Of a stretch of DNA of 64,000 nt, positions 1 to 64,000 are shown piece after piece; the stretch's first letter is position 1, and each line of letters starts with the position of its first letter. The stretch comes from a virus, in IMG/VR virus record IMGVR_UViG_3300020439_002657, positions 1 to 64,000 of that record, one strand, 5' to 3'. The notes under the pieces were generated by a model, which did not search any database, was not told where the DNA came from, and saw nothing but the letters and a program-made list of their open reading frames with translations. The position numbers and the translations under genes are program-made.

Positions 1-14
1 GGGGGGGGGGGGGG
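1..14. other. poly-G run at contig start
   Basis: Fourteen consecutive G bases open the window. Nothing around them suggests a biological role, and runs of G at read ends are a common sequencing artefact. Treat it as an assembly edge. Confidence 0.7.
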
Positions 15-640
15 CGTTGGACAAAGGAAGAGCTATATCACGGATGATGGCCACCTGGCGATCATCCGAATGCGACACCATGTAGTATCGACTCGAAGGA
101 AGCAAGATTTCTGGCACCGCCGGGCAGGACAAAAAGTCCGGAAAAGGCGCGAAAAACAAGGAGCCCCCTTCTGCGAAATGGCTCAATGTTGATTCAGGAG
201 GCCCGCATTCGGACCGACAGTGCGGGAATGCTGTATGCCAGTGCTGCTGTGTTTCAGATCTGGATGCCTCGGTGGCAAAAGAGCCAGCAGCCAAAGTTGT
301 TGCCTGCAGTTCGGAGCCGCTCCATCCTTGATGACAGAAGATCGGAGGCCCAATTACTATTCCCAGAAATACAAGCAATAAAAGCACTGCTGTCCTGTGG
401 GTTAGTCCGCGCACATATCAATCGCAACGTTTTGCCAGGGGCTGTCAACATTATTTTGTAAACCGTTGAATGTGGAGTCCCCGGATCGAATTAAGGCTTA
501 GAACCGTGCCGAGCGCCTGCACCCGACAGGCAGAACTAACATATCGCCTTCGTTTCGAGGCGAAAACGGTAATTTTCGGATTGCAGACGGGCGCATTTTG
601 AAGATAGATTTTAGTATTTAGGAGATTCGACTTTTTATAG
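15..640. other. stretch without a supported gene
   Basis: Only short overlapping reading frames on both strands are present, with no ribosome binding site and no recognisable motif. A weak imperfect hairpin lies near 545-562. The stretch may be a degraded host-derived or plasmid segment upstream of the transporter gene. Confidence 0.5.
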
Positions 641-642
641 AT

Positions 643-670
643 ATGACTCGGTCGCTTCTATCTTTATAAT
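643..670 (+). promoter_or_regulatory. sigma-70-like promoter of the ZIP-like gene
   Basis: A perfect TATAAT lies at 665-670 and a weak ATGACT minus-35 at 643-648, with a 16-base spacer. Because the minus-10 overlaps the first in-frame ATG (669), that ATG cannot be the start, which supports the ATG at 717. Confidence 0.5.
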
Positions 671-716
671 GGTTGTCACCACTATTCAGACTCATTTGTA
701 TTTACCAAGAGTATCC

Positions 717-1463
717 ATGGAAGATATCTTTACTGTAATCCTGCTATCCTTGTTGCCCGGTGCCGGCAACTTTCTCGGAGCCCTCGCCGCAGAAGCAAGG
801 GCTCCCTCAGCTCGGTCTCTGAATTGGGCTCTTCACGCGGCGTCGGGTATCGTTATCGCAATCGTAGCCGTGGAACTCATACCAGGTGCTCTTGAGCAAA
901 TCGCGGGCTGGTGGGTTGCGCTTGCCTTTGCCATAGGTGGCTTAAGCTACATAGCACTGGATTCCATAGTCAAACGCCTACAAGGCACAAGTGATGGTGC
1001 AGGGAACAGACGCATGTGGATGATTTATGCCGCCGTAGCCATCGACCTTATGAGCGACGGGCTGATGACGGGCACGGGTGCCTCCGTTTCTTTGAAGTGG
1101 GCCCTAGTTCTATCTGCCGGCCAGGTGCTCGCAGACGTGCCGGAAGGGTACGCAGCGGCTGCAAACTTCCGCAGTAAAGGTATTGCCAGGGCTCGCCGAA
1201 TATCTCTTTCCGTTTTATTCTTCGTCTACGTTGTTGGGGCCGCTGTGGCTGCATACTTTCTTCTTCGCGGTGCCCCGGGGCAAATAAAGGCGGGCGGCCT
1301 GGCAGTCGTATCCGGCCTACTGGCCGTGGGCGCCATCGAAGACATGCTTCAGGAGGCCCATGATGTTCACGTGGATAGCCAACCGTCCGTAATTGCTTTC
1401 ATCGGCGGGTTTAGCCTCTTCACCTTGGTATCTGCTGGGCTTGGTGCATTCGTCGGAAGATAG
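717..1463 (+). CDS. ZIP-family metal transporter-like membrane protein
   Basis: The predicted 248-residue protein has about eight hydrophobic segments and the ZIP-type pattern. An early helix carries H-A-A-S-G followed by V-E-L-I-P, and a later helix carries A-D-V-P-E-G where classical ZIP proteins have H-N-x-P-E-G. ZIP proteins move zinc or other divalent metals into the cytoplasm. The His-Asn to Ala-Asp change in the signature means that substrate, or even activity, is uncertain. The ATG at 717 is preferred because the one at 669 overlaps a consensus minus-10 box. The gene lies beside the plasmid maintenance genes on the opposite strand to rep and has no phage partner, so it is probably an accessory (moron-type) gene acquired from a bacterial host. 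Confidence 0.7.
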   Translation: MEDIFTVILLSLLPGAGNFLGALAAEARAPSARSLNWALHAASGIVIAIVAVELIPGALEQIAGWWVALAFAIGGLSYIALDSIVKRLQGTSDGAGNRRMWMIYAAVAIDLMSDGLMTGTGASVSLKWALVLSAGQVLADVPEGYAAAANFRSKGIARARRISLSVLFFVYVVGAAVAAYFLLRGAPGQIKAGGLAVVSGLLAVGAIEDMLQEAHDVHVDSQPSVIAFIGGFSLFTLVSAGLGAFVGR

Positions 1464-1478
1464 TCGCCTGCATCCGCC

Positions 1479-2114
1479 CTAAATAAATTCAGCATCGAAA
1501 AATGACCGGAGGATCTCTTCAAGGTAATTTGGGAGATGCAGAAAGATCACTTTTCCATCAGAGGCGGCGACATAGGCCTCGGAAGCCTTCCGATAGGAGC
1601 TGGGGCTGAGCTTTTTCTGGAGCGTTGCCAGTACGTACTCGGTACAGAGATCGGTACTATGTACGGGGACCGAATGTCCGCCTCCAGGGCCTGCCTGTCC
1701 GCCGGACACGGACTCAATGTCCGTCTCTCCGGACAACTGAGCGGACTTCTTGGGGGCGTCCGGGGTCAATTTGTCCGCCTCTCCCTCGTCTGCCAGGGCT
1801 CCGAGGCCACGCTTTGTCGCCCGGCTCAGGCGGATGTTGCCAACGATTTTTGTCTCAATGAGCTTCTCATTTTCGAGTTGGCGGAACCAGCGGCGAATAG
1901 TCCTGGGTTCTACGTCATAGTCCGCTGCCAGGGTATCGTTTCCCGCAAAACACCATCCAGAGAATCGCTGAACGTTATGATGGCTAAGTCTTTCAATTCG
2001 GCGAAGCAGGCTCATTCGGGGGCCTTTCTTCCCTCGCGGTTTCTTTTGTGGCTTTTGGCCAGGCTCTGCGGGCACAAGCTGCCCCGGCCCGACTATCTTC
2101 TGTCGTGCAAGCAT
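1479..2114 (-). CDS. candidate replication initiator: winged helix plus DnaA domain I-like tail
   Basis: The 211-residue protein has three parts. A basic N-terminus (about 20-40) is followed by a helix-turn-helix of the HTH_36 type (about 45-105; the core reads D-Y-D-V-E-P-R-T-I-R-R-W-F-R-Q-L). An acidic, Gly/Ser-rich linker leads to a C-terminal segment (about 155-211) with L-x-x-L-x-K-x-L-S-P, D-G-K-V and L-P-N blocks that resemble the N-terminal domain of DnaA. Such a winged helix plus DnaA-N-like tail fits a plasmid replication initiator that recruits the host helicase loader. The start has a strong ribosome binding site (AGGGGGAAGG). It lies divergent from parA across a gap with two palindromes. 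The role is inferred from fold-like patterns and position; a transcriptional regulator is the alternative. Confidence 0.55.
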   Translation of the reverse strand: MLARQKIVGPGQLVPAEPGQKPQKKPRGKKGPRMSLLRRIERLSHHNVQRFSGWCFAGNDTLAADYDVEPRTIRRWFRQLENEKLIETKIVGNIRLSRATKRGLGALADEGEADKLTPDAPKKSAQLSGETDIESVSGGQAGPGGGHSVPVHSTDLCTEYVLATLQKKLSPSSYRKASEAYVAASDGKVIFLHLPNYLEEILRSFFDAEFI

Positions 2115-2651
2115 ACCTTCCCCCTCCCCTGTTATCGCAGGGTCCGGATAATCAATGTTGAGGGCTTCGTGCCCGGGTGGCTAAACCATCCGCAAAGCGG
2201 GTCAGAGAGGTGTAGCCAGTACGCACCCTAATGAGACATAATAGTCCGTCAAGTTTAAATGCGACATAAAATCGGGGCGGGCGTATTGGGGAGAGGAAGG
2301 GAATGCGGAGAGGGGCTCTGACCCCCCTGCCCCGCCTGGTAACCCGGGCAACACAGGTTAGCGTTGCTCTGGGTAAACGTGTACTGGCTAAGTACATGGC
2401 GGTCAAGAAAAAAACTGCCTGGTCCCAGGTAGTCGAAGTCAGAGGACCTCGAAGGCAATTCATGGGTGCCTGGCTCCAGGCAGTTAGTTATGCCCGGTCC
2501 AGTGGTCAGGTAAGAGCCATTGGTGAGCCATGATAAGCGTATGGTCTGGCAATTCGTCGAGGTTGCTGAGTAACCTCTCTTTTTCTTTCGCTATCCATCT
2601 TTCCGTGTAGAATGAATTGACCGGTGAGTTTGCGTCGAGGACGTTCCGCCT
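2115..2651. other. intergenic region between rep-like gene and parA
   Basis: No convincing gene lies in these 537 bases. The region holds two related palindromes (2415-2432 and 2467-2482) and a possible minus-10 TAGAAT at 2608-2613 for parA. Its position between a Rep-like gene and parA makes it the best place in the window to look for the plasmid origin. Confidence 0.5.
2415..2482. repeat. pair of TGCCTGG palindromes, possible operator or origin iterons
   Basis: The first site (2415-2432) is CTGCCTGG-TC-CCAGGTAG, with one arm mismatch. The second (2467-2482) is a perfect TGCCTGG-CT-CCAGGCA. Their centres are about 51 bases apart, close to five helical turns, so a protein could bind both on one DNA face. 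A Rep or ParA binding role is inference. Confidence 0.45.
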
Positions 2652-3371
2652 GTGAAAATCATTATTCTGTCATCCCTGAAAGGCGGCGTGGGAAAGACGG
2701 CCATCAGTATCCACCTGGCACTCGAATTGAGAAAACGACACAATGTCGTTTTCCTGGATCTGGATCCCCAGGCCAGCGCCACCGATTTCCTTCTGCGGGA
2801 TACGGATATTGACCAGCTCGACCGGCGGGGAGCTCTGCAGCTATTGACGGAGGCTGCGGACCCACGCGAGCTTATCTGGGAGACAGGTTTCGGGATCGAC
2901 TGTATCCCATCTACCCTGCATCTGCATCGGGCCGGGATTGAAATGGCAGGGGACCCGGGAGCAATGCTGCGGATTGCTAAAGAAGTGCGGTGCCTGGAAT
3001 ACGATTATGCGATTGTGGATTCTCCTCCAGGGCTATCCTATGAATTCCGCCAGGCAATCAACATGGCAGATATTGTCCTCTCTCCAATGACCTATGATCG
3101 ATGGGCGGTCCAGGGAGTTGGGATGCTTATTGATGAGGTGGCGAAAGCCCGGAAGAGCGGGGGATCCCAGAGGCTGCTTGTGGTGCCTTCTATCGTCTCA
3201 GGGTCTGAGGATGAAAAACTGCGCCAGGATATGGACGGGGAAGTGGAGTTCTCAAGGGCATCGATTCTCCGTAAAGGGGTGGTGAAAACAGCCCTGGGTC
3301 GGGGCCGTCCCCTGCCCTCTGGATCCGATTCGGAAGAGCAGTTTCACAGGCTGAGTAAGGAGTTGTCGTGA
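2652..3371 (+). CDS. parA: ParA-family partition ATPase
   Basis: This 239-residue protein begins with a ParA deviant Walker A, K-G-G-V-G-K-T (about 8-14). It continues with Walker A' D-L-D-P-Q-A (about 37-42), where the family's Asp and Gln are visible, and a Walker B-like D-S-P-P-G (about 121-125). There is no N-terminal helix-turn-helix, so it is the short (type Ib or chromosomal-like) form. ParA ATPases coat the nucleoid and pull ParB-bound plasmid copies apart. The start is GTG with a weak ribosome binding site. Its stop overlaps the parB GTG start by two bases, so the two are translationally coupled. A 23-bp palindrome lies inside the gene at 2731-2753. Confidence 0.93.
   Translation: MKIIILSSLKGGVGKTAISIHLALELRKRHNVVFLDLDPQASATDFLLRDTDIDQLDRRGALQLLTEAADPRELIWETGFGIDCIPSTLHLHRAGIEMAGDPGAMLRIAKEVRCLEYDYAIVDSPPGLSYEFRQAINMADIVLSPMTYDRWAVQGVGMLIDEVAKARKSGGSQRLLVVPSIVSGSEDEKLRQDMDGEVEFSRASILRKGVVKTALGRGRPLPSGSDSEEQFHRLSKELS
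2731..2753. repeat. candidate parS centromere site 1, inside parA
   Basis: A perfect inverted repeat with 10-bp arms GAAAACGACA and TGTCGTTTTC surrounds the spacer CAA. The identical 23 bases occur inside parB in a different reading frame, so protein constraint cannot explain the match. Confidence 0.7.
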
Positions 3372-4141
3372 GCAAGAAGACTCTCAGAGGCAATATCTCG
3401 GGCGGACTAAAGCGCCGGGGGCTCCAGGAAAACGACACAATGTCGTTTTCTATCGAGGAGAAATTTCTGTCTCCGGTCCGGGAGCTCTCTCCTAATCTGC
3501 TCCGGGATCATGAAGACAACTACCGGTACTTCTCCAACGATCCCAAGAAAAAAGCCGAGGTAAAGGCCTCCATCGATCTGTCCGGGATCCTGGAGCCGAT
3601 CATTTTTCTCCCAGACGATCCAAATAACTGGCAGGCCGGGGGCAAGATTCTCGGTGGCCACGTTCGGAAAGAAATCGCTATAGAGCGCGGAGATGAAAAA
3701 GTCCCGGTCCGTTACGTTACCAGAAAGCTCTCAAAGGAGGAAGAGCTGCTGGCCCTGGGTGGCGACAACATCACCGCAAAGAAGAATGATGTGGAAGGCA
3801 AAGTGCTCCTGCTGGCCGACACATACCCCGATTACTTCAGCCGAAAGCGGGGTCAGAACTATCACCTCGATGAACTCGTAGAAAAGACCGGGATTCAGCC
3901 CAGGATGCTTCAGCGCTATAAGAACCTCTACGATGAAGCAGCAAAACTGGCAAAGGGCAGGGTGGAGCGGAAGGATATCCAGGCGGCAAAGAAGGTTCTG
4001 GCCCAGGACCGGAAAAAGAGTCAGAGCGCATTCAGTACATTGTCCAAGTTCGAGAAAGAGCTGGAAAAGCTTTCAAAGGCGGATCGCCAGGTAGCTGTGG
4101 AAGAGTTGGATCGAATCATTCGTAAACTGCGAAGCAGCTAA
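3368..4141 (+). CDS. parB: ParB-family partition protein
   Basis: The 257-residue protein has a ParB/Spo0J-like N-terminal domain (about 30-115). Its G-G-H-V-R-K-E-I-A stretch corresponds to the family's GERRxxA nucleotide-binding box. A central helix-turn-helix follows (about 150-190, around L-V-E-K-T-G-I-Q-P-R-M-L-Q-R-Y), then a charged coiled-coil C-terminus suited to dimerisation. ParB binds the partition site and stimulates ParA. The GTG start overlaps the parA stop. The same palindrome found in parA is repeated near the start of this gene. A second, longer ParB-like protein is encoded at 61845-62777, but this one is the plasmid partition partner by position. Confidence 0.88.
   Translation: MSKKTLRGNISGGLKRRGLQENDTMSFSIEEKFLSPVRELSPNLLRDHEDNYRYFSNDPKKKAEVKASIDLSGILEPIIFLPDDPNNWQAGGKILGGHVRKEIAIERGDEKVPVRYVTRKLSKEEELLALGGDNITAKKNDVEGKVLLLADTYPDYFSRKRGQNYHLDELVEKTGIQPRMLQRYKNLYDEAAKLAKGRVERKDIQAAKKVLAQDRKKSQSAFSTLSKFEKELEKLSKADRQVAVEELDRIIRKLRSS
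3428..3450. repeat. candidate parS centromere site 2, inside parB
   Basis: This is an exact copy of the palindrome at 2731-2753, including the CAA spacer. It is read here as Q-E-N-D-T-M-S-F and in parA as K-R-H-N-V-V-F. Confidence 0.7.
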
Positions 4142-4222
4142 CACTGTAATTGTGTCGCCGTTCGGTGGCCGTTCTTTTGCATTCTATTTGCATTCCGTTG
4201 CCCAGGAAGTCGAATTGGTTCC

Positions 4223-5008
4223 ATGTATCTTGTATACTACGATGAGTCGGGTGACGATGGCTATCCGCAATTTTCATCTCCATTGTTCGTCCTATCCGGA
4301 ATCATGGTGCATATGGCCATGTGGCAGCAAGAATATGAGCGACTGCGCAGTTTCCGGCAAAGGCTGACGAAAAAATACAAGTTTCCCTTGAAATGGGAGA
4401 TTCACACGAAAGAGCTTCTCCTTAATAAGGGGGATTACAGGAGCCTGAGTCTATCGGGCCGCCAGCGCGTCGCCATTATTGAAGCTTTTGTTAATGAAAT
4501 ATCCCGATTGGACGTACGGATAGTGAACGTGGTGATAAACAAGCACGCTATCCAGAGGGGCGATTATGGTGTCTTAGACAGCGCACTCAGCTATTCAATT
4601 CAGAGGATGGAAAATGACCTCAGCAATAGGGACCCAACGGCGAAGTTCTTGGTCATAACCGATGAAGGTCGAGTCGGAAAAATGAGGTCAACGAGCCGCC
4701 GGATTCAGAGAGTAAATTTCGTGCCGTCGCATTTCGGTGGAGCAGTCAACAGAAAGATTACAAGGCTCCTCGAAGATCCCCTGCCGAAGGACTCCGGGGA
4801 AAGCTACTTTCTACAAGCGTGCGATTGCGCGGCCTACATTGTTTATATGCATAAGCTTTTGCAATTGGGAGTTGGTAATTTGGCTGGAAGAATCCCTCCT
4901 TTGGTCAACTCTGCACGATTGGATCGGTGGTTGAGGAGGCTCGAGCCGGTATTGAACCTAAAGGCATCGAAAACGGATCGGTTTGGAATTGTAGTCTACC
5001 CCAAATAA
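4223..5008 (+). CDS. DUF3800 protein
   Basis: The 261-residue protein starts with the family signature Y-x-D-E-S-G (residues 6-10 region). It ends with the second signature, here Q-A-C-D-C-A-A-Y, near residue 200. Asp residues at D-E-S-G, in I-T-D-E-G and in the C-terminal motif suggest an RNase H-like metal-dependent fold, as generally proposed for DUF3800. These proteins are common in phages, plasmids and defence islands, and their biochemical role is not settled. Here it follows parB on the same strand after 81 bases, so it may share the maintenance transcript. The start is the first ATG before the motif; a weak AGGAAG lies 13 bases upstream. Confidence 0.8.
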   Translation: MYLVYYDESGDDGYPQFSSPLFVLSGIMVHMAMWQQEYERLRSFRQRLTKKYKFPLKWEIHTKELLLNKGDYRSLSLSGRQRVAIIEAFVNEISRLDVRIVNVVINKHAIQRGDYGVLDSALSYSIQRMENDLSNRDPTAKFLVITDEGRVGKMRSTSRRIQRVNFVPSHFGGAVNRKITRLLEDPLPKDSGESYFLQACDCAAYIVYMHKLLQLGVGNLAGRIPPLVNSARLDRWLRRLEPVLNLKASKTDRFGIVVYPK

Positions 5009-5145
5009 AGAAACACCACCTACAGCGCATTCGCGCTTTCAGTGGTTCACCACTATTATATTGTCCAGGGCGGAAAATGTCAATCCGTTTCTCGGGATCG
5101 GATCGCCTCAGGGTGGTGCAAGGCTAAACGGATGTGGGGTATTGT

Positions 5146-5925
5146 TTAGATCCTCACTCGTTGCAGCTTCAGTGCCCTGCATATTCGATCCATATGCGGC
5201 CGAAGGGCAATGCTCACATCATATTTGGCGTAGCGTTTCGGAATGTATCCGACCGTGAATGTGTGAGCCAGAATCCCCTTGAAGCGGGCGAGCTGGGTGC
5301 GGGTGAGGGGAACTTCCGGAAAGAAGTTCTGCGGGATTCTTCGGGGGATCCCTGGATGCCGCCGCAAGATATCATCTATCAAGAGAATCAGGCTGTCCAC
5401 CTGGGCATCCGTGTAGGCTTCATAGAAGCGGCTTCCTCTCCAGGGTTCTGGATGCTCATGGATGGGATACTGTTCCTCTGCGATCTCTTCCCCGTATCGA
5501 TTGTAGAAGTTACCTCCGCGCTCATTGATGAAGCCCAGATTCTCCAGCTCGATGGCAATGGACCTTCGGGCTCCTCTGCGCCCCGTGCCGTTGTGGTGTG
5601 CCCAGCATCGGTCATCGAATGTCCTGATTGTCGTGCCATCCCGGTCCACCCACCATGGTACCCCGACGGAATAGTGCTGCCCCCGGCTATCCCCGCTTAC
5701 CCGGGTCTTGATAGAGGATCCTTCCAGGTAGCGGGCACTGGCGGCGGCCGAAGTTCGACCATCCGTGTGATGGAGGAATAGCTGGTCCTTAGGATATTGT
5801 TCCTGGTAGTAGGCCCGCTCATCCCAGGGCATCTCCACGATGGATTCTTTCCATTGCTTGTGGAGCGTTTCCGTGATTGTCTCCACGGCGACCTCTGCCG
5901 CTCTGCTCAGTACCGACTGGCTCAT
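5146..5925 (-). CDS. endolysin, N-acetylmuramoyl-L-alanine amidase (Amidase_2)
   Basis: The 259-residue protein shows the Amidase_2/PGRP pattern. H-H-T-D-G (about 50-55) carries the first zinc ligands, A-H-H-N-G-T-G follows near 105-112, and S-I-A-I-E-L-E-N-L-G near 117-126. No signal peptide is visible, so it would need a holin to reach the murein. It is the last gene of a minus-strand lysis cassette, and its start overlaps the stop of the holin candidate by four bases (ATGA). It cleaves the amide bond between muramic acid and the stem peptide at the end of the lytic cycle. Confidence 0.85.
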   Translation of the reverse strand: MSQSVLSRAAEVAVETITETLHKQWKESIVEMPWDERAYYQEQYPKDQLFLHHTDGRTSAAASARYLEGSSIKTRVSGDSRGQHYSVGVPWWVDRDGTTIRTFDDRCWAHHNGTGRRGARRSIAIELENLGFINERGGNFYNRYGEEIAEEQYPIHEHPEPWRGSRFYEAYTDAQVDSLILLIDDILRRHPGIPRRIPQNFFPEVPLTRTQLARFKGILAHTFTVGYIPKRYAKYDVSIALRPHMDRICRALKLQRVRI

Positions 5926-6224
5926 ACTTCTGGTCCCTGGAAATTGGCTTTGATTCGCTTGATGATGGCTTCGTAGAAGCTCGTAGCCAGGAAGTAGGCC
6001 ATAACATTGGCCTCCGGGCGGGAAGGATCGATCCAGTAGGAAGCCACGGACACAATGACCGCTACAATCATGGTACCGTAGGTCTTCGCCCCGGGATAAC
6101 GGAAGTTCTTCCGGATGATCTTCGGTGAGTGGTCAAAAAGCCAGTAGCAGATCAGGACTATTCCAATCACCGCTTTCAGGTCGATCAGGTTCAGAATTTG
6201 TTGTATCAGGGTTTGTTCTACCAT
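5922..6224 (-). CDS. holin candidate, small membrane protein
   Basis: The 100-residue protein has two clear hydrophobic segments (I-G-I-V-L-I-C-Y-W-L-F and M-I-V-A-V-I-V-S-V-A), a third weaker one, and a charged C-terminus. Size, topology and position directly before the endolysin fit a holin. The start at 6224 is chosen over an upstream ATG because GGAGG lies six bases before it and its ATG overlaps the stop of the preceding lipoprotein gene. No family was recognised by sequence. Confidence 0.6.
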   Translation of the reverse strand: MVEQTLIQQILNLIDLKAVIGIVLICYWLFDHSPKIIRKNFRYPGAKTYGTMIVAVIVSVASYWIDPSRPEANVMAYFLATSFYEAIIKRIKANFQGPEV

Positions 6225-6589
6225 CAGTCTTCCTCCAGTCCGCAAAGCGGCTTTGGGATCCCGCACTTAAAGCGGGGGGTAAAGGCTCCGGGGAGCCATT
6301 GGTCTTCCAGGGCGCGGACTCTTTCGGTCTGGCAGTCGCGCTCCCATTCAGTGATCTTCCTTACGCATTGCTCGTACCGGAGGCACCGGGCCAGATCGGC
6401 GCAGTGATCTACAAGGGCATTGTAATGGGAGTTCTCCAGCCGTTGACCTGGCCGAACTCTGGCTGCATCGGGGATCTGGATGTCCGAGCATACGGAGTCC
6501 CTGGTTTCCCGAATTTGATTTTCACTGCTCTGGCAGTTTAAGACGATCATAGTCGCCAGGAGCAGGGATGATAGCATCCTGAACTTCAT
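6224..6589 (-). CDS. small lipoprotein, possible outer spanin
   Basis: Starting at the internal ATG 6589, the 121-residue product begins M-K-F-R-M and has a hydrophobic stretch ending L-N-C (residue about 18), a lipobox with Asn at minus-1. Six further Cys residues follow the lipidated one. It overlaps the upstream small membrane gene by 68 bases in another frame, an arrangement typical of Rz/Rz1 spanin pairs. A spanin role, fusing inner and outer membranes at lysis, is inferred from the cassette position and the lipoprotein signal. Asn before Cys is tolerated in spirochaete lipoproteins, which hints weakly at the host. Confidence 0.55.
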   Translation of the reverse strand: MKFRMLSSLLLATMIVLNCQSSENQIRETRDSVCSDIQIPDAARVRPGQRLENSHYNALVDHCADLARCLRYEQCVRKITEWERDCQTERVRALEDQWLPGAFTPRFKCGIPKPLCGLEED

Positions 6590-6737
6590 TTGGTTCCTCC
6601 GGAGAATTGATTGCTTGAGACGCGCAGGCGTATCCGCGCCAGCCGCCCACAATGAGAAGAAGTAGTGCGAAGATGATGATATAGGGGCCAAACCGGCTTG
6701 CGACCAGGTCTGCCAGTAGTTTCATTCCGATGCTCAT
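6522..6737 (-). CDS. small single-span membrane protein of the lysis cassette
   Basis: The 71-residue protein has one strong membrane segment (about 17-34) followed by an acidic tail. Its start overlaps the stop of the upstream coiled-coil gene by four bases, and its 3' part overlaps the lipoprotein gene in another frame. The tail is too short for a classical inner spanin, so it could be a second holin or antiholin. No family was recognised. Confidence 0.55.
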   Translation of the reverse strand: MSIGMKLLADLVASRFGPYIIIFALLLLIVGGWRGYACASQAINSPEEPNEVQDAIIPAPGDYDRLKLPEQ

Positions 6738-7303
6738 TGGTTCCTCCAGGATCTGATCTCTTTCTTTAGCTCCGATAGGCCGTCGTGGAAATGCTTCTGG
6801 TCATCTTCCAGTTTCTGGAGTATGGCCTTTTCAGAACGACCAACCCGATCTTCCATGCGGCGCTCGACTTCATCGATGCGGCCCATGATTTGATTGGAAT
6901 AGCTTTGAAGGCCCTCCATCTGCTGACGGAGTTTTGCGTTGTCGATTTCCAGGGAATGGTGGAGGTTCAGGGAGTGCTCGCGCATGCTATCGAGGCGCGT
7001 TTCCAGTTCACGCTCCAGGCGTTCACGTTTATCGTTCAGTTCCTTTACGGACGCTGAGCTATGCTCTTCGAGGTTGTTGATGCGCTTTTCAGTCCGGTCT
7101 TCGGACTCCGTGATCTTGTCTGTAAGGTCAGCCCTGACCTTCTCTACTTTTGGAAGGATTTCTTTTTCAGTCTTTCGGAGGGCTCCCCATATAGATAATC
7201 TCCAGAAGCCTGTTGCGAAGGCTGTAATCAGGGTAGTCCAGAATATCCAGGAGGCTTCCGGGAGCAATCCGGCGAAGTTTAATGGGAGGCCTGCTGCGGG
7301 CAT
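6734..7303 (-). CDS. membrane-anchored coiled-coil protein, possible inner spanin
   Basis: The 189-residue protein has an N-terminal hydrophobic anchor (about 15-40). A long charged coiled coil follows from about residue 45 to the end, rich in Lys, Glu and heptad-spaced Leu. That topology fits an inner-membrane spanin subunit, although some phages encode similar proteins as DUF1640-like coiled-coil membrane proteins. It opens the lysis cassette. A CCGATA box lies 24 bases before the start, with only a partial GGTGA as ribosome binding site. Confidence 0.5.
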   Translation of the reverse strand: MPAAGLPLNFAGLLPEASWIFWTTLITAFATGFWRLSIWGALRKTEKEILPKVEKVRADLTDKITESEDRTEKRINNLEEHSSASVKELNDKRERLERELETRLDSMREHSLNLHHSLEIDNAKLRQQMEGLQSYSNQIMGRIDEVERRMEDRVGRSEKAILQKLEDDQKHFHDGLSELKKEIRSWRNQ

Positions 7304-7327
7304 GCTTCACCATTGCAGGGAACTGTG

Positions 7328-7333
7328 TATCGG
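7328..7333 (-). promoter_or_regulatory. late-promoter motif CCGATA for the lysis cassette
   Basis: CCGATA on the minus strand, 24 bases before the ATG at 7303. A CAAA sits 15 bases further upstream, where a sigma-28-type minus-35 would be. Confidence 0.7.
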
Positions 7334-7339
7334 GCAACG

Positions 7340-8230
7340 TCAGAGGACTTTGAAACCGACTCCTGAATAGGCGTGGGCGCGAGTCTTGAACCAGTTTTCT
7401 TCCCACTTCTGCTTTTCGGCAATCCTGGCACCATAGTAGGCGCTGGTTGCGGACATCGTGGTGCCGATGGATTCTGATAGCGAGCCGACAGAAACACTGG
7501 AATTGGCCAGGCCACCGACGATCCCATCCCCGTAGGCGCTCATTACATCGATGGTCATACGATTGATCAGCACCTCTTTGAGCTCTCGGGGAACCCGATC
7601 CGCGTGGTCATAGCCCGTTGTGTAATCGATGAAATGGGCGGCTGCATGCCGTCCGGTACCGAACCGCCATTGAGCAATTGGCATCCCGCTGTATCCGGCA
7701 TAGGATCCGGTATTAAAGAGAGCGGCCCGCATGGTTCCCCGGCGGTAATTGATTAGAGCATAATCTGTCAGATTAATCAGCGTTTCTCCGGTGAAAGGAC
7801 TCTTCACTTCCCAGTTGTGAAGCCTTGCCAGGGGGCGGCGGCGGAGCTTCACAAAGAAGTTCTTATCATGCTGGTTGCCGTCGAACATATAGAAATCGTC
7901 CCACTCGGCATAGGGCTCGATCTCCCGATGGTTGCTGTTGCGGACCGGCCTGGATCTCCAGAGTCGTGGGTAGATATCGAACTGGAGTCTTTCCTGGAGA
8001 ACCCGGACATTATGATCCAGCCAGTTCTTCAGCTGGTAGTTGGTGAGCTGTTCCCCGTTTACAGTTACGAGCAGGCTGTTCCCAACGAAAATAACTCTGC
8101 GAAGTTCGTCGGGATGCAGGAGGCAGCCCCAGCGGGCAGGGGGATCCTCTCCCGGTGACAGGCGCATTCCGAGGTCTCGGTACTCATAGTCCTGGGACTG
8201 ATCGTTGAACTCTCCCTGCCAGTTAGCCAT
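7340..8230 (-). CDS. neck or head-tail adaptor protein candidate
   Basis: The 296-residue protein resembles a group of phage neck/adaptor proteins. Its C-terminal third has I-D-Y-T-T-G-Y, then R-E-L-K-E-V-L-I-N, then a Ser/Gly-rich stretch (S-V-S-V-G-S-L-S-E-S-I-G-T-T) and Y-Y-G-A-R-I. I recall this pattern from connector-type structural proteins encoded near portal genes, and the portal here is 0.9 kb away on the other strand. No enzymatic motif is visible. It is transcribed just ahead of the lysis cassette from its own CCGATA box 26 bases before the start, with no Shine-Dalgarno sequence. Confidence 0.5.
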   Translation of the reverse strand: MANWQGEFNDQSQDYEYRDLGMRLSPGEDPPARWGCLLHPDELRRVIFVGNSLLVTVNGEQLTNYQLKNWLDHNVRVLQERLQFDIYPRLWRSRPVRNSNHREIEPYAEWDDFYMFDGNQHDKNFFVKLRRRPLARLHNWEVKSPFTGETLINLTDYALINYRRGTMRAALFNTGSYAGYSGMPIAQWRFGTGRHAAAHFIDYTTGYDHADRVPRELKEVLINRMTIDVMSAYGDGIVGGLANSSVSVGSLSESIGTTMSATSAYYGARIAEKQKWEENWFKTRAHAYSGVGFKVL

Positions 8231-8256
8231 GTATCAGGACTTAATTGACATCTTGC

Positions 8257-8262
8257 TATCGG
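8257..8262 (-). promoter_or_regulatory. late-promoter motif CCGATA for the neck gene
   Basis: GCCGATAG on the minus strand, 26 bases before the ATG at 8230. It matches the sigma-28 minus-10 consensus GCCGATAA in seven of eight positions. Confidence 0.75.
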
Positions 8263-8303
8263 CCCATAGGCTTCAGTCCAAATTTTTGGAGGTGAATAGA
8301 TCA

Positions 8304-8714
8304 ATGAAACAGATGATTCTGGTTTTAGTTTTCATGTCCCCGATCCTGTCCGTAACAGGGGAGCCTTCATTGATAACGGCGAAGGAGTTCGAGGTCTTCG
8401 CGGCCCAAAGGGCCGGGGAAAAGGTATGTATGAAAGGCCAGTTTTCTAAGGTATTTCAAGCCCATGTAAGACTCTATGATATTGAGGATAAGATGATAGG
8501 CTTTACCATGGACGATTCAAAGGGAGAATACTTCCAATATGCTATGGCCAAGAAATCGAAGCTTGCCAGCGAGCTGCTATCTCTGAAAGAAGATACACCG
8601 ATTCGCGCATGCGGCCACATTAAGATGGTTCCTGTCCCGATCGCCGGGAGTACGGATGCAGATCCTTTTTTTATGGTCCATGAGGTTGCCGTGCTTTCCG
8701 AACCTTCTGAATGA
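8304..8714 (+). CDS. secreted protein of unknown function
   Basis: The 136-residue product has a cleavable signal peptide (M-K-Q-M-I-L-V-L-V, hydrophobic to about residue 16). The rest contains two Cys (K-V-C-M-K-G and I-R-A-C-G-H) in a pattern that could form an OB-like beta barrel. The start at 8304 is set by GGAGGTG nine bases upstream. It is a plus-strand singleton between minus-strand phage genes, which suggests an accessory gene expressed from its own promoter in the lysogen. No family was recognised. Confidence 0.6.
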   Translation: MKQMILVLVFMSPILSVTGEPSLITAKEFEVFAAQRAGEKVCMKGQFSKVFQAHVRLYDIEDKMIGFTMDDSKGEYFQYAMAKKSKLASELLSLKEDTPIRACGHIKMVPVPIAGSTDADPFFMVHEVAVLSEPSE

Positions 8715-8727
8715 CCCATTTCCGGCT

Positions 8728-9009
8728 TCAGCCCAGATAGAATCCAACAATTCTATCTACACCAGTTGTGTCGGTAAAATGCGCGGCGGTGACCGGGTGG
8801 TGAAACTCCCGATTTCCGCTACCGGAACGAGTTCCACTTTTCCCGCTGATGCAGTCATAAGTAAGTGTCCACCCGGCCCCCGCTTCGATAGCGGTGACAA
8901 TGAATACTTTCTTTGAATCCTGAAACAGGGTATCCCCCGGGGGCAGGGAGAAGTGGTTCTCCAATGATTTCCGCTCAATGTCTGCGATATTGGGTAGGGT
9001 CTTGCGCAT
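8728..9009 (-). CDS. small phage protein of unknown function
   Basis: The 93-residue product starts M-R-K-T-L-P-N-I-A. It contains A-G-A-G-W-T-L-T-Y-D and a His-rich middle; no family was recognised. The start at 9009 is preferred over upstream codons because a CCGATT box sits exactly 25 bases before it, as in the other late genes. It is convergent with the secreted-protein gene and divergent from the portal gene. It could be a head completion protein, given its neighbours. Confidence 0.5.
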   Translation of the reverse strand: MRKTLPNIADIERKSLENHFSLPPGDTLFQDSKKVFIVTAIEAGAGWTLTYDCISGKSGTRSGSGNREFHHPVTAAHFTDTTGVDRIVGFYLG

Positions 9010-9034
9010 GACCGGACCATAGCAGTCCAAGGGC

Positions 9035-9040
9035 AATCGG
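9035..9040 (-). promoter_or_regulatory. late-promoter motif CCGATT
   Basis: CCGATT on the minus strand, 25 bases before the ATG at 9009. An A-rich minus-35-like segment (AAAA) lies 16 bases upstream of it. Confidence 0.6.
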
Positions 9041-9110
9041 TCAGATTTTTCAGATATTTTTCCCCGGAAAAAACCTGGAAAAACCCGGTAAAAACCCCCC
9101 CGTTGCTTCT

Positions 9111-9116
9111 CCGATG
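9111..9116 (+). promoter_or_regulatory. late-promoter motif CCGATG for the portal gene
   Basis: CCGATG, 26 bases before the portal ATG at 9143. TAAAAA lies 16-18 bases upstream. The leader has no Shine-Dalgarno sequence and ends in C before the ATG. Confidence 0.7.
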
Positions 9117-9142
9117 CCCTGCATTCTGCTACTGTTCGAGCC

Positions 9143-10774
9143 ATGGCAAACGGAAAGCCCGGTCGACCCAGAGGCCCGAACTACGAAAAGAACCTCCAGA
9201 AGAGACTCCGGGCTGCCCGGAATCGACAGTCGCAGGCACAGCGCGCCCGGGAGGATATCCGGGAATTCAAGGACTCCAGGATGTACGCGCTGGCGAAGTC
9301 CATGTTCCACGGCGTTCAAGCGAGAGAACAGGAAGAGAAAAAGCCGGTCTTTACATCCGAAGAGCAAAGCCTGATCAACCAGGGAATCCGGCTCCGCAAT
9401 CCTGACCGCCCCTCTTTCAATGACCTCCGGAAACTATCCTATTCCAATACTCTGGTCGGTGCCATCCACAAAGTCAGAATCGATGATCTTGGTCAATTTG
9501 GTCGGCCGTTCCGAGAGAAGGAGGGGTTCGATTTCGATCTGGAAGATCCGGACAAATCCCCGGGGGATGGGGACAAGGAGCTAATCCGGGATGCCAGGAA
9601 ATTCTTTGAGTTCATGGGCGACAAGGTGGAGGGCTGGCAGAACCGGGATCGTTTCCATGCAGTATTCCAATTCATGATCCGGGATACTTTAGCCATCGAC
9701 AGTGTGGCTTTCTATCTGGTCCGGAATCGGAGGGGTCAGGTTGTCGAAGTCAAGTATCTGGATCCCGCAACTATCTACCCCACAATTGAGTCCGGATACA
9801 AGAATGACCCACGGATCCGCTGGGTGCAGATCGTGAATAGTACAGTGGTCGAAACCTTTACAGATGAAGAGATCATTGTGCGCCACCAGAATGAGTTGAG
9901 CGATGTTCGGTACCGAAACTCGGGGCTCTCTCCTGCAGAGGTTTCCGTGATGGAAATCATCGCCACAATGAATGCCCTGAAGTTTAATCGGGATCGGTTC
10001 TCCAATAATCCGCCTCCAGGGTTTCTCTACCTTCCTGGGAATATGCCTCAGGAAGTCTTGGATGATCTCCAGGTGCAATGGGAGAACATGTTCTCGGGGA
10101 ACAATAACAATCACCGGATCCCCTTGATTACGTCCGAGGCCCAGGATCTCAAGTTCACCAACCTCAATACACTGAGCGACATGGCATTCGAAAAGCTGAT
10201 GCAATGGGTCACGACCTTTACCCTGGCCGCCCATGGAATGGACCAAGCGGAGCTCGGCCTGCGTTTGATGGGTAGCCAGGGACTGTCTGAAGGATCTATG
10301 GATGGGCGGATAGATGCCGCAATGACCAGGGCAAAGAAGTCGATGCTATCCTATTTTGCAGACGTATGCAACGATATAAAGGAGACTGTGGACAGGTACG
10401 AACCACTGGTTTTCGTCTTCAATGGAGTTGAGAAGGAGGATGAAGATAAGCGCCTGGAGAGGGACGAGAAGCTGGTTAAGTCCATTGAGCTCATGGATGA
10501 AGTGCGGAGCCGAAGGGATATGCCGACTGTGGGAGAGGCACTCCGGAAAATCTATGACCTTTCCGATGAAGACTTCGAGCAGGTGAAGTACGCCGGGGCC
10601 TTCGTATTGGATACAAACTGGAGTCAATCTGGAGCTCAGCTTGTGCAGAATCTTGCCGGTGGTGGCGAGGGGGATATGGGGATGCCTCCAGAAGCCCCGG
10701 AGCAACAGGAATTCGATTTCGAAGACTACGATCCTTCCCAGGAAGACAATCCCCCGGAAGGGGACTGGGGCTGA
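9143..10774 (+). CDS. phage portal protein
   Basis: The 543-residue protein has the organisation of HK97-like portals. A basic, Arg-rich N-terminus leads to a wing region with Y-L-D-P-A-T-I-Y-P (about 222-230). E-I-I-V-R-H-Q-N and S-G-L-S-P-A-E-V-S follow (about 262-285), then a clip/stem region and an acidic, Pro/Glu-rich tail from about 510. Portals form the dodecameric ring at the capsid vertex through which DNA is packaged and ejected. The terminase that should dock on it is not in this window. The gene is on the opposite strand to the capsid operon and 24 kb away from it, an unusual separation. Confidence 0.85.
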   Translation: MANGKPGRPRGPNYEKNLQKRLRAARNRQSQAQRAREDIREFKDSRMYALAKSMFHGVQAREQEEKKPVFTSEEQSLINQGIRLRNPDRPSFNDLRKLSYSNTLVGAIHKVRIDDLGQFGRPFREKEGFDFDLEDPDKSPGDGDKELIRDARKFFEFMGDKVEGWQNRDRFHAVFQFMIRDTLAIDSVAFYLVRNRRGQVVEVKYLDPATIYPTIESGYKNDPRIRWVQIVNSTVVETFTDEEIIVRHQNELSDVRYRNSGLSPAEVSVMEIIATMNALKFNRDRFSNNPPPGFLYLPGNMPQEVLDDLQVQWENMFSGNNNNHRIPLITSEAQDLKFTNLNTLSDMAFEKLMQWVTTFTLAAHGMDQAELGLRLMGSQGLSEGSMDGRIDAAMTRAKKSMLSYFADVCNDIKETVDRYEPLVFVFNGVEKEDEDKRLERDEKLVKSIELMDEVRSRRDMPTVGEALRKIYDLSDEDFEQVKYAGAFVLDTNWSQSGAQLVQNLAGGGEGDMGMPPEAPEQQEFDFEDYDPSQEDNPPEGDWG

Positions 10775-10780
10775 AGCACC

Positions 10781-11506
10781 TTACCAGGGCCATCCGGATT
10801 CCGGGTCGTAGTTCTTCACGCCTTCCGGTCCCAGCGAGTTGACTTCATCTCGCTTTGTCCATTTCACACTGTATAGAGTCTGTCCGGCCTGAAAGGTATC
10901 GAGGTCGACTGCATCCCGGATTGCCTCGAGGTAGGCTACGCCCGGCACCGGGTGCGGGTTGTTGCTACTATCCAACCACGCGGAAACCGGGTGGGTGGAG
11001 TACAATGAGATGGCCCTTTCAAGGTTTCGAAGGTATTTCTCTCCGGAATCCCAGTCTATCGAGTGGACGGTGACCGTGGAGCGGTAAGTGAATTCCTTGA
11101 ATTGCCGAATAGCTTCAAGCTTCGAGATCAAGTTGGACTTTGCTTCCGCCAGTTTGTTGGAGTCGACGGTCCACCTGGATTCTTCTTCGATCCATGGGCC
11201 TGTTTCGAATTCCCCGGGGACCACGCTGGTCATTGTAGAATCCGGGCTCTGTCCCAGTTCCAGTTCTATTTTTGCGCCCGTTGATTGATTGTAATAATCC
11301 AGATCTCTGAAATCAGGGACAGCCAGAACGGATCCACTCTGAAGAATTAAGGTTTCGTTTGGGCCGCTTTCCGGTATTGATAGGCCGGATTCCAGGACGC
11401 TATGCGGTGGAAGAAGAAACTCACCCGGATTCTTTTGATCCGGTATTGCCGTTTCATAACGAAGGAACTCTCCTGTGTCGGGGTCGAAAACCAGTGCTCT
11501 ATTCAT
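10781..11506 (-). CDS. tail fibre assembly-like protein
   Basis: The 241-residue product (start M-N-R-A-L-V-F-D-P-D-T-G-E-F) has an N-terminal small beta domain. From about residue 130 it has a helical part resembling DUF4376-like tail-fibre partners: K-L-A-E-A-K-S-N-L, later Y-L-E-A-I-R-D-A and L-Y-S-V-K-W. It follows the collar-domain fibre gene and overlaps its end by eight bases. A fibre chaperone or a distal fibre subunit are both possible. Confidence 0.5.
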   Translation of the reverse strand: MNRALVFDPDTGEFLRYETAIPDQKNPGEFLLPPHSVLESGLSIPESGPNETLILQSGSVLAVPDFRDLDYYNQSTGAKIELELGQSPDSTMTSVVPGEFETGPWIEEESRWTVDSNKLAEAKSNLISKLEAIRQFKEFTYRSTVTVHSIDWDSGEKYLRNLERAISLYSTHPVSAWLDSSNNPHPVPGVAYLEAIRDAVDLDTFQAGQTLYSVKWTKRDEVNSLGPEGVKNYDPESGWPW

Positions 11507-12344
11507 AACGAATCCCCCAGTGGATCGCGACCGTGACTCCACGGTTCTCGTCGGTGGACCGCGGATCGCCTGAACTGTTGCTCGCAGGCCCGGCAGTGTA
11601 GGTCTGTGTTACTGCCTCATTTGGGTGGCCGGTGCCTGAATAATAGATCCAGAAAGTGGAGTTCCCATAGTAAACGTATCCACTCACATAGTGCCTGTGG
11701 TCTTTCAGGCCATCGAGGAGTACGTCGAGCAGATTGCCTCCATCGTAGTAGTTGCCGTTTGCCTTTTGAAAAGCGGAGGAAGTACCCGCTCCACGGACTC
11801 CGATACCTTTCCAGTCGGGCAACTCGAATGTGGTGCTGTCATCGCCGGGTCCGAACTTCTGTTTGTCGGTTCCCGTATCATCATATAATTCCGGATGATT
11901 CTGGACCCAGGCCCATAGGTCTGCATAGGAAGTCCGGGATAGGCTGGCCCGGTTGAAGTAGACCACTCCCTGTGGCGGCGTCGATGTAATGAATATTCCA
12001 ATTTCCCCGACACGGCTGTTGGTGGCTGCCGCCGGGAGCTGCGCTGATGGAACGGTCCCGGAGCTGTCCAGGGAAGCATACCCATTGGCAGTGCCTTTCT
12101 CTGAAATGTCCTGCTTGGCAGCCAGGGAAGTGGCCAGCGCATTCTGGGCACGGGCATCCGTGAAATAGCGATTGGTGGATCCTTCCGCCAGGGCATCCGT
12201 CGTTTTTCCGGAAAGGGAAAGCTGAGAGTCCGGGAGTTTTCCGGACGCATTCAGGGTGGCAACGCCGTTTGCCTGGCCAAAGGTAGCCCGGAGAGCATTG
12301 AACTCATCGCGTATCCGACCTGCTATTCGTTTTAGCTCATTCAT
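11499..12344 (-). CDS. tail fibre with phage tail collar domain
   Basis: The 281-residue protein has a helical N-terminus and a fibre repeat E-G-S-T-N-R-Y-F-T-D-A-R-A (about 53-65). A conserved N-G-Y-A-S-L-D-S-S-G linker comes next. A tail collar-like C-terminal half contains G-P-G-D-D-S-T-T-F-E-L-P-D-W-K-G (about 167-180) and ends with a glycine/tyrosine-rich tip. The final A-I-H-W-G-I-R-Y-E resembles the usual collar C-terminus. Its first 105 residues are closely related to the next gene upstream, but the C-termini are unrelated. Confidence 0.75.
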   Translation of the reverse strand: MNELKRIAGRIRDEFNALRATFGQANGVATLNASGKLPDSQLSLSGKTTDALAEGSTNRYFTDARAQNALATSLAAKQDISEKGTANGYASLDSSGTVPSAQLPAAATNSRVGEIGIFITSTPPQGVVYFNRASLSRTSYADLWAWVQNHPELYDDTGTDKQKFGPGDDSTTFELPDWKGIGVRGAGTSSAFQKANGNYYDGGNLLDVLLDGLKDHRHYVSGYVYYGNSTFWIYYSGTGHPNEAVTQTYTAGPASNSSGDPRSTDENRGVTVAIHWGIRYE

Positions 12345-12361
12345 CGTATAGCTTCACTTTC

Positions 12362-12964
12362 CTATGCCAGTTTGATGGCCGTCAGCATCATGTTGCTATT
12401 TGCAGAATTGATATAGAGCGCGTTGGTGGCGTCGGATATAGCCTGGACCGTTGTAAATGTGAAGGGCAGGGGGCCAGAACCAGTGCTATTGCTTTTTGAG
12501 AATACGGGAGTCGTGCTATTGTTTATGGACAGTTCGTGCGAGGCCCCTGCCGCAATTTCGGCGAACAGGAAGATCAAATATGTTCCCGGCGAGGGAACGG
12601 AATACCATGTCTGATCGCTGGCCGGATCCTGGTGTACATGATCTGTTGTCTCCGCCGGGAGCTGGGCGGATGGCACTTGGCCGGATCCGTCCAGTGACGC
12701 ATATCCGTTTGGCTGGCCTTTCTCCGAGGTGTCCTGTTTTGCCGATAGCGCTCCGGAAACGGCGTCAGTAGCCCGGGCGTCGGTGAAGTATAGATTGCTT
12801 CCTTCGGCAAGATCATCCGTAGATTTGCCTGCCAGAGAAAGCTGCGCATCCGGGAGATGTCCTGAGCCATCCAGGGTGGCCAGACCATTGGAACTCCCGA
12901 ATAGAGCGCGGATCGAGTTGAACTCGGCGCGGAGTCGTGCTGCAATTCTCTGGAATTCCGTCAT
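12362..12964 (-). CDS. paralogous tail fibre with a different tip domain
   Basis: The 200-residue protein shares its N-terminal module (about 1-108) with the 11499-12344 product at roughly two-thirds identity by eye. Shared blocks include the Y-F-T-D-A-R-A repeat and N-G-Y-A-S-L-D-G-S-G. It then carries a different beta-rich tip beginning W-Y-S-V-P-S-P-G-T-Y. The pair looks like a tandem duplication with replacement of the receptor-binding end. Its start codon overlaps the stop of the upstream fibre gene. Confidence 0.65.
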   Translation of the reverse strand: MTEFQRIAARLRAEFNSIRALFGSSNGLATLDGSGHLPDAQLSLAGKSTDDLAEGSNLYFTDARATDAVSGALSAKQDTSEKGQPNGYASLDGSGQVPSAQLPAETTDHVHQDPASDQTWYSVPSPGTYLIFLFAEIAAGASHELSINNSTTPVFSKSNSTGSGPLPFTFTTVQAISDATNALYINSANSNMMLTAIKLA

Positions 12965-14139
12965 CAGTTCAGTCCGTTCTCGAATTCAGTTATGAAGTCA
13001 TTGGCCGTACCATAGTCGATGCGGGGCCGGAACAGGAAGACACCGTTGGAATCAATTTGGCCAAGGATTACACTGGTTTCGGTCGCCGGTTCCGTGTCGG
13101 ATATGGCGCCGGGAGTGCTCCCATCAAGGTAGGCTCGCCCGGTAAAGGAGTAGTCGCCCGGATCTCCCTGGAGCCAGCCATAGGTCAGTAGAACGAATTG
13201 GTCTGGAGTAACGATGGCCGCAACTATTCCGGCCGGAAGTGTCCGCAGGGGATCCGTGCAGTCCGCCAGTACAAAGGCCTCCGTGACCGGGTCTTTTGCC
13301 AGGATGTCATTTTTCGAAAAGCCGTGGCCGATCATGTCCACCACCAGGAAGATTCCATTCACCCGGTATTTGTTGAAGTAGAGATTGATCGATCCTTCGG
13401 CCAGTTCGTCCGTTGTACGCGCCGCAAACCAGTTGGTTGCGTTAGTATCTGTGAAGAATAGATTGGTCGATCCTTCGGGGATATCGTCGGAGCTCCGGTT
13501 GTTCAGCCAGGTGTCGGCAATGCCGTCAGTGAAATACTTGTTTGTCGACCCTTCCTGGAGATCGTCAGTGGACCTGGTAGCAAAGAGTTCTACTCCATCG
13601 ATTCGAAACTCTTTTCCAGATTCCAGGTCGATGTTTTCCGAGAAAACCCAGGCATCTCTGGACAGCATCCACCGGATCCATTTCTTTACGTTGCCGATTA
13701 GATCAATGCCACCGCCGTCCGCCTCTGCATCAGAGGTGGCGTTCTTGGCCAGCTCGATGTTCTTATCTTCTACCTGGAGAGTGCTGGTATCGATCTGGGT
13801 CTGTGTGCCTTCCACAAACAGATTGCCGGGGATCGTTACGTTGCCGTCATCATCGACCGCTATACCGGTTTCTTCGATGGAAGAGCCCGCCTGGTTCGTC
13901 CGAATGAGCTTTGCCCCGGTGGCCGGGTTTACCCTGTTCGCGTATCGATTGTCTGCATAGCCCAGAGGGACCAGATCCTGGGGTAGTGCAGGGTCGGCCC
14001 CACGGAACCGCTCCAGCGCCGAATCGTCATTGGTCCGGGCCTCCAGTCCTTCCGAGGTGGAGCGGATAGCCTTCCCGCCTTTCCCGAATCGGACCAGGGA
14101 AGCAAGCCCGGAAAGTGTGAATCGACTCTCCCGAAGCAT
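12964..14139 (-). CDS. tail fibre protein with repeated fibre motifs
   Basis: The 391-residue protein has three tandem copies (about 210-285) of a D-D-L-x-E-G-S-T-N-x-Y-F-T-D-type fibre repeat. The same motif is seen once each in the two downstream fibre genes. An earlier segment contains the V-E-G-T-Q-T-Q-I-D-T-S-T-L-Q-V-E-D motif common in phage fibres. It probably forms the proximal fibre. It is followed without a gap by the paralogous fibre gene. Confidence 0.7.
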   Translation of the reverse strand: MLRESRFTLSGLASLVRFGKGGKAIRSTSEGLEARTNDDSALERFRGADPALPQDLVPLGYADNRYANRVNPATGAKLIRTNQAGSSIEETGIAVDDDGNVTIPGNLFVEGTQTQIDTSTLQVEDKNIELAKNATSDAEADGGGIDLIGNVKKWIRWMLSRDAWVFSENIDLESGKEFRIDGVELFATRSTDDLQEGSTNKYFTDGIADTWLNNRSSDDIPEGSTNLFFTDTNATNWFAARTTDELAEGSINLYFNKYRVNGIFLVVDMIGHGFSKNDILAKDPVTEAFVLADCTDPLRTLPAGIVAAIVTPDQFVLLTYGWLQGDPGDYSFTGRAYLDGSTPGAISDTEPATETSVILGQIDSNGVFLFRPRIDYGTANDFITEFENGLN

Positions 14140-14145
14140 CTACAG

Positions 14146-14532
14146 TTAGCCCATCAGTACTTTGAGTTCAACTTTGCCGTTGGTTACAGGGGTGCCGACT
14201 TCCAGACTCGTCACATCTCCAGTCAGAACATACAGGCCTTTGCGCGCCCGATCCTGGGTGTCGCCATCCACCCGGACGTGGAAAGGCGCAAGGTCACCGG
14301 CCTGGATTCCAGCTTGCGTATCATCCTGAGTATAGGTGGCTCGGATAATCAGGTAGTTTAGCGTGGAAGGAATGATCGGGATGTTTACCAGGTTATCCTG
14401 GTCATTGATCCAGTAGGTAAGGTGCTGCGGTTCCTGGGTCTGGGCCTCCAGCTCGATCTTCGGGAGAATAGAGCGTTCTTTCTGCGATTCGCTGCGGGCC
14501 AGAGTCTCCACAATAATGCGGTGTGTTTCCAT
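14146..14532 (-). CDS. fibre- or baseplate-associated protein of unknown function
   Basis: The 128-residue beta-rich protein (M-E-T-H-R-I-I-V-E-T-L) heads the fibre operon and lies seven bases before the large fibre gene. No family was recognised; a fibre-baseplate connector is plausible. A CCGATA box sits exactly 25 bases before its start, with no Shine-Dalgarno sequence. It is divergent from the tape measure gene. Confidence 0.55.
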   Translation of the reverse strand: METHRIIVETLARSESQKERSILPKIELEAQTQEPQHLTYWINDQDNLVNIPIIPSTLNYLIIRATYTQDDTQAGIQAGDLAPFHVRVDGDTQDRARKGLYVLTGDVTSLEVGTPVTNGKVELKVLMG

Positions 14533-14557
14533 GGCTGGAGTATCCCTGGAAGAGGGC

Positions 14558-14563
14558 TATCGG
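14558..14563 (-). promoter_or_regulatory. late-promoter motif CCGATA for the fibre operon
   Basis: TCCGATAG on the minus strand, 25 bases before the ATG at 14532. CAAA lies 17 bases upstream of the hexamer. Confidence 0.75.
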
Positions 14564-14574
14564 ACAAGGCTGGA

Positions 14575-14580
14575 CCGAAG
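14575..14580 (+). promoter_or_regulatory. degenerate late-promoter motif before tape measure gene
   Basis: CCGAAG, 24 bases before the ATG at 14605. The spacing matches the other late genes, but the hexamer is only a partial match. Confidence 0.35.
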
Positions 14581-14604
14581 TTTGATCCATCAATAGGATC
14601 AGGT

Positions 14605-16335
14605 ATGCCTATCAATGTAAAACTCGACCTGGACGATAGACAGGCCAGGCAGCAGGTCGAGAAGTTCCGAAAGCAGGCCGGTCAACCCATTAAGACGGCA
14701 GTCGACGCTGGCCAGGCAGGTCCTCAATCCTATGCCGCTGTGCAACGCCGCCGCATGGAGGAGAAGCGGCAAGAGCAAAAAAAGCGGGAAGTCTATCAGA
14801 ATGCACAGCAGGCCGCCCAGCAGGCACAGTCCGGCGAAGAAGAGTTCCTTAGAGGTGGGTTCTACAATGCTGCCAAAGACAAGATCGATGCGCTGAAGCG
14901 TACCCGGGACATGTTCCGCCGGGACAAAGACAAGGACAACAGGGGAGCGGAATCGGAAGGCGCGGGTGGCGGCCCCGATGCGCTGCAGAGTGCAGCGAAC
15001 GCCGGAGGCGGAATGTTCGGTCGCCTGTTCGGGGAGAAAAACGCCAAGAAGAACAAGCCCATCCAACGGCTATATGTGCAGAACGCAGTCTTTCGGAATG
15101 CCCGGGGGCTTGGCGGAAGCGGATCTGGCAGTGGCTCCGGCAGTGAGTCCGGGGGAGGAGGAAAGCCCGGGGGGACAATGTCCGGGATGGGAAAAGCGGC
15201 TCCATACATTGGCATAGCTTTTGCTGTCGCCGGGGCACTTGTGAAAGCCATATCCGCGATGGGTGAGAAGCGCTCGAATGCTCGGATGTCCCAGCAGCAG
15301 TCTCTGAAGGCCATAGGTCTGACCAATTACCAGGGTGGGCTATTTCATCATGCCGAAGCAGGTATGGCCAATCTTGAGTTCCTGAAGCAATCCGGGATGC
15401 GGAGGGGCTACAAACTCACTCATTCCTCGTCCAGAGGTGGCGATCCTAATGCACTTAGTTTTGCTGCATCACAAGGGCTTGGCGCATCGGAGTTTGCGAG
15501 TACTCTTGGAAAGCTTCGCTATGGTGGGATGGACATGAAGACAATGGAGTTCGTAAGGTACATGAAGGCCGCGAATGTCCAGAACCTGCGCCAGGGAGAG
15601 TATCTCCAGGAAATTGCCGGCCATACCAAGGGCATGCGCGATCAGGGATATGGCGCCATGGATAAGACCGAGATGAAGAATTTCCTCGGCCTTGCCGCGC
15701 AGATGTCCTCCACTCAGTCGAGCAATGGAAGCACAGCAAGCAGAGGGCTGGAAATTGCCAAGGCAGTAGACAAATCGATTCGTGGCGCTGACAAGGGTGG
15801 GCCTCTCGGGTCGCTCGTGCTTTCTCAGCTCATGGCATCCGGAATGGACCCTCTGGAGGCCTATATGCAAGCTGAACAGGGCATGGGGAATGAGCAGAAT
15901 CGGAAGATCGCCGAAAAATTCCGGAAAGAAATGTTTGGTGGAAACAAATTTGCTCAGGGCATTGCTTTTCGGAATTGGGGATTGACGTCCTCGGTCAATG
16001 AAGGAGCCAATATTCGATTTGACAAAGCGAGCCCTGCAGGAAGTGCAAAAATTCCCGTCAATTCGATGCGTTCCATTGAATTGCGCAATAAGACGGAAAT
16101 GGCTTATGCAACCAGCCCGACCGCTGCCAAAGCGATGGAGATTTCTCATGATGCGCAGATGCAAATGCTCGACCTTATGAAGAAAATGGAGCCCAATCTT
16201 AGGCCCATCGCGGATGGGATTCACAAAGCTGAATCCGCTCTATTCGAGTTTGTAAATGAAGCGGTCCCCGTGATGGGTAAGCTCGTAGAAACCATAAAGG
16301 ATGTAGGAGATGGTTTGGCAGACTTTCTGGGATAG
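14605..16335 (+). CDS. tail tape measure protein candidate
   Basis: The 576-residue protein has the usual tape measure start (alternating hydrophobic I-N-V-K-L-D-L-D-D, then helical Q-V-E-K-F-R-K). A charged coiled-coil region runs to about 110, followed by a Gly/Ser-rich linker (about 165-190). A hydrophobic segment comes next (about 198-215, Y-I-G-I-A-F-A-V-A-G-A-L-V), then a long helical remainder. Tape measure proteins set tail length and may reach the host membrane. The ATG at 14605 is used because upstream codons overlap the divergent promoter. Normally this gene follows the tail chaperones on the same strand; here it is inverted relative to them, together with the next gene. Confidence 0.65.
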   Translation: MPINVKLDLDDRQARQQVEKFRKQAGQPIKTAVDAGQAGPQSYAAVQRRRMEEKRQEQKKREVYQNAQQAAQQAQSGEEEFLRGGFYNAAKDKIDALKRTRDMFRRDKDKDNRGAESEGAGGGPDALQSAANAGGGMFGRLFGEKNAKKNKPIQRLYVQNAVFRNARGLGGSGSGSGSGSESGGGGKPGGTMSGMGKAAPYIGIAFAVAGALVKAISAMGEKRSNARMSQQQSLKAIGLTNYQGGLFHHAEAGMANLEFLKQSGMRRGYKLTHSSSRGGDPNALSFAASQGLGASEFASTLGKLRYGGMDMKTMEFVRYMKAANVQNLRQGEYLQEIAGHTKGMRDQGYGAMDKTEMKNFLGLAAQMSSTQSSNGSTASRGLEIAKAVDKSIRGADKGGPLGSLVLSQLMASGMDPLEAYMQAEQGMGNEQNRKIAEKFRKEMFGGNKFAQGIAFRNWGLTSSVNEGANIRFDKASPAGSAKIPVNSMRSIELRNKTEMAYATSPTAAKAMEISHDAQMQMLDLMKKMEPNLRPIADGIHKAESALFEFVNEAVPVMGKLVETIKDVGDGLADFLG

Positions 16336-16392
16336 TTACCCGGCGCATGACAAAATGGTTGAAATACAAAGGATTCCGCAGAGAATCAACTC

Positions 16393-17073
16393 ATGCGAGT
16401 TGTAGCGAATGTTGTTCTGGCACTCTGTATAACGGGATCTTCGATTCTGGCCCAGCCACCTGAAGTGGTGACTACAGACCGGATTTGTTCGGTCCTTGTC
16501 CCGATCATGGAGGAGAAGCGCGAGCTATCCGGCAAGGGCCTCAAGTTGCGCGCAGCAGAGGTCGCGAAGCAAGCCAATAAGGCCTTCTCTGATTTACTCA
16601 GGCCGGGAATTCGAATCAAGTCAACCAGGGAAAACCCTTTCCATTATTCAGGTAGCGGCGGGTTGGTTTTGAGGTGCGATGAGGCCTTTGGCTGGTATGT
16701 TGAAGCGGAGACAAGCTATAGTACTTTCTTTCCAGATCGTTTCTCCGCATCTGAACGAACAAGTCGGGCCGTTCAGATGAAATTGGAGGAATGGGCCTCA
16801 AGGGATGACGATTCGGTCCTGCGAGCTACTATAGAAGTGTTTGAAGTGGAGCTTGATAAGATAAGAGTCATCAACACGGAAGATGCGCATAGACTGAAAG
16901 CCAAGATTTTGTCCCTTGAAAGTGTACCGTCTGACGAGGCGAGTGATACCGGAGAGAGCAAAGAAAGAAAAGGGCCTGCGACTGTTACGGATATAATTGT
17001 TCGAATCCGCGCAGATAAGTACTCCAGCCAAGAGGAAATCGCGAAGGATCTGGAAAAGATTTCTACTCCCTAA
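16393..17073 (+). CDS. secreted protein of unknown function
   Basis: The 226-residue protein has a signal peptide (M-R-V-V-A-N-V-V-L-A-L, cleavage probably after A-Q near residue 21). The mature part is mixed and charged, with two Cys and a Lys/Glu-rich C-terminus. No family was recognised. It sits between the tape measure gene and the convergent tail chaperone genes, the second secreted product placed at a strand switch in this phage. A role in changing the lysogen's surface is a guess. Confidence 0.6.
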   Translation: MRVVANVVLALCITGSSILAQPPEVVTTDRICSVLVPIMEEKRELSGKGLKLRAAEVAKQANKAFSDLLRPGIRIKSTRENPFHYSGSGGLVLRCDEAFGWYVEAETSYSTFFPDRFSASERTSRAVQMKLEEWASRDDDSVLRATIEVFEVELDKIRVINTEDAHRLKAKILSLESVPSDEASDTGESKERKGPATVTDIIVRIRADKYSSQEEIAKDLEKISTP

Positions 17074-17426
17074 TCATCCCCCCTCAGCTGCTTCTGAAGG
17101 GCCTCCTTTTGCAGCTGTATCTTATTCAAGCCTTCCTGGACGGGATCAATTCCCGCCCGGGAGATACTGCTGGCCATGCCCTTCGGCAGGATTTCCAGGG
17201 GATTCTTGAGGGACTCTAACATTTGGAGACGCAGGGAAGCCTGGGCTCGATTGGTTATGCTGGACATGTCCCCCAGCAGGGACTCCGCCGCGATCAGGAA
17301 CCACTTCTGTTCCGGATACAGGTTGTCCAGTCCCTGGCTGGACGGGAGAGTTTTGTACCGGTTGAGGATGAACAGGTCCATCATTACGTCCGGGTTGTAC
17401 AGGTGTTTCTGTAGATCCTCCCCCAC
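17070..17426 (-). CDS. downstream half of the tail assembly chaperone (GT-type extension)
   Basis: This frame is open for 118 codons from a GTG and begins M-G-E-D-L-Q-K-H-L. It lies one frame off from the upstream chaperone frame and meets it at a run of nine A. The helical, charged sequence fits the T part of a G/GT chaperone pair, located between the tail tube gene and the tape measure gene. A minus-2 or plus-1 shift on the A run would join the two. A minus-1 shift would hit TAG at once. The GTG lacks a good ribosome binding site, which favours expression by frameshift. Confidence 0.6.
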   Translation of the reverse strand: MGEDLQKHLYNPDVMMDLFILNRYKTLPSSQGLDNLYPEQKWFLIAAESLLGDMSSITNRAQASLRLQMLESLKNPLEILPKGMASSISRAGIDPVQEGLNKIQLQKEALQKQLRGDD

Positions 17427-17760
17427 TATTTTTTTTTAACCCCGCATAGAACTCGGACTGCTTCTTGATGTATTGCTCATAGGCCTCTGTCACGAATTCC
17501 GGGTCTGGAAAGTCCATCCAGTCGGTTAGATTGGCCAGTGCGTCCGGTTTTTCTCGGATGGCAACGTTTAGGGTTTCTGCCATCAGGACGTATTGATAAG
17601 TCTGGTTCGGGATGCTCTGTAGCGGTTGGCCTTCGAGTCTTCGGGATACATTTAGATCGATGGCCAACTCTTCTTTGGGCAGCGGAATCAGCCCGAACAG
17701 AGTGTAGCCCTGGACGATGATTGTGAAGTCACGCTTTGGGTTCAGAATGTTCTGATGCAT
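17146..17760 (-). CDS. tail assembly chaperone (G-type) with open reading past the slip site
   Basis: The first ~106 residues (M-H-Q-N-I-L-N to A-G-L-K-K) are compact and mixed, as expected for a G-type tail assembly chaperone. After the A-run the same frame stays open for about 95 more codons, but that part is Pro/Gly/Gln-rich and looks like the shadow of the GT frame. The gene directly follows the tail tube gene (stop and start overlap as TAATG). Such chaperones coat the tape measure protein before tube polymerisation. Whether the real product ends with the Pro-rich tail, or mostly shifts, cannot be told from sequence. Confidence 0.6.
   Translation of the reverse strand: MHQNILNPKRDFTIIVQGYTLFGLIPLPKEELAIDLNVSRRLEGQPLQSIPNQTYQYVLMAETLNVAIREKPDALANLTDWMDFPDPEFVTEAYEQYIKKQSEFYAGLKKNSGGGSTETPVQPGRNDGPVHPQPVQNSPVQPGTGQPVSGTEVVPDRGGVPAGGHVQHNQSSPGFPASPNVRVPQESPGNPAEGHGQQYLPGGN
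17429..17437 (-). other. A9 slip site between the two chaperone frames
   Basis: On the minus strand the codons are TTA-AAA-AAA-AAT-AGT in the G frame. Moving two bases back or one forward enters the downstream 118-codon frame as ATA-GTG. A minus-2 shift is known for the Mu tail chaperone. RNA polymerase slippage or a homopolymer sequencing error are alternatives. Confidence 0.5.
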
Positions 17761-18194
17761 TAGTTATAGCCTTCCTTGTAGTCGATATCTCGGAGGACGA
17801 ACTGGCAACGTTGGCCAGACAGTTCATTGTTGGAGATGTTGAATCCCCTGGTGTTAATGTGCCCGATTGCAGTTGCCACGCGCTTTCCAGTGGACTTTTC
17901 GTTGAACTCCATGAAGAAGCCTGCCGAAGCGGCTGTTGGGGAGCTGGTGTCGATCGGTATTACGCCCTCCGTTCCCCTTTTAGTAAGGATGTGAAACTCC
18001 ATGGACAGGGTGCCATCCCAGCGGGTCGATTTGAACCCCCGTGGCTTCCAGTATCCGATGGCCTCCACTGGTTGCTGGTTTACGTTCTCTTCGATGTCGA
18101 CGTTCTTCCCGAATCCGACCGGGGATCCGTTCATCTTGATGGTTACATCACAGCCAGTGAGGACCTCTGGATTTTCAAGTTTGGGTGCTGGCAT
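17760..18194 (-). CDS. tail tube protein
   Basis: The 144-residue protein fits the myophage tail tube family in size and pattern. V-T-I-K-M-N-G-S-P-V-G near 17-27 and A-I-G-Y-W-K-P-R-G-F near 45-54 are followed by alternating beta strands to the end. It is directly downstream of the sheath gene, the standard order sheath-tube-chaperone. The start follows a good GGAGG ribosome binding site. It would polymerise as the inner tube through which DNA passes. Confidence 0.8.
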   Translation of the reverse strand: MPAPKLENPEVLTGCDVTIKMNGSPVGFGKNVDIEENVNQQPVEAIGYWKPRGFKSTRWDGTLSMEFHILTKRGTEGVIPIDTSSPTAASAGFFMEFNEKSTGKRVATAIGHINTRGFNISNNELSGQRCQFVLRDIDYKEGYN

Positions 18195-18222
18195 TTATTA
18201 TTCCTCCAGTGGCTACAGGGCC

Positions 18223-19998
18223 TTATGATTGCGCGCTCCCCCGGACAACGTCCAGATTGAGCAGGCTGAAAATGTAATCGAGCGACGTGACGAGCTTCCC
18301 GTCCGGGAACTCGAAGTAGATTGCGTTGCCGTCGCGCCTGATAAGGAAGTCGCGTCTCCAGGCAGGCTGGCCGGTATATACGTTCCGGGTTAGCCAGCCG
18401 AAATTCCGGACGTAGTCCTGGTCGAATTTCAGCTCGATGAAAGTGCGAATGTCTGAATCCGTGAGAGTCGTTCCGAAGGCATCTGGATCGGTTGGCACTT
18501 CGCCGAGAAAGGCATCCTGGAGAGATTCTCGCAGGTCTTTGTTCAGTGCGAGCGCCGTGCAGGTAGTTGAAGCTTTGTTCAGAATCTGATTCGTTGCCTG
18601 ATAGGTGGTGACATCAGATGTGATCTTAAAAGGACCATTGTTCGGTTTGCGATCCACAACAAGGCCCCCGGACCGGATGGCTCTGCGGATGTCCCCGGTT
18701 CCAGGGATCTCGGGCGCATCTTCAATGTTCAGATCCTTGTAGAGGGCGGATTCCCGCATGTTTGAGGATGCTTTGATTGCATTGTGGATTACTGCCAGGA
18801 GCCATCCATCATAGGTTTTGGTGGTGATACCGTCTGCCCCTCGAACAGTTACCGGGGAAAGGCCGTAGACCATGTATTCACTGTTGATCTGCTTTGCGTT
18901 GTCGCAACGGATAGTGAAATCATCGGTACGGTCAGCACCGAATCCTCCGAACCGTTCATCGGCTCCTTCCGGTCCGTTGGACTTGATGATGAAATCCGTG
19001 AGATAAGCCCCGGCACCTTGATTGGTGGAACAGAGGTTGATGAAGAAGCCTCGAACCTTCTCCAGCATATCGATTGCATCTGTATAGTCTGTGGGCTGGG
19101 CTGCAGTCGATGCGCCACCCGAGAGGTATACGAATCCCACGGTGTCAGCCAGGGGCTTCCTGGCTCCGGTAATCTCCAATTCGACGTTTCCGAGATTGAA
19201 TAATGCCTGCGCCTGGCGATAAAGGAGAGCCTTTACCACGGCCCCTGCCTTGGCATCGACTCCACTTACATGGTCCAGGTTTCTGGTAAGAATATCCGGT
19301 GAGCTGTCGACAACGGCATTGTAACCGGCCATCGAATTGATGCGGACGGCCAGGTCGGCCAGGGTTGGAACGCTATCGACCGGAATATCAAGGTTTTCGG
19401 TCCCATCGGTCTGGCCGGTGAGAGTTGTTGTAAGGTTGGATCCATCAAAGGAAAGCTCTGCTGTGGTAGCATCTCCGCTGTATGTGATTGTAATATCCTG
19501 GGCATCGAGGCCGGTTGCGGATTGAATACCGTTGGAGTCGCCGACCTCTACTGAGTCGCCTGCAGCCGAGATCCTGATTCGAGACTCATTGCCCCGGGGA
19601 CCGGGAGTAACATACTTAGCGGAGTATTGGGACGCAGCAGTGTTATCCAGACTTGCGGACGCCCTGGTATTGACCGCCAGATTCAGTGCTCGAATAAGCA
19701 ACGGACCACCGGCGAACCTGCTATCCCTGGAAGGAGAGAAGGCAGCTTTGATGGCATCGAGGAGCGGACCGGAAACCAGAACCTGCTTGGCTTCCTCAAA
19801 GGAAGTGAATTCCATCACCCGTTTGAGCATGGGGAGGCTGGTATCCAGAGCATTCCAGCCGTTGTTCGCTTCGCCGATTAGTATTTGCGTATTGAAGTCC
19901 GGAGAGATCCCGCCGGACTGTGGTTTGGCGCGGAATGCGGAGTAAGATCCTGGAACAATGAATCCGCGTCCCAAAAATTCTACTGTTCTTGTTGGCAT
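18223..19998 (-). CDS. tail sheath protein
   Basis: The 591-residue protein matches the contractile tail sheath pattern. An N-terminal P-G-S-Y-S segment precedes F-N-T-Q-I-L-I-G-E-A, then a variable Gly/Ser/Thr-rich insertion (about 110-230). The conserved C-terminal half has D-A-P-E-I-P-G-T-G-D-I-R-R-A-I-R-S-G and the C-terminal F-I-E-L-K-F-D-Q-D-Y-V. Its presence shows that the virion is a myophage. Contraction of the sheath drives the tube through the host envelope. It sits between the small 73-residue gene and the tail tube. Confidence 0.88.
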   Translation of the reverse strand: MPTRTVEFLGRGFIVPGSYSAFRAKPQSGGISPDFNTQILIGEANNGWNALDTSLPMLKRVMEFTSFEEAKQVLVSGPLLDAIKAAFSPSRDSRFAGGPLLIRALNLAVNTRASASLDNTAASQYSAKYVTPGPRGNESRIRISAAGDSVEVGDSNGIQSATGLDAQDITITYSGDATTAELSFDGSNLTTTLTGQTDGTENLDIPVDSVPTLADLAVRINSMAGYNAVVDSSPDILTRNLDHVSGVDAKAGAVVKALLYRQAQALFNLGNVELEITGARKPLADTVGFVYLSGGASTAAQPTDYTDAIDMLEKVRGFFINLCSTNQGAGAYLTDFIIKSNGPEGADERFGGFGADRTDDFTIRCDNAKQINSEYMVYGLSPVTVRGADGITTKTYDGWLLAVIHNAIKASSNMRESALYKDLNIEDAPEIPGTGDIRRAIRSGGLVVDRKPNNGPFKITSDVTTYQATNQILNKASTTCTALALNKDLRESLQDAFLGEVPTDPDAFGTTLTDSDIRTFIELKFDQDYVRNFGWLTRNVYTGQPAWRRDFLIRRDGNAIYFEFPDGKLVTSLDYIFSLLNLDVVRGSAQS

Positions 19999-20219
19999 TA
20001 CTTACCTCTCCAGAGTTCGGCCCATACGGCTTCGAAGTCCTTGCGGGATCCGCAACGGGCGCGGAATACTTCCTTTACTTTGGCCGGGATCGGACCTTTT
20101 TTCTTTTCAAGGTCCGTCAGGAATTGCTCCATGGGCGGGTATTTGCGCCGCTTCGCTGTTTGCTTCGCAGGTTCCCTGGGTTTGTCCTGCGCCTGCTCCG
20201 CCTTCTGCTCACTGGCCAT
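19998..20219 (-). CDS. small basic protein before the sheath gene
   Basis: From the ATG at 20219 (with AAGGAG upstream) this encodes 73 residues: a Lys/Gln/Glu-rich N-terminus, then a helical domain ending F-E-A-V-W-A-E-L-W-R-G-K. It overlaps the upstream gene by 11 bases and the sheath start by one base. No family was recognised. Confidence 0.6.
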   Translation of the reverse strand: MASEQKAEQAQDKPREPAKQTAKRRKYPPMEQFLTDLEKKKGPIPAKVKEVFRARCGSRKDFEAVWAELWRGK

Positions 20220-20985
20220 TGGATTCTCCTTGAACGACGCTGTGCCCAGCATCGAAGTCGAATAGCCCTCGGGTCTTGAAAACCGTGCGGCTATCTTCCA
20301 TGTGTATATCAAAGCCGGTAATATCGGGGAAGAGGTGGGCTGGCTTTTTGCGGAAGACTCTGCGCGGTTGGCGGAGTTTGACCGGAATCTCGAATCCCCA
20401 GACGGGGCTTGCGAATTGGTTCGAGGTAATGTTCACCTCATGGGTTTCATCGATATCAACCTTGACTCCGGGGAATGCCTCCATGATATCCTGGGCCATC
20501 GGAGCCATCAGCGATTCGACCGTTTCATAGAGTATGCGGAGAGTAGGGCGCCCTGCACCTCCGGATGTGAAGCCAGCAATGATGACTTCAGATTGAACCA
20601 TGTGCAGCCAGGTTTCGACGATGTCGGCTTCACCGAGTTCCTCTGCCGCAGCCTCCGGAGCTGCACGGGATTCACGTGGAAGGGAGGAAGTGTAGTTATG
20701 AAGGGCGGCCCGAAAACGATCGGTAGGCTTAAAACGGCGGAAATTGTGCCCTATATAGTCTTCTCGAATATCTCTGGTCCACTCCACCCCAACTCGGGGA
20801 AAATTGCGGTCGAATCCGGACTCAGAAATCCCTTCAACAAACAGTGGGTGGCCATTGATTACAGGCGCATCTACGTTGCGTGTTCGAAGTCCGGTCAGAG
20901 GCAAATTGCCCTGGAGCCAGAGCTTCACCGTATTCTCGGGCGGAGCAATATGAACGGTCAGAATTGTGGGGCGGGGATCGGCCAC
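20209..20985 (-). CDS. tail completion or terminator candidate
   Basis: The 258-residue protein begins at a GTG (M-A-D-P-R-P-T-I-L-T-V) and opens the sheath-tube operon, a usual place for tail terminator or neck proteins. It contains aromatic and Arg-rich segments and no enzymatic motif. A CCGATA box lies exactly 25 bases before the GTG, which supports this non-ATG start. No family was recognised. Confidence 0.5.
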   Translation of the reverse strand: MADPRPTILTVHIAPPENTVKLWLQGNLPLTGLRTRNVDAPVINGHPLFVEGISESGFDRNFPRVGVEWTRDIREDYIGHNFRRFKPTDRFRAALHNYTSSLPRESRAAPEAAAEELGEADIVETWLHMVQSEVIIAGFTSGGAGRPTLRILYETVESLMAPMAQDIMEAFPGVKVDIDETHEVNITSNQFASPVWGFEIPVKLRQPRRVFRKKPAHLFPDITGFDIHMEDSRTVFKTRGLFDFDAGHSVVQGESNGQ

Positions 20986-21010
20986 GCTCTGATTGTGGGC
21001 CTTTCCTGAT

Positions 21011-21016
21011 TATCGG
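21011..21016 (-). promoter_or_regulatory. late-promoter motif CCGATA for the sheath-tube operon
   Basis: ACCGATAA on the minus strand, 25 bases before the GTG at 20985. It matches sigma-28 minus-10 GCCGATAA in seven of eight positions. Confidence 0.75.
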
Positions 21017-21056
21017 TCACGAATGAAGCTCTCCAAGGGCTCTGTAAAAAAGACTG

Positions 21057-21085
21057 TTTACGGAGTGCCCTGTCATTGTTAGAAT
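21057..21085 (+). promoter_or_regulatory. promoter with leaderless start for the small HTH gene
   Basis: TTTACG (21057-21062) and TAGAAT (21080-21085) are 17 bases apart. The ATG at 21093 begins about where transcription would start, so the mRNA may be leaderless. GTAAA and TTTAC half-sites flank and overlap the minus-35. Confidence 0.55.
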
Positions 21086-21092
21086 TGTCTCG

Positions 21093-21347
21093 ATGGATGA
21101 TCTGGACAAGATCCTGAAAGAAGTCGATGCTACAGAGCGAAAGCTGGCGTCTCTGCGGACTCGCCTGCAAGAATGGATTACCGTTCACCTGGAACCATAC
21201 TCGACCCGTGAGGCGGCAGATCGTCTGGGTGTATCTCATGCATATATCCAGAACCTTCGTCGCGGGGAAGGCTCCGCAAAGGGGAAACTTCGAACCTCTA
21301 CAATGGTCCAAATCGCAGAAAAAATTCGCGCCGTTGATACAGTGTAA
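21093..21347 (+). CDS. small helix-turn-helix regulator
   Basis: The 84-residue protein has an N-terminal amphipathic helix (about 1-35). A Cro/CI-like helix-turn-helix follows (about 39-60, S-T-R-E-A-A-D-R-L-G-V-S-H-A-Y-I-Q-N-L). It probably represses its own operon: GTAAA/TTTAC half-sites occur at both promoters that flank the gene. It is placed in the middle of the virion genes on the plus strand, away from the immunity region at 50.5 kb. Confidence 0.7.
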   Translation: MDDLDKILKEVDATERKLASLRTRLQEWITVHLEPYSTREAADRLGVSHAYIQNLRRGEGSAKGKLRTSTMVQIAEKIRAVDTV

Positions 21348-21385
21348 AATTTACTGTTGACAACCGTTTCCGGTTCGCCTATCTT
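21344..21385 (+). promoter_or_regulatory. consensus promoter with adjacent GTAAA palindrome
   Basis: TTGACA (21357-21362), a 17-base spacer and TATCTT (21380-21385) form a near-consensus promoter for the next gene. The palindrome GTAAA-A-TTTAC (21344-21354) ends just before the minus-35 and is a good operator candidate for the upstream HTH protein. Confidence 0.7.
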
Positions 21386-21404
21386 ATTCTTGTGGGAGGA
21401 TCTG

Positions 21405-21734
21405 ATGGCAGAAAGCAGCGACAGTCGAAATTTGGTTCATCTCCGAAACTATAGCGCCAAGCGTGTGTTTTGGAGCGATGACGATGCACGATGGCTCAAG
21501 AGGCATCCAGGGACAAGCCATACCGTCGCTTCCGCGATTTTTGAAGTGTCCGAGATAACCGGTCGGCGAAGGATTGATATTCTAAGGAATCCGAGTCGTG
21601 AGGAGTTTGCTCTGGTGATGCATATTGCCATGAACCTGCCCATAATGATTAAGTCCCTGAAGTGGGAGGGGACTGAGTACGATCTGAGTGAGGTGGAAAA
21701 GTATGAAAGCCGAGAGTACAAAGTCGAAAGTTAG
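21405..21734 (+). CDS. small protein of unknown function, regulator operon
   Basis: From the ATG at 21405 (GGAGG upstream) the product has 109 residues, mostly helical, with a basic middle (S-E-I-T-G-R-R-R-I-D-I-L-R). It has its own near-consensus promoter and is probably expressed in the lysogen. It overlaps the next gene by 32 bases. No family was recognised; a maintenance or superinfection-related role is only a guess from its promoter. Confidence 0.55.
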   Translation: MAESSDSRNLVHLRNYSAKRVFWSDDDARWLKRHPGTSHTVASAIFEVSEITGRRRIDILRNPSREEFALVMHIAMNLPIMIKSLKWEGTEYDLSEVEKYESREYKVES

Positions 21735-22137
21735 GGTTTCCGGTAGATATTTCCGAGAGAAAATCGAGAGGCTCTTTCTGCGAATCCATGAGGCCGGGAA
21801 ACGGACTATGAAGTTGACCGAATCGGAGCGAGCCGTCCGCTTGATCCAGAACAGTCTGGACAGAGACTTCAAAGAGGGATTCCGGAAGCGTGAGCATGGC
21901 CAGGACGCATACCAGATTGCAGAAGCGCACCAGGCCAAAATTGCTGACCAGATTCAGGCGGAGCAGGATGCCCAGGAGGCGGAGTATCTGGCCGAAGTGA
22001 TCGAAGTGCTGAGGGAAACTCTGTCTGCTGCAGAGATGCGCAAAGCGGAGATCGACAGCGGTAGAGGCACAGTGCTATTTCTGGAACGCAGGCGCCATCT
22101 GGCCGAAGCCCAGGCAAGAATCCAGAAAGCAGTGTAG
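21703..22137 (+). CDS. helical coiled-coil protein of unknown function
   Basis: The 144-residue product is strongly charged and almost wholly helical, rich in Ala, Glu, Gln and Arg, and likely forms a coiled coil (about 60-144). The start at 21703 is preferred because GAGGTGG precedes it. It ends 23 bases before the convergent late gene. No family was recognised. Confidence 0.55.
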   Translation: MKAESTKSKVRVSGRYFREKIERLFLRIHEAGKRTMKLTESERAVRLIQNSLDRDFKEGFRKREHGQDAYQIAEAHQAKIADQIQAEQDAQEAEYLAEVIEVLRETLSAAEMRKAEIDSGRGTVLFLERRRHLAEAQARIQKAV

Positions 22138-22160
22138 CCGTGGGTCGGGCTTTCTTGATT

Positions 22161-23621
22161 TCAGGCCTCGTTGAAGGTTTCGATGCGGGATTTGAGGATC
22201 TGCACTCCATCTGGTCGAAACCCGAGCGGCCGGGACTTCGCGAAGGCCAGTTCATCGAAAGTGAAATCCTGGAAAATTCCGTTGGCCATCATGACCTTCA
22301 ATCCGTCCTCCAGTTTCTGAACCACTTTTCCTATTTGGTTGCGGACTCTGGATTTCGGGTTGGTGATTTGCACTATATCGCCAGCTTCGGCGGCATCAAT
22401 GCTTGCATTAGGTCCTTTTCGTTTTCGCTGCTCCTGGGCGCGCTTTTCAAAATCCTCATGCCGCTGCTGGACAACAGCATGATCTTCGGCGGGTTTTGCG
22501 GCCATGGGCTTCTTGGATGGTATGCCACCACGCTGGGGGGCCATCGGACGCTTTTCTGAACCTGATCCGGGCTTTTTGGGGACTTGTCCACTTTGCTCTT
22601 TTTTTACCGGGCGAGGGCGAGGGCCAGGGCTTTCGTCCGGACGAACCCAGACCGTCTGCCGGTGGCCTGCCTGATTGGTGATGACCTTCTTAACCAGACC
22701 CTGCCGGTTCCCGGCCTTGAATACCGCGAGCATTCGGCCCAGGTTGGATTTCAGATTCAATCGTTCGGCCAACCGCTTGCGAAAACCGAGATTCTTCCGG
22801 ATTCTCTTCCTCACCTTGCTCATCGGAGTATCTGGATCCCGGTCTATGTTGGTTGGGTAGCGGGTCTTGATGTTCTCGAAGTCATCGAGACGAGTTTCAA
22901 ATGCTTCGCGGGTATCTTCTTCACTGTCTTCCAGCAATTTGTCTAAACGTTCATCGATCTGATCATGACGGTCCCCAACTTTCTCCCAGATCAGGTCGTG
23001 CAGGTCCGTTTGCTTGTCGTCGATAGTCTCCTTTTCGATTTCTATCTCATCCTCCGCTGCGGATTCAGCATCGTCCTCATCCTCGTATTCGGAGCCGACC
23101 ATCTTCCGATGCTTTTCCATTATTTGATTGTAGCGGTGCCCACCTTCTTCGAGTGAAGCCATGCGCTCATCAAGCTTCTTCAGTGCGTCAGCATATTTGG
23201 CGTTTATTTGGGTTTCGTGATGGTCCTTTAGATACTGGCGGACCTGATCCAAGTAATCCTCGGCACGGCGCCGGGCACGACTTCCAACTTGTTCGGCCTT
23301 TACGCTATGGAATATCAGGCGCTTCTCCGCCTCTTTAAGTTCATGCTTGTAATATTCCGAATCGGGGTGTTCGCTCAGTTTGCTCTTGATCCCATCGATC
23401 CGAGACTTCAGATCTTCCATGGCGAAGCGGTGCTCGCGGGCCTTCTCGTCTGCGGGAGCCATCCGCTTCGTGAGCTTGTCCAGGTGCTTCCGGACATCTT
23501 TTTTGACTTCCTTCCACCCTTGCGGCGTTTTCATATAATCGCCATTCGCCCAATGGTGGATTTCTCCCAGGGCTGCACCACGCGCTTTTAGTATTTCAAT
23601 AAGGCTTTCAAGACCAAACAT
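22161..23621 (-). CDS. putative internal virion protein carrying the shared basic module
   Basis: The 486-residue protein has a long acidic coiled coil (about 35-250). The shared basic module follows (about 300-330; core L-V-K-K-V-I-T-N-Q-A-G-H-R-Q-T-V-W-V), then a Lys/Pro-rich linker. A small C-terminal domain begins A-G-D-I-V-Q-I-T-N-P, like a KOW-type beta barrel. An N-terminal W-A-N-G-D-Y-M-K-T stretch resembles short motifs seen in phage polyproteins. The same module occurs in the two genes upstream in this strand block. A packaged internal head protein is the working idea. The region 23-25 bases before the start (CCGCAT) only partly resembles the late motif. Confidence 0.45.
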   Translation of the reverse strand: MFGLESLIEILKARGAALGEIHHWANGDYMKTPQGWKEVKKDVRKHLDKLTKRMAPADEKAREHRFAMEDLKSRIDGIKSKLSEHPDSEYYKHELKEAEKRLIFHSVKAEQVGSRARRRAEDYLDQVRQYLKDHHETQINAKYADALKKLDERMASLEEGGHRYNQIMEKHRKMVGSEYEDEDDAESAAEDEIEIEKETIDDKQTDLHDLIWEKVGDRHDQIDERLDKLLEDSEEDTREAFETRLDDFENIKTRYPTNIDRDPDTPMSKVRKRIRKNLGFRKRLAERLNLKSNLGRMLAVFKAGNRQGLVKKVITNQAGHRQTVWVRPDESPGPRPRPVKKEQSGQVPKKPGSGSEKRPMAPQRGGIPSKKPMAAKPAEDHAVVQQRHEDFEKRAQEQRKRKGPNASIDAAEAGDIVQITNPKSRVRNQIGKVVQKLEDGLKVMMANGIFQDFTFDELAFAKSRPLGFRPDGVQILKSRIETFNEA

Positions 23622-23671
23622 ACAGGGTAACCCAATCCATCAATTATGCGGATGAATCCATCGTAGTGGGC

Positions 23672-25090
23672 TCAGTCATCCACTACCATTTCCACACCTT
23701 CGCCTTCGCCCGCCACGTCCTCCATGGCCTCTATCCGTTTCATTTCTTCTTCGGTGAAGCCCCATTCATCGCGGGCCAGAGCCTGCAGCAGCTCGGCATC
23801 GGTACGTTTTTGCTCCTTCTCTTCCATATCTTCTCCTCCCTTCACTATTGCTATGCGTTGTTCACGGGAGAGCCTGGATTTGATAATCTGAAACAGCCAG
23901 GATTTTCCGATCCTGTTTCTGAACTTTGAATAATGCTCGGAGTCATGGATAGTCTCAGATGCATTCGTCTTTGTATAGACGAGCCGTGAAGGCTCTCCCA
24001 GCTTCACATTTGTGTCATAGATGGCTGCAGAATCAACCATCTCTGCGATCTTCTGGAACCCGCTCGGGATACCGGCATAAGCACCTTTCAGAACGCCGTC
24101 CGGGACGTAGCGGCCGGTTTTTCTCGCTCGCTGTTTGGCGCGATCCAGAGCAACATCCATCGGGGTGTCAGCCATCATAAGCTTGATTTCGTATCCCTGG
24201 TCCCTGAGCTTCTGGATATTCTTTTCGTAGGATGCTGTCTTTGAACCTGTCCCATCGATAACCAGGTTCTTCCGGGCATTGATGGCTTCTTCTCTGATCT
24301 GCTTCACCAGGTAGCTGGACTCTTCGTGCGCCATTTCGGCCGCTTTTTTCAATCGGTTGTTCACCCCAACGCGATATTCCGGAATCAGGTTCTTTACTGC
24401 ATCAGCATCGGCGACAACGAAATCTTCCATGCTACCCAGACCAGCGGACTTCACCATCGTCGACTTGCCGGATGCCGGGCCACCCATCATCATAATAGCA
24501 ACCGGTTTCTCCCCGGACGGCACGGTCGGCTTCCCTTCAAGAAAGCGCTGCTTGATTAGGTTGTGCAGGAACTCCCGGCTCTCCTTTGGCTCTCCACCTT
24601 CATCTGGATGGCCGGTGAAGTGTTCCTCCCAGGTTTCCGAAGGCATCCCTTCTGGAATTCCTTCATTCCACCGACCAGGTCGAGGGATAGGATCACCAAT
24701 GTTCGGGTTCGTTACAATATTATAGAATGCCTGGGCCTTGGCCGATTCAACATCAGCGGGAGCCCATATCTGGTTTACGCCCTGGTCTTTGTACTTGCGT
24801 TCTCTGGGTTTCTTGCCGGTGCCCTTCTTTGCCTTTCCGCTTTTGTCGGACCCGTCGTTTCTGGATTGAGATTGTTTGCTACGGACAGACTGGTCGGAGC
24901 TGGAGGATCCGGCTTCCCTGTCACCGGTACTTTTCTTGGAGTCCGTATCCGACTTTCCCGGGGCTTTTGCTTTGGATTTCTCCTGCTCCGGGTTTACGTA
25001 AACGGTCTGGCGACGGCCTTTCTTATTCGTAATGACTTTGCGGACGAGATGAGCTCGATTGGCCGCCTTAAGAATATGAATGCCCTTCAT
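23672..25090 (-). CDS. zeta-toxin-like kinase with N-terminal shared module
   Basis: The 472-residue protein starts with the shared module (residues 3-36; core L-V-R-K-V-I-T-N-K-K-G-R-R-Q-T-V-Y-V-N). A Ser/Lys-rich linker leads to a zeta-toxin/AAA-like kinase domain (about 200-400). Its Walker A is G-G-P-A-S-G-K-S-T, D-A-D-A-V-K-N-L-I-P follows near 229-238, and N-L-V-I-D-G-T-G lies near 275. Zeta toxins phosphorylate UDP-N-acetylglucosamine sugars. No epsilon-type antitoxin is recognised, though a 68-residue gene lies just upstream. With the module, it may be a packaged protein ejected into the host. A CCGATA box sits 25 bases before the start. Confidence 0.7.
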   Translation of the reverse strand: MKGIHILKAANRAHLVRKVITNKKGRRQTVYVNPEQEKSKAKAPGKSDTDSKKSTGDREAGSSSSDQSVRSKQSQSRNDGSDKSGKAKKGTGKKPRERKYKDQGVNQIWAPADVESAKAQAFYNIVTNPNIGDPIPRPGRWNEGIPEGMPSETWEEHFTGHPDEGGEPKESREFLHNLIKQRFLEGKPTVPSGEKPVAIMMMGGPASGKSTMVKSAGLGSMEDFVVADADAVKNLIPEYRVGVNNRLKKAAEMAHEESSYLVKQIREEAINARKNLVIDGTGSKTASYEKNIQKLRDQGYEIKLMMADTPMDVALDRAKQRARKTGRYVPDGVLKGAYAGIPSGFQKIAEMVDSAAIYDTNVKLGEPSRLVYTKTNASETIHDSEHYSKFRNRIGKSWLFQIIKSRLSREQRIAIVKGGEDMEEKEQKRTDAELLQALARDEWGFTEEEMKRIEAMEDVAGEGEGVEMVVDD

Positions 25091-25115
25091 GGACCCGTTA
25101 TAGCCGGAAAACGGC

Positions 25116-25121
25116 TATCGG
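25116..25121 (-). promoter_or_regulatory. late-promoter motif CCGATA for the kinase gene
   Basis: CCCGATAG on the minus strand, 25 bases before the ATG at 25090. The leader has no Shine-Dalgarno sequence. Confidence 0.75.
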
Positions 25122-25133
25122 GCATCTGTCGAT

Positions 25134-25340
25134 TCAGTCTCCGGTCTGTAGATCGTCCATCTCAAGGTCGTTATCCAGAATCACTGCGTAACGGAGCATT
25201 TGTTCCACTGTTACTGGTTTCCCCTCCTGCATGCAAATTGAGGCCAGGGAATCGTAGACCCTGTCCGGACCCAGACTCGCCAGGTGTGGGAAATCAGCCT
25301 GCACTGCTTCAAAGAGCTGCTGCTTGATGTCTGCGTTCAT
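25134..25340 (-). CDS. small protein between DarB-like and kinase genes
   Basis: From the ATG at 25340 (GAAGGAAG upstream) it encodes 68 residues, M-N-A-D-I-K-Q-Q-L-F, ending in an acidic tail. It overlaps the end of the large upstream gene by 32 bases. No family was recognised. Its place beside a zeta-like kinase makes an antitoxin or inhibitor conceivable, but there is no sequence support for that. Confidence 0.55.
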   Translation of the reverse strand: MNADIKQQLFEAVQADFPHLASLGPDRVYDSLASICMQEGKPVTVEQMLRYAVILDNDLEMDDLQTGD

Positions 25341-28300
25341 GTGTTCTTCCTTCACGAATCAACCTGTAGATTCGGCTCTTGTATACCGACTTCCCCAGCG
25401 ATGAATCAACCAGCTTGGAAACGTGTTCATCTACCATCTGGTCGATGCTCTTGTTGGGACGGCTTTTCTCGTACTCTTCTTTTTCTCGTCGGTAGCGCTC
25501 AACCAGTTCTGATTCAAGCTCCTCTTTTTTCTTTGATGAATCTGCCTTCATTTGAGCGATTTCTTTTTCAAGAGCCTCCGCCTGAGAACGGAGCTTTTCC
25601 ACGGTCAGACCTTTCTGCTCCATCATAGTCTCATGCTCGACCTTGTCGCGTTTCAGACGACTGAGTTTCGATTTGATACGGTTCGCATCCTCCGCGTGGA
25701 ATCGTCCAAGTGTTGAGTTCTTGCCGTACATTTCGGCCCAGCGCTGTGACCGCTTCAGTGACTCTTCGGCATCTCGAATGCGTCGGTCCAGATTTTCAGC
25801 TCGATTCAGGGTCGATAGGAGAATGTTCCGGTCGGTGGTCTTATCCTTGATGGCGGCCAGGCGCTGCGTCTCATCTTCCGATGCAACCAGCCTGGCCTTT
25901 TTCTCCGGGTCAGTCACGATCTCGTATTTCAGCTCATCAGGATTGATGTCCGTGGTTTCAATAAACGGGGATCCAGTTGCCTTAAAGATATCGTTGATTC
26001 GGGAGACTTTTTCGGCATGCTTCTGGTACAGCTTTGTGTCGATGGAGTTCTCCATCACCGGGTAGAACATGTGGCAACGCTCCTGGGTGTTCCCCTGGCG
26101 CCATCCACGCCCTTTTTTCTGCTCATTCGAGGTCGGATTCCATGCCAGGCTGCAGTTATACATGACCCCCGTATTTTTCTGAAGGGACACTCCTTCCTGG
26201 ATCGTATCGGAGCCGATTATGATTTTCGTTTTGCCATTCGGATCATTGAAGTCGAACTTGATTTCTTCGAATCGGCTTTGCCCCTTCGCCTTGGCTTCCT
26301 TGCTCCTGGCCTTTTTCCCCTTCTCCTTCGGCGTCATGATCTCGATGGCATCCTCCGGGATTCCCTGGGAAACCATGTAAGACTTCACTTCGTTGAAATA
26401 CTCAACGCCTCGGGGTAAAAAGATGATTTGGCCCGGAGCATTCCCCTGGGCTTCTTTCATCCGTTTGTAGTACTCGGCAGCGGATTTGGCCACAAACTTC
26501 ATCTTGGGACTGCGTTCGACGAAATCCTGTCGGTTATCGTTGAATTGATAGTCGTTTACGAGGGCCGGACTGATATTCAAGTTTTGCTGCATGGTCATGG
26601 ACCGAAGTGCAGCGGAGGGATCTCGCTCCTCGGGATCGGGGTGGAAAGCCATATCATAATAGTTCTCCAGGCTCTGGCGGATCTGATCCATTTCCTTGTT
26701 GGAAGGAAGAACGATCTCCTTCTCTACCAGGTCCGGCCGTTTGATATGCGCGTCCTCTCCGGTCTTTCGATCAAAGAATTCATTGATGAGTGAGGCAAAG
26801 GCGTGGGCATTCTTGAAGCGGCGGACCGTCTGCTTCTCTTTGATTTTTCCGTTGGGCTCCAGCACCTTTTCGGTCTGAGTCTCTACAAAGGCCGCCACGA
26901 AGTCCTTTACGTTGTAGATCCCCATCTTCTGGAGGCGTTCTCTGGCCATCGTGGAGAGTAGGGAGTAGACCTGAAGCGGATTGTTCGTAAACGGAGTGGC
27001 TGTGAGCATCATTACGTTGCGGTTGTCGTTGGACTTGAGCACATGCTGGGCCGCCAGCCACATCTTTAACCCACGGTCGCTGGTTGCTCCTCCAATGATG
27101 CCTGAGAATTCGTTCGCCTGGGTCTTGACCTTCCCAGTTTCCGGATCCTTTTCCTGTTTTACATCGGCAAAGATATTGTTAAAGTTATGGGCTTCATCCA
27201 CTGTCAGAGAGTCAAAGCCCGCTTCATCAAAGAGTATATCATTGTACGTCCCGGTTTTTGCTCTCGAAGCAAAGGCCTCTGCCTGGTTTTCCTTGGCCGC
27301 CTTTGCTCGTTTATTCTTCGGATCGTCTGAATAGGTTGCGTGGGCATCCTGGAGGTCCTTTGTAAGCTCATTGAAACGCTCTTCGGTGAAGCCCATCCGC
27401 TGAAAAGCATCGTAAGACATGACGGTCACGGATCCTTCTTCGATTTCCAGTTGCTTGCCGCCTTGGGTCATTTGATTCAGCTCGGGAGTTCCGATCGTAT
27501 TCACCGTGAGATTCGGATAGAGCGATTTAACGGAGGCCTCCCAATTCGGTAATACGGAGGTTGGCACCACGAACAGAGGCCTCTTTGACCGCCCCATTTG
27601 CATATTGGATACGGTGGCAATAATGCCTGTCATGGTTTTGCCCAACCCTACCTCGTGCGCTGCGCAACCGATGCCTTTTGACAGAAAGTTGGCAATGAAT
27701 CGATGCTGGACATCTCTCAGTTCATAGTCTTTACCCTTGAACTTTTCGTTCAATCCCTCAATCGGAATTGGCACCTTCGCCGGATCTACCTGAACATAGG
27801 CGTTGAAGCGTTCATTCCAGGCCTGCTGGATCTGGTTCTGCTCGGCCTCACCCAGGGATTCCTTGACAAACCTGTCTGCCAGCTTCATTGCCAACTCCCG
27901 GCGTTCTCGCCGGATTCTCTCATTCAGGCTCTTGTTGTTGCCCCGGACAGGTATGGCATCACAGTAAGCCCGAACGTCGCTGGCTGAGGCCGCGTAGTCC
28001 ATAAATGTCTCGTAGTCCAGATCACCGACCCATTCCTTGAACCGGTCGAGAAGGGAACTTCCGTCATCCAGGGTGACTGTCTTGAAGAAAGGATCGATTG
28101 GATCCAGAACTACGTCCTTCAGAGGCGTTTGCTCCGGAATGGCTTCTTCGAGCATCTGGCGCTGCTTCTGGTATAGTTGCAGGCCACCTTTCTCGATGAT
28201 CTCTTCCCTGTCCGATTCCAGTTGCTTCAGCTTTTCATAAATATCGCCCGTGGCATACAGGTAGTCGGGCATTGCACCGCCATTGTGGAATGACATCGAC

Positions 28301-31300
28301 TTCGGATCGAATGGCGTCTGGGGATCAATGTATCCGAGAGCATTGGTGCTTTTCAGCAATTCGACATCCAACTCGCTGAAGTTCAGACCGTATTTCTTGT
28401 TGAACTCCGCCTGATTCAGGAGCTTCGGGGGAGGACTCTGCTTTTCTCTCGCCGTATTCTTCGTTTTCCTCGTCGCATTTCGGACGGCTTTCTTCTTAAC
28501 CGTCTTCCGATTTGAACTGGCTACCTTGTGCTTCCCCTTTGCGTTCTGGTTTCCGATCAATCCCCTGGAGATTGCATCCTTGTGGGCTTTTGATATCTCC
28601 TTCGGGGCCGCCGGTCTATGATTGAGAAAGGTATCTATATTGCCCTTTGTCCGCAGGTCTGGCTTGCCCCAGCGATCTGTCGTCTCGTGCTCCTCTCCGT
28701 GAAGATGATTCGGGTTCCGCTTGAAGTATTCATCCCCGAAGGCAATCGCATTGTCTTTGTGCTCCGTAGTATTCTTTCTAAGGATGATCAGATCCGTGCC
28801 GATGTCCGTATGAGCAAAAGTGCCATTCGGCAATCGGTGGGCTTCCAGGAGTTCTGCTTTGTTGAATATCTTCTCCTTTGCTTTGGTCTTCCCCTTTCGG
28901 AGAAAGTTGGAAGGAACGACCATTGCAACTATGCCGCCTTCCTTCACGGTGTCGAGGGAGCGATGGAGGAAGTATTCCTCATAGCGCTGCCAGCCTCGAC
29001 CTTCGGATGCCTTGTATTTTCCTCCCATTTCGCCGTAGGGCGGGTTCGTTACCACGGCATCGTACAGAGGGCCATCGTATTGCTTCTTGGATCGGTTCCG
29101 GTTATCCAGGAACAGCTCTTCGAATTGCCCCTTCCGGACGCTTGCATCCGGGTGCAGAATACCGGCAATCTGACTTGAAGTGTCGTCTACCTCCAGCATG
29201 TCGAAACTGTAGTCCGGTCGTCCCTCTGCGAATCGTCCGGTCCCGGCAGCGGGTTCGAGAATCTTGCTCCCTTTGGGGATATATCGCTCCAATAGCTCCC
29301 AGGACTTGTTTACGACCTTCTCAGGAGTATAAAACTCATAAAGAAGTCCCTTGCCGGAGTAGTCCGTTTTATCATTTCGGGTCTGCCCGCCCCAGCCTTC
29401 GTACTGACGAAGGAGTTCCTTCTGCTCCTCGGTCATCTTTTCCGGTGGCACAGATTTCAGGATCTGTCGGACCTCTTCATTGATTGCATGCTGAGTCTTG
29501 ACGCCGACCCGTGCTTTACCTGTTTCGACGCTTGCCCTTATGCGGGATTCTCGAATCTGAGACTCCTTTCTTGTTTCCAGGAGAGAGACCCGAGCTTCGT
29601 TGCGTTGATCCAGGTCTTCCTGAACTTCTGGAGGATGCACCCTGGAGTTTGCGTATTCCAGCATGTCGCTGGAACGATTTCCGTAGGCTTCCCGGGCGGA
29701 CTCTTCAAGGTCCCGTTCTGCTGCATTATACCTTTCTTCAGCCTTCTCTATTGAACGAGGATCGCTCTGGATCGATTCGGACCATTGCTCATGGATGAAG
29801 CGAAGCAAATCTTTCCGGAACGGTGCTGGGTTCGGAGTGCTAACGGTTCCTTTCGAGCCCGAGTCCTTTGCAGAGTTCGCCGGAGTTTCCGATGGCTCCT
29901 GGAAGAGGCTCTGTTGCGAAAAAAGGTCTTCGTATTTGTCACGGTGGAGCAAATACTCAACCAGATGATCCACAAAAGTTCCGGCATCCAGGTTCGGGAA
30001 TCGCTCGGACGCCCGCTTCCAGAGGGATCGTGCCTTATCTCCCTTGACTTCCGACTCTATCTCATCCGGTATATTCCTGACATCCGCAGGGCTCAAATCC
30101 TGCTCTCGGTTGTCGGCAGGCCCCCTGGCAACTCCCAGCAGCTGCTCCCGGATCTTTTTGTAGTTGGTGACTAAGTAAGGGTAAGTAGCACCAATGCTAC
30201 CCTGATCGTTTTCTCCTTCGATGGGTTTCCCCTTCTTGTCGGTTAGAGAATTCAAGGCCATGTACAGGCCGGATTCTTTGAACAGATTCCCGAGGACATC
30301 GATGAATTTCCCTCTGCGTTTCAGAGTGAACTCCCCGATTTGTTCCGCCTGAGCCTGGTTGGTTTCATCGGGGTTCACGTAAACTGTCTGTTTGTGACCC
30401 TTCTTGTTGGTTATTACCTTGCGCACGAGGTGAGCCCGATTCCTCGCCGATTTGCCTTTGCCTTTGCCTTTGGCCTTGAGGACTTCCAGAAACCTGGTTT
30501 TATCGATTACCCGTGTCTTTCTATGGGCCGACTTTAGAACATGAATGGCGTCCTGGCTGGCTTCAATCACTGCCATTGAGCGGGCGAATGCGAGACTATG
30601 GTTCGATGATTCCTCTTTGATCTTGTTGAAATTCTGCTCCAGAGTACGCTTGACTGTTTCCAGATCATTCATCAGTGCCGATAGCTGATCCATTTTTGAG
30701 CGAAACCCGGACTCACCTTCCGTGGCCACGAGGCTGTTGGACAGCTCTTTGAGTGTAGATTCGTTTAGGGAGCCAACAGAGTCTCCGAGAAGGCGCTGAA
30801 ACGAACTCTGCACGTTATTCAGGAACTTGTCTATTTGCGCTGTGTTTCGTTTTGCCTTTTCTTCCGAACCGAGACTCTGAACAGCCTGCTTCTCGGCTTC
30901 CGTACGGGTTTCATCTACGGACCAAATTTGATCGGAGTTCTGCGACTTGAGCTCCTGCATGTAGCTAATCACTTCAGCAGCTCCAAATCCACGATGTCGG
31001 TTGGCATTGTAGAATCGGTGGGCCTTGTTCTGGATGGTTGCGTTTTTAGACCCGTCTGGATTCAGGCCATGAGTTCCGATCGCTTCCGCGATACCTACGG
31101 GCAGACTTCGGTCCTTTTTCTCGATCAGCTTTTGAAGGTCACTGTGGAGCCCGGTCAATGCTTTGCGTCGCCGGACAGTTCCCGGATTCATTCCGGTCTT
31201 TTCTGCGATTTCTGAAACACTGTGGCCCATCTCGGTTAGCTCTCCGATGGCCCGGGCCTCATCCAATGGATTGACAGTGCGGCGAACATTCTCCGACATT

Positions 31301-32097
31301 TGCGCCATAAGTCGGTCGCCTTTGCTTCCATACTGCTTTACGATGACGGGAATCTGAAAATTGTCCGGTAGTTTCCCTTCGCTGATAAGTTCCTTTACCG
31401 CTGTGAATCGGTGGTGCCCCGAAACGATATTGTAGGTTCCGTTGTCCGTATCGACCTGAAGAGGGAAGGCCGGATTGTAACCATTCCGGAGGATGCTGGC
31501 CTTGATGCCATCGATTGTCTTTCTGTCGTAGTTGCGCTTGTCTGTGTACTGAGACAGCTCCCGGATCTGGTCATGACCAACGAAGGAGAGAGCGGTTGCC
31601 GGGGAATCCGATGCTGTCCGGTCTTTTCCCTCAGTGGGCTCCGGCTTCTCTTTGTTGAAGGCTTCTGACTGCTCGGATTCAACAGGTGCCCCGGATAGAG
31701 GATCCTTTCCTGAAGCCCGAGCCTGCTCTTGTGCCGCATGCCACTTCTTCTGGGCCTCCATCCGTTTTCTCTTTGCAGCCTCTACTGCAGGTGGATGGGG
31801 ACCCGGAGAATACCGCTTGTCTCCCGCTTGCTTGCCATAGGCCTCTTCCAGCGCTGCACTGAATTCTGCATCGGCCCTTTGAAACTCCTTTCGAGCCTCC
31901 GCGACAGGGGATAGAGCCTGTGATTGTTTTTGTGGGGCAGAAGGTGGACTTCCAGACTTATCTGGTTTAACGTATACTGTTTGCTTGTGGCCCCGTCGGT
32001 TTGTGATGACCTTGCGAATGAGATGCGCTCTGGAACGGGGGCCTGCCATAGCAGCCCCCATCCGTTCTTTCAACACTTGCAGGAATTTCCGACGCAT
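25309..32097 (-). CDS. DarB-like antirestriction methylase-helicase with ParB-like domain and two shared modules
   Basis: The 2262-residue protein is a string of domains. A shared basic module (about 15-48) is followed by a ParB-like nuclease/CTPase-type domain (about 175-345, with S-G-H-H-R-F). A second copy of the module lies near 535-580. An N6-adenine methylase has A-G-T-G and N-P-P-Y (near residue 1016). A SNF2-like helicase has V-G-L-G-K-T (near 1480), D-E-A-H-N (near 1630) and a C-terminal lobe with R-G-W-R-Q-G-N (near 2000). A long coiled coil ends it. Phage P1 DarB, of nearly the same length, has methylase and helicase parts and is packaged in the head to protect incoming DNA from restriction. 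A CCGATA box lies 25 bases before the start. Confidence 0.8.
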   Translation of the reverse strand: MRRKFLQVLKERMGAAMAGPRSRAHLIRKVITNRRGHKQTVYVKPDKSGSPPSAPQKQSQALSPVAEARKEFQRADAEFSAALEEAYGKQAGDKRYSPGPHPPAVEAAKRKRMEAQKKWHAAQEQARASGKDPLSGAPVESEQSEAFNKEKPEPTEGKDRTASDSPATALSFVGHDQIRELSQYTDKRNYDRKTIDGIKASILRNGYNPAFPLQVDTDNGTYNIVSGHHRFTAVKELISEGKLPDNFQIPVIVKQYGSKGDRLMAQMSENVRRTVNPLDEARAIGELTEMGHSVSEIAEKTGMNPGTVRRRKALTGLHSDLQKLIEKKDRSLPVGIAEAIGTHGLNPDGSKNATIQNKAHRFYNANRHRGFGAAEVISYMQELKSQNSDQIWSVDETRTEAEKQAVQSLGSEEKAKRNTAQIDKFLNNVQSSFQRLLGDSVGSLNESTLKELSNSLVATEGESGFRSKMDQLSALMNDLETVKRTLEQNFNKIKEESSNHSLAFARSMAVIEASQDAIHVLKSAHRKTRVIDKTRFLEVLKAKGKGKGKSARNRAHLVRKVITNKKGHKQTVYVNPDETNQAQAEQIGEFTLKRRGKFIDVLGNLFKESGLYMALNSLTDKKGKPIEGENDQGSIGATYPYLVTNYKKIREQLLGVARGPADNREQDLSPADVRNIPDEIESEVKGDKARSLWKRASERFPNLDAGTFVDHLVEYLLHRDKYEDLFSQQSLFQEPSETPANSAKDSGSKGTVSTPNPAPFRKDLLRFIHEQWSESIQSDPRSIEKAEERYNAAERDLEESAREAYGNRSSDMLEYANSRVHPPEVQEDLDQRNEARVSLLETRKESQIRESRIRASVETGKARVGVKTQHAINEEVRQILKSVPPEKMTEEQKELLRQYEGWGGQTRNDKTDYSGKGLLYEFYTPEKVVNKSWELLERYIPKGSKILEPAAGTGRFAEGRPDYSFDMLEVDDTSSQIAGILHPDASVRKGQFEELFLDNRNRSKKQYDGPLYDAVVTNPPYGEMGGKYKASEGRGWQRYEEYFLHRSLDTVKEGGIVAMVVPSNFLRKGKTKAKEKIFNKAELLEAHRLPNGTFAHTDIGTDLIILRKNTTEHKDNAIAFGDEYFKRNPNHLHGEEHETTDRWGKPDLRTKGNIDTFLNHRPAAPKEISKAHKDAISRGLIGNQNAKGKHKVASSNRKTVKKKAVRNATRKTKNTAREKQSPPPKLLNQAEFNKKYGLNFSELDVELLKSTNALGYIDPQTPFDPKSMSFHNGGAMPDYLYATGDIYEKLKQLESDREEIIEKGGLQLYQKQRQMLEEAIPEQTPLKDVVLDPIDPFFKTVTLDDGSSLLDRFKEWVGDLDYETFMDYAASASDVRAYCDAIPVRGNNKSLNERIRRERRELAMKLADRFVKESLGEAEQNQIQQAWNERFNAYVQVDPAKVPIPIEGLNEKFKGKDYELRDVQHRFIANFLSKGIGCAAHEVGLGKTMTGIIATVSNMQMGRSKRPLFVVPTSVLPNWEASVKSLYPNLTVNTIGTPELNQMTQGGKQLEIEEGSVTVMSYDAFQRMGFTEERFNELTKDLQDAHATYSDDPKNKRAKAAKENQAEAFASRAKTGTYNDILFDEAGFDSLTVDEAHNFNNIFADVKQEKDPETGKVKTQANEFSGIIGGATSDRGLKMWLAAQHVLKSNDNRNVMMLTATPFTNNPLQVYSLLSTMARERLQKMGIYNVKDFVAAFVETQTEKVLEPNGKIKEKQTVRRFKNAHAFASLINEFFDRKTGEDAHIKRPDLVEKEIVLPSNKEMDQIRQSLENYYDMAFHPDPEERDPSAALRSMTMQQNLNISPALVNDYQFNDNRQDFVERSPKMKFVAKSAAEYYKRMKEAQGNAPGQIIFLPRGVEYFNEVKSYMVSQGIPEDAIEIMTPKEKGKKARSKEAKAKGQSRFEEIKFDFNDPNGKTKIIIGSDTIQEGVSLQKNTGVMYNCSLAWNPTSNEQKKGRGWRQGNTQERCHMFYPVMENSIDTKLYQKHAEKVSRINDIFKATGSPFIETTDINPDELKYEIVTDPEKKARLVASEDETQRLAAIKDKTTDRNILLSTLNRAENLDRRIRDAEESLKRSQRWAEMYGKNSTLGRFHAEDANRIKSKLSRLKRDKVEHETMMEQKGLTVEKLRSQAEALEKEIAQMKADSSKKKEELESELVERYRREKEEYEKSRPNKSIDQMVDEHVSKLVDSSLGKSVYKSRIYRLIREGRTHERRHQAAAL

Positions 32098-32121
32098 GGC
32101 CGGATACTACGTTCAATCGAC

Positions 32122-32823
32122 TTATCGGTCCACTTCGGCCAGCGCAGTAAGCTCGATTACAGTCTGAATCTCAAAGACAAGCCGGTCTGCATAGTGTACC
32201 GCATCCTTCAGTGAACCTGGATCCGGTTCGCCGTTCTCGTCTTTGTCCACCAGGGGCTCTGGATCGATAACTCGAGGTTTGTACTCTTTGCGTAGTTCCT
32301 TGTTGATTTTTTCGATATCCTTTCTGAGTTGTTTCGGTTGAACCAGAATGGAAAAGAAATCGAAGTGAATAGGCGGTATCAAGATGATCCAGGCATCCGG
32401 GCGAATCGCATGAAGTTCGCGGGCAGATTCCGGAACCGTTTTCATCTTTCGATGGAGAGCATTGTTGCCGCCAAGATTGCAGACCGTTTCAGCATCGCCA
32501 ACAAGCCATAGGACGAGTTTCCCGATCCATGTTTCAAAGAAATCGACCCATTGGTCCAACCTCGATCCACCGATACCGCCAGAAATGGCAACTACGTCAA
32601 AACCGATCATCACTTTCAAGCGGGACATTACCTCACTGTTCGAATCTCCGAACAGGAAGAGGCGTGGACCGCCTACGAGATAGGACAGCATTAACTGAAC
32701 GACGAGTCTGGGGGCATAATGAATGATCTTGTCCCCGGCGCCGATCTTTCTGGGAATCAATCCCTTGATGGCAAACCAGAGACACTGGAAAATGAAATTC
32801 AGAGTCTTTTGGAGGGTTTTCAT
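32122..32823 (-). CDS. SGNH/GDSL hydrolase-like protein
   Basis: With the start at 32823 the product has 233 residues. It shows the SGNH blocks: G-D-S-N-S (block I, about 57-61), G-G-I-G-G-S-R (block II), L-G-G-N-N (block III) and D-A-V-H (catalytic Asp-x-x-His, near 210). These enzymes hydrolyse esters, often of acylated sugars. It may act on host surface or cell wall acyl groups, but the substrate is unknown. The start at 32823 is chosen because a CCGATA box lies 26 bases before it; an earlier ATG (32922) overlaps the divergent fic start. It lies just upstream of the DarB-like gene. Confidence 0.65.
   Translation of the reverse strand: MKTLQKTLNFIFQCLWFAIKGLIPRKIGAGDKIIHYAPRLVVQLMLSYLVGGPRLFLFGDSNSEVMSRLKVMIGFDVVAISGGIGGSRLDQWVDFFETWIGKLVLWLVGDAETVCNLGGNNALHRKMKTVPESARELHAIRPDAWIILIPPIHFDFFSILVQPKQLRKDIEKINKELRKEYKPRVIDPEPLVDKDENGEPDPGSLKDAVHYADRLVFEIQTVIELTALAEVDR
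32123..32128 (-). promoter_or_regulatory. late-promoter motif CCGATA for the DarB-like gene
   Basis: ACCGATAA on the minus strand, 25 bases before the ATG at 32097. It lies inside the last codons of the upstream hydrolase gene. No Shine-Dalgarno sequence follows. Confidence 0.75.
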
Positions 32824-32849
32824 GCACCCGAGTAGGCCATAGAAAAGGC

Positions 32850-32855
32850 TATCGG
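32850..32855 (-). promoter_or_regulatory. late-promoter motif CCGATA for the hydrolase gene
   Basis: CCCGATAG on the minus strand, 26 bases before the ATG at 32823. The following bases (GCC, a T run, then CGGG) closely resemble those after the kinase-gene motif. Confidence 0.7.
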
Positions 32856-32884
32856 GGAACTGAGACAATCCCGACAATATTATT

Positions 32885-32908
32885 GACAAAACATGCCCTG
32901 TTTTTGTC
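32885..32908. promoter_or_regulatory. inverted repeat in the fic-hydrolase intergenic gap
   Basis: GACAAAACA and TGTTTTTGTC form an imperfect palindrome with one extra T, overlapping a TTGACA (32883-32888) upstream of fic. It is a candidate operator; no clear minus-10 follows. Confidence 0.4.
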
Positions 32909-32920
32909 CTGTAGGTTGTC

Positions 32921-34102
32921 ATGATTGAGTCCCACCCGTTCATATCCTTCAAGAAGAATTGGAGATTGGGTCCGAATGAGTGGTTCCAGTTGGGCCAATG
33001 CCAGGCTACCATAAAGGCGATCACCAGAACCCCCATTTCCCCGGCTTACAGAAAGAAACTGTATCTTGTGAGTCTCATTAAGGGCGCTCAAGCAACGACT
33101 GCGATCGAGGGCAATACTCTCTCTGAAGACGAAGTAGAACAAATAGCCGAAGGCAAATCGATGCCCGAGAGCAAGCGCTATATGGAACAGGAGGTAAGTA
33201 ACGTTCTGGATGCGCTCCAGGCCATCCGCAATGAGATCATTGACGATGATCGCTCAGAAATCATTACAGGTGAGCTACTTCGAAGGTTTCATCGGCTAAT
33301 AGGAAAGAATTTAGGGAAGGAGTTTGGAGCCACCCCCGGACGATTTCGAAAACGACATGTAGTCGTTGGGCAAGTGTATCGGGCACCGGACGCTCAGCAT
33401 GTCAATGACTTGATCGATGCCTTTTGTCAATGGAGCTTGAAAGAGTTTCACTACCAGAAGGGGCAGGATTTTTCCACAGCAGTGATCCAGGCCATCGTCT
33501 CCCATGTGTATATCGCATGGATTCATCCTTTTGACGATGGCAATGGAAGGACGGCGCGCCTCTTGGAATTTTATCTGTTACTTCGAGCAGGTGTCCCGGA
33601 CCTGGCAGCACATATCTTGTCCAATCATTACAATCAGACCCGCAATGAATACTATCGTCAATTGAAGTCTTTACAGAAAAAGAAAGGTGACCTTTCCGAC
33701 TTTATCTCCTATGCCTTACAAGGCTTCAAAGACGGCCTAAGTGAAGTCTTAAAGACGGTTCAGAAGAGCCAGATGGAAGTAGCGTGGAATGCTCACGTTC
33801 ATCAGACTTTTGTCCAATTCGCAAGCATGCACGGAAGCAGGCCTGTTGAGAGAAGGCGGAAGTCACTCATTCTGTCTTTCTTACTGGATCAGGAGTATGC
33901 GATTGATGAAATTGCGGCGATTAATGAACCCATTCGGGTGCAATATGAAAATCTCTCCAGAAGGACTCTCCAAAGGGACATAGATGCCCTGCAAGTCATG
34001 GGACTCTTGAAGCTTGATTCTCAATCCGGAAAGTATCGGGCCTGGAGCGGAATACTGCAGGGTCAAATGGCCCACGTCAGGGACTCCCGAATCCTACATT
34101 AG
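32921..34102 (+). CDS. Fic-domain protein with N-terminal inhibitory motif
   Basis: The 393-residue protein has the complete Fic active-site motif H-P-F-D-D-G-N-G-R-T-A-R (about 205-216). Upstream it carries the class II inhibitory helix T-T-A-I-E-G-N (about 57-63), whose Glu blocks ATP gamma-phosphate binding. A C-terminal winged-helix-like region follows (about 310-380). Fic proteins usually transfer AMP to target proteins; the target is unknown here. It is a plus-strand singleton among late minus-strand genes, so probably an accessory gene expressed in the lysogen. A degenerate copy of the parS-like palindrome (AACGAC-N5-GTCGTT) lies inside it at 33351-33367. Confidence 0.85.
   Translation: MIESHPFISFKKNWRLGPNEWFQLGQCQATIKAITRTPISPAYRKKLYLVSLIKGAQATTAIEGNTLSEDEVEQIAEGKSMPESKRYMEQEVSNVLDALQAIRNEIIDDDRSEIITGELLRRFHRLIGKNLGKEFGATPGRFRKRHVVVGQVYRAPDAQHVNDLIDAFCQWSLKEFHYQKGQDFSTAVIQAIVSHVYIAWIHPFDDGNGRTARLLEFYLLLRAGVPDLAAHILSNHYNQTRNEYYRQLKSLQKKKGDLSDFISYALQGFKDGLSEVLKTVQKSQMEVAWNAHVHQTFVQFASMHGSRPVERRRKSLILSFLLDQEYAIDEIAAINEPIRVQYENLSRRTLQRDIDALQVMGLLKLDSQSGKYRAWSGILQGQMAHVRDSRILH
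33351..33367. repeat. degenerate parS-like site inside fic
   Basis: AACGAC and GTCGTT are separated by five bases, the same inner arms and spacing as the two perfect sites in parA and parB. The left flank GAAAACGACA is identical to the parS-like arm. It may be chance. Confidence 0.3.
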
Positions 34103-34824
34103 TCGAAATACCTGGTCAGGAATTTTTCGACGTCCCTGGAGATCGCCTCCTGGAGTCGCGGATCCCTCCGGACTGTCTTATCCACCTCTTTCTGGATTTC
34201 TGGTTCTATGCGCGCCCCCTGGATAGGTTTTTGAATCCACCCGGAGGAATTCTCCGAGACGGTCAGGAACTTGGCATAACTGTACTGCATCTCTCCGGAT
34301 TTCACTGGCCCTTGCTCGAATGCATATACATTGCCCCGGCCAGAGCGGTCTTCAACCTTCCCGTATTTGATCCGCTTCTTTCCTTCTCGATCCATATAGT
34401 GGCCGGTCCTTCGGACGACACTATGGATCGTATTATTCTCCTCATTGACTTCGGAGCCGTCTTTGTTTCGGGTCATGGGGATAATGATATAGCGACCGTT
34501 CTTCCCCGTCCTTGCCCGGGGCGATCTAAGGAGGGCTGGTTTCATATCATAGGTTCCGCGCCCCTTTTCTACCACTTCGAGGTAGTTGTATTTTCCGGCA
34601 TTCGCATAGTAAATCTCCAGGCCACCGGGTACCTTGCGAATCAATAGGCCTCCACCGCCACCCGGCCCGGTCGAAAGTGCCATTCGGCCCCACCAGGAAG
34701 GTGTAAAGTTCCTGATGTAGCTCTCATACTTGGCCTTAGCAGCCCTGGTAAGGCTGTGCAGGTATTTTGCGGTCTGTGGGAATTCGCCGCGATCCAGTAG
34801 CCTTTGTAGGTTGATTGGTTGCAT
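34099..34824 (-). CDS. virion morphogenesis or neck protein candidate
   Basis: The 241-residue protein has basic helical ends. Its middle is Gly-rich and beta-rich (G-G-G-G-G-L-L-I-R-K-V-P-G-G-L-E-I-Y-Y), with K-G-R-G-T-Y-D-M-K-P-A-L-L. This pattern is reminiscent of HK97 gp10-like or virion morphogenesis proteins. It is the last gene of the capsid strand block and starts immediately after a strong terminator. Its leader lacks a Shine-Dalgarno sequence and has CCGGCA 24 bases before the start, a poor match to the late motif. The 3' end overlaps the convergent fic end by four bases. Confidence 0.5.
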   Translation of the reverse strand: MQPINLQRLLDRGEFPQTAKYLHSLTRAAKAKYESYIRNFTPSWWGRMALSTGPGGGGGLLIRKVPGGLEIYYANAGKYNYLEVVEKGRGTYDMKPALLRSPRARTGKNGRYIIIPMTRNKDGSEVNEENNTIHSVVRRTGHYMDREGKKRIKYGKVEDRSGRGNVYAFEQGPVKSGEMQYSYAKFLTVSENSSGWIQKPIQGARIEPEIQKEVDKTVRRDPRLQEAISRDVEKFLTRYFD

Positions 34825-34829
34825 GGCTC

Positions 34830-34857
34830 AAAAAAAGCCCCGGCAAACTGCCGGGGC
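34830..34857 (-). terminator. intrinsic terminator after the capsid gene
   Basis: On the minus strand GCCCCGGCAGTTTGCCGGGGC forms a strong GC stem followed by seven T. It lies 36 bases after the capsid stop. The next gene starts directly behind it, so read-through or a separate promoter must serve that gene. Confidence 0.85.
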
Positions 34858-34893
34858 CGGGGGTATCTTGTTGGGAGTGATATGCCGGGAAGA

Positions 34894-36315
34894 TTAGATA
34901 ACTGGCATGTTCTTGAATACGACGAACTTCTCTTCGGCGAAGAGCTGGATGGTTGTGAAATACTCCACCATGCCAACGTTCAGTCGCAGGCCGCCAACTC
35001 CCGGAGGGAATGTGGTTTTGAGCGGGCTCATAAGCTCACTCAGAACCATGGTTCTGGTTTCGTCGGAAGTGGACCGGCTATTGAAGTCGCCCAGGACACC
35101 GACGCTGGTTCCGGGGATTGTCTCATTTACGTCCACAAAGGTAGTGTCACCGCTGGTTGCACGCTTTACACGGGCAATCTTGCGGAAATCTCCGTTGCCA
35201 GGAGCTGTCTCACGGAAGATCAGGAATGCCTCTGCGAAGTTGCCTCCTGCAGCCGGAGTGATGGTCAGTTCCACGGCTCCATTTGCGGCTACTGTGGCGG
35301 ATTGTGAGGTTGTGGCCTGAGAAGCACCTTTAGGGCCTACAGCGGCCACACGGTATGCTACGGTGCCAACGTCTCCAGCCTCCCATTTGGAGCCGGGTAC
35401 GGACGGAGCCTGAGCAGCGACCGCCAGAGCAGGGGTATCCGGAGGAGCTTCACCTACGGCCTTTTCGACCACGGAGTCGGTGGACCGGTCATAGTCCATT
35501 GGAACGCCGAAATTGCTTTCATCGATCCAGAGATCCGGTACATACTGAATCTTGTTGTTCAGTGCGAAGGAAGCCTTCTGGCCCTCCACAACTCGGCTGG
35601 CATACAGACCTGCACCGGTATTCTGGCCATCCAGGAAAATATACTGCTTATCACCGAGGTCTGCCTGATCAAACAGGTTCTTGGAACCGACGGCCATGTG
35701 GAATTCGTTGGCCAGTCCGAAATATCTACTTCGAATCTGAGCTGCAAAATGCTGGATTACATCGGCACCGGGTAGCTGGCCACGACAATCGTAAACGAAG
35801 TCCGAGCCCAGTGAAGAGACCTTCTTAACGATTCCGTCCATTTCAACGGAAAGGGCGTCACGGTCACCATTCCAGAGGCCCCGGGACAGGGAAGTGAGCA
35901 TCCGGCGCATGGCGGACGTGGACGATACCATTTCCGGGTCGTTTGTGTTCCTGGTTCGGGCAATTACGCGGTTGTATGTGAACCCTTCCGAAAGATACGC
36001 CATTTCATCGAACTTTCTTTTCAGGTATGCGTCAGCGAAGTGGGGATCCTCTGATTGCCCAACGAAAGAAGTGCGATACGGAGAGTCTCCGTGGCTTTTC
36101 ATTTTGTTGTATTCGGCAATGGTCTGGTCCACCGATCGTTTCGGTAGCTTGTTCAGGAAAGCGAAGTCAACATCGCTTGCTACGATGGAGGACATGGTTC
36201 CATCGATGTATTGCATACTGAGCGCCGGGCCGTCAAAGAGCTCGGCCACATCAGTAATCCCCGGATTGGCCTCAAAGGCCTTCTTAATCTCCAGTAGTTC
36301 GTTAAGTTCTCTCAT
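34894..36315 (-). CDS. major capsid protein candidate with Ig-like insertion
   Basis: The 473-residue protein follows a prohead protease and a scaffold-like gene, the usual place of the major capsid protein. Residues about 285-403 form a Pro/Ala/Thr-rich, beta-rich insert that looks like an immunoglobulin or fibronectin type III domain (P-D-T-P-A-L-A-V-A-A at its start, V-A-Y-R-V-A-A-V-G-P-K-G-A-S in the middle). The last 70 residues return to a capsid-like pattern (F-P-P-G-V-G-G-L-R). Surface Ig-like domains often decorate capsids and bind glycans. A Shine-Dalgarno sequence (GAGAGGA) precedes the ATG, and an intrinsic terminator follows the gene. Confidence 0.75.
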   Translation of the reverse strand: MRELNELLEIKKAFEANPGITDVAELFDGPALSMQYIDGTMSSIVASDVDFAFLNKLPKRSVDQTIAEYNKMKSHGDSPYRTSFVGQSEDPHFADAYLKRKFDEMAYLSEGFTYNRVIARTRNTNDPEMVSSTSAMRRMLTSLSRGLWNGDRDALSVEMDGIVKKVSSLGSDFVYDCRGQLPGADVIQHFAAQIRSRYFGLANEFHMAVGSKNLFDQADLGDKQYIFLDGQNTGAGLYASRVVEGQKASFALNNKIQYVPDLWIDESNFGVPMDYDRSTDSVVEKAVGEAPPDTPALAVAAQAPSVPGSKWEAGDVGTVAYRVAAVGPKGASQATTSQSATVAANGAVELTITPAAGGNFAEAFLIFRETAPGNGDFRKIARVKRATSGDTTFVDVNETIPGTSVGVLGDFNSRSTSDETRTMVLSELMSPLKTTFPPGVGGLRLNVGMVEYFTTIQLFAEEKFVVFKNMPVI

Positions 36316-36347
36316 TTCTATCCTCTCTGTTGTCGCGCTTTCAGGGA

Positions 36348-37034
36348 TCAGGCTCCTGCCTTATTGATGTATTGCTTTGCTTTGTCGGTGAGCACTCGAC
36401 CCACTTCGAAGGCAGTCATGTCTTCAGTGGTAAGCTCACCGGCCTGGACTCCTTTCAGAATCAGGGTCTTTGTTTCGGAGGTGGATCTGCCGCTCTCCTG
36501 GCCAGCACCGGGGGCCACTTGCTCAACCGTACTCTTGCGAACTGGCTTGCCGAGGTATTCATCCACCTGGCTTTTCAAGACAGCATTCTCCTTGCGGGTT
36601 GCCTGCAGCTCGTCCAGGATATGAGTAAGGCCATAACCGAGAACACTCAGGGCCTCTTCGATTCGCTCCATGGACTTCTGAATGGGGATCTGGTCCGAAT
36701 TGGCTTCATCCTGGGTCGGATCCTTTGACTTGTTGACGTCTCCTTTGTCCCCGGACCCGTCGCCTTCTCCGGATTTTGGATCATCCTCGGAGAAATAGGC
36801 ATCTATGATATCTTTGGCAAAATCTCCGGCCTCAGATTCGTCGACACCGTTAGATACCAGGAAGTCCTTAACGGAATCTGCGTCCGGTTCAATTTCGCCG
36901 TTTTCCATTTTGTTAGCGGCCTGCATTGCCAGGTCCTCGATGGATCCGCCGCCTTTATCGCCGGAGGTCGGATCGTTCGCTTTGCGAACGCTTAAAGATT
37001 GAATCTTTCCAATTAATTCTTCTGCCCATTTCAT
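36348..37034 (-). CDS. capsid scaffold-like protein
   Basis: The 228-residue protein is acidic and helical with low-complexity Gly/Asp/Lys stretches (about 85-115). A coiled coil (about 125-170) carries E-R-I-E-E-A-L-S-V-L and L-Q-A-T-R-K-E-N-A-V-L-K-S-Q-V. It lies between protease and capsid genes, as scaffolds do. It would shape the procapsid and then be degraded by the protease. Assignment rests on composition and position. Confidence 0.65.
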   Translation of the reverse strand: MKWAEELIGKIQSLSVRKANDPTSGDKGGGSIEDLAMQAANKMENGEIEPDADSVKDFLVSNGVDESEAGDFAKDIIDAYFSEDDPKSGEGDGSGDKGDVNKSKDPTQDEANSDQIPIQKSMERIEEALSVLGYGLTHILDELQATRKENAVLKSQVDEYLGKPVRKSTVEQVAPGAGQESGRSTSETKTLILKGVQAGELTTEDMTAFEVGRVLTDKAKQYINKAGA

Positions 37035-37070
37035 AAGTTCAGTGTCTCCTCTTCTCTGGACTCTCAGGAG

Positions 37071-37937
37071 CTATGCCGCTCCAAAGTTACCTGTTAGCAG
37101 TACGCCGTTGGCGACTTGCTTGGCTAAATCCGTATCAAAGCCAAAGCTATCGGTCAAAAAGCTGACTATGGGATCGGGTTGCAGGGGCAGGGTGCCGCAT
37201 TTGATCGCATCCACCACTTCACGAGCGATAGCTTCCTGCATGGATGGTTGCGAAAGGACCAATCGCGTGAGCCGACCGACCTGCATCTGTAGATCCTGAA
37301 TTATCTGGTCACGGATTTCTGTATCGGGCAAGGTGTCGGTTGCGCCCGTCTGCTCTTCGGTGTAGTAGTCCTCACCGGCCTTGATCAGCTGAATGAGTTT
37401 AGACTTGGCCAGTTGAACGCTTGTATCCGGATTGATGACTTCCTGGAGCGGGGCGATTGCGATCTTTTTCAGGAGCATCTTCTTGAAAGTGTTGCCTTCC
37501 AGGTCCCTCGGGCTCGCAAAACCAGAGATCGAAGCACCCCAGCCGGACCAGCCGGATTCAAGACCCTTGCGGATTTCCTGGACGTATTCATTGTCTGCGA
37601 ATAGATACCCCTGTGAATATACGCCATCATCCCCGACGAACAACGACTTGTCGGGATCGGGATATCCAATGATGGCTCTTGCTTTGGCCTTCTGCAGCTC
37701 CACAAGTTCGGTGCCGGAGACACCTTTCATCTGTTTGTCCAGAATATCTGTTATGTGGTTATAGTCGTAGTAGCCTTCCCTGGAAAACGACCGTTGCATG
37801 TCCGGGTCTGCAAACGCGCTCTTTAGGACACGCTCGCCGTGCCGGTCTTCTCCTTCAGTGGAGGCTCGAATCAGAACTTTCAGCCGTCCGGAATTCTCTT
37901 CGGCTTTGATAATATGGCAGGGATGGGTAAATTCCAT
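37071..37937 (-). CDS. prohead protease (HK97 type, peptidase S78-like)
   Basis: The 288-residue protein has the herpes/HK97 protease pattern. G-Y-Y-D-Y-N-H-I carries the catalytic His (about residue 62). G-W-S-G-W-G-A-S-I-S-G near 133-142 carries the catalytic Ser. Upstream R-L-K-V-L-I-R-A-S-T-E-G-E-D-R-H-G-E fits the usual N-terminal strand. It matures the procapsid by cleaving scaffold and capsid delta domains. It opens its own late transcript: a CCGATA box sits exactly 25 bases before the ATG. Confidence 0.8.
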   Translation of the reverse strand: MEFTHPCHIIKAEENSGRLKVLIRASTEGEDRHGERVLKSAFADPDMQRSFSREGYYDYNHITDILDKQMKGVSGTELVELQKAKARAIIGYPDPDKSLFVGDDGVYSQGYLFADNEYVQEIRKGLESGWSGWGASISGFASPRDLEGNTFKKMLLKKIAIAPLQEVINPDTSVQLAKSKLIQLIKAGEDYYTEEQTGATDTLPDTEIRDQIIQDLQMQVGRLTRLVLSQPSMQEAIAREVVDAIKCGTLPLQPDPIVSFLTDSFGFDTDLAKQVANGVLLTGNFGAA

Positions 37938-37962
37938 GCCTGCATTTGGGCTGGTTTTTTAC

Positions 37963-37968
37963 TATCGG
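37963..37968 (-). promoter_or_regulatory. late-promoter motif CCGATA for protease-scaffold-capsid
   Basis: CCCGATAG on the minus strand, 25 bases before the ATG at 37937. Confidence 0.75.
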
Positions 37969-37981
37969 GCAAGATCCCGGA

Positions 37982-38362
37982 TTATCCGACGCGTACCACG
38001 GCAAAGACGGTAGCCTTACCGATTACTGCACCAGGAGCGTTTATGTAAGCGTTGATTGTTGATGTGCCAAGGGTAATCCCGTAAACATCGATCATGTAGA
38101 GCCCCTCTTGATTCAGGTCGATTGAATCCGCGTCCGCATAGAGGTCTGAATCGCTGTTATTGCCGATTGTCATGCTGGCGGGCACGTCCCAGGGCGTTTC
38201 TACGCGGACACATAAGGCAACAATAACCGAATCATTAGGCAGGGCGTCTCCAACGGCAACGTTCGTCGCATTGTATGAGACTTCCCCTCTGGCAAGGGTA
38301 AGCTGAGCAAACATTTCTTCTATCTCGTAGTCCTCCGGGATATATGGCCCGATGTATGGCAT
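37982..38362 (-). CDS. small structural protein candidate
   Basis: The 126-residue beta-rich protein starts M-P-Y-I-G-P-Y-I-P-E-D-Y-E. It looks like a head decoration or stabilisation protein by composition and by its place just before the protease-scaffold-capsid genes. No family was recognised. A CCGATT box lies exactly 25 bases before its ATG. Confidence 0.5.
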   Translation of the reverse strand: MPYIGPYIPEDYEIEEMFAQLTLARGEVSYNATNVAVGDALPNDSVIVALCVRVETPWDVPASMTIGNNSDSDLYADADSIDLNQEGLYMIDVYGITLGTSTINAYINAPGAVIGKATVFAVVRVG

Positions 38363-38387
38363 CCGTTAGAGTGCCCTCCAAATCTGG

Positions 38388-38393
38388 AATCGG
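38388..38393 (-). promoter_or_regulatory. late-promoter motif CCGATT
   Basis: ACCGATTC on the minus strand, 25 bases before the ATG at 38362. It overlaps the last codons region of the upstream gene. Confidence 0.6.
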
Positions 38394-39881
38394 TCAAGAG
38401 GATGCGTCTGACGACGGATTTTCCTTTGCTGGAGAGCTCGGAGATGGAATCCCGGAAAGCCGATCAATCCATTTCAGGGATACGCTGCTGGAGGCTTCGG
38501 CCTCCTGGATGCTGAATGTGTCCTTGACCTGGGTTACATAGCCATAGGAGCCGTAATCCTTCTTTACGGATTTCGGAGTTTCTATTTTGTAGGGTTGTCC
38601 CACCCGGAAGAAATCGAAAGTACAGCTTGCCGAGACGCTGGCATTGCGGCGCGGCACTTTGTTGTCGCAGAAGATCGCAAATAGCCTGTCCTGGATCTTC
38701 GAGAGTGCGTCTGTGATTTGATCCGGTTCCATATCGCCCGGTTTGATGCCATCCATCTTTATCTGGAGTGGACGATGGCCATGGGTAGCCCCCAGAAGCC
38801 CGGACCATTTAGGTTTAAAAACGACTGCATTGGCCCCGAGATCAAAGGCCGTAAGCCCCACATGCACCCCGGTGTATATGTCCGAGTCTTTGTGGCTGTA
38901 ATTCAACTGGTGGATGTCCGTAATTGTTTCCGGCGGTTCGATCCATTTACCGGACTGGTCAAACATATCGAAAAAGGGGGTCTTGCGGAAAATAAATAGT
39001 CCCTGCGAATTCTTGACCGTGTAATTTGTTTCCTCGTCGAGCACCCCGTTGCCCTGGAGTGGATCGAAAAACCACTCATACAGCGGGGCGGTGGCCAGAC
39101 TTGAGATGATCTGGTAGAAATTGGGGCTATTTCCAATAGATATCTGATTCAGGAAGCTAAAGAAAGAGATGAACTGCTCGGTGTAAGAGGGAGTAGAAAA
39201 TACTTTCAGCGTCGACAAAGCGTCCTGTGATCCAGATGCACTGTAAGGTGCAGGGGCATCCAAATCCAACACATTGCTATATAATGGAACGGCCCCTACG
39301 AGGCGCTTCCCTCCGAAAACCACGGTCCGTGTGCCATACTGTTCGGGGTTCATGAGCGTTACTATGATCTCATTCCAGAAGTTTTCAATCAGGCGCTTCA
39401 GCGACTTCACTCCACCCTTGAAGGACTCTCCGAACTGCATTAAAGCCCTGGGGAATGACCCCTCCGGCAAGCCCGCAGCCTCCTCCGGAGTGAGCTTCTT
39501 TGCTCCGTTGGGTAACGAAATGAAATAGACCTGGTTCTGGAGCTTTCCGTCCAGTGTAACCAGTTCCGGACTCCAGGATTCTTCACCCTTCGCATGAATG
39601 GTTGTCGACGCGGAACTGACATGGCAGAGGTTTAATTGTCTCCATTCATCCCCCGGCTTGCGCTTTACCTGGAGTTGGACCACGGTCTGATCCGTCAGGA
39701 GATCCATGACCTTCCGGATTTCTCCCGGGGCCACGCCACGAGTAAAGGTCAGACTGATTGATCCGGGACCGAAGCCCCGGTTAGAGCTGATCTTTGTAAT
39801 CGGATCCAGAGGCACCTCCACTGGCTCCTTATCAAAGGGGCGGTAAGCCATAAGTCGAACTCTGGGTGAGATAAAGGCCAT
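38394..39881 (-). CDS. baseplate hub-like protein
   Basis: The 495-residue protein has an N-terminal beta-barrel pattern (I-S-S-N-R-G-F-G-P-G-S-I-S-L-T-F). The middle contains S-Y-T-E-Q-F-I-S-F-F-S-F-L-N, and a second barrel runs near the C-terminus (V-G-Q-P-Y-K-I-E-T-P). This layout resembles gp27/gpD-type baseplate hub proteins. It follows the baseplate J and I genes in the same operon. A Ser/Pro-rich tail ends the protein. Confidence 0.55.
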   Translation of the reverse strand: MAFISPRVRLMAYRPFDKEPVEVPLDPITKISSNRGFGPGSISLTFTRGVAPGEIRKVMDLLTDQTVVQLQVKRKPGDEWRQLNLCHVSSASTTIHAKGEESWSPELVTLDGKLQNQVYFISLPNGAKKLTPEEAAGLPEGSFPRALMQFGESFKGGVKSLKRLIENFWNEIIVTLMNPEQYGTRTVVFGGKRLVGAVPLYSNVLDLDAPAPYSASGSQDALSTLKVFSTPSYTEQFISFFSFLNQISIGNSPNFYQIISSLATAPLYEWFFDPLQGNGVLDEETNYTVKNSQGLFIFRKTPFFDMFDQSGKWIEPPETITDIHQLNYSHKDSDIYTGVHVGLTAFDLGANAVVFKPKWSGLLGATHGHRPLQIKMDGIKPGDMEPDQITDALSKIQDRLFAIFCDNKVPRRNASVSASCTFDFFRVGQPYKIETPKSVKKDYGSYGYVTQVKDTFSIQEAEASSSVSLKWIDRLSGIPSPSSPAKENPSSDASS

Positions 39882-39884
39882 CAG

Positions 39885-40142
39885 CTACTCCCAGAAGCCC
39901 GCCGGGCACTTCTCCCATGGAACCGCAGTCTTAGCCCGAACGAAACAAGCACAGAGTCCGCATTGTTCCATCTTCGAGACTTTGACGTATCGCTTCAATG
40001 CCGGACACTTCAGGCAGATTGCAAGACGTTCATTCCGCCTATCCCTGAACCCTTCCTGGATGGGTGCTGTTGTATTTTTCCGGCAATCTCTGGATTCGGC
40101 TGCGACCACCGGTGCCGAGCTGCCGCACTTCCCGCAGGCCAT
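39885..40142 (-). CDS. small Cys-rich zinc-ribbon-like protein
   Basis: The 85-residue protein has nine Cys, including C-x-x-C near the N-terminus, C-L-K-C (about 43-46) and C-G-L-C-A-C (about 61-66). It probably binds one or two metal ions. It ends three bases before the hub gene start. No family was recognised. Confidence 0.6.
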   Translation of the reverse strand: MACGKCGSSAPVVAAESRDCRKNTTAPIQEGFRDRRNERLAICLKCPALKRYVKVSKMEQCGLCACFVRAKTAVPWEKCPAGFWE

Positions 40143-40144
40143 GA

Positions 40145-40465
40145 CTATTCTCTCGGTTGCGCTTTGGCCGCCAGGGCTTTCGTCTTCGTTGCAATCGCCT
40201 TCACGGTTTTGGCTGCATCTTTCAGGGCCGTTTCTCTGTCCTTACCCTTCATCACATCATTAAAGACCAGTTGGCTCATATACTGAAATACCTGGCTTTC
40301 GCCAAGCTCCTCTGAGTCAAGCTCTGAGGCCAACTTCTTCGATGTGTCGACTATGCCGGAAACGGTTTCCTCGGCCTGCTCCAGAGCCTTTTCACGGGTC
40401 TGGCCCTTAGCCGTCGCATTGAAGACCATCTGGCTCATATATTGAAATATCTGTGATTCGTTCAT
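40145..40465 (-). CDS. helical protein made of two tandem repeats
   Basis: The 106-residue protein is an internal duplication. Residues about 3-48 and 56-101 align as E-S-Q-(I/V)-F-Q-Y-M-S-Q-(M/L)-V-F-N, then K-G-x-x-R-E-x-A-L, then helical Ala/Lys-rich tails. It lies in the baseplate operon with a good AGGAGAG ribosome binding site. No family was recognised; a small helical assembly factor is possible. Confidence 0.6.
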   Translation of the reverse strand: MNESQIFQYMSQMVFNATAKGQTREKALEQAEETVSGIVDTSKKLASELDSEELGESQVFQYMSQLVFNDVMKGKDRETALKDAAKTVKAIATKTKALAAKAQPRE

Positions 40466-40521
40466 TTTTCTCTCCTTTTCCCGGCATCACCGGCTTCTAA
40501 AATCAAGCTATTGAAATACGC

Positions 40522-41028
40522 CTATGAATAAACAAGGCCATCAACCACGGACTGGTAGCGAAAGACCCATCCGTGCATAGGGTTCGCGGGGTCGAATTCG
40601 ATCCCGTTCAATTCCTGCCATTCGGCAGGACGATATTCGTATACATTATAGCGAGTTTTCCAATCCGGATTGTAGCAAAGTTTATAGAAGTTGCTTTCGC
40701 ACCCAAGGCCACATGCTCTCGATTCAAAATACCATCCTTTGAATGGCTGAAGACCTTCAACATTGCAGTATTCTACGCCATCCGGAAGGGTTACACTACA
40801 ACGGAAACACCCCAAAAAAGGATCGCCCCCACCGGGGCAGCAGCCGAGAAGGCACCCTCCGTATCCGAACCCGGTTTCCTGGCAACGAACAGAGGAGCCC
40901 CCGGCATCGAATTGACTCTCCACCGCGAACCATTGATCGCCGACGCTATAGGCTCCCTGCGGAAACACATCGTATCTGGCTGTGCTGACATTGCCCTCCC
41001 AATGCCCGTTGAAGCCCCCGCCCGCCAC
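40522..41028 (-). CDS. Cys- and aromatic-rich protein of unknown function
   Basis: The 168-residue protein starts at a GTG. It has about eleven Cys (for example G-G-C-L-L-G-C-C-P-G-G-G) and many Trp/Tyr, suggesting a metal- or disulfide-stabilised small virion protein. No helical stretch is evident. It sits between a fibre-like gene and the repeat protein. No family was recognised. Confidence 0.5.
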   Translation of the reverse strand: MAGGGFNGHWEGNVSTARYDVFPQGAYSVGDQWFAVESQFDAGGSSVRCQETGFGYGGCLLGCCPGGGDPFLGCFRCSVTLPDGVEYCNVEGLQPFKGWYFESRACGLGCESNFYKLCYNPDWKTRYNVYEYRPAEWQELNGIEFDPANPMHGWVFRYQSVVDGLVYS

Positions 41029-41045
41029 CGGGCCAGACGAGGGCG

Positions 41046-41819
41046 TTATGCGAAAGGGCGCCAGGTACTCCCATCGTTAGACCAGTAGAGATAATTTCCA
41101 TCCTGCCGGAAGAATACCTGGTTTCCTGGAGGACCTGGAAGACTCGTTCGGATAAAGTTTTTCAGATCATCCGCCGACTGCCGTTCTGCTATTTCCGTTG
41201 ATAGTTCGCTGAAAAGCTGGGAAATATTGTCGGTCACGGTAATCAGATCAAAGTCCGTCTGGATCTGGAGCTGGACATCGTCAATCGCCTGAAATGCGGC
41301 CAGCTTTTGATATCTTAAAAGCTCAAACCGGCCCGGGGTGACAGCCGGGTAGCTGGCCGACGTATTGTATTTCTCGTAGACTTTGATCCCGAATCTTTTT
41401 CGGGTCGGGCTCATGGCAGGATCCGCTTCCTCTGTGGCAGCGTTCCAGAAGTCGCGGGCCTCCTCGTCCACAATCTCTTCCACAAATTCGCATTCATAGA
41501 TGCCATAGTGGGCTTCCGGGGTCGGCGTCAAAGTGGTCGGGGCTATTTGAAAGACTGCCTCTTCCGTGATAATGACACCACGCTGAACGGTTATTTCCGT
41601 AGAGGTAAATGAAGGTGGCTTGAATCCCAGATAGCAAGTGTCCGTTAGATCCTTGCCAATGATCGCTCTTGCAACCAGGGTTGCGATTTTAAGCTGAGAA
41701 CCCTCGAAGTTCACTCCGGTCGCCGTGTTAATGTCATCAGACTCAATCTTTCTGAGCGGTTCCACATAGAGGATCTTAACTTCATTATCTTGAGAGGGGA
41801 TTTCCACCGTTGTCATCAA
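41046..41819 (-). CDS. baseplate-fibre linker-like protein
   Basis: The 257-residue protein has a beta-rich N-terminal two-thirds and a coiled-coil segment (about 185-215, L-S-T-E-I-A-E-R-Q-S-A-D-D-L). It ends in a short tip with L-P-G-P-P-G-N-Q-V-F-F-R, Q-D-G-N-Y-L-Y-W and W-R-P-F-A, as in many fibre-like proteins. It follows the baseplate I-like gene with a four-base overlap, so a fibre attachment role is likely. Confidence 0.55.
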   Translation of the reverse strand: MMTTVEIPSQDNEVKILYVEPLRKIESDDINTATGVNFEGSQLKIATLVARAIIGKDLTDTCYLGFKPPSFTSTEITVQRGVIITEEAVFQIAPTTLTPTPEAHYGIYECEFVEEIVDEEARDFWNAATEEADPAMSPTRKRFGIKVYEKYNTSASYPAVTPGRFELLRYQKLAAFQAIDDVQLQIQTDFDLITVTDNISQLFSELSTEIAERQSADDLKNFIRTSLPGPPGNQVFFRQDGNYLYWSNDGSTWRPFA

Positions 41820-42403
41820 TAGACTCCTGCGTAGACCGCGAATCCGGCGGCCAGGGTATCATACAATTTCTTCTTAATCTCGGAGCCGATATGGTCCGGA
41901 TCCTTTACGTAGACATAGATTGAGTTGGTACCGAACGTAAGAACTGAGCTCGCCATACGAACTTTCGTCTTTTTGGGGTCCTGAACACCCACATTGTAGT
42001 AACAAACATCCAGGAATGCCCCGACCTGTGCGCAGCCGAAGACCTGATACTTTGGCTCCGGAAAGATGCTCACCAGTGCCGGTCGGGCTGAGCTTACGGA
42101 GAGGATGCGGCCAATCATGTATCCGATGAAGTCTTCATCGGACATCGATGAAGGTCGCGGTATCCCATAGATATCCGCCCACTTTCGTAGAAATATTCCC
42201 CGCGCATTCCGAAGATCCACTTCATGCACGGCCCGCCGTTGGAAGCGGAGGTGCCATTCGATACTGTTTTCAATAGCACCCTTGTTAATATCGTTGATTG
42301 CCTGGACCGGATCCAGTTCGTTCCTGTTCGGATCGCCGACCAGGTCACGAAACACAGGTCCGGTTTGATTAAAGAAGGGCAGTAGCTGAAAGATTTCGCT
42401 CAC
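41816..42403 (-). CDS. baseplate protein, tail protein I-like
   Basis: The 195-residue protein has the arrangement of gpI/DUF2612-type baseplate proteins. A region with L-R-K-W-A-D-I-Y-G-I-P-R-P (about 75-87) is followed by D-E-D-F-I-G-Y-M-I-G-R-I-L. The C-terminal half then alternates beta strands and ends in a helix. It overlaps the baseplate J stop by four bases, the usual J-I gene order. Confidence 0.65.
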   Translation of the reverse strand: MSEIFQLLPFFNQTGPVFRDLVGDPNRNELDPVQAINDINKGAIENSIEWHLRFQRRAVHEVDLRNARGIFLRKWADIYGIPRPSSMSDEDFIGYMIGRILSVSSARPALVSIFPEPKYQVFGCAQVGAFLDVCYYNVGVQDPKKTKVRMASSVLTFGTNSIYVYVKDPDHIGSEIKKKLYDTLAAGFAVYAGVY

Positions 42404-43548
42404 TCGGGGACCTCCCGAGGCAGCGCGGTTCCCGAAATAGTTCCCCCGGAGGCCCCTCCGATCCGTGGCAGGTCTTGATCTTGAATCACGATATCTGATC
42501 CTGGAGACAGTAGATTCAATCTCAGGATATCTGGATGAGCCGTTAGCATCCGGGCCTGAAGCGTTTCGAATAGCACGTCCTGGCCGATAGGAAGGGAGTT
42601 GATATATCCGATTGCCGCCTGCTCAATTTTCTCTTCCGCTTCCTGGTCTGTCAGGGAGCTTCCTTCTACAAGGACGTATTCATAGGATACATTAACGGCC
42701 GTCACCTCAACCGAGCCAACGTAGACTCTGGCCCCACCCGCCGCATACCCCAGGTAGTCTGGATGGTTCAGTTCGCCGACGACTACCTTCTTCACTTCAT
42801 CAAGCAACGATTGTGGAGGGCTCGAGGTTCCATCCGACACATAGACATTGACCCATCCGGTCTGAGGCAAAAGAGAAATAGGGTTGATGTTGTCGTTTAC
42901 TACGGCTCCGGCCACACCGGGGATAGAAATGACCGCATTGTATATACCCCGCAGGGTGCTACGGCCCAGGTTGTTGATGAAATCCCTGAATCGACCAGCT
43001 CGCGATTCCTCCGTCTCAAGCTGGGTGCCTCCCTCAAAAGGGGCCGGATTCCAGACCCGGGTTCCGGGTTCGATCTGAGGGGATATCGTTCCACGACCAT
43101 CCAGGGTATCGATCTCCCCGGCGCGAATATTTCCGGAAACGCCGGGCTCTATGGCCCGGGCTTCTACCAGAACCACATTCTGGCCGACGGGAAGCGTAAT
43201 AGGTTCCACGGTCTCAAACCGCAGACCGAAAAGATCGATCGTAAAGATCGGATAATTGATTGCCTGGGTATGTCCGGATTTCTCCAGGCGGAGCAGTCCG
43301 GTTGCCTTTAGCCCCGGGAGGAGGGGAAAGCCAAACACTTCATAGACGGCATTTACAGCTTCCGCCTCGAAGCCCTGTAGTGTTTCCCGGTCTCCCCGGG
43401 CCAGGACGATGGCGATACCTTCCAGCAATGAGCCAATGCGGGATCCGGGACCGAAGTTGGACAGGCGCGAAGCTCTGGAGATCAGGTAGTTGACGAGTGC
43501 CTGGCGGTACTCTACGTCCGCACGCGGGATATATCTGCTCAGCGCCAT
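42400..43548 (-). CDS. baseplate J-like protein
   Basis: The 382-residue protein matches baseplate J family patterns. An N-terminal helical part has G-S-R-I-G-S-L-L-E-G (about 36-45). A beta domain follows with R-A-I-E-P-G-V-S-G-N-I-R-A-G-E-I (about 150-165). A later segment has S-I-P-G-V-A-G-A-V-V-N-D-N and V-N-V-Y-V-S-D-G. It forms the baseplate wedge of contractile tails. It heads the long baseplate-capsid block and is divergent from the LysM-gp25 gene. Confidence 0.82.
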   Translation of the reverse strand: MALSRYIPRADVEYRQALVNYLISRASRLSNFGPGSRIGSLLEGIAIVLARGDRETLQGFEAEAVNAVYEVFGFPLLPGLKATGLLRLEKSGHTQAINYPIFTIDLFGLRFETVEPITLPVGQNVVLVEARAIEPGVSGNIRAGEIDTLDGRGTISPQIEPGTRVWNPAPFEGGTQLETEESRAGRFRDFINNLGRSTLRGIYNAVISIPGVAGAVVNDNINPISLLPQTGWVNVYVSDGTSSPPQSLLDEVKKVVVGELNHPDYLGYAAGGARVYVGSVEVTAVNVSYEYVLVEGSSLTDQEAEEKIEQAAIGYINSLPIGQDVLFETLQARMLTAHPDILRLNLLSPGSDIVIQDQDLPRIGGASGGTISGTALPREVPE

Positions 43549-43576
43549 TGCGCCCGATAATAATACGCTATATTTT

Positions 43577-43582
43577 CATCGG
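43577..43582 (-). promoter_or_regulatory. late-promoter motif CCGATG for the baseplate J operon
   Basis: CCGATG on the minus strand, 28 bases before the ATG at 43548, the longest spacing of the set. It is part of a larger inverted repeat, GCCCGAT (43552-43558) and ATCGGGC (43578-43584). Confidence 0.5.
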
Positions 43583-43603
43583 GCAAACGGCTCGCTGCGT
43601 GGA

Positions 43604-43609
43604 CCGATG
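43604..43609 (+). promoter_or_regulatory. late-promoter motif CCGATG for the LysM-gp25 operon
   Basis: ACCGATGG, exactly 25 bases before the GTG at 43635. CAAA (43584-43587) lies 16 bases upstream, the sigma-28 minus-35 position. Confidence 0.7.
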
Positions 43610-43634
43610 GAGCCTGCAACTATAGACTCAATCC

Positions 43635-45515
43635 GTGGCCGAGAATCTGTTCTCATTCGAACTCAGATCCCGAAAGGACAACGGACAGCCTTCCAGCGAA
43701 ACCCTGGGAGAATATTTCCTGTTGAACGGGCCAGTCCGCTACTCCGAGCAATACAAATTTCGGGTCCGCACAATGCCCACCTTCGGTCATCGCGGGTCCT
43801 CCACGGTGGATTACGGCCCGGACAATAACATACTTTCCCTGGAAGGCGAGTTTCACATTCACTTTCTGGCTCGACCGCCCCAGGGCTCCGAAGGTGGATC
43901 CTTCCTGGATCGTTTCGATGATGGAGAGGAAGGCCTGGGATTCGGCGATGTTACTGAAGGTGCCAAGTCAATCTATGACGATGCAAAGGGGCTCGTAACA
44001 GATTACTCGGGAACCGCCAAGAGACTATATGATCGCTCCGTGGGATACATGGAAAGGGTCATTCCGGTACCGGGGATGGGGGGTCTCCGGTCCGGGGAGA
44101 TGGAGTTCTTTGATTTCCTGGCAATCATGTCCGGGGTATGGGATGAGAAGATTCTCTATGAACCGGAGGATAAGCAGGCAGCCGCAATTCTCACAAAATT
44201 CAAGGAGAAGAAAGATCCGTTCAGCTATTCCAACTTTGCTTTAATGTTCCACGATTACGCAAGGCGGCGCCATGTGGAAGTGGTAGTGCAGCCCGATGGT
44301 TTCAAGATTTCTCGAAGCACTCAGGATACGAACACTTACAAGTGGGAAATCGGATTGGTCGTCATACAGGACGAAAAGGACACTGCTTTCGAGCTGCCCA
44401 ACAAGCTCGAAAGGTACTTCAATGCAAATTTTGAAGCTGGAATCGGCGGGGTCATGCAGGACTTGAAGGACATCGTCAACTTCCCGACAGAGCTATCAGG
44501 CCGGTTCCTCCGAATGTCGGGTGCCTTCAAGAACCTTTCCCGGATCGGAACCGAGCTTCAGAATTCGTGGGATACGATGCGGGGAGTCTTTTCAAGCGAT
44601 GGCCGACTGGCATCAAACAACTTCACCGAAGCGTTTGCCAACGTAGGGCGGAGCTTTCGGGAAGAGCCAGAGGAGCAAAATGCAATTCAGCAGGCCAATT
44701 CTGCGAGAGCCGAGTTCCAGCGCCGTCTCCGGGAAATGGCCCAGGAAATTCAGGCTGCCATGGATGAGCTCGGACTGATTACCGTTTCTCCCAACCAACC
44801 ACTGGAATCCTATGCGGCAACCCCGGAATCAAACTTTGAATCGTTGATAGAAATACCGTACTATGAGCAACTGCTGGAGGCGAAATCAGCGGTGATTGAT
44901 CTGGAGGCCTATATAAAGAAGGCCGCGACAGACAATCAGTACATCATCCACAAAGCCATAGGTGGAGACACCTGGGAATCGCTCGCAGAGAAGTACATGC
45001 AGGATCCTGATCTGGGTTCCGCACTGGCTGCTTATAATCGGAAGAGAAGGGGGCAGGGCATCGTAAGCGAATCGATTAAGATTCCCTACGGGCATAACCT
45101 CCAGGTGTGGGCCTCCCAACCGGCCAGTCCGACGAATGCCGATATTGAACGGGGAGTCCTGGGGGAAGACCTGGCGCTGACGGACCAGAGGGACTTCGCC
45201 GTTGCTGCAAACGGAGATCTGGATGTGGTCGAGGGTGAGCCCGCGTTGATGAACAATGTGATCGACCAGATCGATACGCCGGAGGGTGGGCTTCCCATGT
45301 ATCCTGATTTTGGCAACCCCGCAAAGATAGGGGAAGTCCAGGAGAATTTCTTCAAAGACCGTTACATAGACCGGCTCCTGGCAAAGATAGAGGCAGACCC
45401 CCGGATTCGGTCTACGCGAATAACCGGGATCCGCCAGGATGGGAACTCTCTCGTCTATCTTGTCGGGGTGACCTCCATAAACGGCAATCGAACTTTCTTC
45501 CTGGAGGTCTTCTGA
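43635..45515 (+). CDS. baseplate fusion protein: LysM domain plus gp25-like wedge
   Basis: The 626-residue protein starts at a GTG. The N-terminal two-thirds include a beta domain with T-F-G-H-R-G-S-S-T-V and a coiled coil (about 345-380). Residues about 435-485 form a LysM-like domain (H-K-A-I-G-G-D-T-W-E-S-L-A-E-K-Y), which in baseplates binds the tube or murein. The last ~120 residues are gp25-like (D-L-A-L-T-D-Q-R-D-F near 513, later Y-P-D-F-G-N-P near 557 and I-E-A-D-P-R-I-R-S near 590). These are normally separate genes. The late motif 25 bases before the GTG supports this start. Confidence 0.7.
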   Translation: MAENLFSFELRSRKDNGQPSSETLGEYFLLNGPVRYSEQYKFRVRTMPTFGHRGSSTVDYGPDNNILSLEGEFHIHFLARPPQGSEGGSFLDRFDDGEEGLGFGDVTEGAKSIYDDAKGLVTDYSGTAKRLYDRSVGYMERVIPVPGMGGLRSGEMEFFDFLAIMSGVWDEKILYEPEDKQAAAILTKFKEKKDPFSYSNFALMFHDYARRRHVEVVVQPDGFKISRSTQDTNTYKWEIGLVVIQDEKDTAFELPNKLERYFNANFEAGIGGVMQDLKDIVNFPTELSGRFLRMSGAFKNLSRIGTELQNSWDTMRGVFSSDGRLASNNFTEAFANVGRSFREEPEEQNAIQQANSARAEFQRRLREMAQEIQAAMDELGLITVSPNQPLESYAATPESNFESLIEIPYYEQLLEAKSAVIDLEAYIKKAATDNQYIIHKAIGGDTWESLAEKYMQDPDLGSALAAYNRKRRGQGIVSESIKIPYGHNLQVWASQPASPTNADIERGVLGEDLALTDQRDFAVAANGDLDVVEGEPALMNNVIDQIDTPEGGLPMYPDFGNPAKIGEVQENFFKDRYIDRLLAKIEADPRIRSTRITGIRQDGNSLVYLVGVTSINGNRTFFLEVF

Positions 45516-46174
45516 TGGGTATGATCGACGAGCGTCCCATTGGAATAGGCCTCAAGGCGCTGGCCGCTCCACTGACCCGTCGGGGCGCACCGGCGCTCTG
45601 GGGATACATCGATGAAGTGAAGAGTCGCTTCCGCTGCAATGTTCAGACCCTTTCGGGAGATTATCTGGAAAACGTATTGCTCCCGGGTGGCTCGGTTATT
45701 GATGCGCAAGCCAAAGGCCGACTGGCCGAGTTCCGGAAGGGCCAGAGAGTCCTCATCGATTTCGTCGGGGGTTCCCCTGAAAACCCGGTGGTCGTGAACT
45801 GGTATCCTACACCTGGGCAGGAGAAGCATTCTAAGGATCTGGAGCAATTCGAGAAATCGCCGGACTCTGGAACCTTTGCCGGACCCGGGGACAGCGAAGA
45901 CTTCAGTGACTTTCATCCTTCTGGATGGAGTGTCCGTTACCAGGATGAAGAGTATATAATCAAAAAGGGAACTGAGACAGTCTTTAAGATCGATTTCTCC
46001 AACGATGAAATTACAATCAAGACGGATAATGTGCGCATAGAGGGTGACCTGGATGTGACCGGCGAGGTCACCTGGAAGAAAGGCACTCCGGAAGAAATGC
46101 CTGCATCCAAACACGGGCACCTCAAAGCATCGTTCCCTGGCCCAGCTTCGAAGCCTATGCAGGTAGGACCGTAG
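45515..46174 (+). CDS. baseplate spike protein (gpV/gp45-like)
   Basis: The 219-residue protein has an OB-like N-terminal domain (about 25-115). A linker leads to a repetitive beta stretch (about 165-200, F-K-I-D-F-S-N-D-E-I-T-I-K-T-D) typical of the spike beta-helix. The end H-G-H-L-K-A-S-F-P-G-P-A resembles the metal-binding tip seen in such spikes. It overlaps the LysM-gp25 stop by one base. It would form the membrane-piercing tip. Confidence 0.75.
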   Translation: MGMIDERPIGIGLKALAAPLTRRGAPALWGYIDEVKSRFRCNVQTLSGDYLENVLLPGGSVIDAQAKGRLAEFRKGQRVLIDFVGGSPENPVVVNWYPTPGQEKHSKDLEQFEKSPDSGTFAGPGDSEDFSDFHPSGWSVRYQDEEYIIKKGTETVFKIDFSNDEITIKTDNVRIEGDLDVTGEVTWKKGTPEEMPASKHGHLKASFPGPASKPMQVGP

Positions 46175-46189
46175 CAAAAGGAGGATCCA

Positions 46190-46408
46190 ATGGCAGACAA
46201 GGCGACCTTTGAATCTGAACTGAATGCCCTAATGAAGAGGGATGATATCGAGACCGTAGAACAATTCAACGCCGAATATGCAGCCATTGTAGAGCGGTTC
46301 ATCAAGTCCGGGACGGTTACTGTCACGGTGAATGGCCAGACTGATGCGCATGCTGCTGGAGCTCCGGCAACAATTACAGATCAGCCGGGGGAGGGGAGCT
46401 GGAGCTAA
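46190..46408 (+). CDS. small protein after the spike gene
   Basis: The 72-residue protein has a helical N-terminus (M-A-D-K-A-T-F-E-S-E-L-N-A-L-M) and a short beta/Gly-rich tail. AAAGGAGG precedes the start at good spacing. It is the last gene of the plus-strand baseplate operon and converges with the membrane-protein gene. No family was recognised. Confidence 0.6.
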   Translation: MADKATFESELNALMKRDDIETVEQFNAEYAAIVERFIKSGTVTVTVNGQTDAHAAGAPATITDQPGEGSWS

Positions 46409-46417
46409 CAAACAGAG

Positions 46418-47377
46418 TCATCGGTTCCGCTTCTTAGTGGTTTTCTTTTTGGTCGCTTCCTTAGGACGTTGCGTAGAATCCGTGAACGGCATTCTCTTCC
46501 AGAGTCGCGCTGCTATGCCGAGGACAGTCCGATACAAATCTCTCCCCTTCATCTTCACTCGTTCTTGGATAGCCTGAAGCCACAGGCGGAATTTTCCAAG
46601 CGGCAATTGAAAACCAGTGGCCTCTGCAGCCTGCTCTAAGGTGACAGCTTTGGCTTCAAACAAGCGAAGTATCACAGCGGCGTTGGAAAAATCTGGGATT
46701 CGACTATAACCTGAGGAGATGCTTTGCAGAAAACTGCGGAGCTCAAACTGCGTGATAGTAGAAATCTTTTCGACTGGTATAATGGTAGTGTTTGGCCCAG
46801 AAGGCCGTGGACTATGGAAGTACTGGACCCCCGCACCTTTGCCAGACTGCCTTCTCCCACTAAATATGACTTGAATGGCGATACTCGGACTGGGTTCGTC
46901 TGGATCGTCACCACCCGTAATAAATGTCCCAATGTAGACCTGGTTGTTTTCCGTTGTAACAATATAGGCTGCGTTCGGCTCAAGCAACTGCAACGGATCC
47001 CGATCCCCGGGCAAATGTTTGATACGAAAAAAGAAACGAATCAGGTCGGCGACGTGGCGTTGCTGCGAAAGAACAATACTGATCTGAATGCAATAAGCAA
47101 GGCCAATGGCGACGAAGAATGAGCCTATATAGGAAGGGAGGTATGGTCGAGCACCAAATAATTCAGCTACGGTGTCCTGTGCAATAGAAACCAACTCCGG
47201 ATATCGACTCTTAAGAACTGTGTATATAAGCCATCGCGAAATTGCGAAAGAAAGAGCTCCTAGCAGTCCGGCAAGGAGCAAATAGTCCCACCCCGTCTTG
47301 GTTCGGTCTCTACGAATGAATCGAAGGACCAAGAGGCATGTCACACCAGGAAGCCCGAGGGCGATTATTTCGTTCAT
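46418..47377 (-). CDS. membrane protein, DUF6338-like, with basic tail
   Basis: The 319-residue protein has three hydrophobic segments (about 3-20, 30-50, 80-102). A soluble part follows with Y-I-V-T-T-E-N-N-Q-V-Y-I-G (about 135-147), and the C-terminus is extremely basic (K-E-A-T-K-K-K-T-T-K-K-R-N-R). The N-terminal pattern is reminiscent of DUF6338, whose role is unknown to me. It overlaps the small upstream gene by four bases, forming a two-gene accessory unit on the minus strand, possibly a superinfection exclusion or defence pair. Confidence 0.5.
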   Translation of the reverse strand: MNEIIALGLPGVTCLLVLRFIRRDRTKTGWDYLLLAGLLGALSFAISRWLIYTVLKSRYPELVSIAQDTVAELFGARPYLPSYIGSFFVAIGLAYCIQISIVLSQQRHVADLIRFFFRIKHLPGDRDPLQLLEPNAAYIVTTENNQVYIGTFITGGDDPDEPSPSIAIQVIFSGRRQSGKGAGVQYFHSPRPSGPNTTIIPVEKISTITQFELRSFLQSISSGYSRIPDFSNAAVILRLFEAKAVTLEQAAEATGFQLPLGKFRLWLQAIQERVKMKGRDLYRTVLGIAARLWKRMPFTDSTQRPKEATKKKTTKKRNR

Positions 47378-47655
47378 CCACTTTTCATTTCAGCCGCGAC
47401 TTTCTTCCTGGCCTTAGAAGTCGTTGTATCGGAATGGTGCTGAGCTTTTTCGAAAGAATTCGCCATGAGTTCTGCAAGAGCTTCAGTATCCTTGATTTGG
47501 TGTTCGTCCAGATACCGTTGAATGTCCTTTTCAATTTCGGACGCACGGGATTTCGCAATAGCTTCCCTCATAGAATTAAATGCTAGGTGCTGGGACTCTT
47601 GGACGGAATGCGCCAAGCCCCGGACAGCTCGTATTATTTCTTTTAGCTCAATCAT
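47374..47655 (-). CDS. small helical partner of the membrane protein
   Basis: From the ATG at 47655 (GGAGGG upstream) it encodes 93 residues, mostly helical: E-I-I-R-A-V-R-G-L-A-H-S-V, later K-D-I-Q-R-Y-L-D-E-H. The C-terminus is basic. The stop overlaps the membrane-protein ATG (ATGA), so the two are coupled. No family was recognised. Confidence 0.6.
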   Translation of the reverse strand: MIELKEIIRAVRGLAHSVQESQHLAFNSMREAIAKSRASEIEKDIQRYLDEHQIKDTEALAELMANSFEKAQHHSDTTTSKARKKVAAEMKSG

Positions 47656-47685
47656 CGTACCCTCCGTTTTCCACCACCTTACCAA

Positions 47686-47967
47686 GGTAGCCTACAACTG
47701 AGACATTCCGCAAGGACAAAAGCTCTAATGGCCGAAAAGGTGCCGACGGGCCTTTCCGCAAGAAGCCCACAGGCACCCCTGCTACTGAAGCATTGACTCC
47801 CGATAATGCTAATTATGTCTCATTTCTATTGATACGGAGCGTACATCCACCAGAAATCAAAGGGTTTGGCCTGAATCTCCCAGAAAAAGACCTCACAGTT
47901 GGCAAATTCGGAAATTTTCCCGAATTTTTTAATTGCAATTCTCGGAAGAAATCCTCCGGTTGAATTC
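47686..47967. other. intergenic region before the XRE-ImmA unit
   Basis: No gene is supported here. A possible plus-strand promoter near 47795-47820 (TTGACT followed by AT-rich sequence, including TCCCGATAATG) could serve the next two genes. Confidence 0.4.
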
Positions 47968-48576
47968 ATGCAGACCGCTCTTACGCTCAACGAAGCCATG
48001 AAGATTATCAAGGAGGATGTCAGCCCAACGCTTTGTCGAGAGCTTTCGACGCGCTTGAGCCAAATCTACCTTGATCGGCAACAGGCTGCCCACGAGCGGA
48101 GAGAGGCTAATCTACCGTACAACGCAATATGGCTGGAACATCATGACCGGGCACAGAGAGCCTTCCAAATTGCCCTCAAAGCGGGCGGCTACAAAACCGA
48201 GCACTCATCAAATGGTAACTTATGGAACTACGTCTATGGAAAGGGATCGGAAACTAGAATTATGCTGCATTTCTCTTCTCGCCGAAATCAGACTCTACGG
48301 TTTTTCGGCGTCCACCGAGCGGAACCCTTATTCAGCCCCGATGACATCTATTTTGAAGGCCTACTGCCTGTAGTTCTGAATGCTGTTCCCCAGAAAAGCG
48401 GATATTTGCGCGTCGAACCGTCCCTTTATGACCTGGAATCTGGACAGTTTTTAGGCATCCACACCAAATCTGTGGAGTCCCTCCGGCCTCGTTACTTGGA
48501 AGCAACATCGAGTACCCTCACACCTGCACCCAAACTGAAGTCCCGTGAAGCAGAGGAGGATGTTAGTGCGACCTGA
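47968..48576 (+). CDS. unknown protein coupled to the XRE-ImmA gene
   Basis: With the ATG at 47968 the product has 202 residues: a helical N-terminus (A-L-T-L-N-E-A-M-K-I-I-K-E-D) and a beta-rich middle with L-W-N-Y-V-Y-G and I-M-L-H-F-S-S-R-R. The start is uncertain; a TTG at 47899 would add 23 residues. It overlaps the metalloprotease gene by 11 bases. XRE-ImmA proteins often control or degrade a regulator or toxin encoded beside them, so this may be the regulated partner. No family was recognised. Confidence 0.55.
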   Translation: MQTALTLNEAMKIIKEDVSPTLCRELSTRLSQIYLDRQQAAHERREANLPYNAIWLEHHDRAQRAFQIALKAGGYKTEHSSNGNLWNYVYGKGSETRIMLHFSSRRNQTLRFFGVHRAEPLFSPDDIYFEGLLPVVLNAVPQKSGYLRVEPSLYDLESGQFLGIHTKSVESLRPRYLEATSSTLTPAPKLKSREAEEDVSAT

Positions 48577-49714
48577 GTTTTCTCGGGAAAGACTGACTGC
48601 AATTCGAGAAGCCAGGGGGTTAACAATGGCCGAAATTGGACGGCGCCTCGGCGTCTCCCCTACGGCTGTACAGTCATGGGAAACTGGAAAGGCCGCGCCT
48701 ACTGTATTGAACGTCAACGAACTCGGCCAAATCCTGGGCGTCTCCAGTCGTTACTTTTTTCAAAATGATTCTCCCCGAGGCCCTGTCCCCGGCAAAGACC
48801 TGATCTTTTTCAGAAGTCTGGCAGATCTACCCGCCAAACTGAAAAAGCAAGCAACGAGGCGGGTGCAGTGGCTCCAGCAAATCTTTAGCCTAATAGAGGA
48901 GCATGTAGACTTTCCTGACCACAAGGCCTGGGAAGAGTTCGATGGAACCCGGATAGACTATTCCAAAAGGGAGATTGAAGTAATGGCCGCACAGGCGCGG
49001 CGCATTCTCGGTCTCAACAATGAAAGCCCGATTCTGAACCTTGTCGACTCGATTGAGAAATCAGGGATCGTCGTTGCCCAGATGGCAATCGCCAACACAG
49101 TCGATGCCTTCTCTTACTGGCCGAAGGAAGGTCGTCCATACATTCTCCTCGACTCCATCAAAGACTCTCCAGGCAGACTCCGTTTCAATGCTGCCCACGA
49201 ACTCGGTCATATGGTCCTGCATCGGCAAGTTCGCGAAAAAGACCTAAATAGGAAACTTTTTCGTGAAATCGAACGCCAGGCGGATATGTTTGCAGCCTCA
49301 CTGCTGATGCCATCAGAAACTTTCGCGGAACGGGTTCAGTATTTCGGGACCCGATTGGAAGACCTCATGGACCTTAAACGAGAATGGCGGGTGTCAATGA
49401 TGGCCGTGGTCCACCGGATGAAGGACCTGGAACTGATCGGTTCTCTGGAAGCCCAGGGATTGTACAAGAAGATGTCCAGAATGGGTTTCCGTCGATCAGA
49501 GCCCGGGGACGAGTATGTCCCGTATGAAGAGCCCTCATTCCTTCCTCAAGCCTTTGATCTTCTGGAGAGCAGCAACAAAGCTTTCAAGGAATTCATTCGC
49601 ATAAAAATGGGCCTCCCCGATTCGGATTTGGACTCACTCATTGGTGCCAAGGTATTCCAAAAAACGGAGAGGATTACTCAAAACCGCGGGCCAAACGTGG
49701 TAGACCTCTTCTAA
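48566..49714 (+). CDS. XRE helix-turn-helix plus ImmA/IrrE metallopeptidase
   Basis: The product has about 382 residues. An XRE helix-turn-helix fills residues 5-60 (L-T-M-A-E-I-G-R-R-L-G-V-S-P-T-A-V-Q). An ImmA/IrrE-type domain follows with H-E-L-G-H-M-V-L-H (near 211-219) and a downstream E-R-Q-A-D-M-F-A zinc-ligand segment. Such proteins cleave repressors or act as DNA damage and immunity switches (ImmA of ICEBs1, IrrE). The GTG at 48566 has AGAGGAGG at ideal spacing; the GTG at 48545 and ATG at 48560 are alternatives. Its last codons lie in a perfect inverted repeat shared with a convergent small gene. Confidence 0.85.
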   Translation: MRPEFSRERLTAIREARGLTMAEIGRRLGVSPTAVQSWETGKAAPTVLNVNELGQILGVSSRYFFQNDSPRGPVPGKDLIFFRSLADLPAKLKKQATRRVQWLQQIFSLIEEHVDFPDHKAWEEFDGTRIDYSKREIEVMAAQARRILGLNNESPILNLVDSIEKSGIVVAQMAIANTVDAFSYWPKEGRPYILLDSIKDSPGRLRFNAAHELGHMVLHRQVREKDLNRKLFREIERQADMFAASLLMPSETFAERVQYFGTRLEDLMDLKREWRVSMMAVVHRMKDLELIGSLEAQGLYKKMSRMGFRRSEPGDEYVPYEEPSFLPQAFDLLESSNKAFKEFIRIKMGLPDSDLDSLIGAKVFQKTERITQNRGPNVVDLF

Positions 49715-49734
49715 TGAGAGAAGAGGTCTACCAC
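49697..49734. terminator. 16-bp perfect inverted repeat over two convergent stop codons
   Basis: GTGGTAGACCTCTTCT is repeated in inverse at 49719-49734 with a six-base loop. It covers the stops of both the metallopeptidase gene and the 51-codon minus-strand gene. There is no T run, so it may act as a convergent terminator, an mRNA 3' stabiliser or a protein-binding site. Confidence 0.6.
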
Positions 49735-49883
49735 AATCCCAGCAGGCTCCGGGCGAATTCGAGCACCCCTTTGCTTTTCTCCGCTTCCCGTCCGTTTTCC
49801 GATTCCCTGGCGGTTTCCTCCTCCAATTCTTCCAGTAATGCAATAAGTTGGTCCATTTTCCCTGCGTAGTGGTCTAAGTCCAT
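49728..49883 (-). CDS. 51-residue acidic helical protein
   Basis: The frame ATG (49883) to TAG (49728) encodes M-D-L-D-H-Y-A-G-K-M followed by a Leu/Glu-rich helix (D-Q-L-I-A-L-L-E-E-L-E-E-E) and ending A-R-S-L-L-G-L-W. The amphipathic composition looks like a real small protein. A GAGAGGG lies six bases upstream of the ATG. It is convergent with the XRE-ImmA gene. No family was recognised. Confidence 0.5.
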   Translation of the reverse strand: MDLDHYAGKMDQLIALLEELEEETARESENGREAEKSKGVLEFARSLLGLW

Positions 49884-50056
49884 GGAGCGCCCTCTCTTTA
49901 TCTGATCGGCACATCGTAGGATCCGAGAGAGACACTACACAAACGTTTACACACGTTTTCCACAACTTTTCGAAGACTTTGACCGATTGCCTTACGCTGT
50001 GAAAGGTAAAGAATGCAAGCTCTCGTCTCAGAGCTTCGAGGGAAAGGGGTAAAAGG

Positions 50057-50326
50057 ATGGAGTCCAAGGACTTTACTGTCATAAAAATAGATTCCGGGAA
50101 TGTTCAAACAAAATATAGAATCAAAACTGTACTGCGAGATGCGTCGGTTTTTTTACATTTTTCCCATGATATAGATACTCCCGACTGGCATACGGATCAT
50201 TCTGAAATCATAGAGAGCATCCATTCGCTGGCCAGATTGCTACTGGCTAACAGTGATACCTGCCCTTTATGTGGTCATGATAGTAACCGCCCTTCGAGAC
50301 GGCATCACGAAGACCATGGTATATAG
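50057..50326 (+). CDS. small protein with C-terminal Cys/His cluster
   Basis: The 89-residue product ends in C-P-L-C-G-H-D and R-R-H-H-E-D-H, a possible zinc site. A purine-rich AAAGGGGTAAAAGG precedes the ATG. Its last 80 bases overlap the convergent KTSC gene. No family was recognised, and the overlap lowers certainty. Confidence 0.45.
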   Translation: MESKDFTVIKIDSGNVQTKYRIKTVLRDASVFLHFSHDIDTPDWHTDHSEIIESIHSLARLLLANSDTCPLCGHDSNRPSRRHHEDHGI

Positions 50327-50447
50327 CCGGTGGCACATTGCAGAAAGTGAATGTCTTTCCCTCCTTAAAGGTTATTTTCATGATTCTGGTGGCTTCATCA
50401 TATCCGGCAGCCTTTATGGCCTTTGAGTCAAACGATATCATTTCCAT
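50247..50447 (-). CDS. KTSC domain protein
   Basis: The 66-residue protein matches the small KTSC domain. It has A-I-K-A-A-G-Y-D near 10-17, then L/M-x-I-x-F near 23-29, and F-x-F-C-N-V-P near 34-40. A helix (Y-H-G-L-R-D-A) and K-G-G-Y-Y-H-D-H-I complete the pattern. KTSC domains occur alone in phages and fused to lysyl-tRNA synthetases; the function is unclear. It lies just left of the immunity region. A CCGATA sits 12 bases before the start, too close for the late-promoter spacing. Confidence 0.75.
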   Translation of the reverse strand: MEMISFDSKAIKAAGYDEATRIMKITFKEGKTFTFCNVPPAIYHGLRDAVSKGGYYHDHIKGRYHC

Positions 50448-50490
50448 ACCATGATTATCGGCCGGGATGGCCTAATCTATCCGTCCTCGC

Positions 50491-50883
50491 TCACCCCTCT
50501 CCCAGATTGAACAAGTCCCGGGCCATATTGAGCCATCGCTCCTGTTTTTCCGGAGGCAGCCGCGCCACACGCTTAAGAGCCTCCATGAAATCAGGCTTCA
50601 TCTGGGCAAGAACCTGGAATTCCGGATCGAATTGGTTCAGCCAGTAGTCCTCCGGCACCCAGAACGGGTGCTTCTCAGGATCCTCAAACCAGAAAATATT
50701 GAACCGGTATCCTGGTCGGCGGAGTCGCTCTACGCAGCGCATCTTGTATTCGGCCAGAATCGCCTTTTTCCCAGACTTCACATGAGATATATGCGCTCGA
50801 TTGAAACTCAGTGCATCAGCCAGCTCGGCGTATTTCATCCCTGTTTCTGTCAAAATCCGTTCTTGTAACTCAGAATCTGTCAA
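50491..50883 (-). CDS. phage repressor candidate with TTG start
   Basis: With the TTG at 50883 (GGAGG seven bases upstream) the product has 130 residues. A helix-turn-helix lies near 18-45 (Y-A-E-L-A-D-A-L-S-F-N-R-A-H-I-S-H-V-K-S-G-K-K). The C-terminal half is Pro/Trp-rich and ends in a helix. There is no LexA-like peptidase domain. It is divergent from the early operon across a gap with two palindromes sharing the half-site TTGTC, the first of which overlaps its own ribosome binding site. This arrangement fits a CI- or Cro-like regulator that represses itself and the early genes. Confidence 0.65.
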   Translation of the reverse strand: MTDSELQERILTETGMKYAELADALSFNRAHISHVKSGKKAILAEYKMRCVERLRRPGYRFNIFWFEDPEKHPFWVPEDYWLNQFDPEFQVLAQMKPDFMEALKRVARLPPEKQERWLNMARDLFNLGEG

Positions 50884-50887
50884 AAAG

Positions 50888-50953
50888 TTGTCCTCCGACA
50901 ATTTTTAGCTTGAAATTGTGCCCCCTGGCACTATCTGTTGTCTACAGACAACA
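50888..50953. promoter_or_regulatory. immunity operators in the divergent promoter region
   Basis: Site 1 is TTGTC-CTCC-GACAA (50888-50901) and covers the repressor's ribosome binding site. Site 2 is TGTTGTCT-AC-AGACAACA (50936-50953), with perfect 8-bp arms, upstream of the early operon. Both contain TTGTC/GACAA half-sites. A possible minus-35 TTGAAA lies at 50910-50915. Confidence 0.6.
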
Positions 50954-50975
50954 TCGACCGAATCAGGGCAATACC

Positions 50976-51233
50976 ATGAGCAAAAATAAAACACAAGCAG
51001 AAATCATTTCGGGAAATGAAGTCAAGGCCCGAATAATCCGGGAACATGGGACCATACGGCCATGGTGCCGCAAGCACAACCTGCGCAATCCAATCCTGAC
51101 GAGGCTCTTCTATCGGCGGCCAAAATACGCATTCAAAGGTACCGAAACCTACCGCGCGATCCGAGCCCTCGAAGCTGACTTCGGCATCACTCCGTCCGAC
51201 CTCGGAATCCAGGTTCTGGAGGTGGAGCGGTGA
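50976..51233 (+). CDS. first gene of the early operon, Cro-like candidate
   Basis: From the ATG at 50976 the product has 85 basic residues: M-S-K-N-K-T-Q-A-E-I, later R-P-W-C-R-K-H-N-L-R-N-P-I-L-T-R-L-F. A short helix-turn-helix-like pattern and its place opposite the repressor suggest a Cro or CII-type regulator. No strong Shine-Dalgarno sequence is present. Its TGA overlaps the next GTG start. Confidence 0.5.
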   Translation: MSKNKTQAEIISGNEVKARIIREHGTIRPWCRKHNLRNPILTRLFYRRPKYAFKGTETYRAIRALEADFGITPSDLGIQVLEVER

Positions 51234-51469
51234 GCGAGTCGCGCAAGAGAATCGAGGAGTTCGCTCAGATCTATGGACTGAGCCTGGAGCAGGCCGAAAA
51301 GCTCATTTTCTGCGGCCAGGTAATTCGAGAAGGCTTCCCCTCTAATCTTCGGGGATCCGGGGATCAAAAATCGCATTCTCAAGAAGGCGAATGTGATAAT
51401 CCATCAGGTCCATATAATCCTGAGGGGAATCCTGACACAGATCCGACAGACGGTGGTTCAGAATCGTGA
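51230..51469 (+). CDS. small early protein of unknown function
   Basis: The 79-residue frame starts at a GTG overlapping the previous stop. The first ~38 residues are helical and natural-looking (I-E-E-F-A-Q-I-Y-G-L-S-L-E-Q-A-E-K-L-I). The rest is Gly/Pro/Asp-rich and overlaps a convergent gene on the other strand, so the C-terminal part may be a shadow. Confidence 0.4.
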   Translation: MSESRKRIEEFAQIYGLSLEQAEKLIFCGQVIREGFPSNLRGSGDQKSHSQEGECDNPSGPYNPEGNPDTDPTDGGSES

Positions 51470-51590
51470 TGAACTTCCAGAACTTTTCCTGCACCTCGCC
51501 TGGATTTGGCGGCCCGTCCTCTTTCTTCGGCAAGTCTCCGATCCATTCGTTCCGTAGTTTTTCAACTTCGGCAGCTATCCTTTCATTCAT
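51342..51590 (-). CDS. small helical protein, antisense within the early operon
   Basis: From the ATG at 51590 the 82-residue product is helical and well mixed (R-I-A-A-E-V-E-K-L-R-N-E-W-I, later F-W-K-F-I-T-I-L-N-H-R-L). It looks like a true protein, but it lacks a ribosome binding site and overlaps the plus-strand gene by 128 bases. No family was recognised. Confidence 0.4.
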   Translation of the reverse strand: MNERIAAEVEKLRNEWIGDLPKKEDGPPNPGEVQEKFWKFITILNHRLSDLCQDSPQDYMDLMDYHIRLLENAIFDPRIPED

Positions 51591-51638
51591 GCAGCCAATA
51601 TCGGAGCACAACACAATGGAATTCAAGGAGGTAGAGCG

Positions 51639-51911
51639 GTGAAACTGGCCGAAGAGTTCTACCTGGCCAACGCGGTCCTGAGCCGGGATCCAGAAGCGAT
51701 TCGGGATCACATCGAGCATCACTACCCGACCCGGTCATGGATTGAATACATTCCAGAGAAGCCGAGCACCCCTATCGTCGGCATAGATTCACCTTCAGTC
51801 TGGGAAGATGAGCAATTCCAGGAGCTTGTAGACTGCGTTCAGGGCCATGCCCGGGCTAACGGAGTCGATATCGCAGTCTGCCTTATTCAACCACAGGAGG
51901 TAGCGCGATGA
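51639..51911 (+). CDS. small early protein of unknown function
   Basis: The 90-residue protein starts at a GTG with GGAGGTAG upstream. It has a helical N-terminus and S-W-I-E-Y-I-P-E-K-P in the middle. Its stop overlaps the antirepressor ATG, so it is coupled to it. No family was recognised. Confidence 0.6.
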   Translation: MKLAEEFYLANAVLSRDPEAIRDHIEHHYPTRSWIEYIPEKPSTPIVGIDSPSVWEDEQFQELVDCVQGHARANGVDIAVCLIQPQEVAR

Positions 51912-52648
51912 GCAGTCAGAGAACCCTGACTCTGGTGCAGCCAGAGCAGAAACCGCATGTTTTCGATTTCGGAGGCCATTCTGTCCGGTTGGTAATCCGG
52001 GATGGTGAGCCCTGGTGGGTTGCGGCTGATGTCTGTAAAGCACTCGGCCTGTCCCAGGTTAGCAGGGCAATGGACCGTCTCGATGCGGATGAAAGGGGGT
52101 TATTAAAAGTAACCCACCCCCAAAATGCCAGTCTGACGATTCAGGTGAACTGCATAAATGAGCCGGGACTCTACCAGTTAATCATATCTTCCAACAAATC
52201 GCAGGCGCGCGCTTTCAAGCGCTGGGTGACCCACGAAGTTCTCCCTCAGATCCGCAAGACAGGCGGGTATCAGGTTCCTCAATCGTTCGCCGATGCCCTG
52301 CAGCTCGCAGCGGATTTCCAGCGTAAGATCGAGCAACAGCAACCGAAGGTTGAGTTTTACGATGCCATCATAGATTCCATAGACACCCTTCTCATCGGCG
52401 ACGTGGCCAAAAACCTTCAGGTGCCGGGCCTGGGGCCAAACAAGCTCTTCCAGTTCCTGCGGGAACAAAAAGTCCTGAAGTCCGACAACCTCCCCTACCA
52501 GCAGTATATCGAACTCGGATGGTTCCGAGTCGTGGAGCAGCAATACCCGAAGAAGGACGGTGAAACCGGAGTCACCTATCGAACCAGAGTCTACCAGCGA
52601 GGCGTCGACGGAATACGAAAACTCCTAAAACGGGAGGGCCTACTATGA
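51908..52648 (+). CDS. phage antirepressor (BRO-N plus KilAC-like)
   Basis: The 246-residue protein has an N-terminal BRO-N domain (about 15-115). Its landmarks are E-P-W-W-V-A-A-D-V-C-K-A-L-G, I-N-E-P-G-L-Y-Q-L-I and A-F-K-R-W-V-T-H-E-V-L-P-Q-I-R-K-T-G-G-Y. A C-terminal KilAC-like domain follows (about 140-246) with L-I-G-D-V-A-K-N-L and the G-P-N-K-L-F-Q-F-L-R pattern. Antirepressors of this type lift lysogenic repression. It lies early in the operon controlled by the repressor at 50491-50883. Confidence 0.85.
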   Translation: MSSQRTLTLVQPEQKPHVFDFGGHSVRLVIRDGEPWWVAADVCKALGLSQVSRAMDRLDADERGLLKVTHPQNASLTIQVNCINEPGLYQLIISSNKSQARAFKRWVTHEVLPQIRKTGGYQVPQSFADALQLAADFQRKIEQQQPKVEFYDAIIDSIDTLLIGDVAKNLQVPGLGPNKLFQFLREQKVLKSDNLPYQQYIELGWFRVVEQQYPKKDGETGVTYRTRVYQRGVDGIRKLLKREGLL

Positions 52649-53010
52649 GTGCCCGGACCCTGCTTGGACTTGAAGGAAACCTGGAAGCCGAAGAAGAGAA
52701 CATGGCTTCGTCGCCACTCTATCTGGAATATCAGGAAGGTCTGCAGCTATCCCCTGCTCTTGCAGAACGCATGCGCCCGGAAATCAAGCGATATGGCCAG
52801 ATCGTAAGGCCGGAGCACACCACACTCTGGCTGGAATACCTGGCCATGATCGGAATTTTCGCACCGGACTACATCCTGCAGGTTCTGGATAACAGCAGGG
52901 AACGGCTGGAATCCAAGCACCCGGGCCTATTCTACATCGTGACCGCATCACTGGTTTCGATCCACCACCGTCGTTACGGCGACGATGAACCGGAGGCCTG
53001 CAATGCATAA
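52645..53010 (+). CDS. early protein of unknown function
   Basis: The 121-residue protein overlaps the antirepressor stop (ATGA). It is acidic at the N-terminus and helical after, with H-T-T-L-W-L-E-Y-L-A-M-I-G and S-I-H-H-R-R-Y-G. No family was recognised. Confidence 0.6.
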   Translation: MSARTLLGLEGNLEAEEENMASSPLYLEYQEGLQLSPALAERMRPEIKRYGQIVRPEHTTLWLEYLAMIGIFAPDYILQVLDNSRERLESKHPGLFYIVTASLVSIHHRRYGDDEPEACNA

Positions 53011-53347
53011 AGCACTGGCCACCCAGCACGATCGGGCACATGAGAAGGCCCTTGGTGCCCTGGACAAATGGACTCGCGCCTATCTTGCCCGAGAGGACTG
53101 CAGCCATTGCTACCACTGCCCGCATGTCCGGCTGGAGCATCACATCCACGATGCCTATATCTCGATCCAGTGTCACCACCCAACGGTCCTCGCACAGGTC
53201 CGATTCGGAGTGATCGATTCGGTGCTGGAGCATGACCCGGCAAGCGAATGCCCTATTCTACCGCTACAAGATCAGGAGAGCTACAGAAGCAAAACGCTCA
53301 ATGCCATCGAGTCAAAGGAGGGAAACCATGATCGTAACGAGCACTGA
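53003..53347 (+). CDS. early protein with Cys/His cluster
   Basis: From the ATG at 53003 (GGAGG upstream) the 114-residue product has C-S-H-C-Y-H-C-P-H (about 33-41) and several His, likely a zinc-binding site. It overlaps the previous stop and the next start. No family was recognised. Confidence 0.6.
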   Translation: MHKALATQHDRAHEKALGALDKWTRAYLAREDCSHCYHCPHVRLEHHIHDAYISIQCHHPTVLAQVRFGVIDSVLEHDPASECPILPLQDQESYRSKTLNAIESKEGNHDRNEH

Positions 53348-53558
53348 AAGAATGACCGCACCACCTGCAATCGCACCGGCCCCTTCGGCGGGCGGAGGAA
53401 CGGGCTTCCAGGATATGCTGGAGTCCGCCATTGCAGAACCGCATTGCGCCGGGTGCGGGGCGAAGGGAGTAAAGCTCTACCAGTACGACAAGTGCCGGAA
53501 GTGCCTGGAGCCGGATCTTCGAGAATCACAGCAGTTGATCGATACATACAGACCGTAG
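53328..53558 (+). CDS. small zinc-ribbon protein
   Basis: From the ATG at 53328 (AAGGAGGG upstream) the product has 76 residues. An Ala/Pro/Gly-rich N-terminus is followed by C-A-G-C-G and C-R-K-C, about 13 residues apart, forming a zinc ribbon. It precedes the recombination genes. No specific family was recognised. Confidence 0.6.
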   Translation: MIVTSTERMTAPPAIAPAPSAGGGTGFQDMLESAIAEPHCAGCGAKGVKLYQYDKCRKCLEPDLRESQQLIDTYRP

Positions 53559-53596
53559 CGTTTCCGCTGCGTGACTTTAGAATTTGGAGGGAGTGT

Positions 53597-54478
53597 ATGT
53601 CCGAGAAAGACATAGCAATGCGACAGGACCAGTCGCCCGAGCTTCCGGCGCAGTATTCGCTGCCGGAGCTCGAAAAGATGGCCCACACAATAGTGAAATC
53701 CGGCCTGTTTGGGATGAAAGACCAGTCTCAGGCCATGGCGTTGATGCTTCTTTGCCAGGCATCGGGCATGCACCCGATGAAGGCAGTGCAGCGTTATGAC
53801 ATCATCCAGGGGCGACCGGCATTAAAGAGCCAGACAATGCTGGCAGACTTCAAGAAGGCCGGAAACCAGGTGCGATGGATCCGGAGAGACGATCGCGTAT
53901 GCGAGGCCGAGTTCGCAGACCGCCAGGGGAATGTCATCACAATCAAATGGACGATGGAGATGGCACAAAAGGCGGGTCTTACGGACAAGCAGAACTGGAA
54001 GATGTATCCGAGGCAAATGCTTTCCGCCCGGGTAATTTCCGAAGGTGTAAAGGCACTCGCACCGGAGGTCGCCGAAGGCCTCTATGTTCCCGAAGAAGTA
54101 ATGGATTTCGGCGAAGGATTTGGCTCTGGCCGTACGGAAAAGACCATTAATGAGGCGCCGGAAGCACCTCAATCCGAGCCTTCCGAAACGTTCATCAGGG
54201 CAAACAATGGTATCGAAGAGGCCATGGGCGAACTTGATCTGGAACGCCTACAACGAATCCGAAGCTACATCGAGCAGAAACTGGAAGGCATCGTTACGGA
54301 AAACGAAAAGGAGAGCCTGCTAAATGCCGCAGACTCGGCCATCCAACAGGTGACCCAGGCCCTGGAGAACGTGCAACGCCCGGGTGACTCCGAGGAACAG
54401 GAAGAGCAGTCCCATGCAGTAGAACCCTCTGAAGAACCTGGTCTGGGGCTATTCGCGCCTGCTGGAGGTGCCAAATGA
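53597..54478 (+). CDS. RecT-like single-strand annealing protein
   Basis: The 293-residue protein shows patterns I associate with phage RecT-type annealases. A-L-M-L-L-C-Q-A-S-G-M-H-P is followed by Y-D-I-I-Q-G-R-P-A-L-K-S-Q-T-M-L (about 55-90). I-K-W-T-M-E-M-A-Q-K-A-G-L and P-R-Q-M-L-S-A-R-V-I-S-E-G come next (about 118-150). The C-terminal third is acidic and helical. It anneals complementary strands during recombination. It overlaps the exonuclease gene (ATGA), forming a RecE/RecT-like pair. GGAGG precedes the chosen ATG. Confidence 0.8.
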   Translation: MSEKDIAMRQDQSPELPAQYSLPELEKMAHTIVKSGLFGMKDQSQAMALMLLCQASGMHPMKAVQRYDIIQGRPALKSQTMLADFKKAGNQVRWIRRDDRVCEAEFADRQGNVITIKWTMEMAQKAGLTDKQNWKMYPRQMLSARVISEGVKALAPEVAEGLYVPEEVMDFGEGFGSGRTEKTINEAPEAPQSEPSETFIRANNGIEEAMGELDLERLQRIRSYIEQKLEGIVTENEKESLLNAADSAIQQVTQALENVQRPGDSEEQEEQSHAVEPSEEPGLGLFAPAGGAK

Positions 54479-55305
54479 GTCTGATCCAGAGGAAAAGCGA
54501 TGCCCACTGGTATACGCGGGACGGCGAGCCGATGCATACCGTTCCCTATGCCGACAAAAAGCGGAAGGACCGAAAGCCAACCACTTTGGCTGACGCTCGA
54601 AAACTTGGCCTTCTGCCATCGGTTACCACGGTACTGAAGGTTGTGGCCAAGCCGGGGCTGGAGTCCTGGAAGCTGGAGCAGGCTATCATGGCTTCCCTTA
54701 CCCTCCCCCGTAAGAAGGATGAACCGACGGAAGACTTCGCAAAGCGAGTGGTTGAGGATATGGAATCCGAGGCCAGCAGCGCAGCGGACACCGGAAAGCA
54801 GATTCATGCGGCCATTGAACACTTCGCAAAAACCGGAGAGCTCTCACCGGAATTCCGAACCGTGGCTCGCCACGTAGTCGCTTTCAGGCGATGGCTCCGG
54901 GAGACGGACGCCCGGATACTGGCATCTGAAAAGGTCGTGGTCGCCGAAGGATACGCGGGCACTGCGGACCTTCTTCTTGAGATTCCGGGCATAGGAACCG
55001 TCCTGGCAGATATAAAGAGCCAGTATGTGAAAGACGACAAGAAAGGCCAGCCCAAGCCCAACTTCTACGAAGAATGGTGCTATCAGATGTCTGCATACGC
55101 AGAGGCCATGGAGCATCAGGAAATGATGACCATTGACGCCGTCGCCAGCCTGGTCATGGACAAGAACCAACCTGGACGCTACTTCAGCAAGATCTGGTCC
55201 GACCAGGATCGCTCCAGGGCTCTGGCCGCATTCTCCTCTGCCTTCCGAATCTGGACAATCCAGAAGAATTACGACCCCAGCGATTCCGCCGACGCGGCCG
55301 CATAG
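54475..55305 (+). CDS. PD-(D/E)XK exonuclease, RecB/Cas4-like
   Basis: The 276-residue protein has the nuclease core. D-T-G-K-Q-I-H-A-A-I-E (about 101-111) is followed by G-Y-A-G-T-A-D-L-L-L (about 160-169). V-L-A-D-I-K-S-Q (about 178-185) supplies the Asp and Lys of the motif, and a Tyr-rich Q-M-S-A-Y-A-E-A motif follows. It would resect double-stranded ends to give single strands for the upstream annealase. The N-terminus has S-V-T-T-V-L-K, typical of phage RecB-like nucleases. Confidence 0.82.
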   Translation: MSLIQRKSDAHWYTRDGEPMHTVPYADKKRKDRKPTTLADARKLGLLPSVTTVLKVVAKPGLESWKLEQAIMASLTLPRKKDEPTEDFAKRVVEDMESEASSAADTGKQIHAAIEHFAKTGELSPEFRTVARHVVAFRRWLRETDARILASEKVVVAEGYAGTADLLLEIPGIGTVLADIKSQYVKDDKKGQPKPNFYEEWCYQMSAYAEAMEHQEMMTIDAVASLVMDKNQPGRYFSKIWSDQDRSRALAAFSSAFRIWTIQKNYDPSDSADAAA

Positions 55306-55346
55306 GCCGCTTTCGGCAATCATCCGTTTGGAGGGAGAACGCAGCA

Positions 55347-55643
55347 ATGGAGTCATTGAATATCAATCGAACAGACAATGGGCCCTCTGTAGCACCAAAG
55401 CCGCCCGATTATGGTCGAAAGGTCTTCGAAGGACGGATCCAGTACGCGGACTTCCAGCTACTTCTGGACGGTCATCCAATCGAGGACAGAGAAACGGCCC
55501 TTCAGCTACAGAAAGACCTGGCCTTTGCCATAACGCGCCTGCAGCGCTATTCGGGGAAGGTCATAGAGATTCCGGACTATACAATCCGGATAGAAAACAG
55601 AGAGCGGCCTTCAGGTCGCCGCCACGATTACACGGGAGACTAA
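55347..55643 (+). CDS. early protein of unknown function
   Basis: The 98-residue protein is mixed, with Y-G-R-K-V-F-E-G-R-I-Q-Y-A-D-F near the middle and a basic tail. GGAGGGAG precedes the ATG at good spacing. It sits between the exonuclease and a tiny membrane protein. No family was recognised. Confidence 0.6.
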   Translation: MESLNINRTDNGPSVAPKPPDYGRKVFEGRIQYADFQLLLDGHPIEDRETALQLQKDLAFAITRLQRYSGKVIEIPDYTIRIENRERPSGRRHDYTGD

Positions 55644-55644
55644 A

Positions 55645-55806
55645 ATGGAAGCAACGATAAGATCCAGCTTCTTCGCATCGGATATGCGGTATCTCAGCAG
55701 AAGGCGGAGAGCGGACCGACACCGAAACCGTCGGTTCCTGGTCATATCCTATGGAATCAGCATCTTGCTGATCTTCTCCGTTTATTACGCAATACATCTC
55801 TGGTGA
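55645..55806 (+). CDS. 53-residue single-span membrane protein
   Basis: The frame ATG 55645 to TGA 55806 encodes a very basic N-terminal half (Y-L-S-R-R-R-R-A-D-R-H-R-N-R-R). One membrane helix follows (V-I-S-Y-G-I-S-I-L-L-I-F-S-V-Y-Y). The positive-inside rule predicts an inside N-terminus. It starts two bases after the previous stop. No family was recognised. Confidence 0.6.
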   Translation: MEATIRSSFFASDMRYLSRRRRADRHRNRRFLVISYGISILLIFSVYYAIHLW

Positions 55807-55810
55807 GGTA

Positions 55811-56626
55811 ATGATGAGTCACAATCCAAACATTAGCATAATATGGGCAAAGGTTCCTCTTGCTGCGATTGCCCAAATGACCCGGCAGGAACTGCAGGTA
55901 TATGCGGCATTGGCCTCTTTTCAGGGAAAAGACAAAGTCTGCTTCCCTGCTCTGGAGGCGATAGCCGAACGAATTGAAGATCATGGTCAGTCGCAAATCA
56001 AAACCCGCAGAATAAGCCAGGTGATCCAGCAGCTCAAGCAAGCTGGTTGGATTACAGTACAGAGACGCGGATATGGGAGGAGCAACTTGTACCAAGTTCA
56101 CACTGATTCGCAGAGAAGTGAGAATCTCACCGCCCGTGAGAATCCAGAATCGCGGCTCAGAGCAGCGAGACATGATTCGCGGTCCAGAGGTGCGGAACAT
56201 AAAAGATCACACCAAAACGGCACAGGGAAAACAACACCCAGCCCCAGGCTGGAGGCATTAGGAGCCAACCATGCAGGCAACGAAAACCAGGCCTACTCAG
56301 AAGTACAACGGCCAGTCAGAAACTCAACGCATCCGAAAAGCGTATGCCATGGAGATTTCCAAAAACAGCGGCCTGGAATTGGATCAGATCCAGAGAATCG
56401 TATCAGCCATTCCAGAGAAAGACAGAACGGGAGTCCTGCGATGGATGGCATGGTTCGGTGGGAAGGATCCGGAACAGATTATCCGCCTGTACCAGGATAC
56501 CCCCCGGAAGATCAGCGAACACTTCGAATCCTTCGAAACCTTCACAAATCGGCGAGGGAGATGAGCGACGAAGAGGCCGGAGAAGTCTGGGATTATCTGG
56601 AGGCGAGAGCAGCCGTCGCGGGGTGA
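55811..56626 (+). CDS. HTH_36-type replication-like protein, second half doubtful
   Basis: The first ~95 residues form a winged helix of the type found in phage replication proteins (Q-E-L-Q-V-Y-A-A-L-A-S-F, then I-S-Q-V-I-Q-Q-L-K-Q-A-G-W-I, then G-R-S-N-L-Y-Q-V). After that the 271-codon frame looks like a shadow of the 56271-56564 gene. A frame one base on stays open to a TAG at 56261, ten bases before the next gene's start, which would be a more natural end. A frameshift in the assembly or the gene near 56100-56200 is likely. Short repeats GTGAGAATC in the linker could be origin elements. Confidence 0.5.
   Translation: MMSHNPNISIIWAKVPLAAIAQMTRQELQVYAALASFQGKDKVCFPALEAIAERIEDHGQSQIKTRRISQVIQQLKQAGWITVQRRGYGRSNLYQVHTDSQRSENLTARENPESRLRAARHDSRSRGAEHKRSHQNGTGKTTPSPRLEALGANHAGNENQAYSEVQRPVRNSTHPKSVCHGDFQKQRPGIGSDPENRISHSRERQNGSPAMDGMVRWEGSGTDYPPVPGYPPEDQRTLRILRNLHKSAREMSDEEAGEVWDYLEARAAVAG
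56271..56564 (+). CDS. early protein of unknown function
   Basis: The 97-residue protein is helical and natural-looking: R-K-A-Y-A-M-E-I-S-K-N-S-G, later V-L-R-W-M-A-W-F-G-G-K-D-P-E-Q. AGGAG lies seven bases before the ATG. It may work with the winged-helix protein upstream in replication. A 21-codon frame (56561-56626) overlaps its end and might be a further tiny gene. Confidence 0.6.
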   Translation: MQATKTRPTQKYNGQSETQRIRKAYAMEISKNSGLELDQIQRIVSAIPEKDRTGVLRWMAWFGGKDPEQIIRLYQDTPRKISEHFESFETFTNRRGR

Positions 56627-56630
56627 GTCC

Positions 56631-56843
56631 ATGGACACATCGGCCAGTAACATACTGAACGGCACTGGCAGGATCGACCTCGAGGGTCGCCTTGCTCATT
56701 GCTACATCCTGGGCTTCGAGTGGGCCATTGTAGTGGGGAAGCAGGTCGAGGCAGCTACGCGACAGCGCCCAGAGCAAGTTCCTGAAGATGGACAACTGAT
56801 CCATCTTGCAACCTATCAAGGAGTGCGAAATGAACAGAGATAG
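56631..56843 (+). CDS. small early protein of unknown function
   Basis: The 70-residue protein (M-D-T-S-A-S-N-I-L-N) has a helical centre with C-Y-I-L-G-F-E-W-A-I. The ribosome binding site is weak (GGGGTGAG). It overlaps the next start by 14 bases. No family was recognised. Confidence 0.5.
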   Translation: MDTSASNILNGTGRIDLEGRLAHCYILGFEWAIVVGKQVEAATRQRPEQVPEDGQLIHLATYQGVRNEQR

Positions 56844-57327
56844 AATTAGATTCAGAAAGATCAAATACACCGGGGATCCACTTCGGTTTTCCCTGGTATG
56901 GGAGAAATCAAACGGGGATGCCTGGGACGAATACTCCATGAGCAGCCTGGATGAACCACATCCAGATTTTGTGGAGGCCCTCCAGGGATTGATCCCTTCC
57001 GTCATCGAAATCTGCGAGCTGCAACCGGAGGACATGGAAGCGGAGTACTATCGCCACTCCATCCGTGGAGTCACCTTCGGCTACGCAGGCGAGGACGAGA
57101 TCCTGGGAGCCAGCATCACATCGATGCGAGGACTGAACGACTCCAACAGTCCACTGGTCCTGAATACTCCGTACCTCCCCGAAGAGGACCTAAACGACAT
57201 GGATGGTCCGGTTCTCCCCCAGAAGTGCATCCGGGCTCTTGAGGTCCTTATGGATGAAGCAGAGGCCTACCTGAATCGATCAAAGCGATCACAACCGGAG
57301 CTCTTTGCCGTGGAGGCCGCAAAATGA
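56830..57327 (+). CDS. early protein of unknown function
   Basis: From the ATG at 56830 (AAGGAG upstream) the 165-residue acidic protein begins M-N-R-D-R-I-R-F-R-K-I-K-Y. It has G-V-T-F-G-Y-A-G-E-D-E-I in the middle and a helical C-terminus. It is coupled to the ASCH-like gene by a four-base overlap. No family was recognised. Confidence 0.6.
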   Translation: MNRDRIRFRKIKYTGDPLRFSLVWEKSNGDAWDEYSMSSLDEPHPDFVEALQGLIPSVIEICELQPEDMEAEYYRHSIRGVTFGYAGEDEILGASITSMRGLNDSNSPLVLNTPYLPEEDLNDMDGPVLPQKCIRALEVLMDEAEAYLNRSKRSQPELFAVEAAK

Positions 57328-58052
57328 GCGTCGTAAAGGTCCAGGAAAAGCCAATGATCTTTAGCGGAGACATGGTCCGGAGGATTCTGGACGGGTACTA
57401 CTCGCCCGGCAACGGAAAGACCATTACCCGCCGGATCATCAATCGACTTTCCGGGTGGGGACAAATCAAGAGCATCCGAGAAAGCGACTTCAAGCACTTT
57501 GACTGGCTGATTCAGGATAAACAGGGCCGGTACCACAACCTTACAAACGCGGAGCTATTGGAGCGATGCCCCTATGGGCAAGTTGGAACGCGCTTGTGGG
57601 TTCGTGAGAATTGCCGCGCCAGGGAGTTGGAGTCTGGATTGGACGGTGTCCAATATGAGGCTGATGGTTCCTTCATCCCTATTGAGAATTCCGAGGAAGC
57701 CAGCGAAGCCTGGGGCAGGCTGGCCAGTCACAACGGTGCCATTTTTGGCGGCCAGGTTCCCTCCATTCACATGCCGCGATGGGCTTCCAGGATCTTGCTG
57801 GAGGTCACAGCCTTAAGAGCCGAACGACTCTGCTCGATTACCGAAGCCGATGCGATTGCCGAAGGCGTTTCCACTTGTGGACCGGTTCCCATCACCGGTG
57901 AGTACAAGACTTTTTCAGCAGTCGAAAGGTTCCGAATCCTCTGGGATTTTCTTAACAACGGGCGTGGCCCGAAGGAGCGGCGACGATACGGTTGGGCACA
58001 GAATCCTCCGGTATGGGTGCTATCGTTCAAAGTTCTGGAGGTACGAAAATGA
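57324..58052 (+). CDS. ASCH/PUA-like phage protein
   Basis: The 242-residue protein has K-P-M-I-F-S-G-D-M-V-R-R-I-L-D-G (about 9-24) and K-T-I-T-R-R. It continues with V-G-T-R-L-W-V-R-E (about 86-94), S-I-H-M-P-R-W-A-S-R-I (about 146-156) and the repeated I-T-E-A-D-A-I-A-E-G (about 172-181). These blocks are typical of phage proteins with an ASCH-like RNA-binding fold. The precise role is unknown; some are annotated as morphogenetic proteins without proof. Confidence 0.75.
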   Translation: MSVVKVQEKPMIFSGDMVRRILDGYYSPGNGKTITRRIINRLSGWGQIKSIRESDFKHFDWLIQDKQGRYHNLTNAELLERCPYGQVGTRLWVRENCRARELESGLDGVQYEADGSFIPIENSEEASEAWGRLASHNGAIFGGQVPSIHMPRWASRILLEVTALRAERLCSITEADAIAEGVSTCGPVPITGEYKTFSAVERFRILWDFLNNGRGPKERRRYGWAQNPPVWVLSFKVLEVRK

Positions 58053-58360
58053 AGCTCCCCAACAAATCCCAGTTCCGGAAGGAGCTAAGAAGAATCACCG
58101 ATGCAATTCGCTTGTCGGCACTATTCAAATTTGTCGATCAGCCACCAGCGATCACGTCAGCAGGCTCCCTTCATCTAAAGGGCGACGGTTATACAGTGGT
58201 CGACCGCGACTATGTAATCCTTGTGGTAGAAGGAGACCACGTTCTTTCCTTTCGCCGAGATGAACTGGCCCAGGCGTTGGCCAGGGCGTCGGCCGGCCAG
58301 GAAATCGGGCCGCTTTCTATCCATACACAAAAACAGAGAGGCCGGGAGGTGCGCAATTGA
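58049..58360 (+). CDS. early protein of unknown function
   Basis: From the ATG at 58049, overlapping the previous stop, the product has 103 residues. A basic helical N-terminus is followed by a beta-rich part (L-K-G-D-G-Y-T-V-V-D-R-D-Y-V-I-L-V-V-E-G). No family was recognised. Confidence 0.6.
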   Translation: MKLPNKSQFRKELRRITDAIRLSALFKFVDQPPAITSAGSLHLKGDGYTVVDRDYVILVVEGDHVLSFRRDELAQALARASAGQEIGPLSIHTQKQRGREVRN

Positions 58361-59109
58361 AGTGCAATGCGAGCGAAATCCTCCGGCTCCTCCGCTCCCG
58401 CCACAAGGATGATGTCTTTGTCGATGAGGTAAAGACCGGACCCACCGGTAACGGCTTGCTTATCCTGGATGCTTGGGCCATGAAAAAGTCCCGGAGCAGG
58501 CCGAGTACTATCGGCTACGAAATCAAGGTATCCCGCTCTGATTTCACCAGGGACTCAAAGTGGCATGGGTATCTGGACTATTGCAATGAATTCTATTTTG
58601 TAGCCCCTCCTGGAATCATCCGTCCGGACGAACTGCCTCCGGAAGCCGGGCTGCTTACCGTAGCCAGCACGAAAACCAAAGTCTTCACGAAAAAGAAGGC
58701 GGTCTACCGAAAGGGACCGATCCCGAACAGCCTGTATCGCTATCTCTTGATGTGTCGCTGTGAGATAACCAGAGACATATCTGGCCGTGACGCACGAAGG
58801 GACTACTTCCAGGATCTCAAAGATGGAAAGCGGAGCGACCGAGAACTCGGCCACTTCATCGCCTATAAAACGGCAGAGAAGATTCTAAACCTTGGAAGAG
58901 ACAAAGCCCGCCTTGAGCGCCGAAACCAGGAGCTTGAGATGCTCTGGAATCTTCTAAGAGAAGCCGGATTCGATCCGGGACAACCAGACCGCATTTATGC
59001 GGCCCGGGAATTCATCAAGCTGGCAACCGGCGGCCTGAAGCAGGAGGACATTCAAAAACTGGAGTCCGCCAGGAAAGCCATAAACGAGGTAATTGTTTCT
59101 AAACGCTGA
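58357..59109 (+). CDS. MmcB-like putative nuclease
   Basis: The 250-residue protein starts at a TTG overlapping the previous stop. It carries G-Y-E-I-K-V-S-R-S-D-F (about 52-62) and W-H-G-Y-L-D-Y-C-N-E-F-Y-F-V-A-P-P-G (about 68-85). This signature belongs to the MmcB/COG5321-like PD-(D/E)XK family linked to DNA repair. A coiled-coil tail follows from about 170. It lies directly before two methylase genes, so a role in DNA modification or repair is plausible. Confidence 0.65.
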   Translation: MKCNASEILRLLRSRHKDDVFVDEVKTGPTGNGLLILDAWAMKKSRSRPSTIGYEIKVSRSDFTRDSKWHGYLDYCNEFYFVAPPGIIRPDELPPEAGLLTVASTKTKVFTKKKAVYRKGPIPNSLYRYLLMCRCEITRDISGRDARRDYFQDLKDGKRSDRELGHFIAYKTAEKILNLGRDKARLERRNQELEMLWNLLREAGFDPGQPDRIYAAREFIKLATGGLKQEDIQKLESARKAINEVIVSKR

Positions 59110-59117
59110 GAGGATCC

Positions 59118-59951
59118 ATGGAAAGACCCGTTCTGAAATACAACGGCTCAAAATGGCTACTAACGGATTGGATCCTCGAGCACTTCCCGGCGCACAAGGT
59201 GTATGTTGACCTTTTTGGCGGAGGCGGATCCGTGCTGCTGCGAAAGGACCGCGCCCGATTTGAATACTACAACGACGTGGACGGAGAGCTCTGCACTTTC
59301 TTTCGAGTGCTCCGGGATCGACCCCGGGAGCTGATCCGCTCTATCCGATTCACCGCTTACTCCCGGGACGAATTCGAGATAACCCGGACTTCGACGGAAT
59401 CCGAACTGGAAACAGCCCGTCGATTCTATACCCGCTGCTGGATGAACATGAGCAACAACCGGGCGGGTGGCTCCTTCCGGTCCTATGGAAATGTCTTCTC
59501 CAGCGGTGGTTACCGACCGGCCTCCATGTTTGCAGACCTTCGGCCCTTGTACCGGGCTGCAATGCGATTTCGGGGAGTTGTAATCGAGAGCAAGGATTAT
59601 GGCAAGCTCCTCAAGGAGTGTTCCAGCCCCGAGACTCTCTTATTCATCGACCCTCCCTATTTGGGAATCTGCCGCAAAGCCGGAAGAGCCTACCAGCATG
59701 AAATGATGAGCATCTGGGAGCACTTCATTCTATTTCTCAGGCTCCGAAAAAGCCCCTCTATGATCGTCCTCTGCGGCTATCCATCGAAGCTCTACGAAAT
59801 CACTTTTGAGCGAGCTGGGTGGAAGCGAGTCGAAAAGCGAACCAGAGACAACAAGCGGAATGAGAGAATCGAGTGCCTCTGGCTGAACCCGGCCTGCCAG
59901 AAGGCCCTCGGCCAGCAGGATCTTTTCCCCGATTTCGTTCACGCGAGATAA
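59118..59951 (+). CDS. DNA adenine methylase (D12 class)
   Basis: The 277-residue protein has the Dam/D12 layout. L-K-Y-N-G-S-K is followed by D-L-F-G-G-G-G-S-V (SAM binding, about 32-40), N-N-R-A-G-G-S-F-R in the target-recognition region, and the catalytic F-I-D-P-P-Y (about 178-183). It methylates adenine N6, probably to protect phage DNA from restriction or to mark replication. GAGAGGATCC precedes the ATG. Confidence 0.85.
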   Translation: MERPVLKYNGSKWLLTDWILEHFPAHKVYVDLFGGGGSVLLRKDRARFEYYNDVDGELCTFFRVLRDRPRELIRSIRFTAYSRDEFEITRTSTESELETARRFYTRCWMNMSNNRAGGSFRSYGNVFSSGGYRPASMFADLRPLYRAAMRFRGVVIESKDYGKLLKECSSPETLLFIDPPYLGICRKAGRAYQHEMMSIWEHFILFLRLRKSPSMIVLCGYPSKLYEITFERAGWKRVEKRTRDNKRNERIECLWLNPACQKALGQQDLFPDFVHAR

Positions 59952-59953
59952 CA

Positions 59954-60781
59954 ATGACGGCATACTACAATGAAATAGACCCTTTCGCCGCACAATGGCT
60001 CCGGAATCTCATAGAGGAAGGACTCATAGCCGATGGCGACGTGGACACCAGGAGCATAGCGGATGTCAGAGCAGACGACCTTACCGGGTATCGACAGTAT
60101 CACTTCTTTGCGGGAATCGGAGGCTGGAGCATCGCCCTCCGCCAGGCAGGATGGCCGGATGATCGGCCCGTCTTTACAGGATCACCACCATGCCAGCCAT
60201 TCTCTCATGCAGGAAGGCAAGCGGGAATCAGAGACGAAAGACACCTTGCCCCGGAATGGATCCGTTTGGTCAGAGCCCTCCGGCCTTCTGTCATCTTTGG
60301 TGAACAGGTTGCCGCTGCAGTCGACCGGGACTCCTGGCTCGATGATCTACTCGATGCACTGGAAGACGAAGGTTACTCCACGGGGGCGGAAGTACTACCA
60401 GCTTGTAGCGTCGGCGCACCGCACATCCGACAGCGACTCTGGTTCGTTGGGTGGCTGGGGAACACCGGCAGCACGGGACTGGAAAGACTCCCCGGGGCAG
60501 AGCATTGCCGGAGTCAACCCGGACGGATCCCCCCGAGTCCGCCTCGACCAGCTCCCACGACAGGCTGCGATAGCGGGTCTGGCCCCTGGGACGGATTTGA
60601 CCGCATCCCCTTCCCCATTGGTAGGCCGAGGCCAATACAATCCGGGCTTAGCCCGATGGCTCATGGGATACCCGCAAGAATGGGACGATTGCGCGCCTAC
60701 GGGAATGCGATAGTCCCTCCCCTCGCTGCCGAAGTAATCAAGACTCTAATGGAGCGCATGGAGGTGCCGGTATGCTCCTGA
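59954..60781 (+). CDS. C5-cytosine DNA methyltransferase
   Basis: From the ATG at 59954 the product has 275 residues. F-F-A-G-I-G-G-W-S (motif I, about 51-59) is followed by [10 protein letters not shown] (catalytic Cys, about 75-84) and F-G-E-Q-V (motif VI position, with Gln for Asn). R-Q-R-L-W-F-V-G (motif VIII, about 159-166) comes next, and [17 protein letters not shown] (motif X) near the end. It is shorter than bacterial enzymes, as in many phages. A second long frame (60063-60713) lies entirely inside it. Confidence 0.82.
60063..60713 (+). CDS. nested gene in another frame of the cytosine methylase
   Basis: The 216-codon frame starts at an ATG ([12 protein letters not shown]) and stays open to 60713 within the methylase gene. 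Its product has blocks I recall from a separate phage protein family often found beside C5 methylases: T-T-L-P-G-I-D-S near the start, [10 protein letters not shown] in the middle, then [12 protein letters not shown] and [16 protein letters not shown] at the end. No clear ribosome binding site precedes it. Function is unknown. It could still be a long shadow frame. Confidence 0.5.
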
Positions 60782-61140
60782 CGCACTCCCAGCGCCTTGC
60801 CGAGATTTACCCGGACTTCCCGGAGTTCGCAAAGCTCTCCGTGAAGATCGAATGGGCCATGCGGAAACGAAAGAAGATGAACGGGGGCCGCTGCAGGAAG
60901 ACCGGAGGGAAGCCCTGTGATTCAGCACATCTACTGCCCCGGAGATTTCCGCATCGGGACTACTGCGCCTACGATCCCGAATGGATAACAACGCTCCACC
61001 GGTTCTGGCACTCATGGCCAGGAAACCCGCAATGTTATGATAAGCAGATTACGGTTCGAGATAAGTGGCTCTGGCTTCTCGATCATGGCCTCGATAGAGA
61101 GGCGGCCATGCTGGAGCCTTTAGTAATGAAAGGATGGTGA
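60772..61140 (+). CDS. HNH-like endonuclease candidate
   Basis: The 122-residue protein has C-R-K-T-G-G-K-P-C-D-S-A-H-L-L-P-R-R (about 40-57) and a later N-P-Q-C-Y-D-K-Q. This looks like an HNH/NinG-type zinc-finger nuclease in which A-H-L holds the catalytic His. It follows the methylase with a ten-base overlap. A Holliday-junction or nicking role is inference. Confidence 0.6.
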   Translation: MLLTHSQRLAEIYPDFPEFAKLSVKIEWAMRKRKKMNGGRCRKTGGKPCDSAHLLPRRFPHRDYCAYDPEWITTLHRFWHSWPGNPQCYDKQITVRDKWLWLLDHGLDREAAMLEPLVMKGW

Positions 61141-61146
61141 AAAGAA

Positions 61147-61449
61147 ATGAATGAAGAAACGTTAAGTGTAACGGATTGGAGAAGAGACCTTTCAAGGATC
61201 GTCAGTGAAATGCTCGATGCGCCTTCGCCGGAAGGAATCTACCCGACGACGGAGTGCCTGGATAGGCTGGAACAGCAGATAGCCAAAGCGGTCATTTACG
61301 GAGTTGGCTGGGGTCACGCGGATGCCTGCGCGGACATAGACAACAAGCGCGATCCCCGGGCGAAAGACCTGGGCGATATGTTGCGCCGGGCAAAGGTAGA
61401 CCTCGGACTCTCACCCAGGGAAGACGCGGAGGCAGTCAATGCCAGTTGA
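61147..61449 (+). CDS. small early protein of unknown function
   Basis: The 100-residue protein is helical with D-W-R-R-D-L-S-R-I-V-S-E-M-L and G-W-G-H-A-D-A-C-A-D-I. It overlaps the next gene by 11 bases. No family was recognised. Confidence 0.6.
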   Translation: MNEETLSVTDWRRDLSRIVSEMLDAPSPEGIYPTTECLDRLEQQIAKAVIYGVGWGHADACADIDNKRDPRAKDLGDMLRRAKVDLGLSPREDAEAVNAS

Positions 61450-61828
61450 CCAGCTCTTGTTCGCCCTCGGCTTACTATCCGCATCTGCGCTCTATACCAT
61501 TGCAGCCTTGTCCGGGAGGGTCCTTCGGTGGAGACAAGAACGACAACGTCTCAATGGTTACGCCAGGCTATATGGGGTCCCTCCTTATTTTCCGGAAGAG
61601 AACACCGGCATAAGAAAGCGGATCCTGGATGCGGGCAAAGCAGTGATGAATAAAGCATTTAAGTGGGTTCGATTATACCTGGGTATCGCCCGAGTTCCCG
61701 AGATTTGCGAAGCGTCAACCGGCAAGAGAGACTTCCATGATTACTCGGTCCATAAAGGTGGCACCGGATGGCCTGCGCACTTCTATACCTACCGGTGCTG
61801 GAACTGCGGCAAGGAATTTGAGATTTAG
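61439..61828 (+). CDS. membrane-anchored protein with C-terminal zinc finger
   Basis: The 129-residue protein has one N-terminal membrane helix (L-L-F-A-L-G-L-L-S-A-S-A-L) and a basic middle. Near the end C-W-N-C-G-K-E-F-E-I provides two of the ligands of a possible zinc site. No family was recognised. Confidence 0.55.
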   Translation: MPVDQLLFALGLLSASALYTIAALSGRVLRWRQERQRLNGYARLYGVPPYFPEENTGIRKRILDAGKAVMNKAFKWVRLYLGIARVPEICEASTGKRDFHDYSVHKGGTGWPAHFYTYRCWNCGKEFEI

Positions 61829-61844
61829 GAAGGAGTGAAGAACA

Positions 61845-62777
61845 TTGCCAGTCGAGACATTGCCCGATAAACGAAAAAATCAGAAGAATACCGGGTATGG
61901 GAGGCAGAACACATTGAAGAGCCACCATACCGAGAAGGTCGTGGATCTGGATATCGCCGATCTCAAAGAGCATCCAGACAATTACATATTCAAGGCCAGT
62001 TCACAATTCATCAAGAACCTGGCCGCTTCCATTGCCCGGGATGGCCTGGAAGAGCCGATTCTCGTAAACCGTGAAGGATATATTATCTCCGGACACAAAC
62101 GGGTCAAGGCCTGCAAACTTCTCGGGTGGACCGCGATCCCGGGAAAGATCCGAGACATCCCGCTGAAAGGCAGCATAGGAAAACTCATTCGATCCAATAC
62201 CGGTCGGCAGTCGGTTACTCGCAGGATCCGCAACCGCATCTATGAGAGAATCGCGCCGGAGTTCTGGGACCTGGAGGCCCGAATAACCCGAAAGAGAGTG
62301 AGAGAGATTGCACCGGAAATCGGGATCTCCGAGAACACCGTCCTCAAGGATCTATCTTACATCCGTGGCGAAACGAGCGAAAAGGTCACGCAGGAAATGG
62401 TCGCCCAGGAATGGCGCTCAAAATACCGCAAGGCAAAGGTGAACCTGATCGACGCCGGAGACGGACTCTACATCTGCCAGGTATCCCTGCACAGCCAGCA
62501 GATCAATTCCGGTCCGGATAAGATGCAGGCAGTCCTCTCTGACAGCTTAAAGAAAGCGCGCTCACGGTACTGGGAGCGGGACTCACGTTACAGCGCAACC
62601 GGCCTGGAGATCCGAACCATCCGCAAGCAGCTCGGGCTTACCCAGTCCGGTCTTGCCCACGCTCTCGGGATCTCGCAATCCTACCTGGCGGAGGTGGAAG
62701 CCGGAATGTATGAAGCTGCGAACTCAATTCTACAACAGGTTCAGGATTACCGCGAAGAAGTCCGGGAATTACGATAA
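61845..62777 (+). CDS. ParB-like domain fused to C-terminal XRE helix-turn-helix
   Basis: The 310-residue protein starts at a TTG with AAGGAG upstream. A ParB-like N-terminal domain (about 30-130) has D-L-K-E-H-P-D-N-Y, then I-S-G-H-K-R-V-K-A (the GERR-like box, about 81-89). A middle helix-turn-helix follows (about 165-185, A-P-E-I-G-I-S-E-N-T-V-L-K-D-L). A C-terminal XRE domain (about 255-290) has L-T-Q-S-G-L-A-H-A-L-G-I-S-Q-S-Y-L. It is distinct from the partition ParB at 3368-4141. A role as early transcription regulator is plausible. Confidence 0.7.
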   Translation: MPVETLPDKRKNQKNTGYGRQNTLKSHHTEKVVDLDIADLKEHPDNYIFKASSQFIKNLAASIARDGLEEPILVNREGYIISGHKRVKACKLLGWTAIPGKIRDIPLKGSIGKLIRSNTGRQSVTRRIRNRIYERIAPEFWDLEARITRKRVREIAPEIGISENTVLKDLSYIRGETSEKVTQEMVAQEWRSKYRKAKVNLIDAGDGLYICQVSLHSQQINSGPDKMQAVLSDSLKKARSRYWERDSRYSATGLEIRTIRKQLGLTQSGLAHALGISQSYLAEVEAGMYEAANSILQQVQDYREEVRELR

Positions 62778-62801
62778 CGCAACGCAGGGAGGATACTTGA
62801 A

Positions 62802-62909
62802 ATGATCTGGGAGACAATAGCATACGCGGCCCTGGGAGGGGCCATTGGCGGCGGCATAACGACTCTGGTAATTATTGGCATTCGCTGCATTCTGGAAGGA
62901 TGGGAATGA
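62802..62909 (+). CDS. 35-residue membrane protein
   Basis: The frame ATG 62802 to TGA 62909 encodes M-I-W-E-T-I-A-Y-A-A-L-G-G-A-I-G-G-G and a second hydrophobic half ending E-G-W-E. GGAGG lies nine bases upstream. The Gly-zipper-like pattern suggests a tiny membrane peptide. No family was recognised. Confidence 0.55.
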   Translation: MIWETIAYAALGGAIGGGITTLVIIGIRCILEGWE

Positions 62910-63148
62910 TGGGTAGCGATGGATATCAACCAAAAGGCTCAGGGAACATGTCAAACCCACCACAAGGAGGCAGTGGCATGCCTGCCAAGGAGCCTTCTCT
63001 GATAGGCAATTATTGTCCACGATGCGGGAAAATGCCGGAGGAAGATGAACGCCCCGACCTTCCCGGTAGCCTAAAGCAGGGAAAACGCATCGCCCAGCTT
63101 GAGAATTTACTCATTGCACATGACATTCCCATTCCGGAGGAACCGTAG
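62900..63148 (+). CDS. small protein with one zinc-knuckle-like motif
   Basis: The product has up to 82 residues; the ATGs at 62900, 62906 and 62909 are all possible starts. A Gly/Ser/Pro-rich N-terminus is followed by Y-C-P-R-C-G-K-M-P and a helical C-terminus. It overlaps the preceding tiny gene. No family was recognised. Confidence 0.5.
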   Translation: MGMMGSDGYQPKGSGNMSNPPQGGSGMPAKEPSLIGNYCPRCGKMPEEDERPDLPGSLKQGKRIAQLENLLIAHDIPIPEEP

Positions 63149-63571
63149 ATGGCCGCGACAATAGATCTGGCTTTGACAGAAGCAGGCTTTGACCCGGAGC
63201 TTCAGCCGAGAGAATCGGAACGATTTCTCATCAAGTCAGTTCCTCGGAACGGCACGCCTTTTATTGTAGAGTCTGTCATTGGAGGAGAAGAGCTGAATTC
63301 CGGAAAGTCTCAAACCTCGTTTAACGTGGCCCGGTTTAATCGTAAAGAGAGTCGCATTGAGAAATTATCGGGGGACTTCATTTTCGGCCTGCCAGTTGGG
63401 TGGTATAAGATTCACGGCTTTATTCCAGGAAATCCCGGCCCATTGGAAACACTGTACGCCCAGCGGTACCCGGCAGAGCCAACGAGAGATGAGCTGGAGG
63501 ATTGGGCGACTTCTGCCGCCATCTATATCGAATATCTTGAGCGGAGATGTGAAGCTCTGGAGGCTCGCTGA
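63149..63571 (+). CDS. early protein of unknown function
   Basis: The 140-residue protein starts directly after the previous stop. It has a beta-rich middle (F-I-F-G-L-P-V-G-W-Y-K-I-H-G-F) and a helical C-terminus (Y-I-E-Y-L-E-R-R-C-E-A-L-E). It is directly followed by rusA. No family was recognised. Confidence 0.6.
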   Translation: MAATIDLALTEAGFDPELQPRESERFLIKSVPRNGTPFIVESVIGGEELNSGKSQTSFNVARFNRKESRIEKLSGDFIFGLPVGWYKIHGFIPGNPGPLETLYAQRYPAEPTRDELEDWATSAAIYIEYLERRCEALEAR

Positions 63572-63943
63572 ATGGCGAAGCGGAAACGCATATCACTGGA
63601 CCTTCCCTACCCGCCCACGGTCAATACCTACTGGAGAAAATACCGTGGGAAAATGGTCCTCTCTGCAAGGGGCCGGAGCTATAAAGAAGCGGTCCGGTAT
63701 TCCGTCTTATCCAAGACCAGGGGCCACGTCTTCAAGGATCCAGATCCTCTGAGGGTCATTGCCATTCTGTTCCCACCGGACCGGCGCAAGAGAGACATAG
63801 ACAATTCCCTGAAGGCGCTACTGGACGCCCTGGGGAATGATGTTCTCTACTCGGATGACTCTCAGATTTCCGAACTTCATCTTTACCGAGGAAATGCACG
63901 CCCACAGAATGGTTGCGTTTCCGTTACAATCGAGCGACTCTGA
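63572..63943 (+). CDS. rusA: RusA-family Holliday junction resolvase
   Basis: The 123-residue protein matches RusA in size and motifs. P-Y-P-P-T-V-N-T-Y-W-R (about 12-22) is followed by the acidic active-site segment R-D-I-D-N-S-L-K-A-L-L-D-A-L (about 74-87) and Y-S-D-D-S-Q-I (about 93-99), which supply the catalytic Asp residues. RusA cuts four-way junctions formed during recombination, fitting the RecT/exonuclease pair upstream. It is adjacent to the preceding gene with no gap. Confidence 0.88.
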   Translation: MAKRKRISLDLPYPPTVNTYWRKYRGKMVLSARGRSYKEAVRYSVLSKTRGHVFKDPDPLRVIAILFPPDRRKRDIDNSLKALLDALGNDVLYSDDSQISELHLYRGNARPQNGCVSVTIERL

Positions 63944-63985
63944 CAGTTCATTCCAGGGGACACCTGTTAGGGGGACGAAAAATCC

Positions 63986-64000
63986 ATGGGAAAAAAAATC
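63986..64000 (+). CDS. start of a gene cut by the window edge
   Basis: ATG-GGA-AAA-AAA-ATC follows a GGGGG-type ribosome binding site 11 bases upstream. Only five codons are visible, so the product is unknown. Confidence 0.3.

Follow-up and report, generated by a model that had tools for sequence, protein, structure and literature searches.

Which signal opens virion operons that lie scattered on both strands of one phage genome, and what reads it? The question is raised by the window (the whole stretch of DNA analysed here, 64 kb taken from a virus record of 71,572 bases; 53% GC), in which CCGAT followed by A, G or T (CCGATD) recurs at a near-constant distance before the start codons of late operons.

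Source element and relatives

The capsid protein of the window showed 41% identity with the capsid of Leptospira phage vB_LbrZ_5399-LE1 (LE1), and homologous virion genes were shared with Leptospira phages (capsid, 32-41% identity; portal, 35-40%). When the baseplate protein was compared with a plasmid collection, the matches were Leptospira plasmids only. Genes for ParA and ParB are also present in the window, as are an anti-repressor, a repressor-like gene and the structural genes of a myovirus; the ParA gene corresponds to the plasmid-prophage trait of LE1-like leptophages.

2652-3371: ParA-type partition gene

Based on the capsid and baseplate matches, together with the ParA/ParB, anti-repressor, repressor-like and myovirus genes, the element is classified by its gene content as an LE1-like temperate plasmid-prophage, a myovirus of the Leptospira phage LE1 family. 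IMG/VR holds a 98% relative. The assemblies Spirochaetaceae bacterium NP47 and NP120 both contain near-identical contigs, and the host is thus likely a spirochaete. The comparison set comprised about 80 loci of LE1-like elements, the later ones gathered by alignment queries. Homologues of 63 genes of KF114876 were located in the relatives and their upstream regions were read, with the "late" status of genes assigned from gene content.

CCGAT sites in the window

The initial annotation had placed CCGATD before 13 start codons on both strands, and all of the positions and spacings proved exact, as did a variant, CCGAAG, 24 nt before the start at 14605. The sites are listed below with the spacing from CCGATD to the start codon, the putative -10 (see below) and, where tallied, the homologues preceded by CCGAT.

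7301..7333, minus strand: late promoter of 6734-7303; CCGAT 7329-7333, spacing 24, -10 AATGGT 7309-7314, start ATG 7303
8228..8262, minus strand: late promoter of 7340-8230 (tail fiber protein, phrog_772); CCGAT, spacing 26, -10 TAAGTC 8238-8243
9007..9040, minus strand: late promoter of 8728-9009; CCGAT, spacing 25, -10 TATGGT 9016-9021
9111..9145, plus strand: late promoter of the portal gene 9143-10774; CCGAT, spacing 26, -10 TACTGT 9130-9135; CCGAT before most portal homologues
14530..14563, minus strand: late promoter of the operon starting at 14532; CCGAT, spacing 25, -10 GATACT 14539-14544; 20/21 homologues
14575..14607, plus strand: variant late promoter of 14605-16335; CCGAA, -10 TAGGAT 14594-14599; the bipartite geometry fits, one base of CCGAT differs
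20983..21016, minus strand: late promoter of the 20985 operon (leads to the tail sheath); CCGAT, spacing 25, -10 CACAAT 20992-20997, GTG start; 16/16 homologues
25088..25121, minus strand: late promoter of 23672-25090; CCGAT, spacing 25, -10 TATAAC 25097-25102
32095..32128, minus strand: late promoter of the 2262-aa DarB-like polyvalent protein 25309-32097; CCGAT, spacing 25, -10 TAGTAT 32104-32109
32821..32855, minus strand: late promoter of 32122-32823; CCGAT, spacing 26, poor -10 CCTACT 32831-32836
37935..37968, minus strand: late promoter of the 37937 operon (reaches the major capsid gene); CCGAT, spacing 25, -10 about 37943-37949; 18/23 homologues
38360..38393, minus strand: late promoter of 37982-38362; CCGAT, spacing 25, -10 CACTCT 38368-38373; 13/20 homologues
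43546..43582, minus strand: late promoter of the baseplate operon starting at 43548; CCGAT, spacing 28, -10 TATTAT 43557-43562; 8/10 homologues
43604..43637, plus strand: late promoter of the divergent baseplate operon starting at 43635; CCGAT, spacing 25, -10 TAGACT 43623-43628, GTG start; 12/13 homologues

The claim that such constant placement exceeds chance was upheld: 13 sites were found at 24-28 nt, against about 0.45 expected in the same interval before ~80 gene starts (the gene number being an estimate), with a Poisson P of ~4e-15. It is the position rather than the frequency of the hexamer that stands out, and bare CCGATD occurred 145 times in the whole window (128 ± 11 in shuffles), a mild over-representation. 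When a matrix was trained on the relatives alone, with the close kin of the window left out, the window sites were recovered and one site was added, at 68994 of the complete record, outside the window. Leaders ending in C, also noted initially, were usual in the window (11/13), whereas in the family they accounted for just 22/138.

Conservation at late operon heads

In about 50 related contigs from which near-duplicates had been removed, CCGATD was found 24-33 nt upstream of 115/148 late operon heads, compared with 4/264 other genes, which bears out the proposal that a single late-promoter class heads the scattered virion operons. Tallies for homologues of individual late-block openers were 16/16, 20/21, 19/19, 15/16, 12/13, 17/20 and 18/23, among others. 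Internal late genes had no upstream CCGATD among their homologues in the relatives (sheath, 0/21; 36316, 0/26), and homologues of early genes mostly lacked it. About a fifth of the late heads in the relatives were without CCGAT at the expected distance; these cases are in part explained by misassigned start codons or by altered motifs, with CCGTTA in KF114879 as an example. Because the CCGAT-bearing genomes span compositions from those of AT-rich Leptospira phages up to the 53% GC of the window, base composition does not account for the conservation. The mild excess of the bare hexamer in the window could be thought to favor chance or annotation bias arising from a common hexamer, but this explanation is contradicted by the family-wide conservation at operon heads and the near absence elsewhere, and its probability is negligible.

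In the two candidate host assemblies, the promoter pattern was counted 120 and 109 times at the right spacing versus 101 and 102 times at a wrong spacing, phage sites included. Wrong spacing was used as the control because TAGCC and CCGAT differ in frequency, which makes the reversed pattern unsuitable. As no clear excess over wrong spacing was observed, the CCGAT promoter is regarded as a phage signal, in agreement with the phage-specific regulon proposed at the outset, and a host regulon with this promoter was rejected for these two assemblies. The motif has a fixed geometry and is restricted to the late heads of one clade, without a counterpart on the host chromosome.

A -10 element downstream of CCGAT

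When 138 non-redundant sites were aligned on CCGAT, the sole other clear element was TANAAT, located 19-21 nt from the first C and separated from CCGAT[A/T/G] by a spacer of 14-16 bp. Exact TANNNT was present at offsets 19, 20 and 21 in 42, 20 and 25 of these sites, compared with 1-13 at other offsets, and the best-scoring -10 lay at offset 19 in 61 sites, compared with 9.4 in shuffles. The element had not been noticed in the first reading of the window. In the window alone, 7/13 sites had xAxxxT precisely at offset 19 (counted from the first C), versus 0-3 at the other offsets tested. A -10 of the primary-sigma (TATAAT) type is thus found at a fixed distance, more weakly in the window itself, and, provided that the start codon marks the start of transcription, CCGAT would lie in the place of the -35, at -31 to -27. 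An extended -10 (TG) was not enriched (9 sites, about 7 expected). Several window sites (32823, 37937, 38362 and 20985) have a weak -10.

The initial annotation had taken CCGATA for the -10 of a flagellar-type (sigma-28/FliA) promoter, which would leave leaders of about 12-20 nt. A FliA promoter requires GCCGATAA as its -10, preceded by TAAA at a distance of about 15-19 nt. Some window sites, GCCGATAG among them, do look like a FliA -10, and a study of Leptospira transcription reports a sigma-28 gene (PMC5243855). Among the 138 sites of the relatives, however, GCCGATAA was found in none (0/138), G preceded CCGAT in only 7/138, and no TAAA peak was observed at about -17 to -20, where the information content did not exceed 0.1 bit. 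The sigma-28 reading also leaves the conserved TANAAT, which lies downstream at the -10 place, unexplained, and the pattern showed no excess on the host chromosome in the two assemblies. With both GCCGATAA and TAAA missing and TANAAT downstream, this reading was rejected as very improbable.

CCGAT might also be an operator or RNA element (a repressor site, or part of a longer leader) instead of a promoter element. Partial palindromes were seen at some window sites, for example CCCGATAGCCGTTTTCCGGCTATAACGGG before 25090; no conserved dyad or second half-site, however, was kept in the 138 aligned sites, and the other clear element is a -10 with promoter geometry. The palindromic operator, seen at a few window sites and not conserved, was rejected, and a role of this kind in general is judged very improbable.

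Predicted leaderless late mRNAs

Of the 138 sites, 36 had 6 nt and 26 had 7 nt between the end of the -10 and the start codon, which is the geometry of leaderless mRNAs. Since a -10 by convention spans -12 to -7, the predicted +1 is the first base of the start codon, and the late-operon mRNAs are probably leaderless. Transcription would probably start 24-30 bases beyond the CCGAT hexamer, and not 5-10 bases beyond it. Shine-Dalgarno matches of at least 4 bases preceded 13% of late heads, compared with 38% of internal genes. The late starts are therefore poor in Shine-Dalgarno sequences, as had been proposed, whereas the short leader that went with this proposal is probably no leader at all, given the TANAAT geometry. 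Leaderless transcripts are described as common in Leptospira interrogans (PMC5243855), which suggests that Leptospira is able to use such messages.

A second late-promoter class in the LE1 clade

CCGAT was absent from the late-head genes of LE1 and its clade. These heads instead carried TTG[AC], followed after 20-22 bases by TTGTC and, 5-8 bases further, by the start codon. Matches to this pattern numbered 27 in the LE1 clade; the shifted controls yielded 0 and 3, and CCGAT-type genomes a single one (1). When promoters were read directly in three plasmids, two were LE1-type with TTGTC, and one was CCGAT-type with CCGAT on both divergent genes. As the LE1 motif holds the same position relative to the start codon as in the CCGAT type, the leaderless layout seems to be conserved between the clades while the promoter code changed. 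Two exclusive late-promoter codes are divided between sister clades within one phage family, so that the turnover of these codes can be traced.

A model of the late promoter and its candidate reader

The reading that we favor, with a probability of roughly 0.8, is a bipartite late promoter in which a primary-sigma -10 is combined with CCGAT in place of the -35, and which would be read by a phage factor to yield leaderless mRNAs. From the sequence we infer its start point, its use of the host polymerase and its reader. TANAAT would serve as the -10 recognized by RNA polymerase with a primary-type sigma, and CCGAT, at about -31 to -27, would stand in for the -35. A phage-encoded DNA-binding factor would probably bind CCGAT and recruit or retarget the polymerase, in the way that MotA acts at T4 middle promoters. 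The predicted transcription start coincides with the start codon or lies no more than a few bases from it. The first gene of each late operon would thus be translated leaderless, and the internal genes from ordinary sites. Between the readers suggested initially, a flagellar-type or phage-encoded sigma or activator, a phage-encoded activator is the best option, and flagellar sigma-28 fails on the grounds given above. An alternative sigma, of host or phage origin, could read both elements, with CCGAT as a short-spacer -35, and the near-fixed spacing of CCGAT and TANAAT would fit a single sigma factor. However, a scan of the window proteins that covered all but some small ORFs revealed no sigma factor, TANAAT is a primary-sigma -10, and no host regulon with the motif was seen in the two assemblies, which makes this alternative rather unlikely.

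For the bipartite promoter, one gene of the window is a candidate reader.

61845..62777, plus strand: candidate late regulator; ParB_N domain and C-terminal HTH_3, phrog_3951 family

This protein was full-length in 15/15 CCGAT-type records and present in 0/9 LE1-type records; it was also found in 11 plasmids with a CCGAT-type baseplate gene and was absent from 2 LE1-type plasmids. Only ParA and the ParB_N-HTH_3 protein were clearly conserved non-virion proteins common to three annotated CCGAT-type phages and the window, and no relatives of the latter were found in named phages outside the CCGAT-type group. Its AlphaFold model was poor (mean pLDDT 53) and gives the candidate role no structural support. 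The survey of early proteins for readers covered all but some small early ORFs, among which another reader could have been missed. By association, the protein is the best candidate for reading CCGAT, a tentative assignment held somewhat below even odds because the CCGAT and LE1 types are two clades, and the association may reflect a single evolutionary event. More speculative still is the wider scenario in which a ParB-family protein from plasmid-partition machinery turned late activator, with CCGAT for the -35 and a leaderless virion regulon, and the sister LE1 clade swapped the code.

Comparison with known systems

The MotA element of T4 is centred near -30. T4 middle promoters combine a MotA box with a -10 and are used through sigma appropriation by AsiA and MotA (PMC7403470). 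The promoters described here are similar in that a phage-specific element takes the place of the -35 and the primary-sigma -10 is kept, but they differ in serving late genes, in the CCGAT sequence and in their predicted leaderless mRNAs. No MotA or AsiA homologue was found among the scanned window proteins.

The late promoters of phage P1 carry an inverted repeat near -22, whereas the CCGAT element is not palindromic in the family and the 138 sites showed no such repeat. P1 late promoters depend on the activator Lpa (PMC8198154), of which no homologue was seen among the scanned window proteins. As in P1, a plasmid-prophage myovirus has scattered late operons with common, specific promoters; a phage regulator is needed in P1, and a candidate is present here.

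To our knowledge, no ParB-like regulator is known as a phage late activator. ParB-like proteins that regulate transcription include KorB (PMC11790492) and, as cited by another report (PMC12704722), VirB and DndB. Like these, the candidate phage protein has a ParB_N domain together with a DNA-binding domain; unlike them, it has a C-terminal HTH_3, and its regulatory role is a putative one.

In Leptospira, according to PMC5243855, promoters are poorly defined, with only sigma-54 elements standing out, and mRNAs commonly begin within 0-10 nt of the start codon; the available part of this leaderless-transcript study describes no CCGAT-like motif and does not cover phage promoters. No account of leptophage late regulation was found in the literature searched. 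The present analysis offers a precise late promoter and names a candidate regulator for it. It also predicts the positions at which late mRNAs start, and it points to an entire phage late programme that may be translatable from leaderless messages.

CCGAT promoters and associated features

Two CCGAT promoters were located in the part of the record beyond the window (L084), the first being high-scoring and the second weaker.
Record 68994 (L084:8994), CCGAT promoter heading a gene of 103 amino acids
Record 65209 (L084:5209), CCGAT promoter before the terminase small subunit gene
The 103-aa gene lies just 5' of a conserved late-type gene, phrog_3759.

Within the window, three further features were observed.
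43577-43609, CCGAT elements back to back in the divergent baseplate promoters
25309-32097 (-), polyvalent protein of 2262 aa with ParB, methyltransferase and helicase/DarB-like parts
34825-34856 (-), terminator-like hairpin and T run
The back-to-back arrangement was also seen in the L154 intergenic region and in L065-L068, and in several Leptospira phages the baseplate pair takes the form ATCGG-N7-CCGAT. The polyvalent protein gene has its own promoter of the CCGAT late type, which fits expectation for a product that is carried in the virion and enters the cell together with the phage DNA. The hairpin stands immediately 5' of the ATG of the gene following the major capsid gene; comparable hairpins occupy the equivalent position in L006 (KF114879), L009 and LE1. 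The window hairpin possibly limits read-through and thereby sets capsid stoichiometry.

In KF114879, CCGTTA replaces CCGATA at some late heads (upstream of 26272, 35239 and 41954), a variant that may co-vary with the regulator of that phage.

Late motif of LE1-type phages

In place of CCGAT, the LE1-type phages carry the late motif TTG[AC]-N20-22-TTGTC-N5-8-start, frequently in the form TTGTCACTTCCC-ATG.
LE1 NC_048892 (L007/L008), motif at starts 5256, 8204, 13136, 28608, 32753, 43539 and 48048
Other LE1-type loci with the motif, L042-L047, L049, L053, L152 and L153
The motif and CCGAT lie at equal distances from the start codon, and the LE1-type motif is mutually exclusive with both CCGAT and the ParB_N-HTH gene, the candidate reader of CCGAT.
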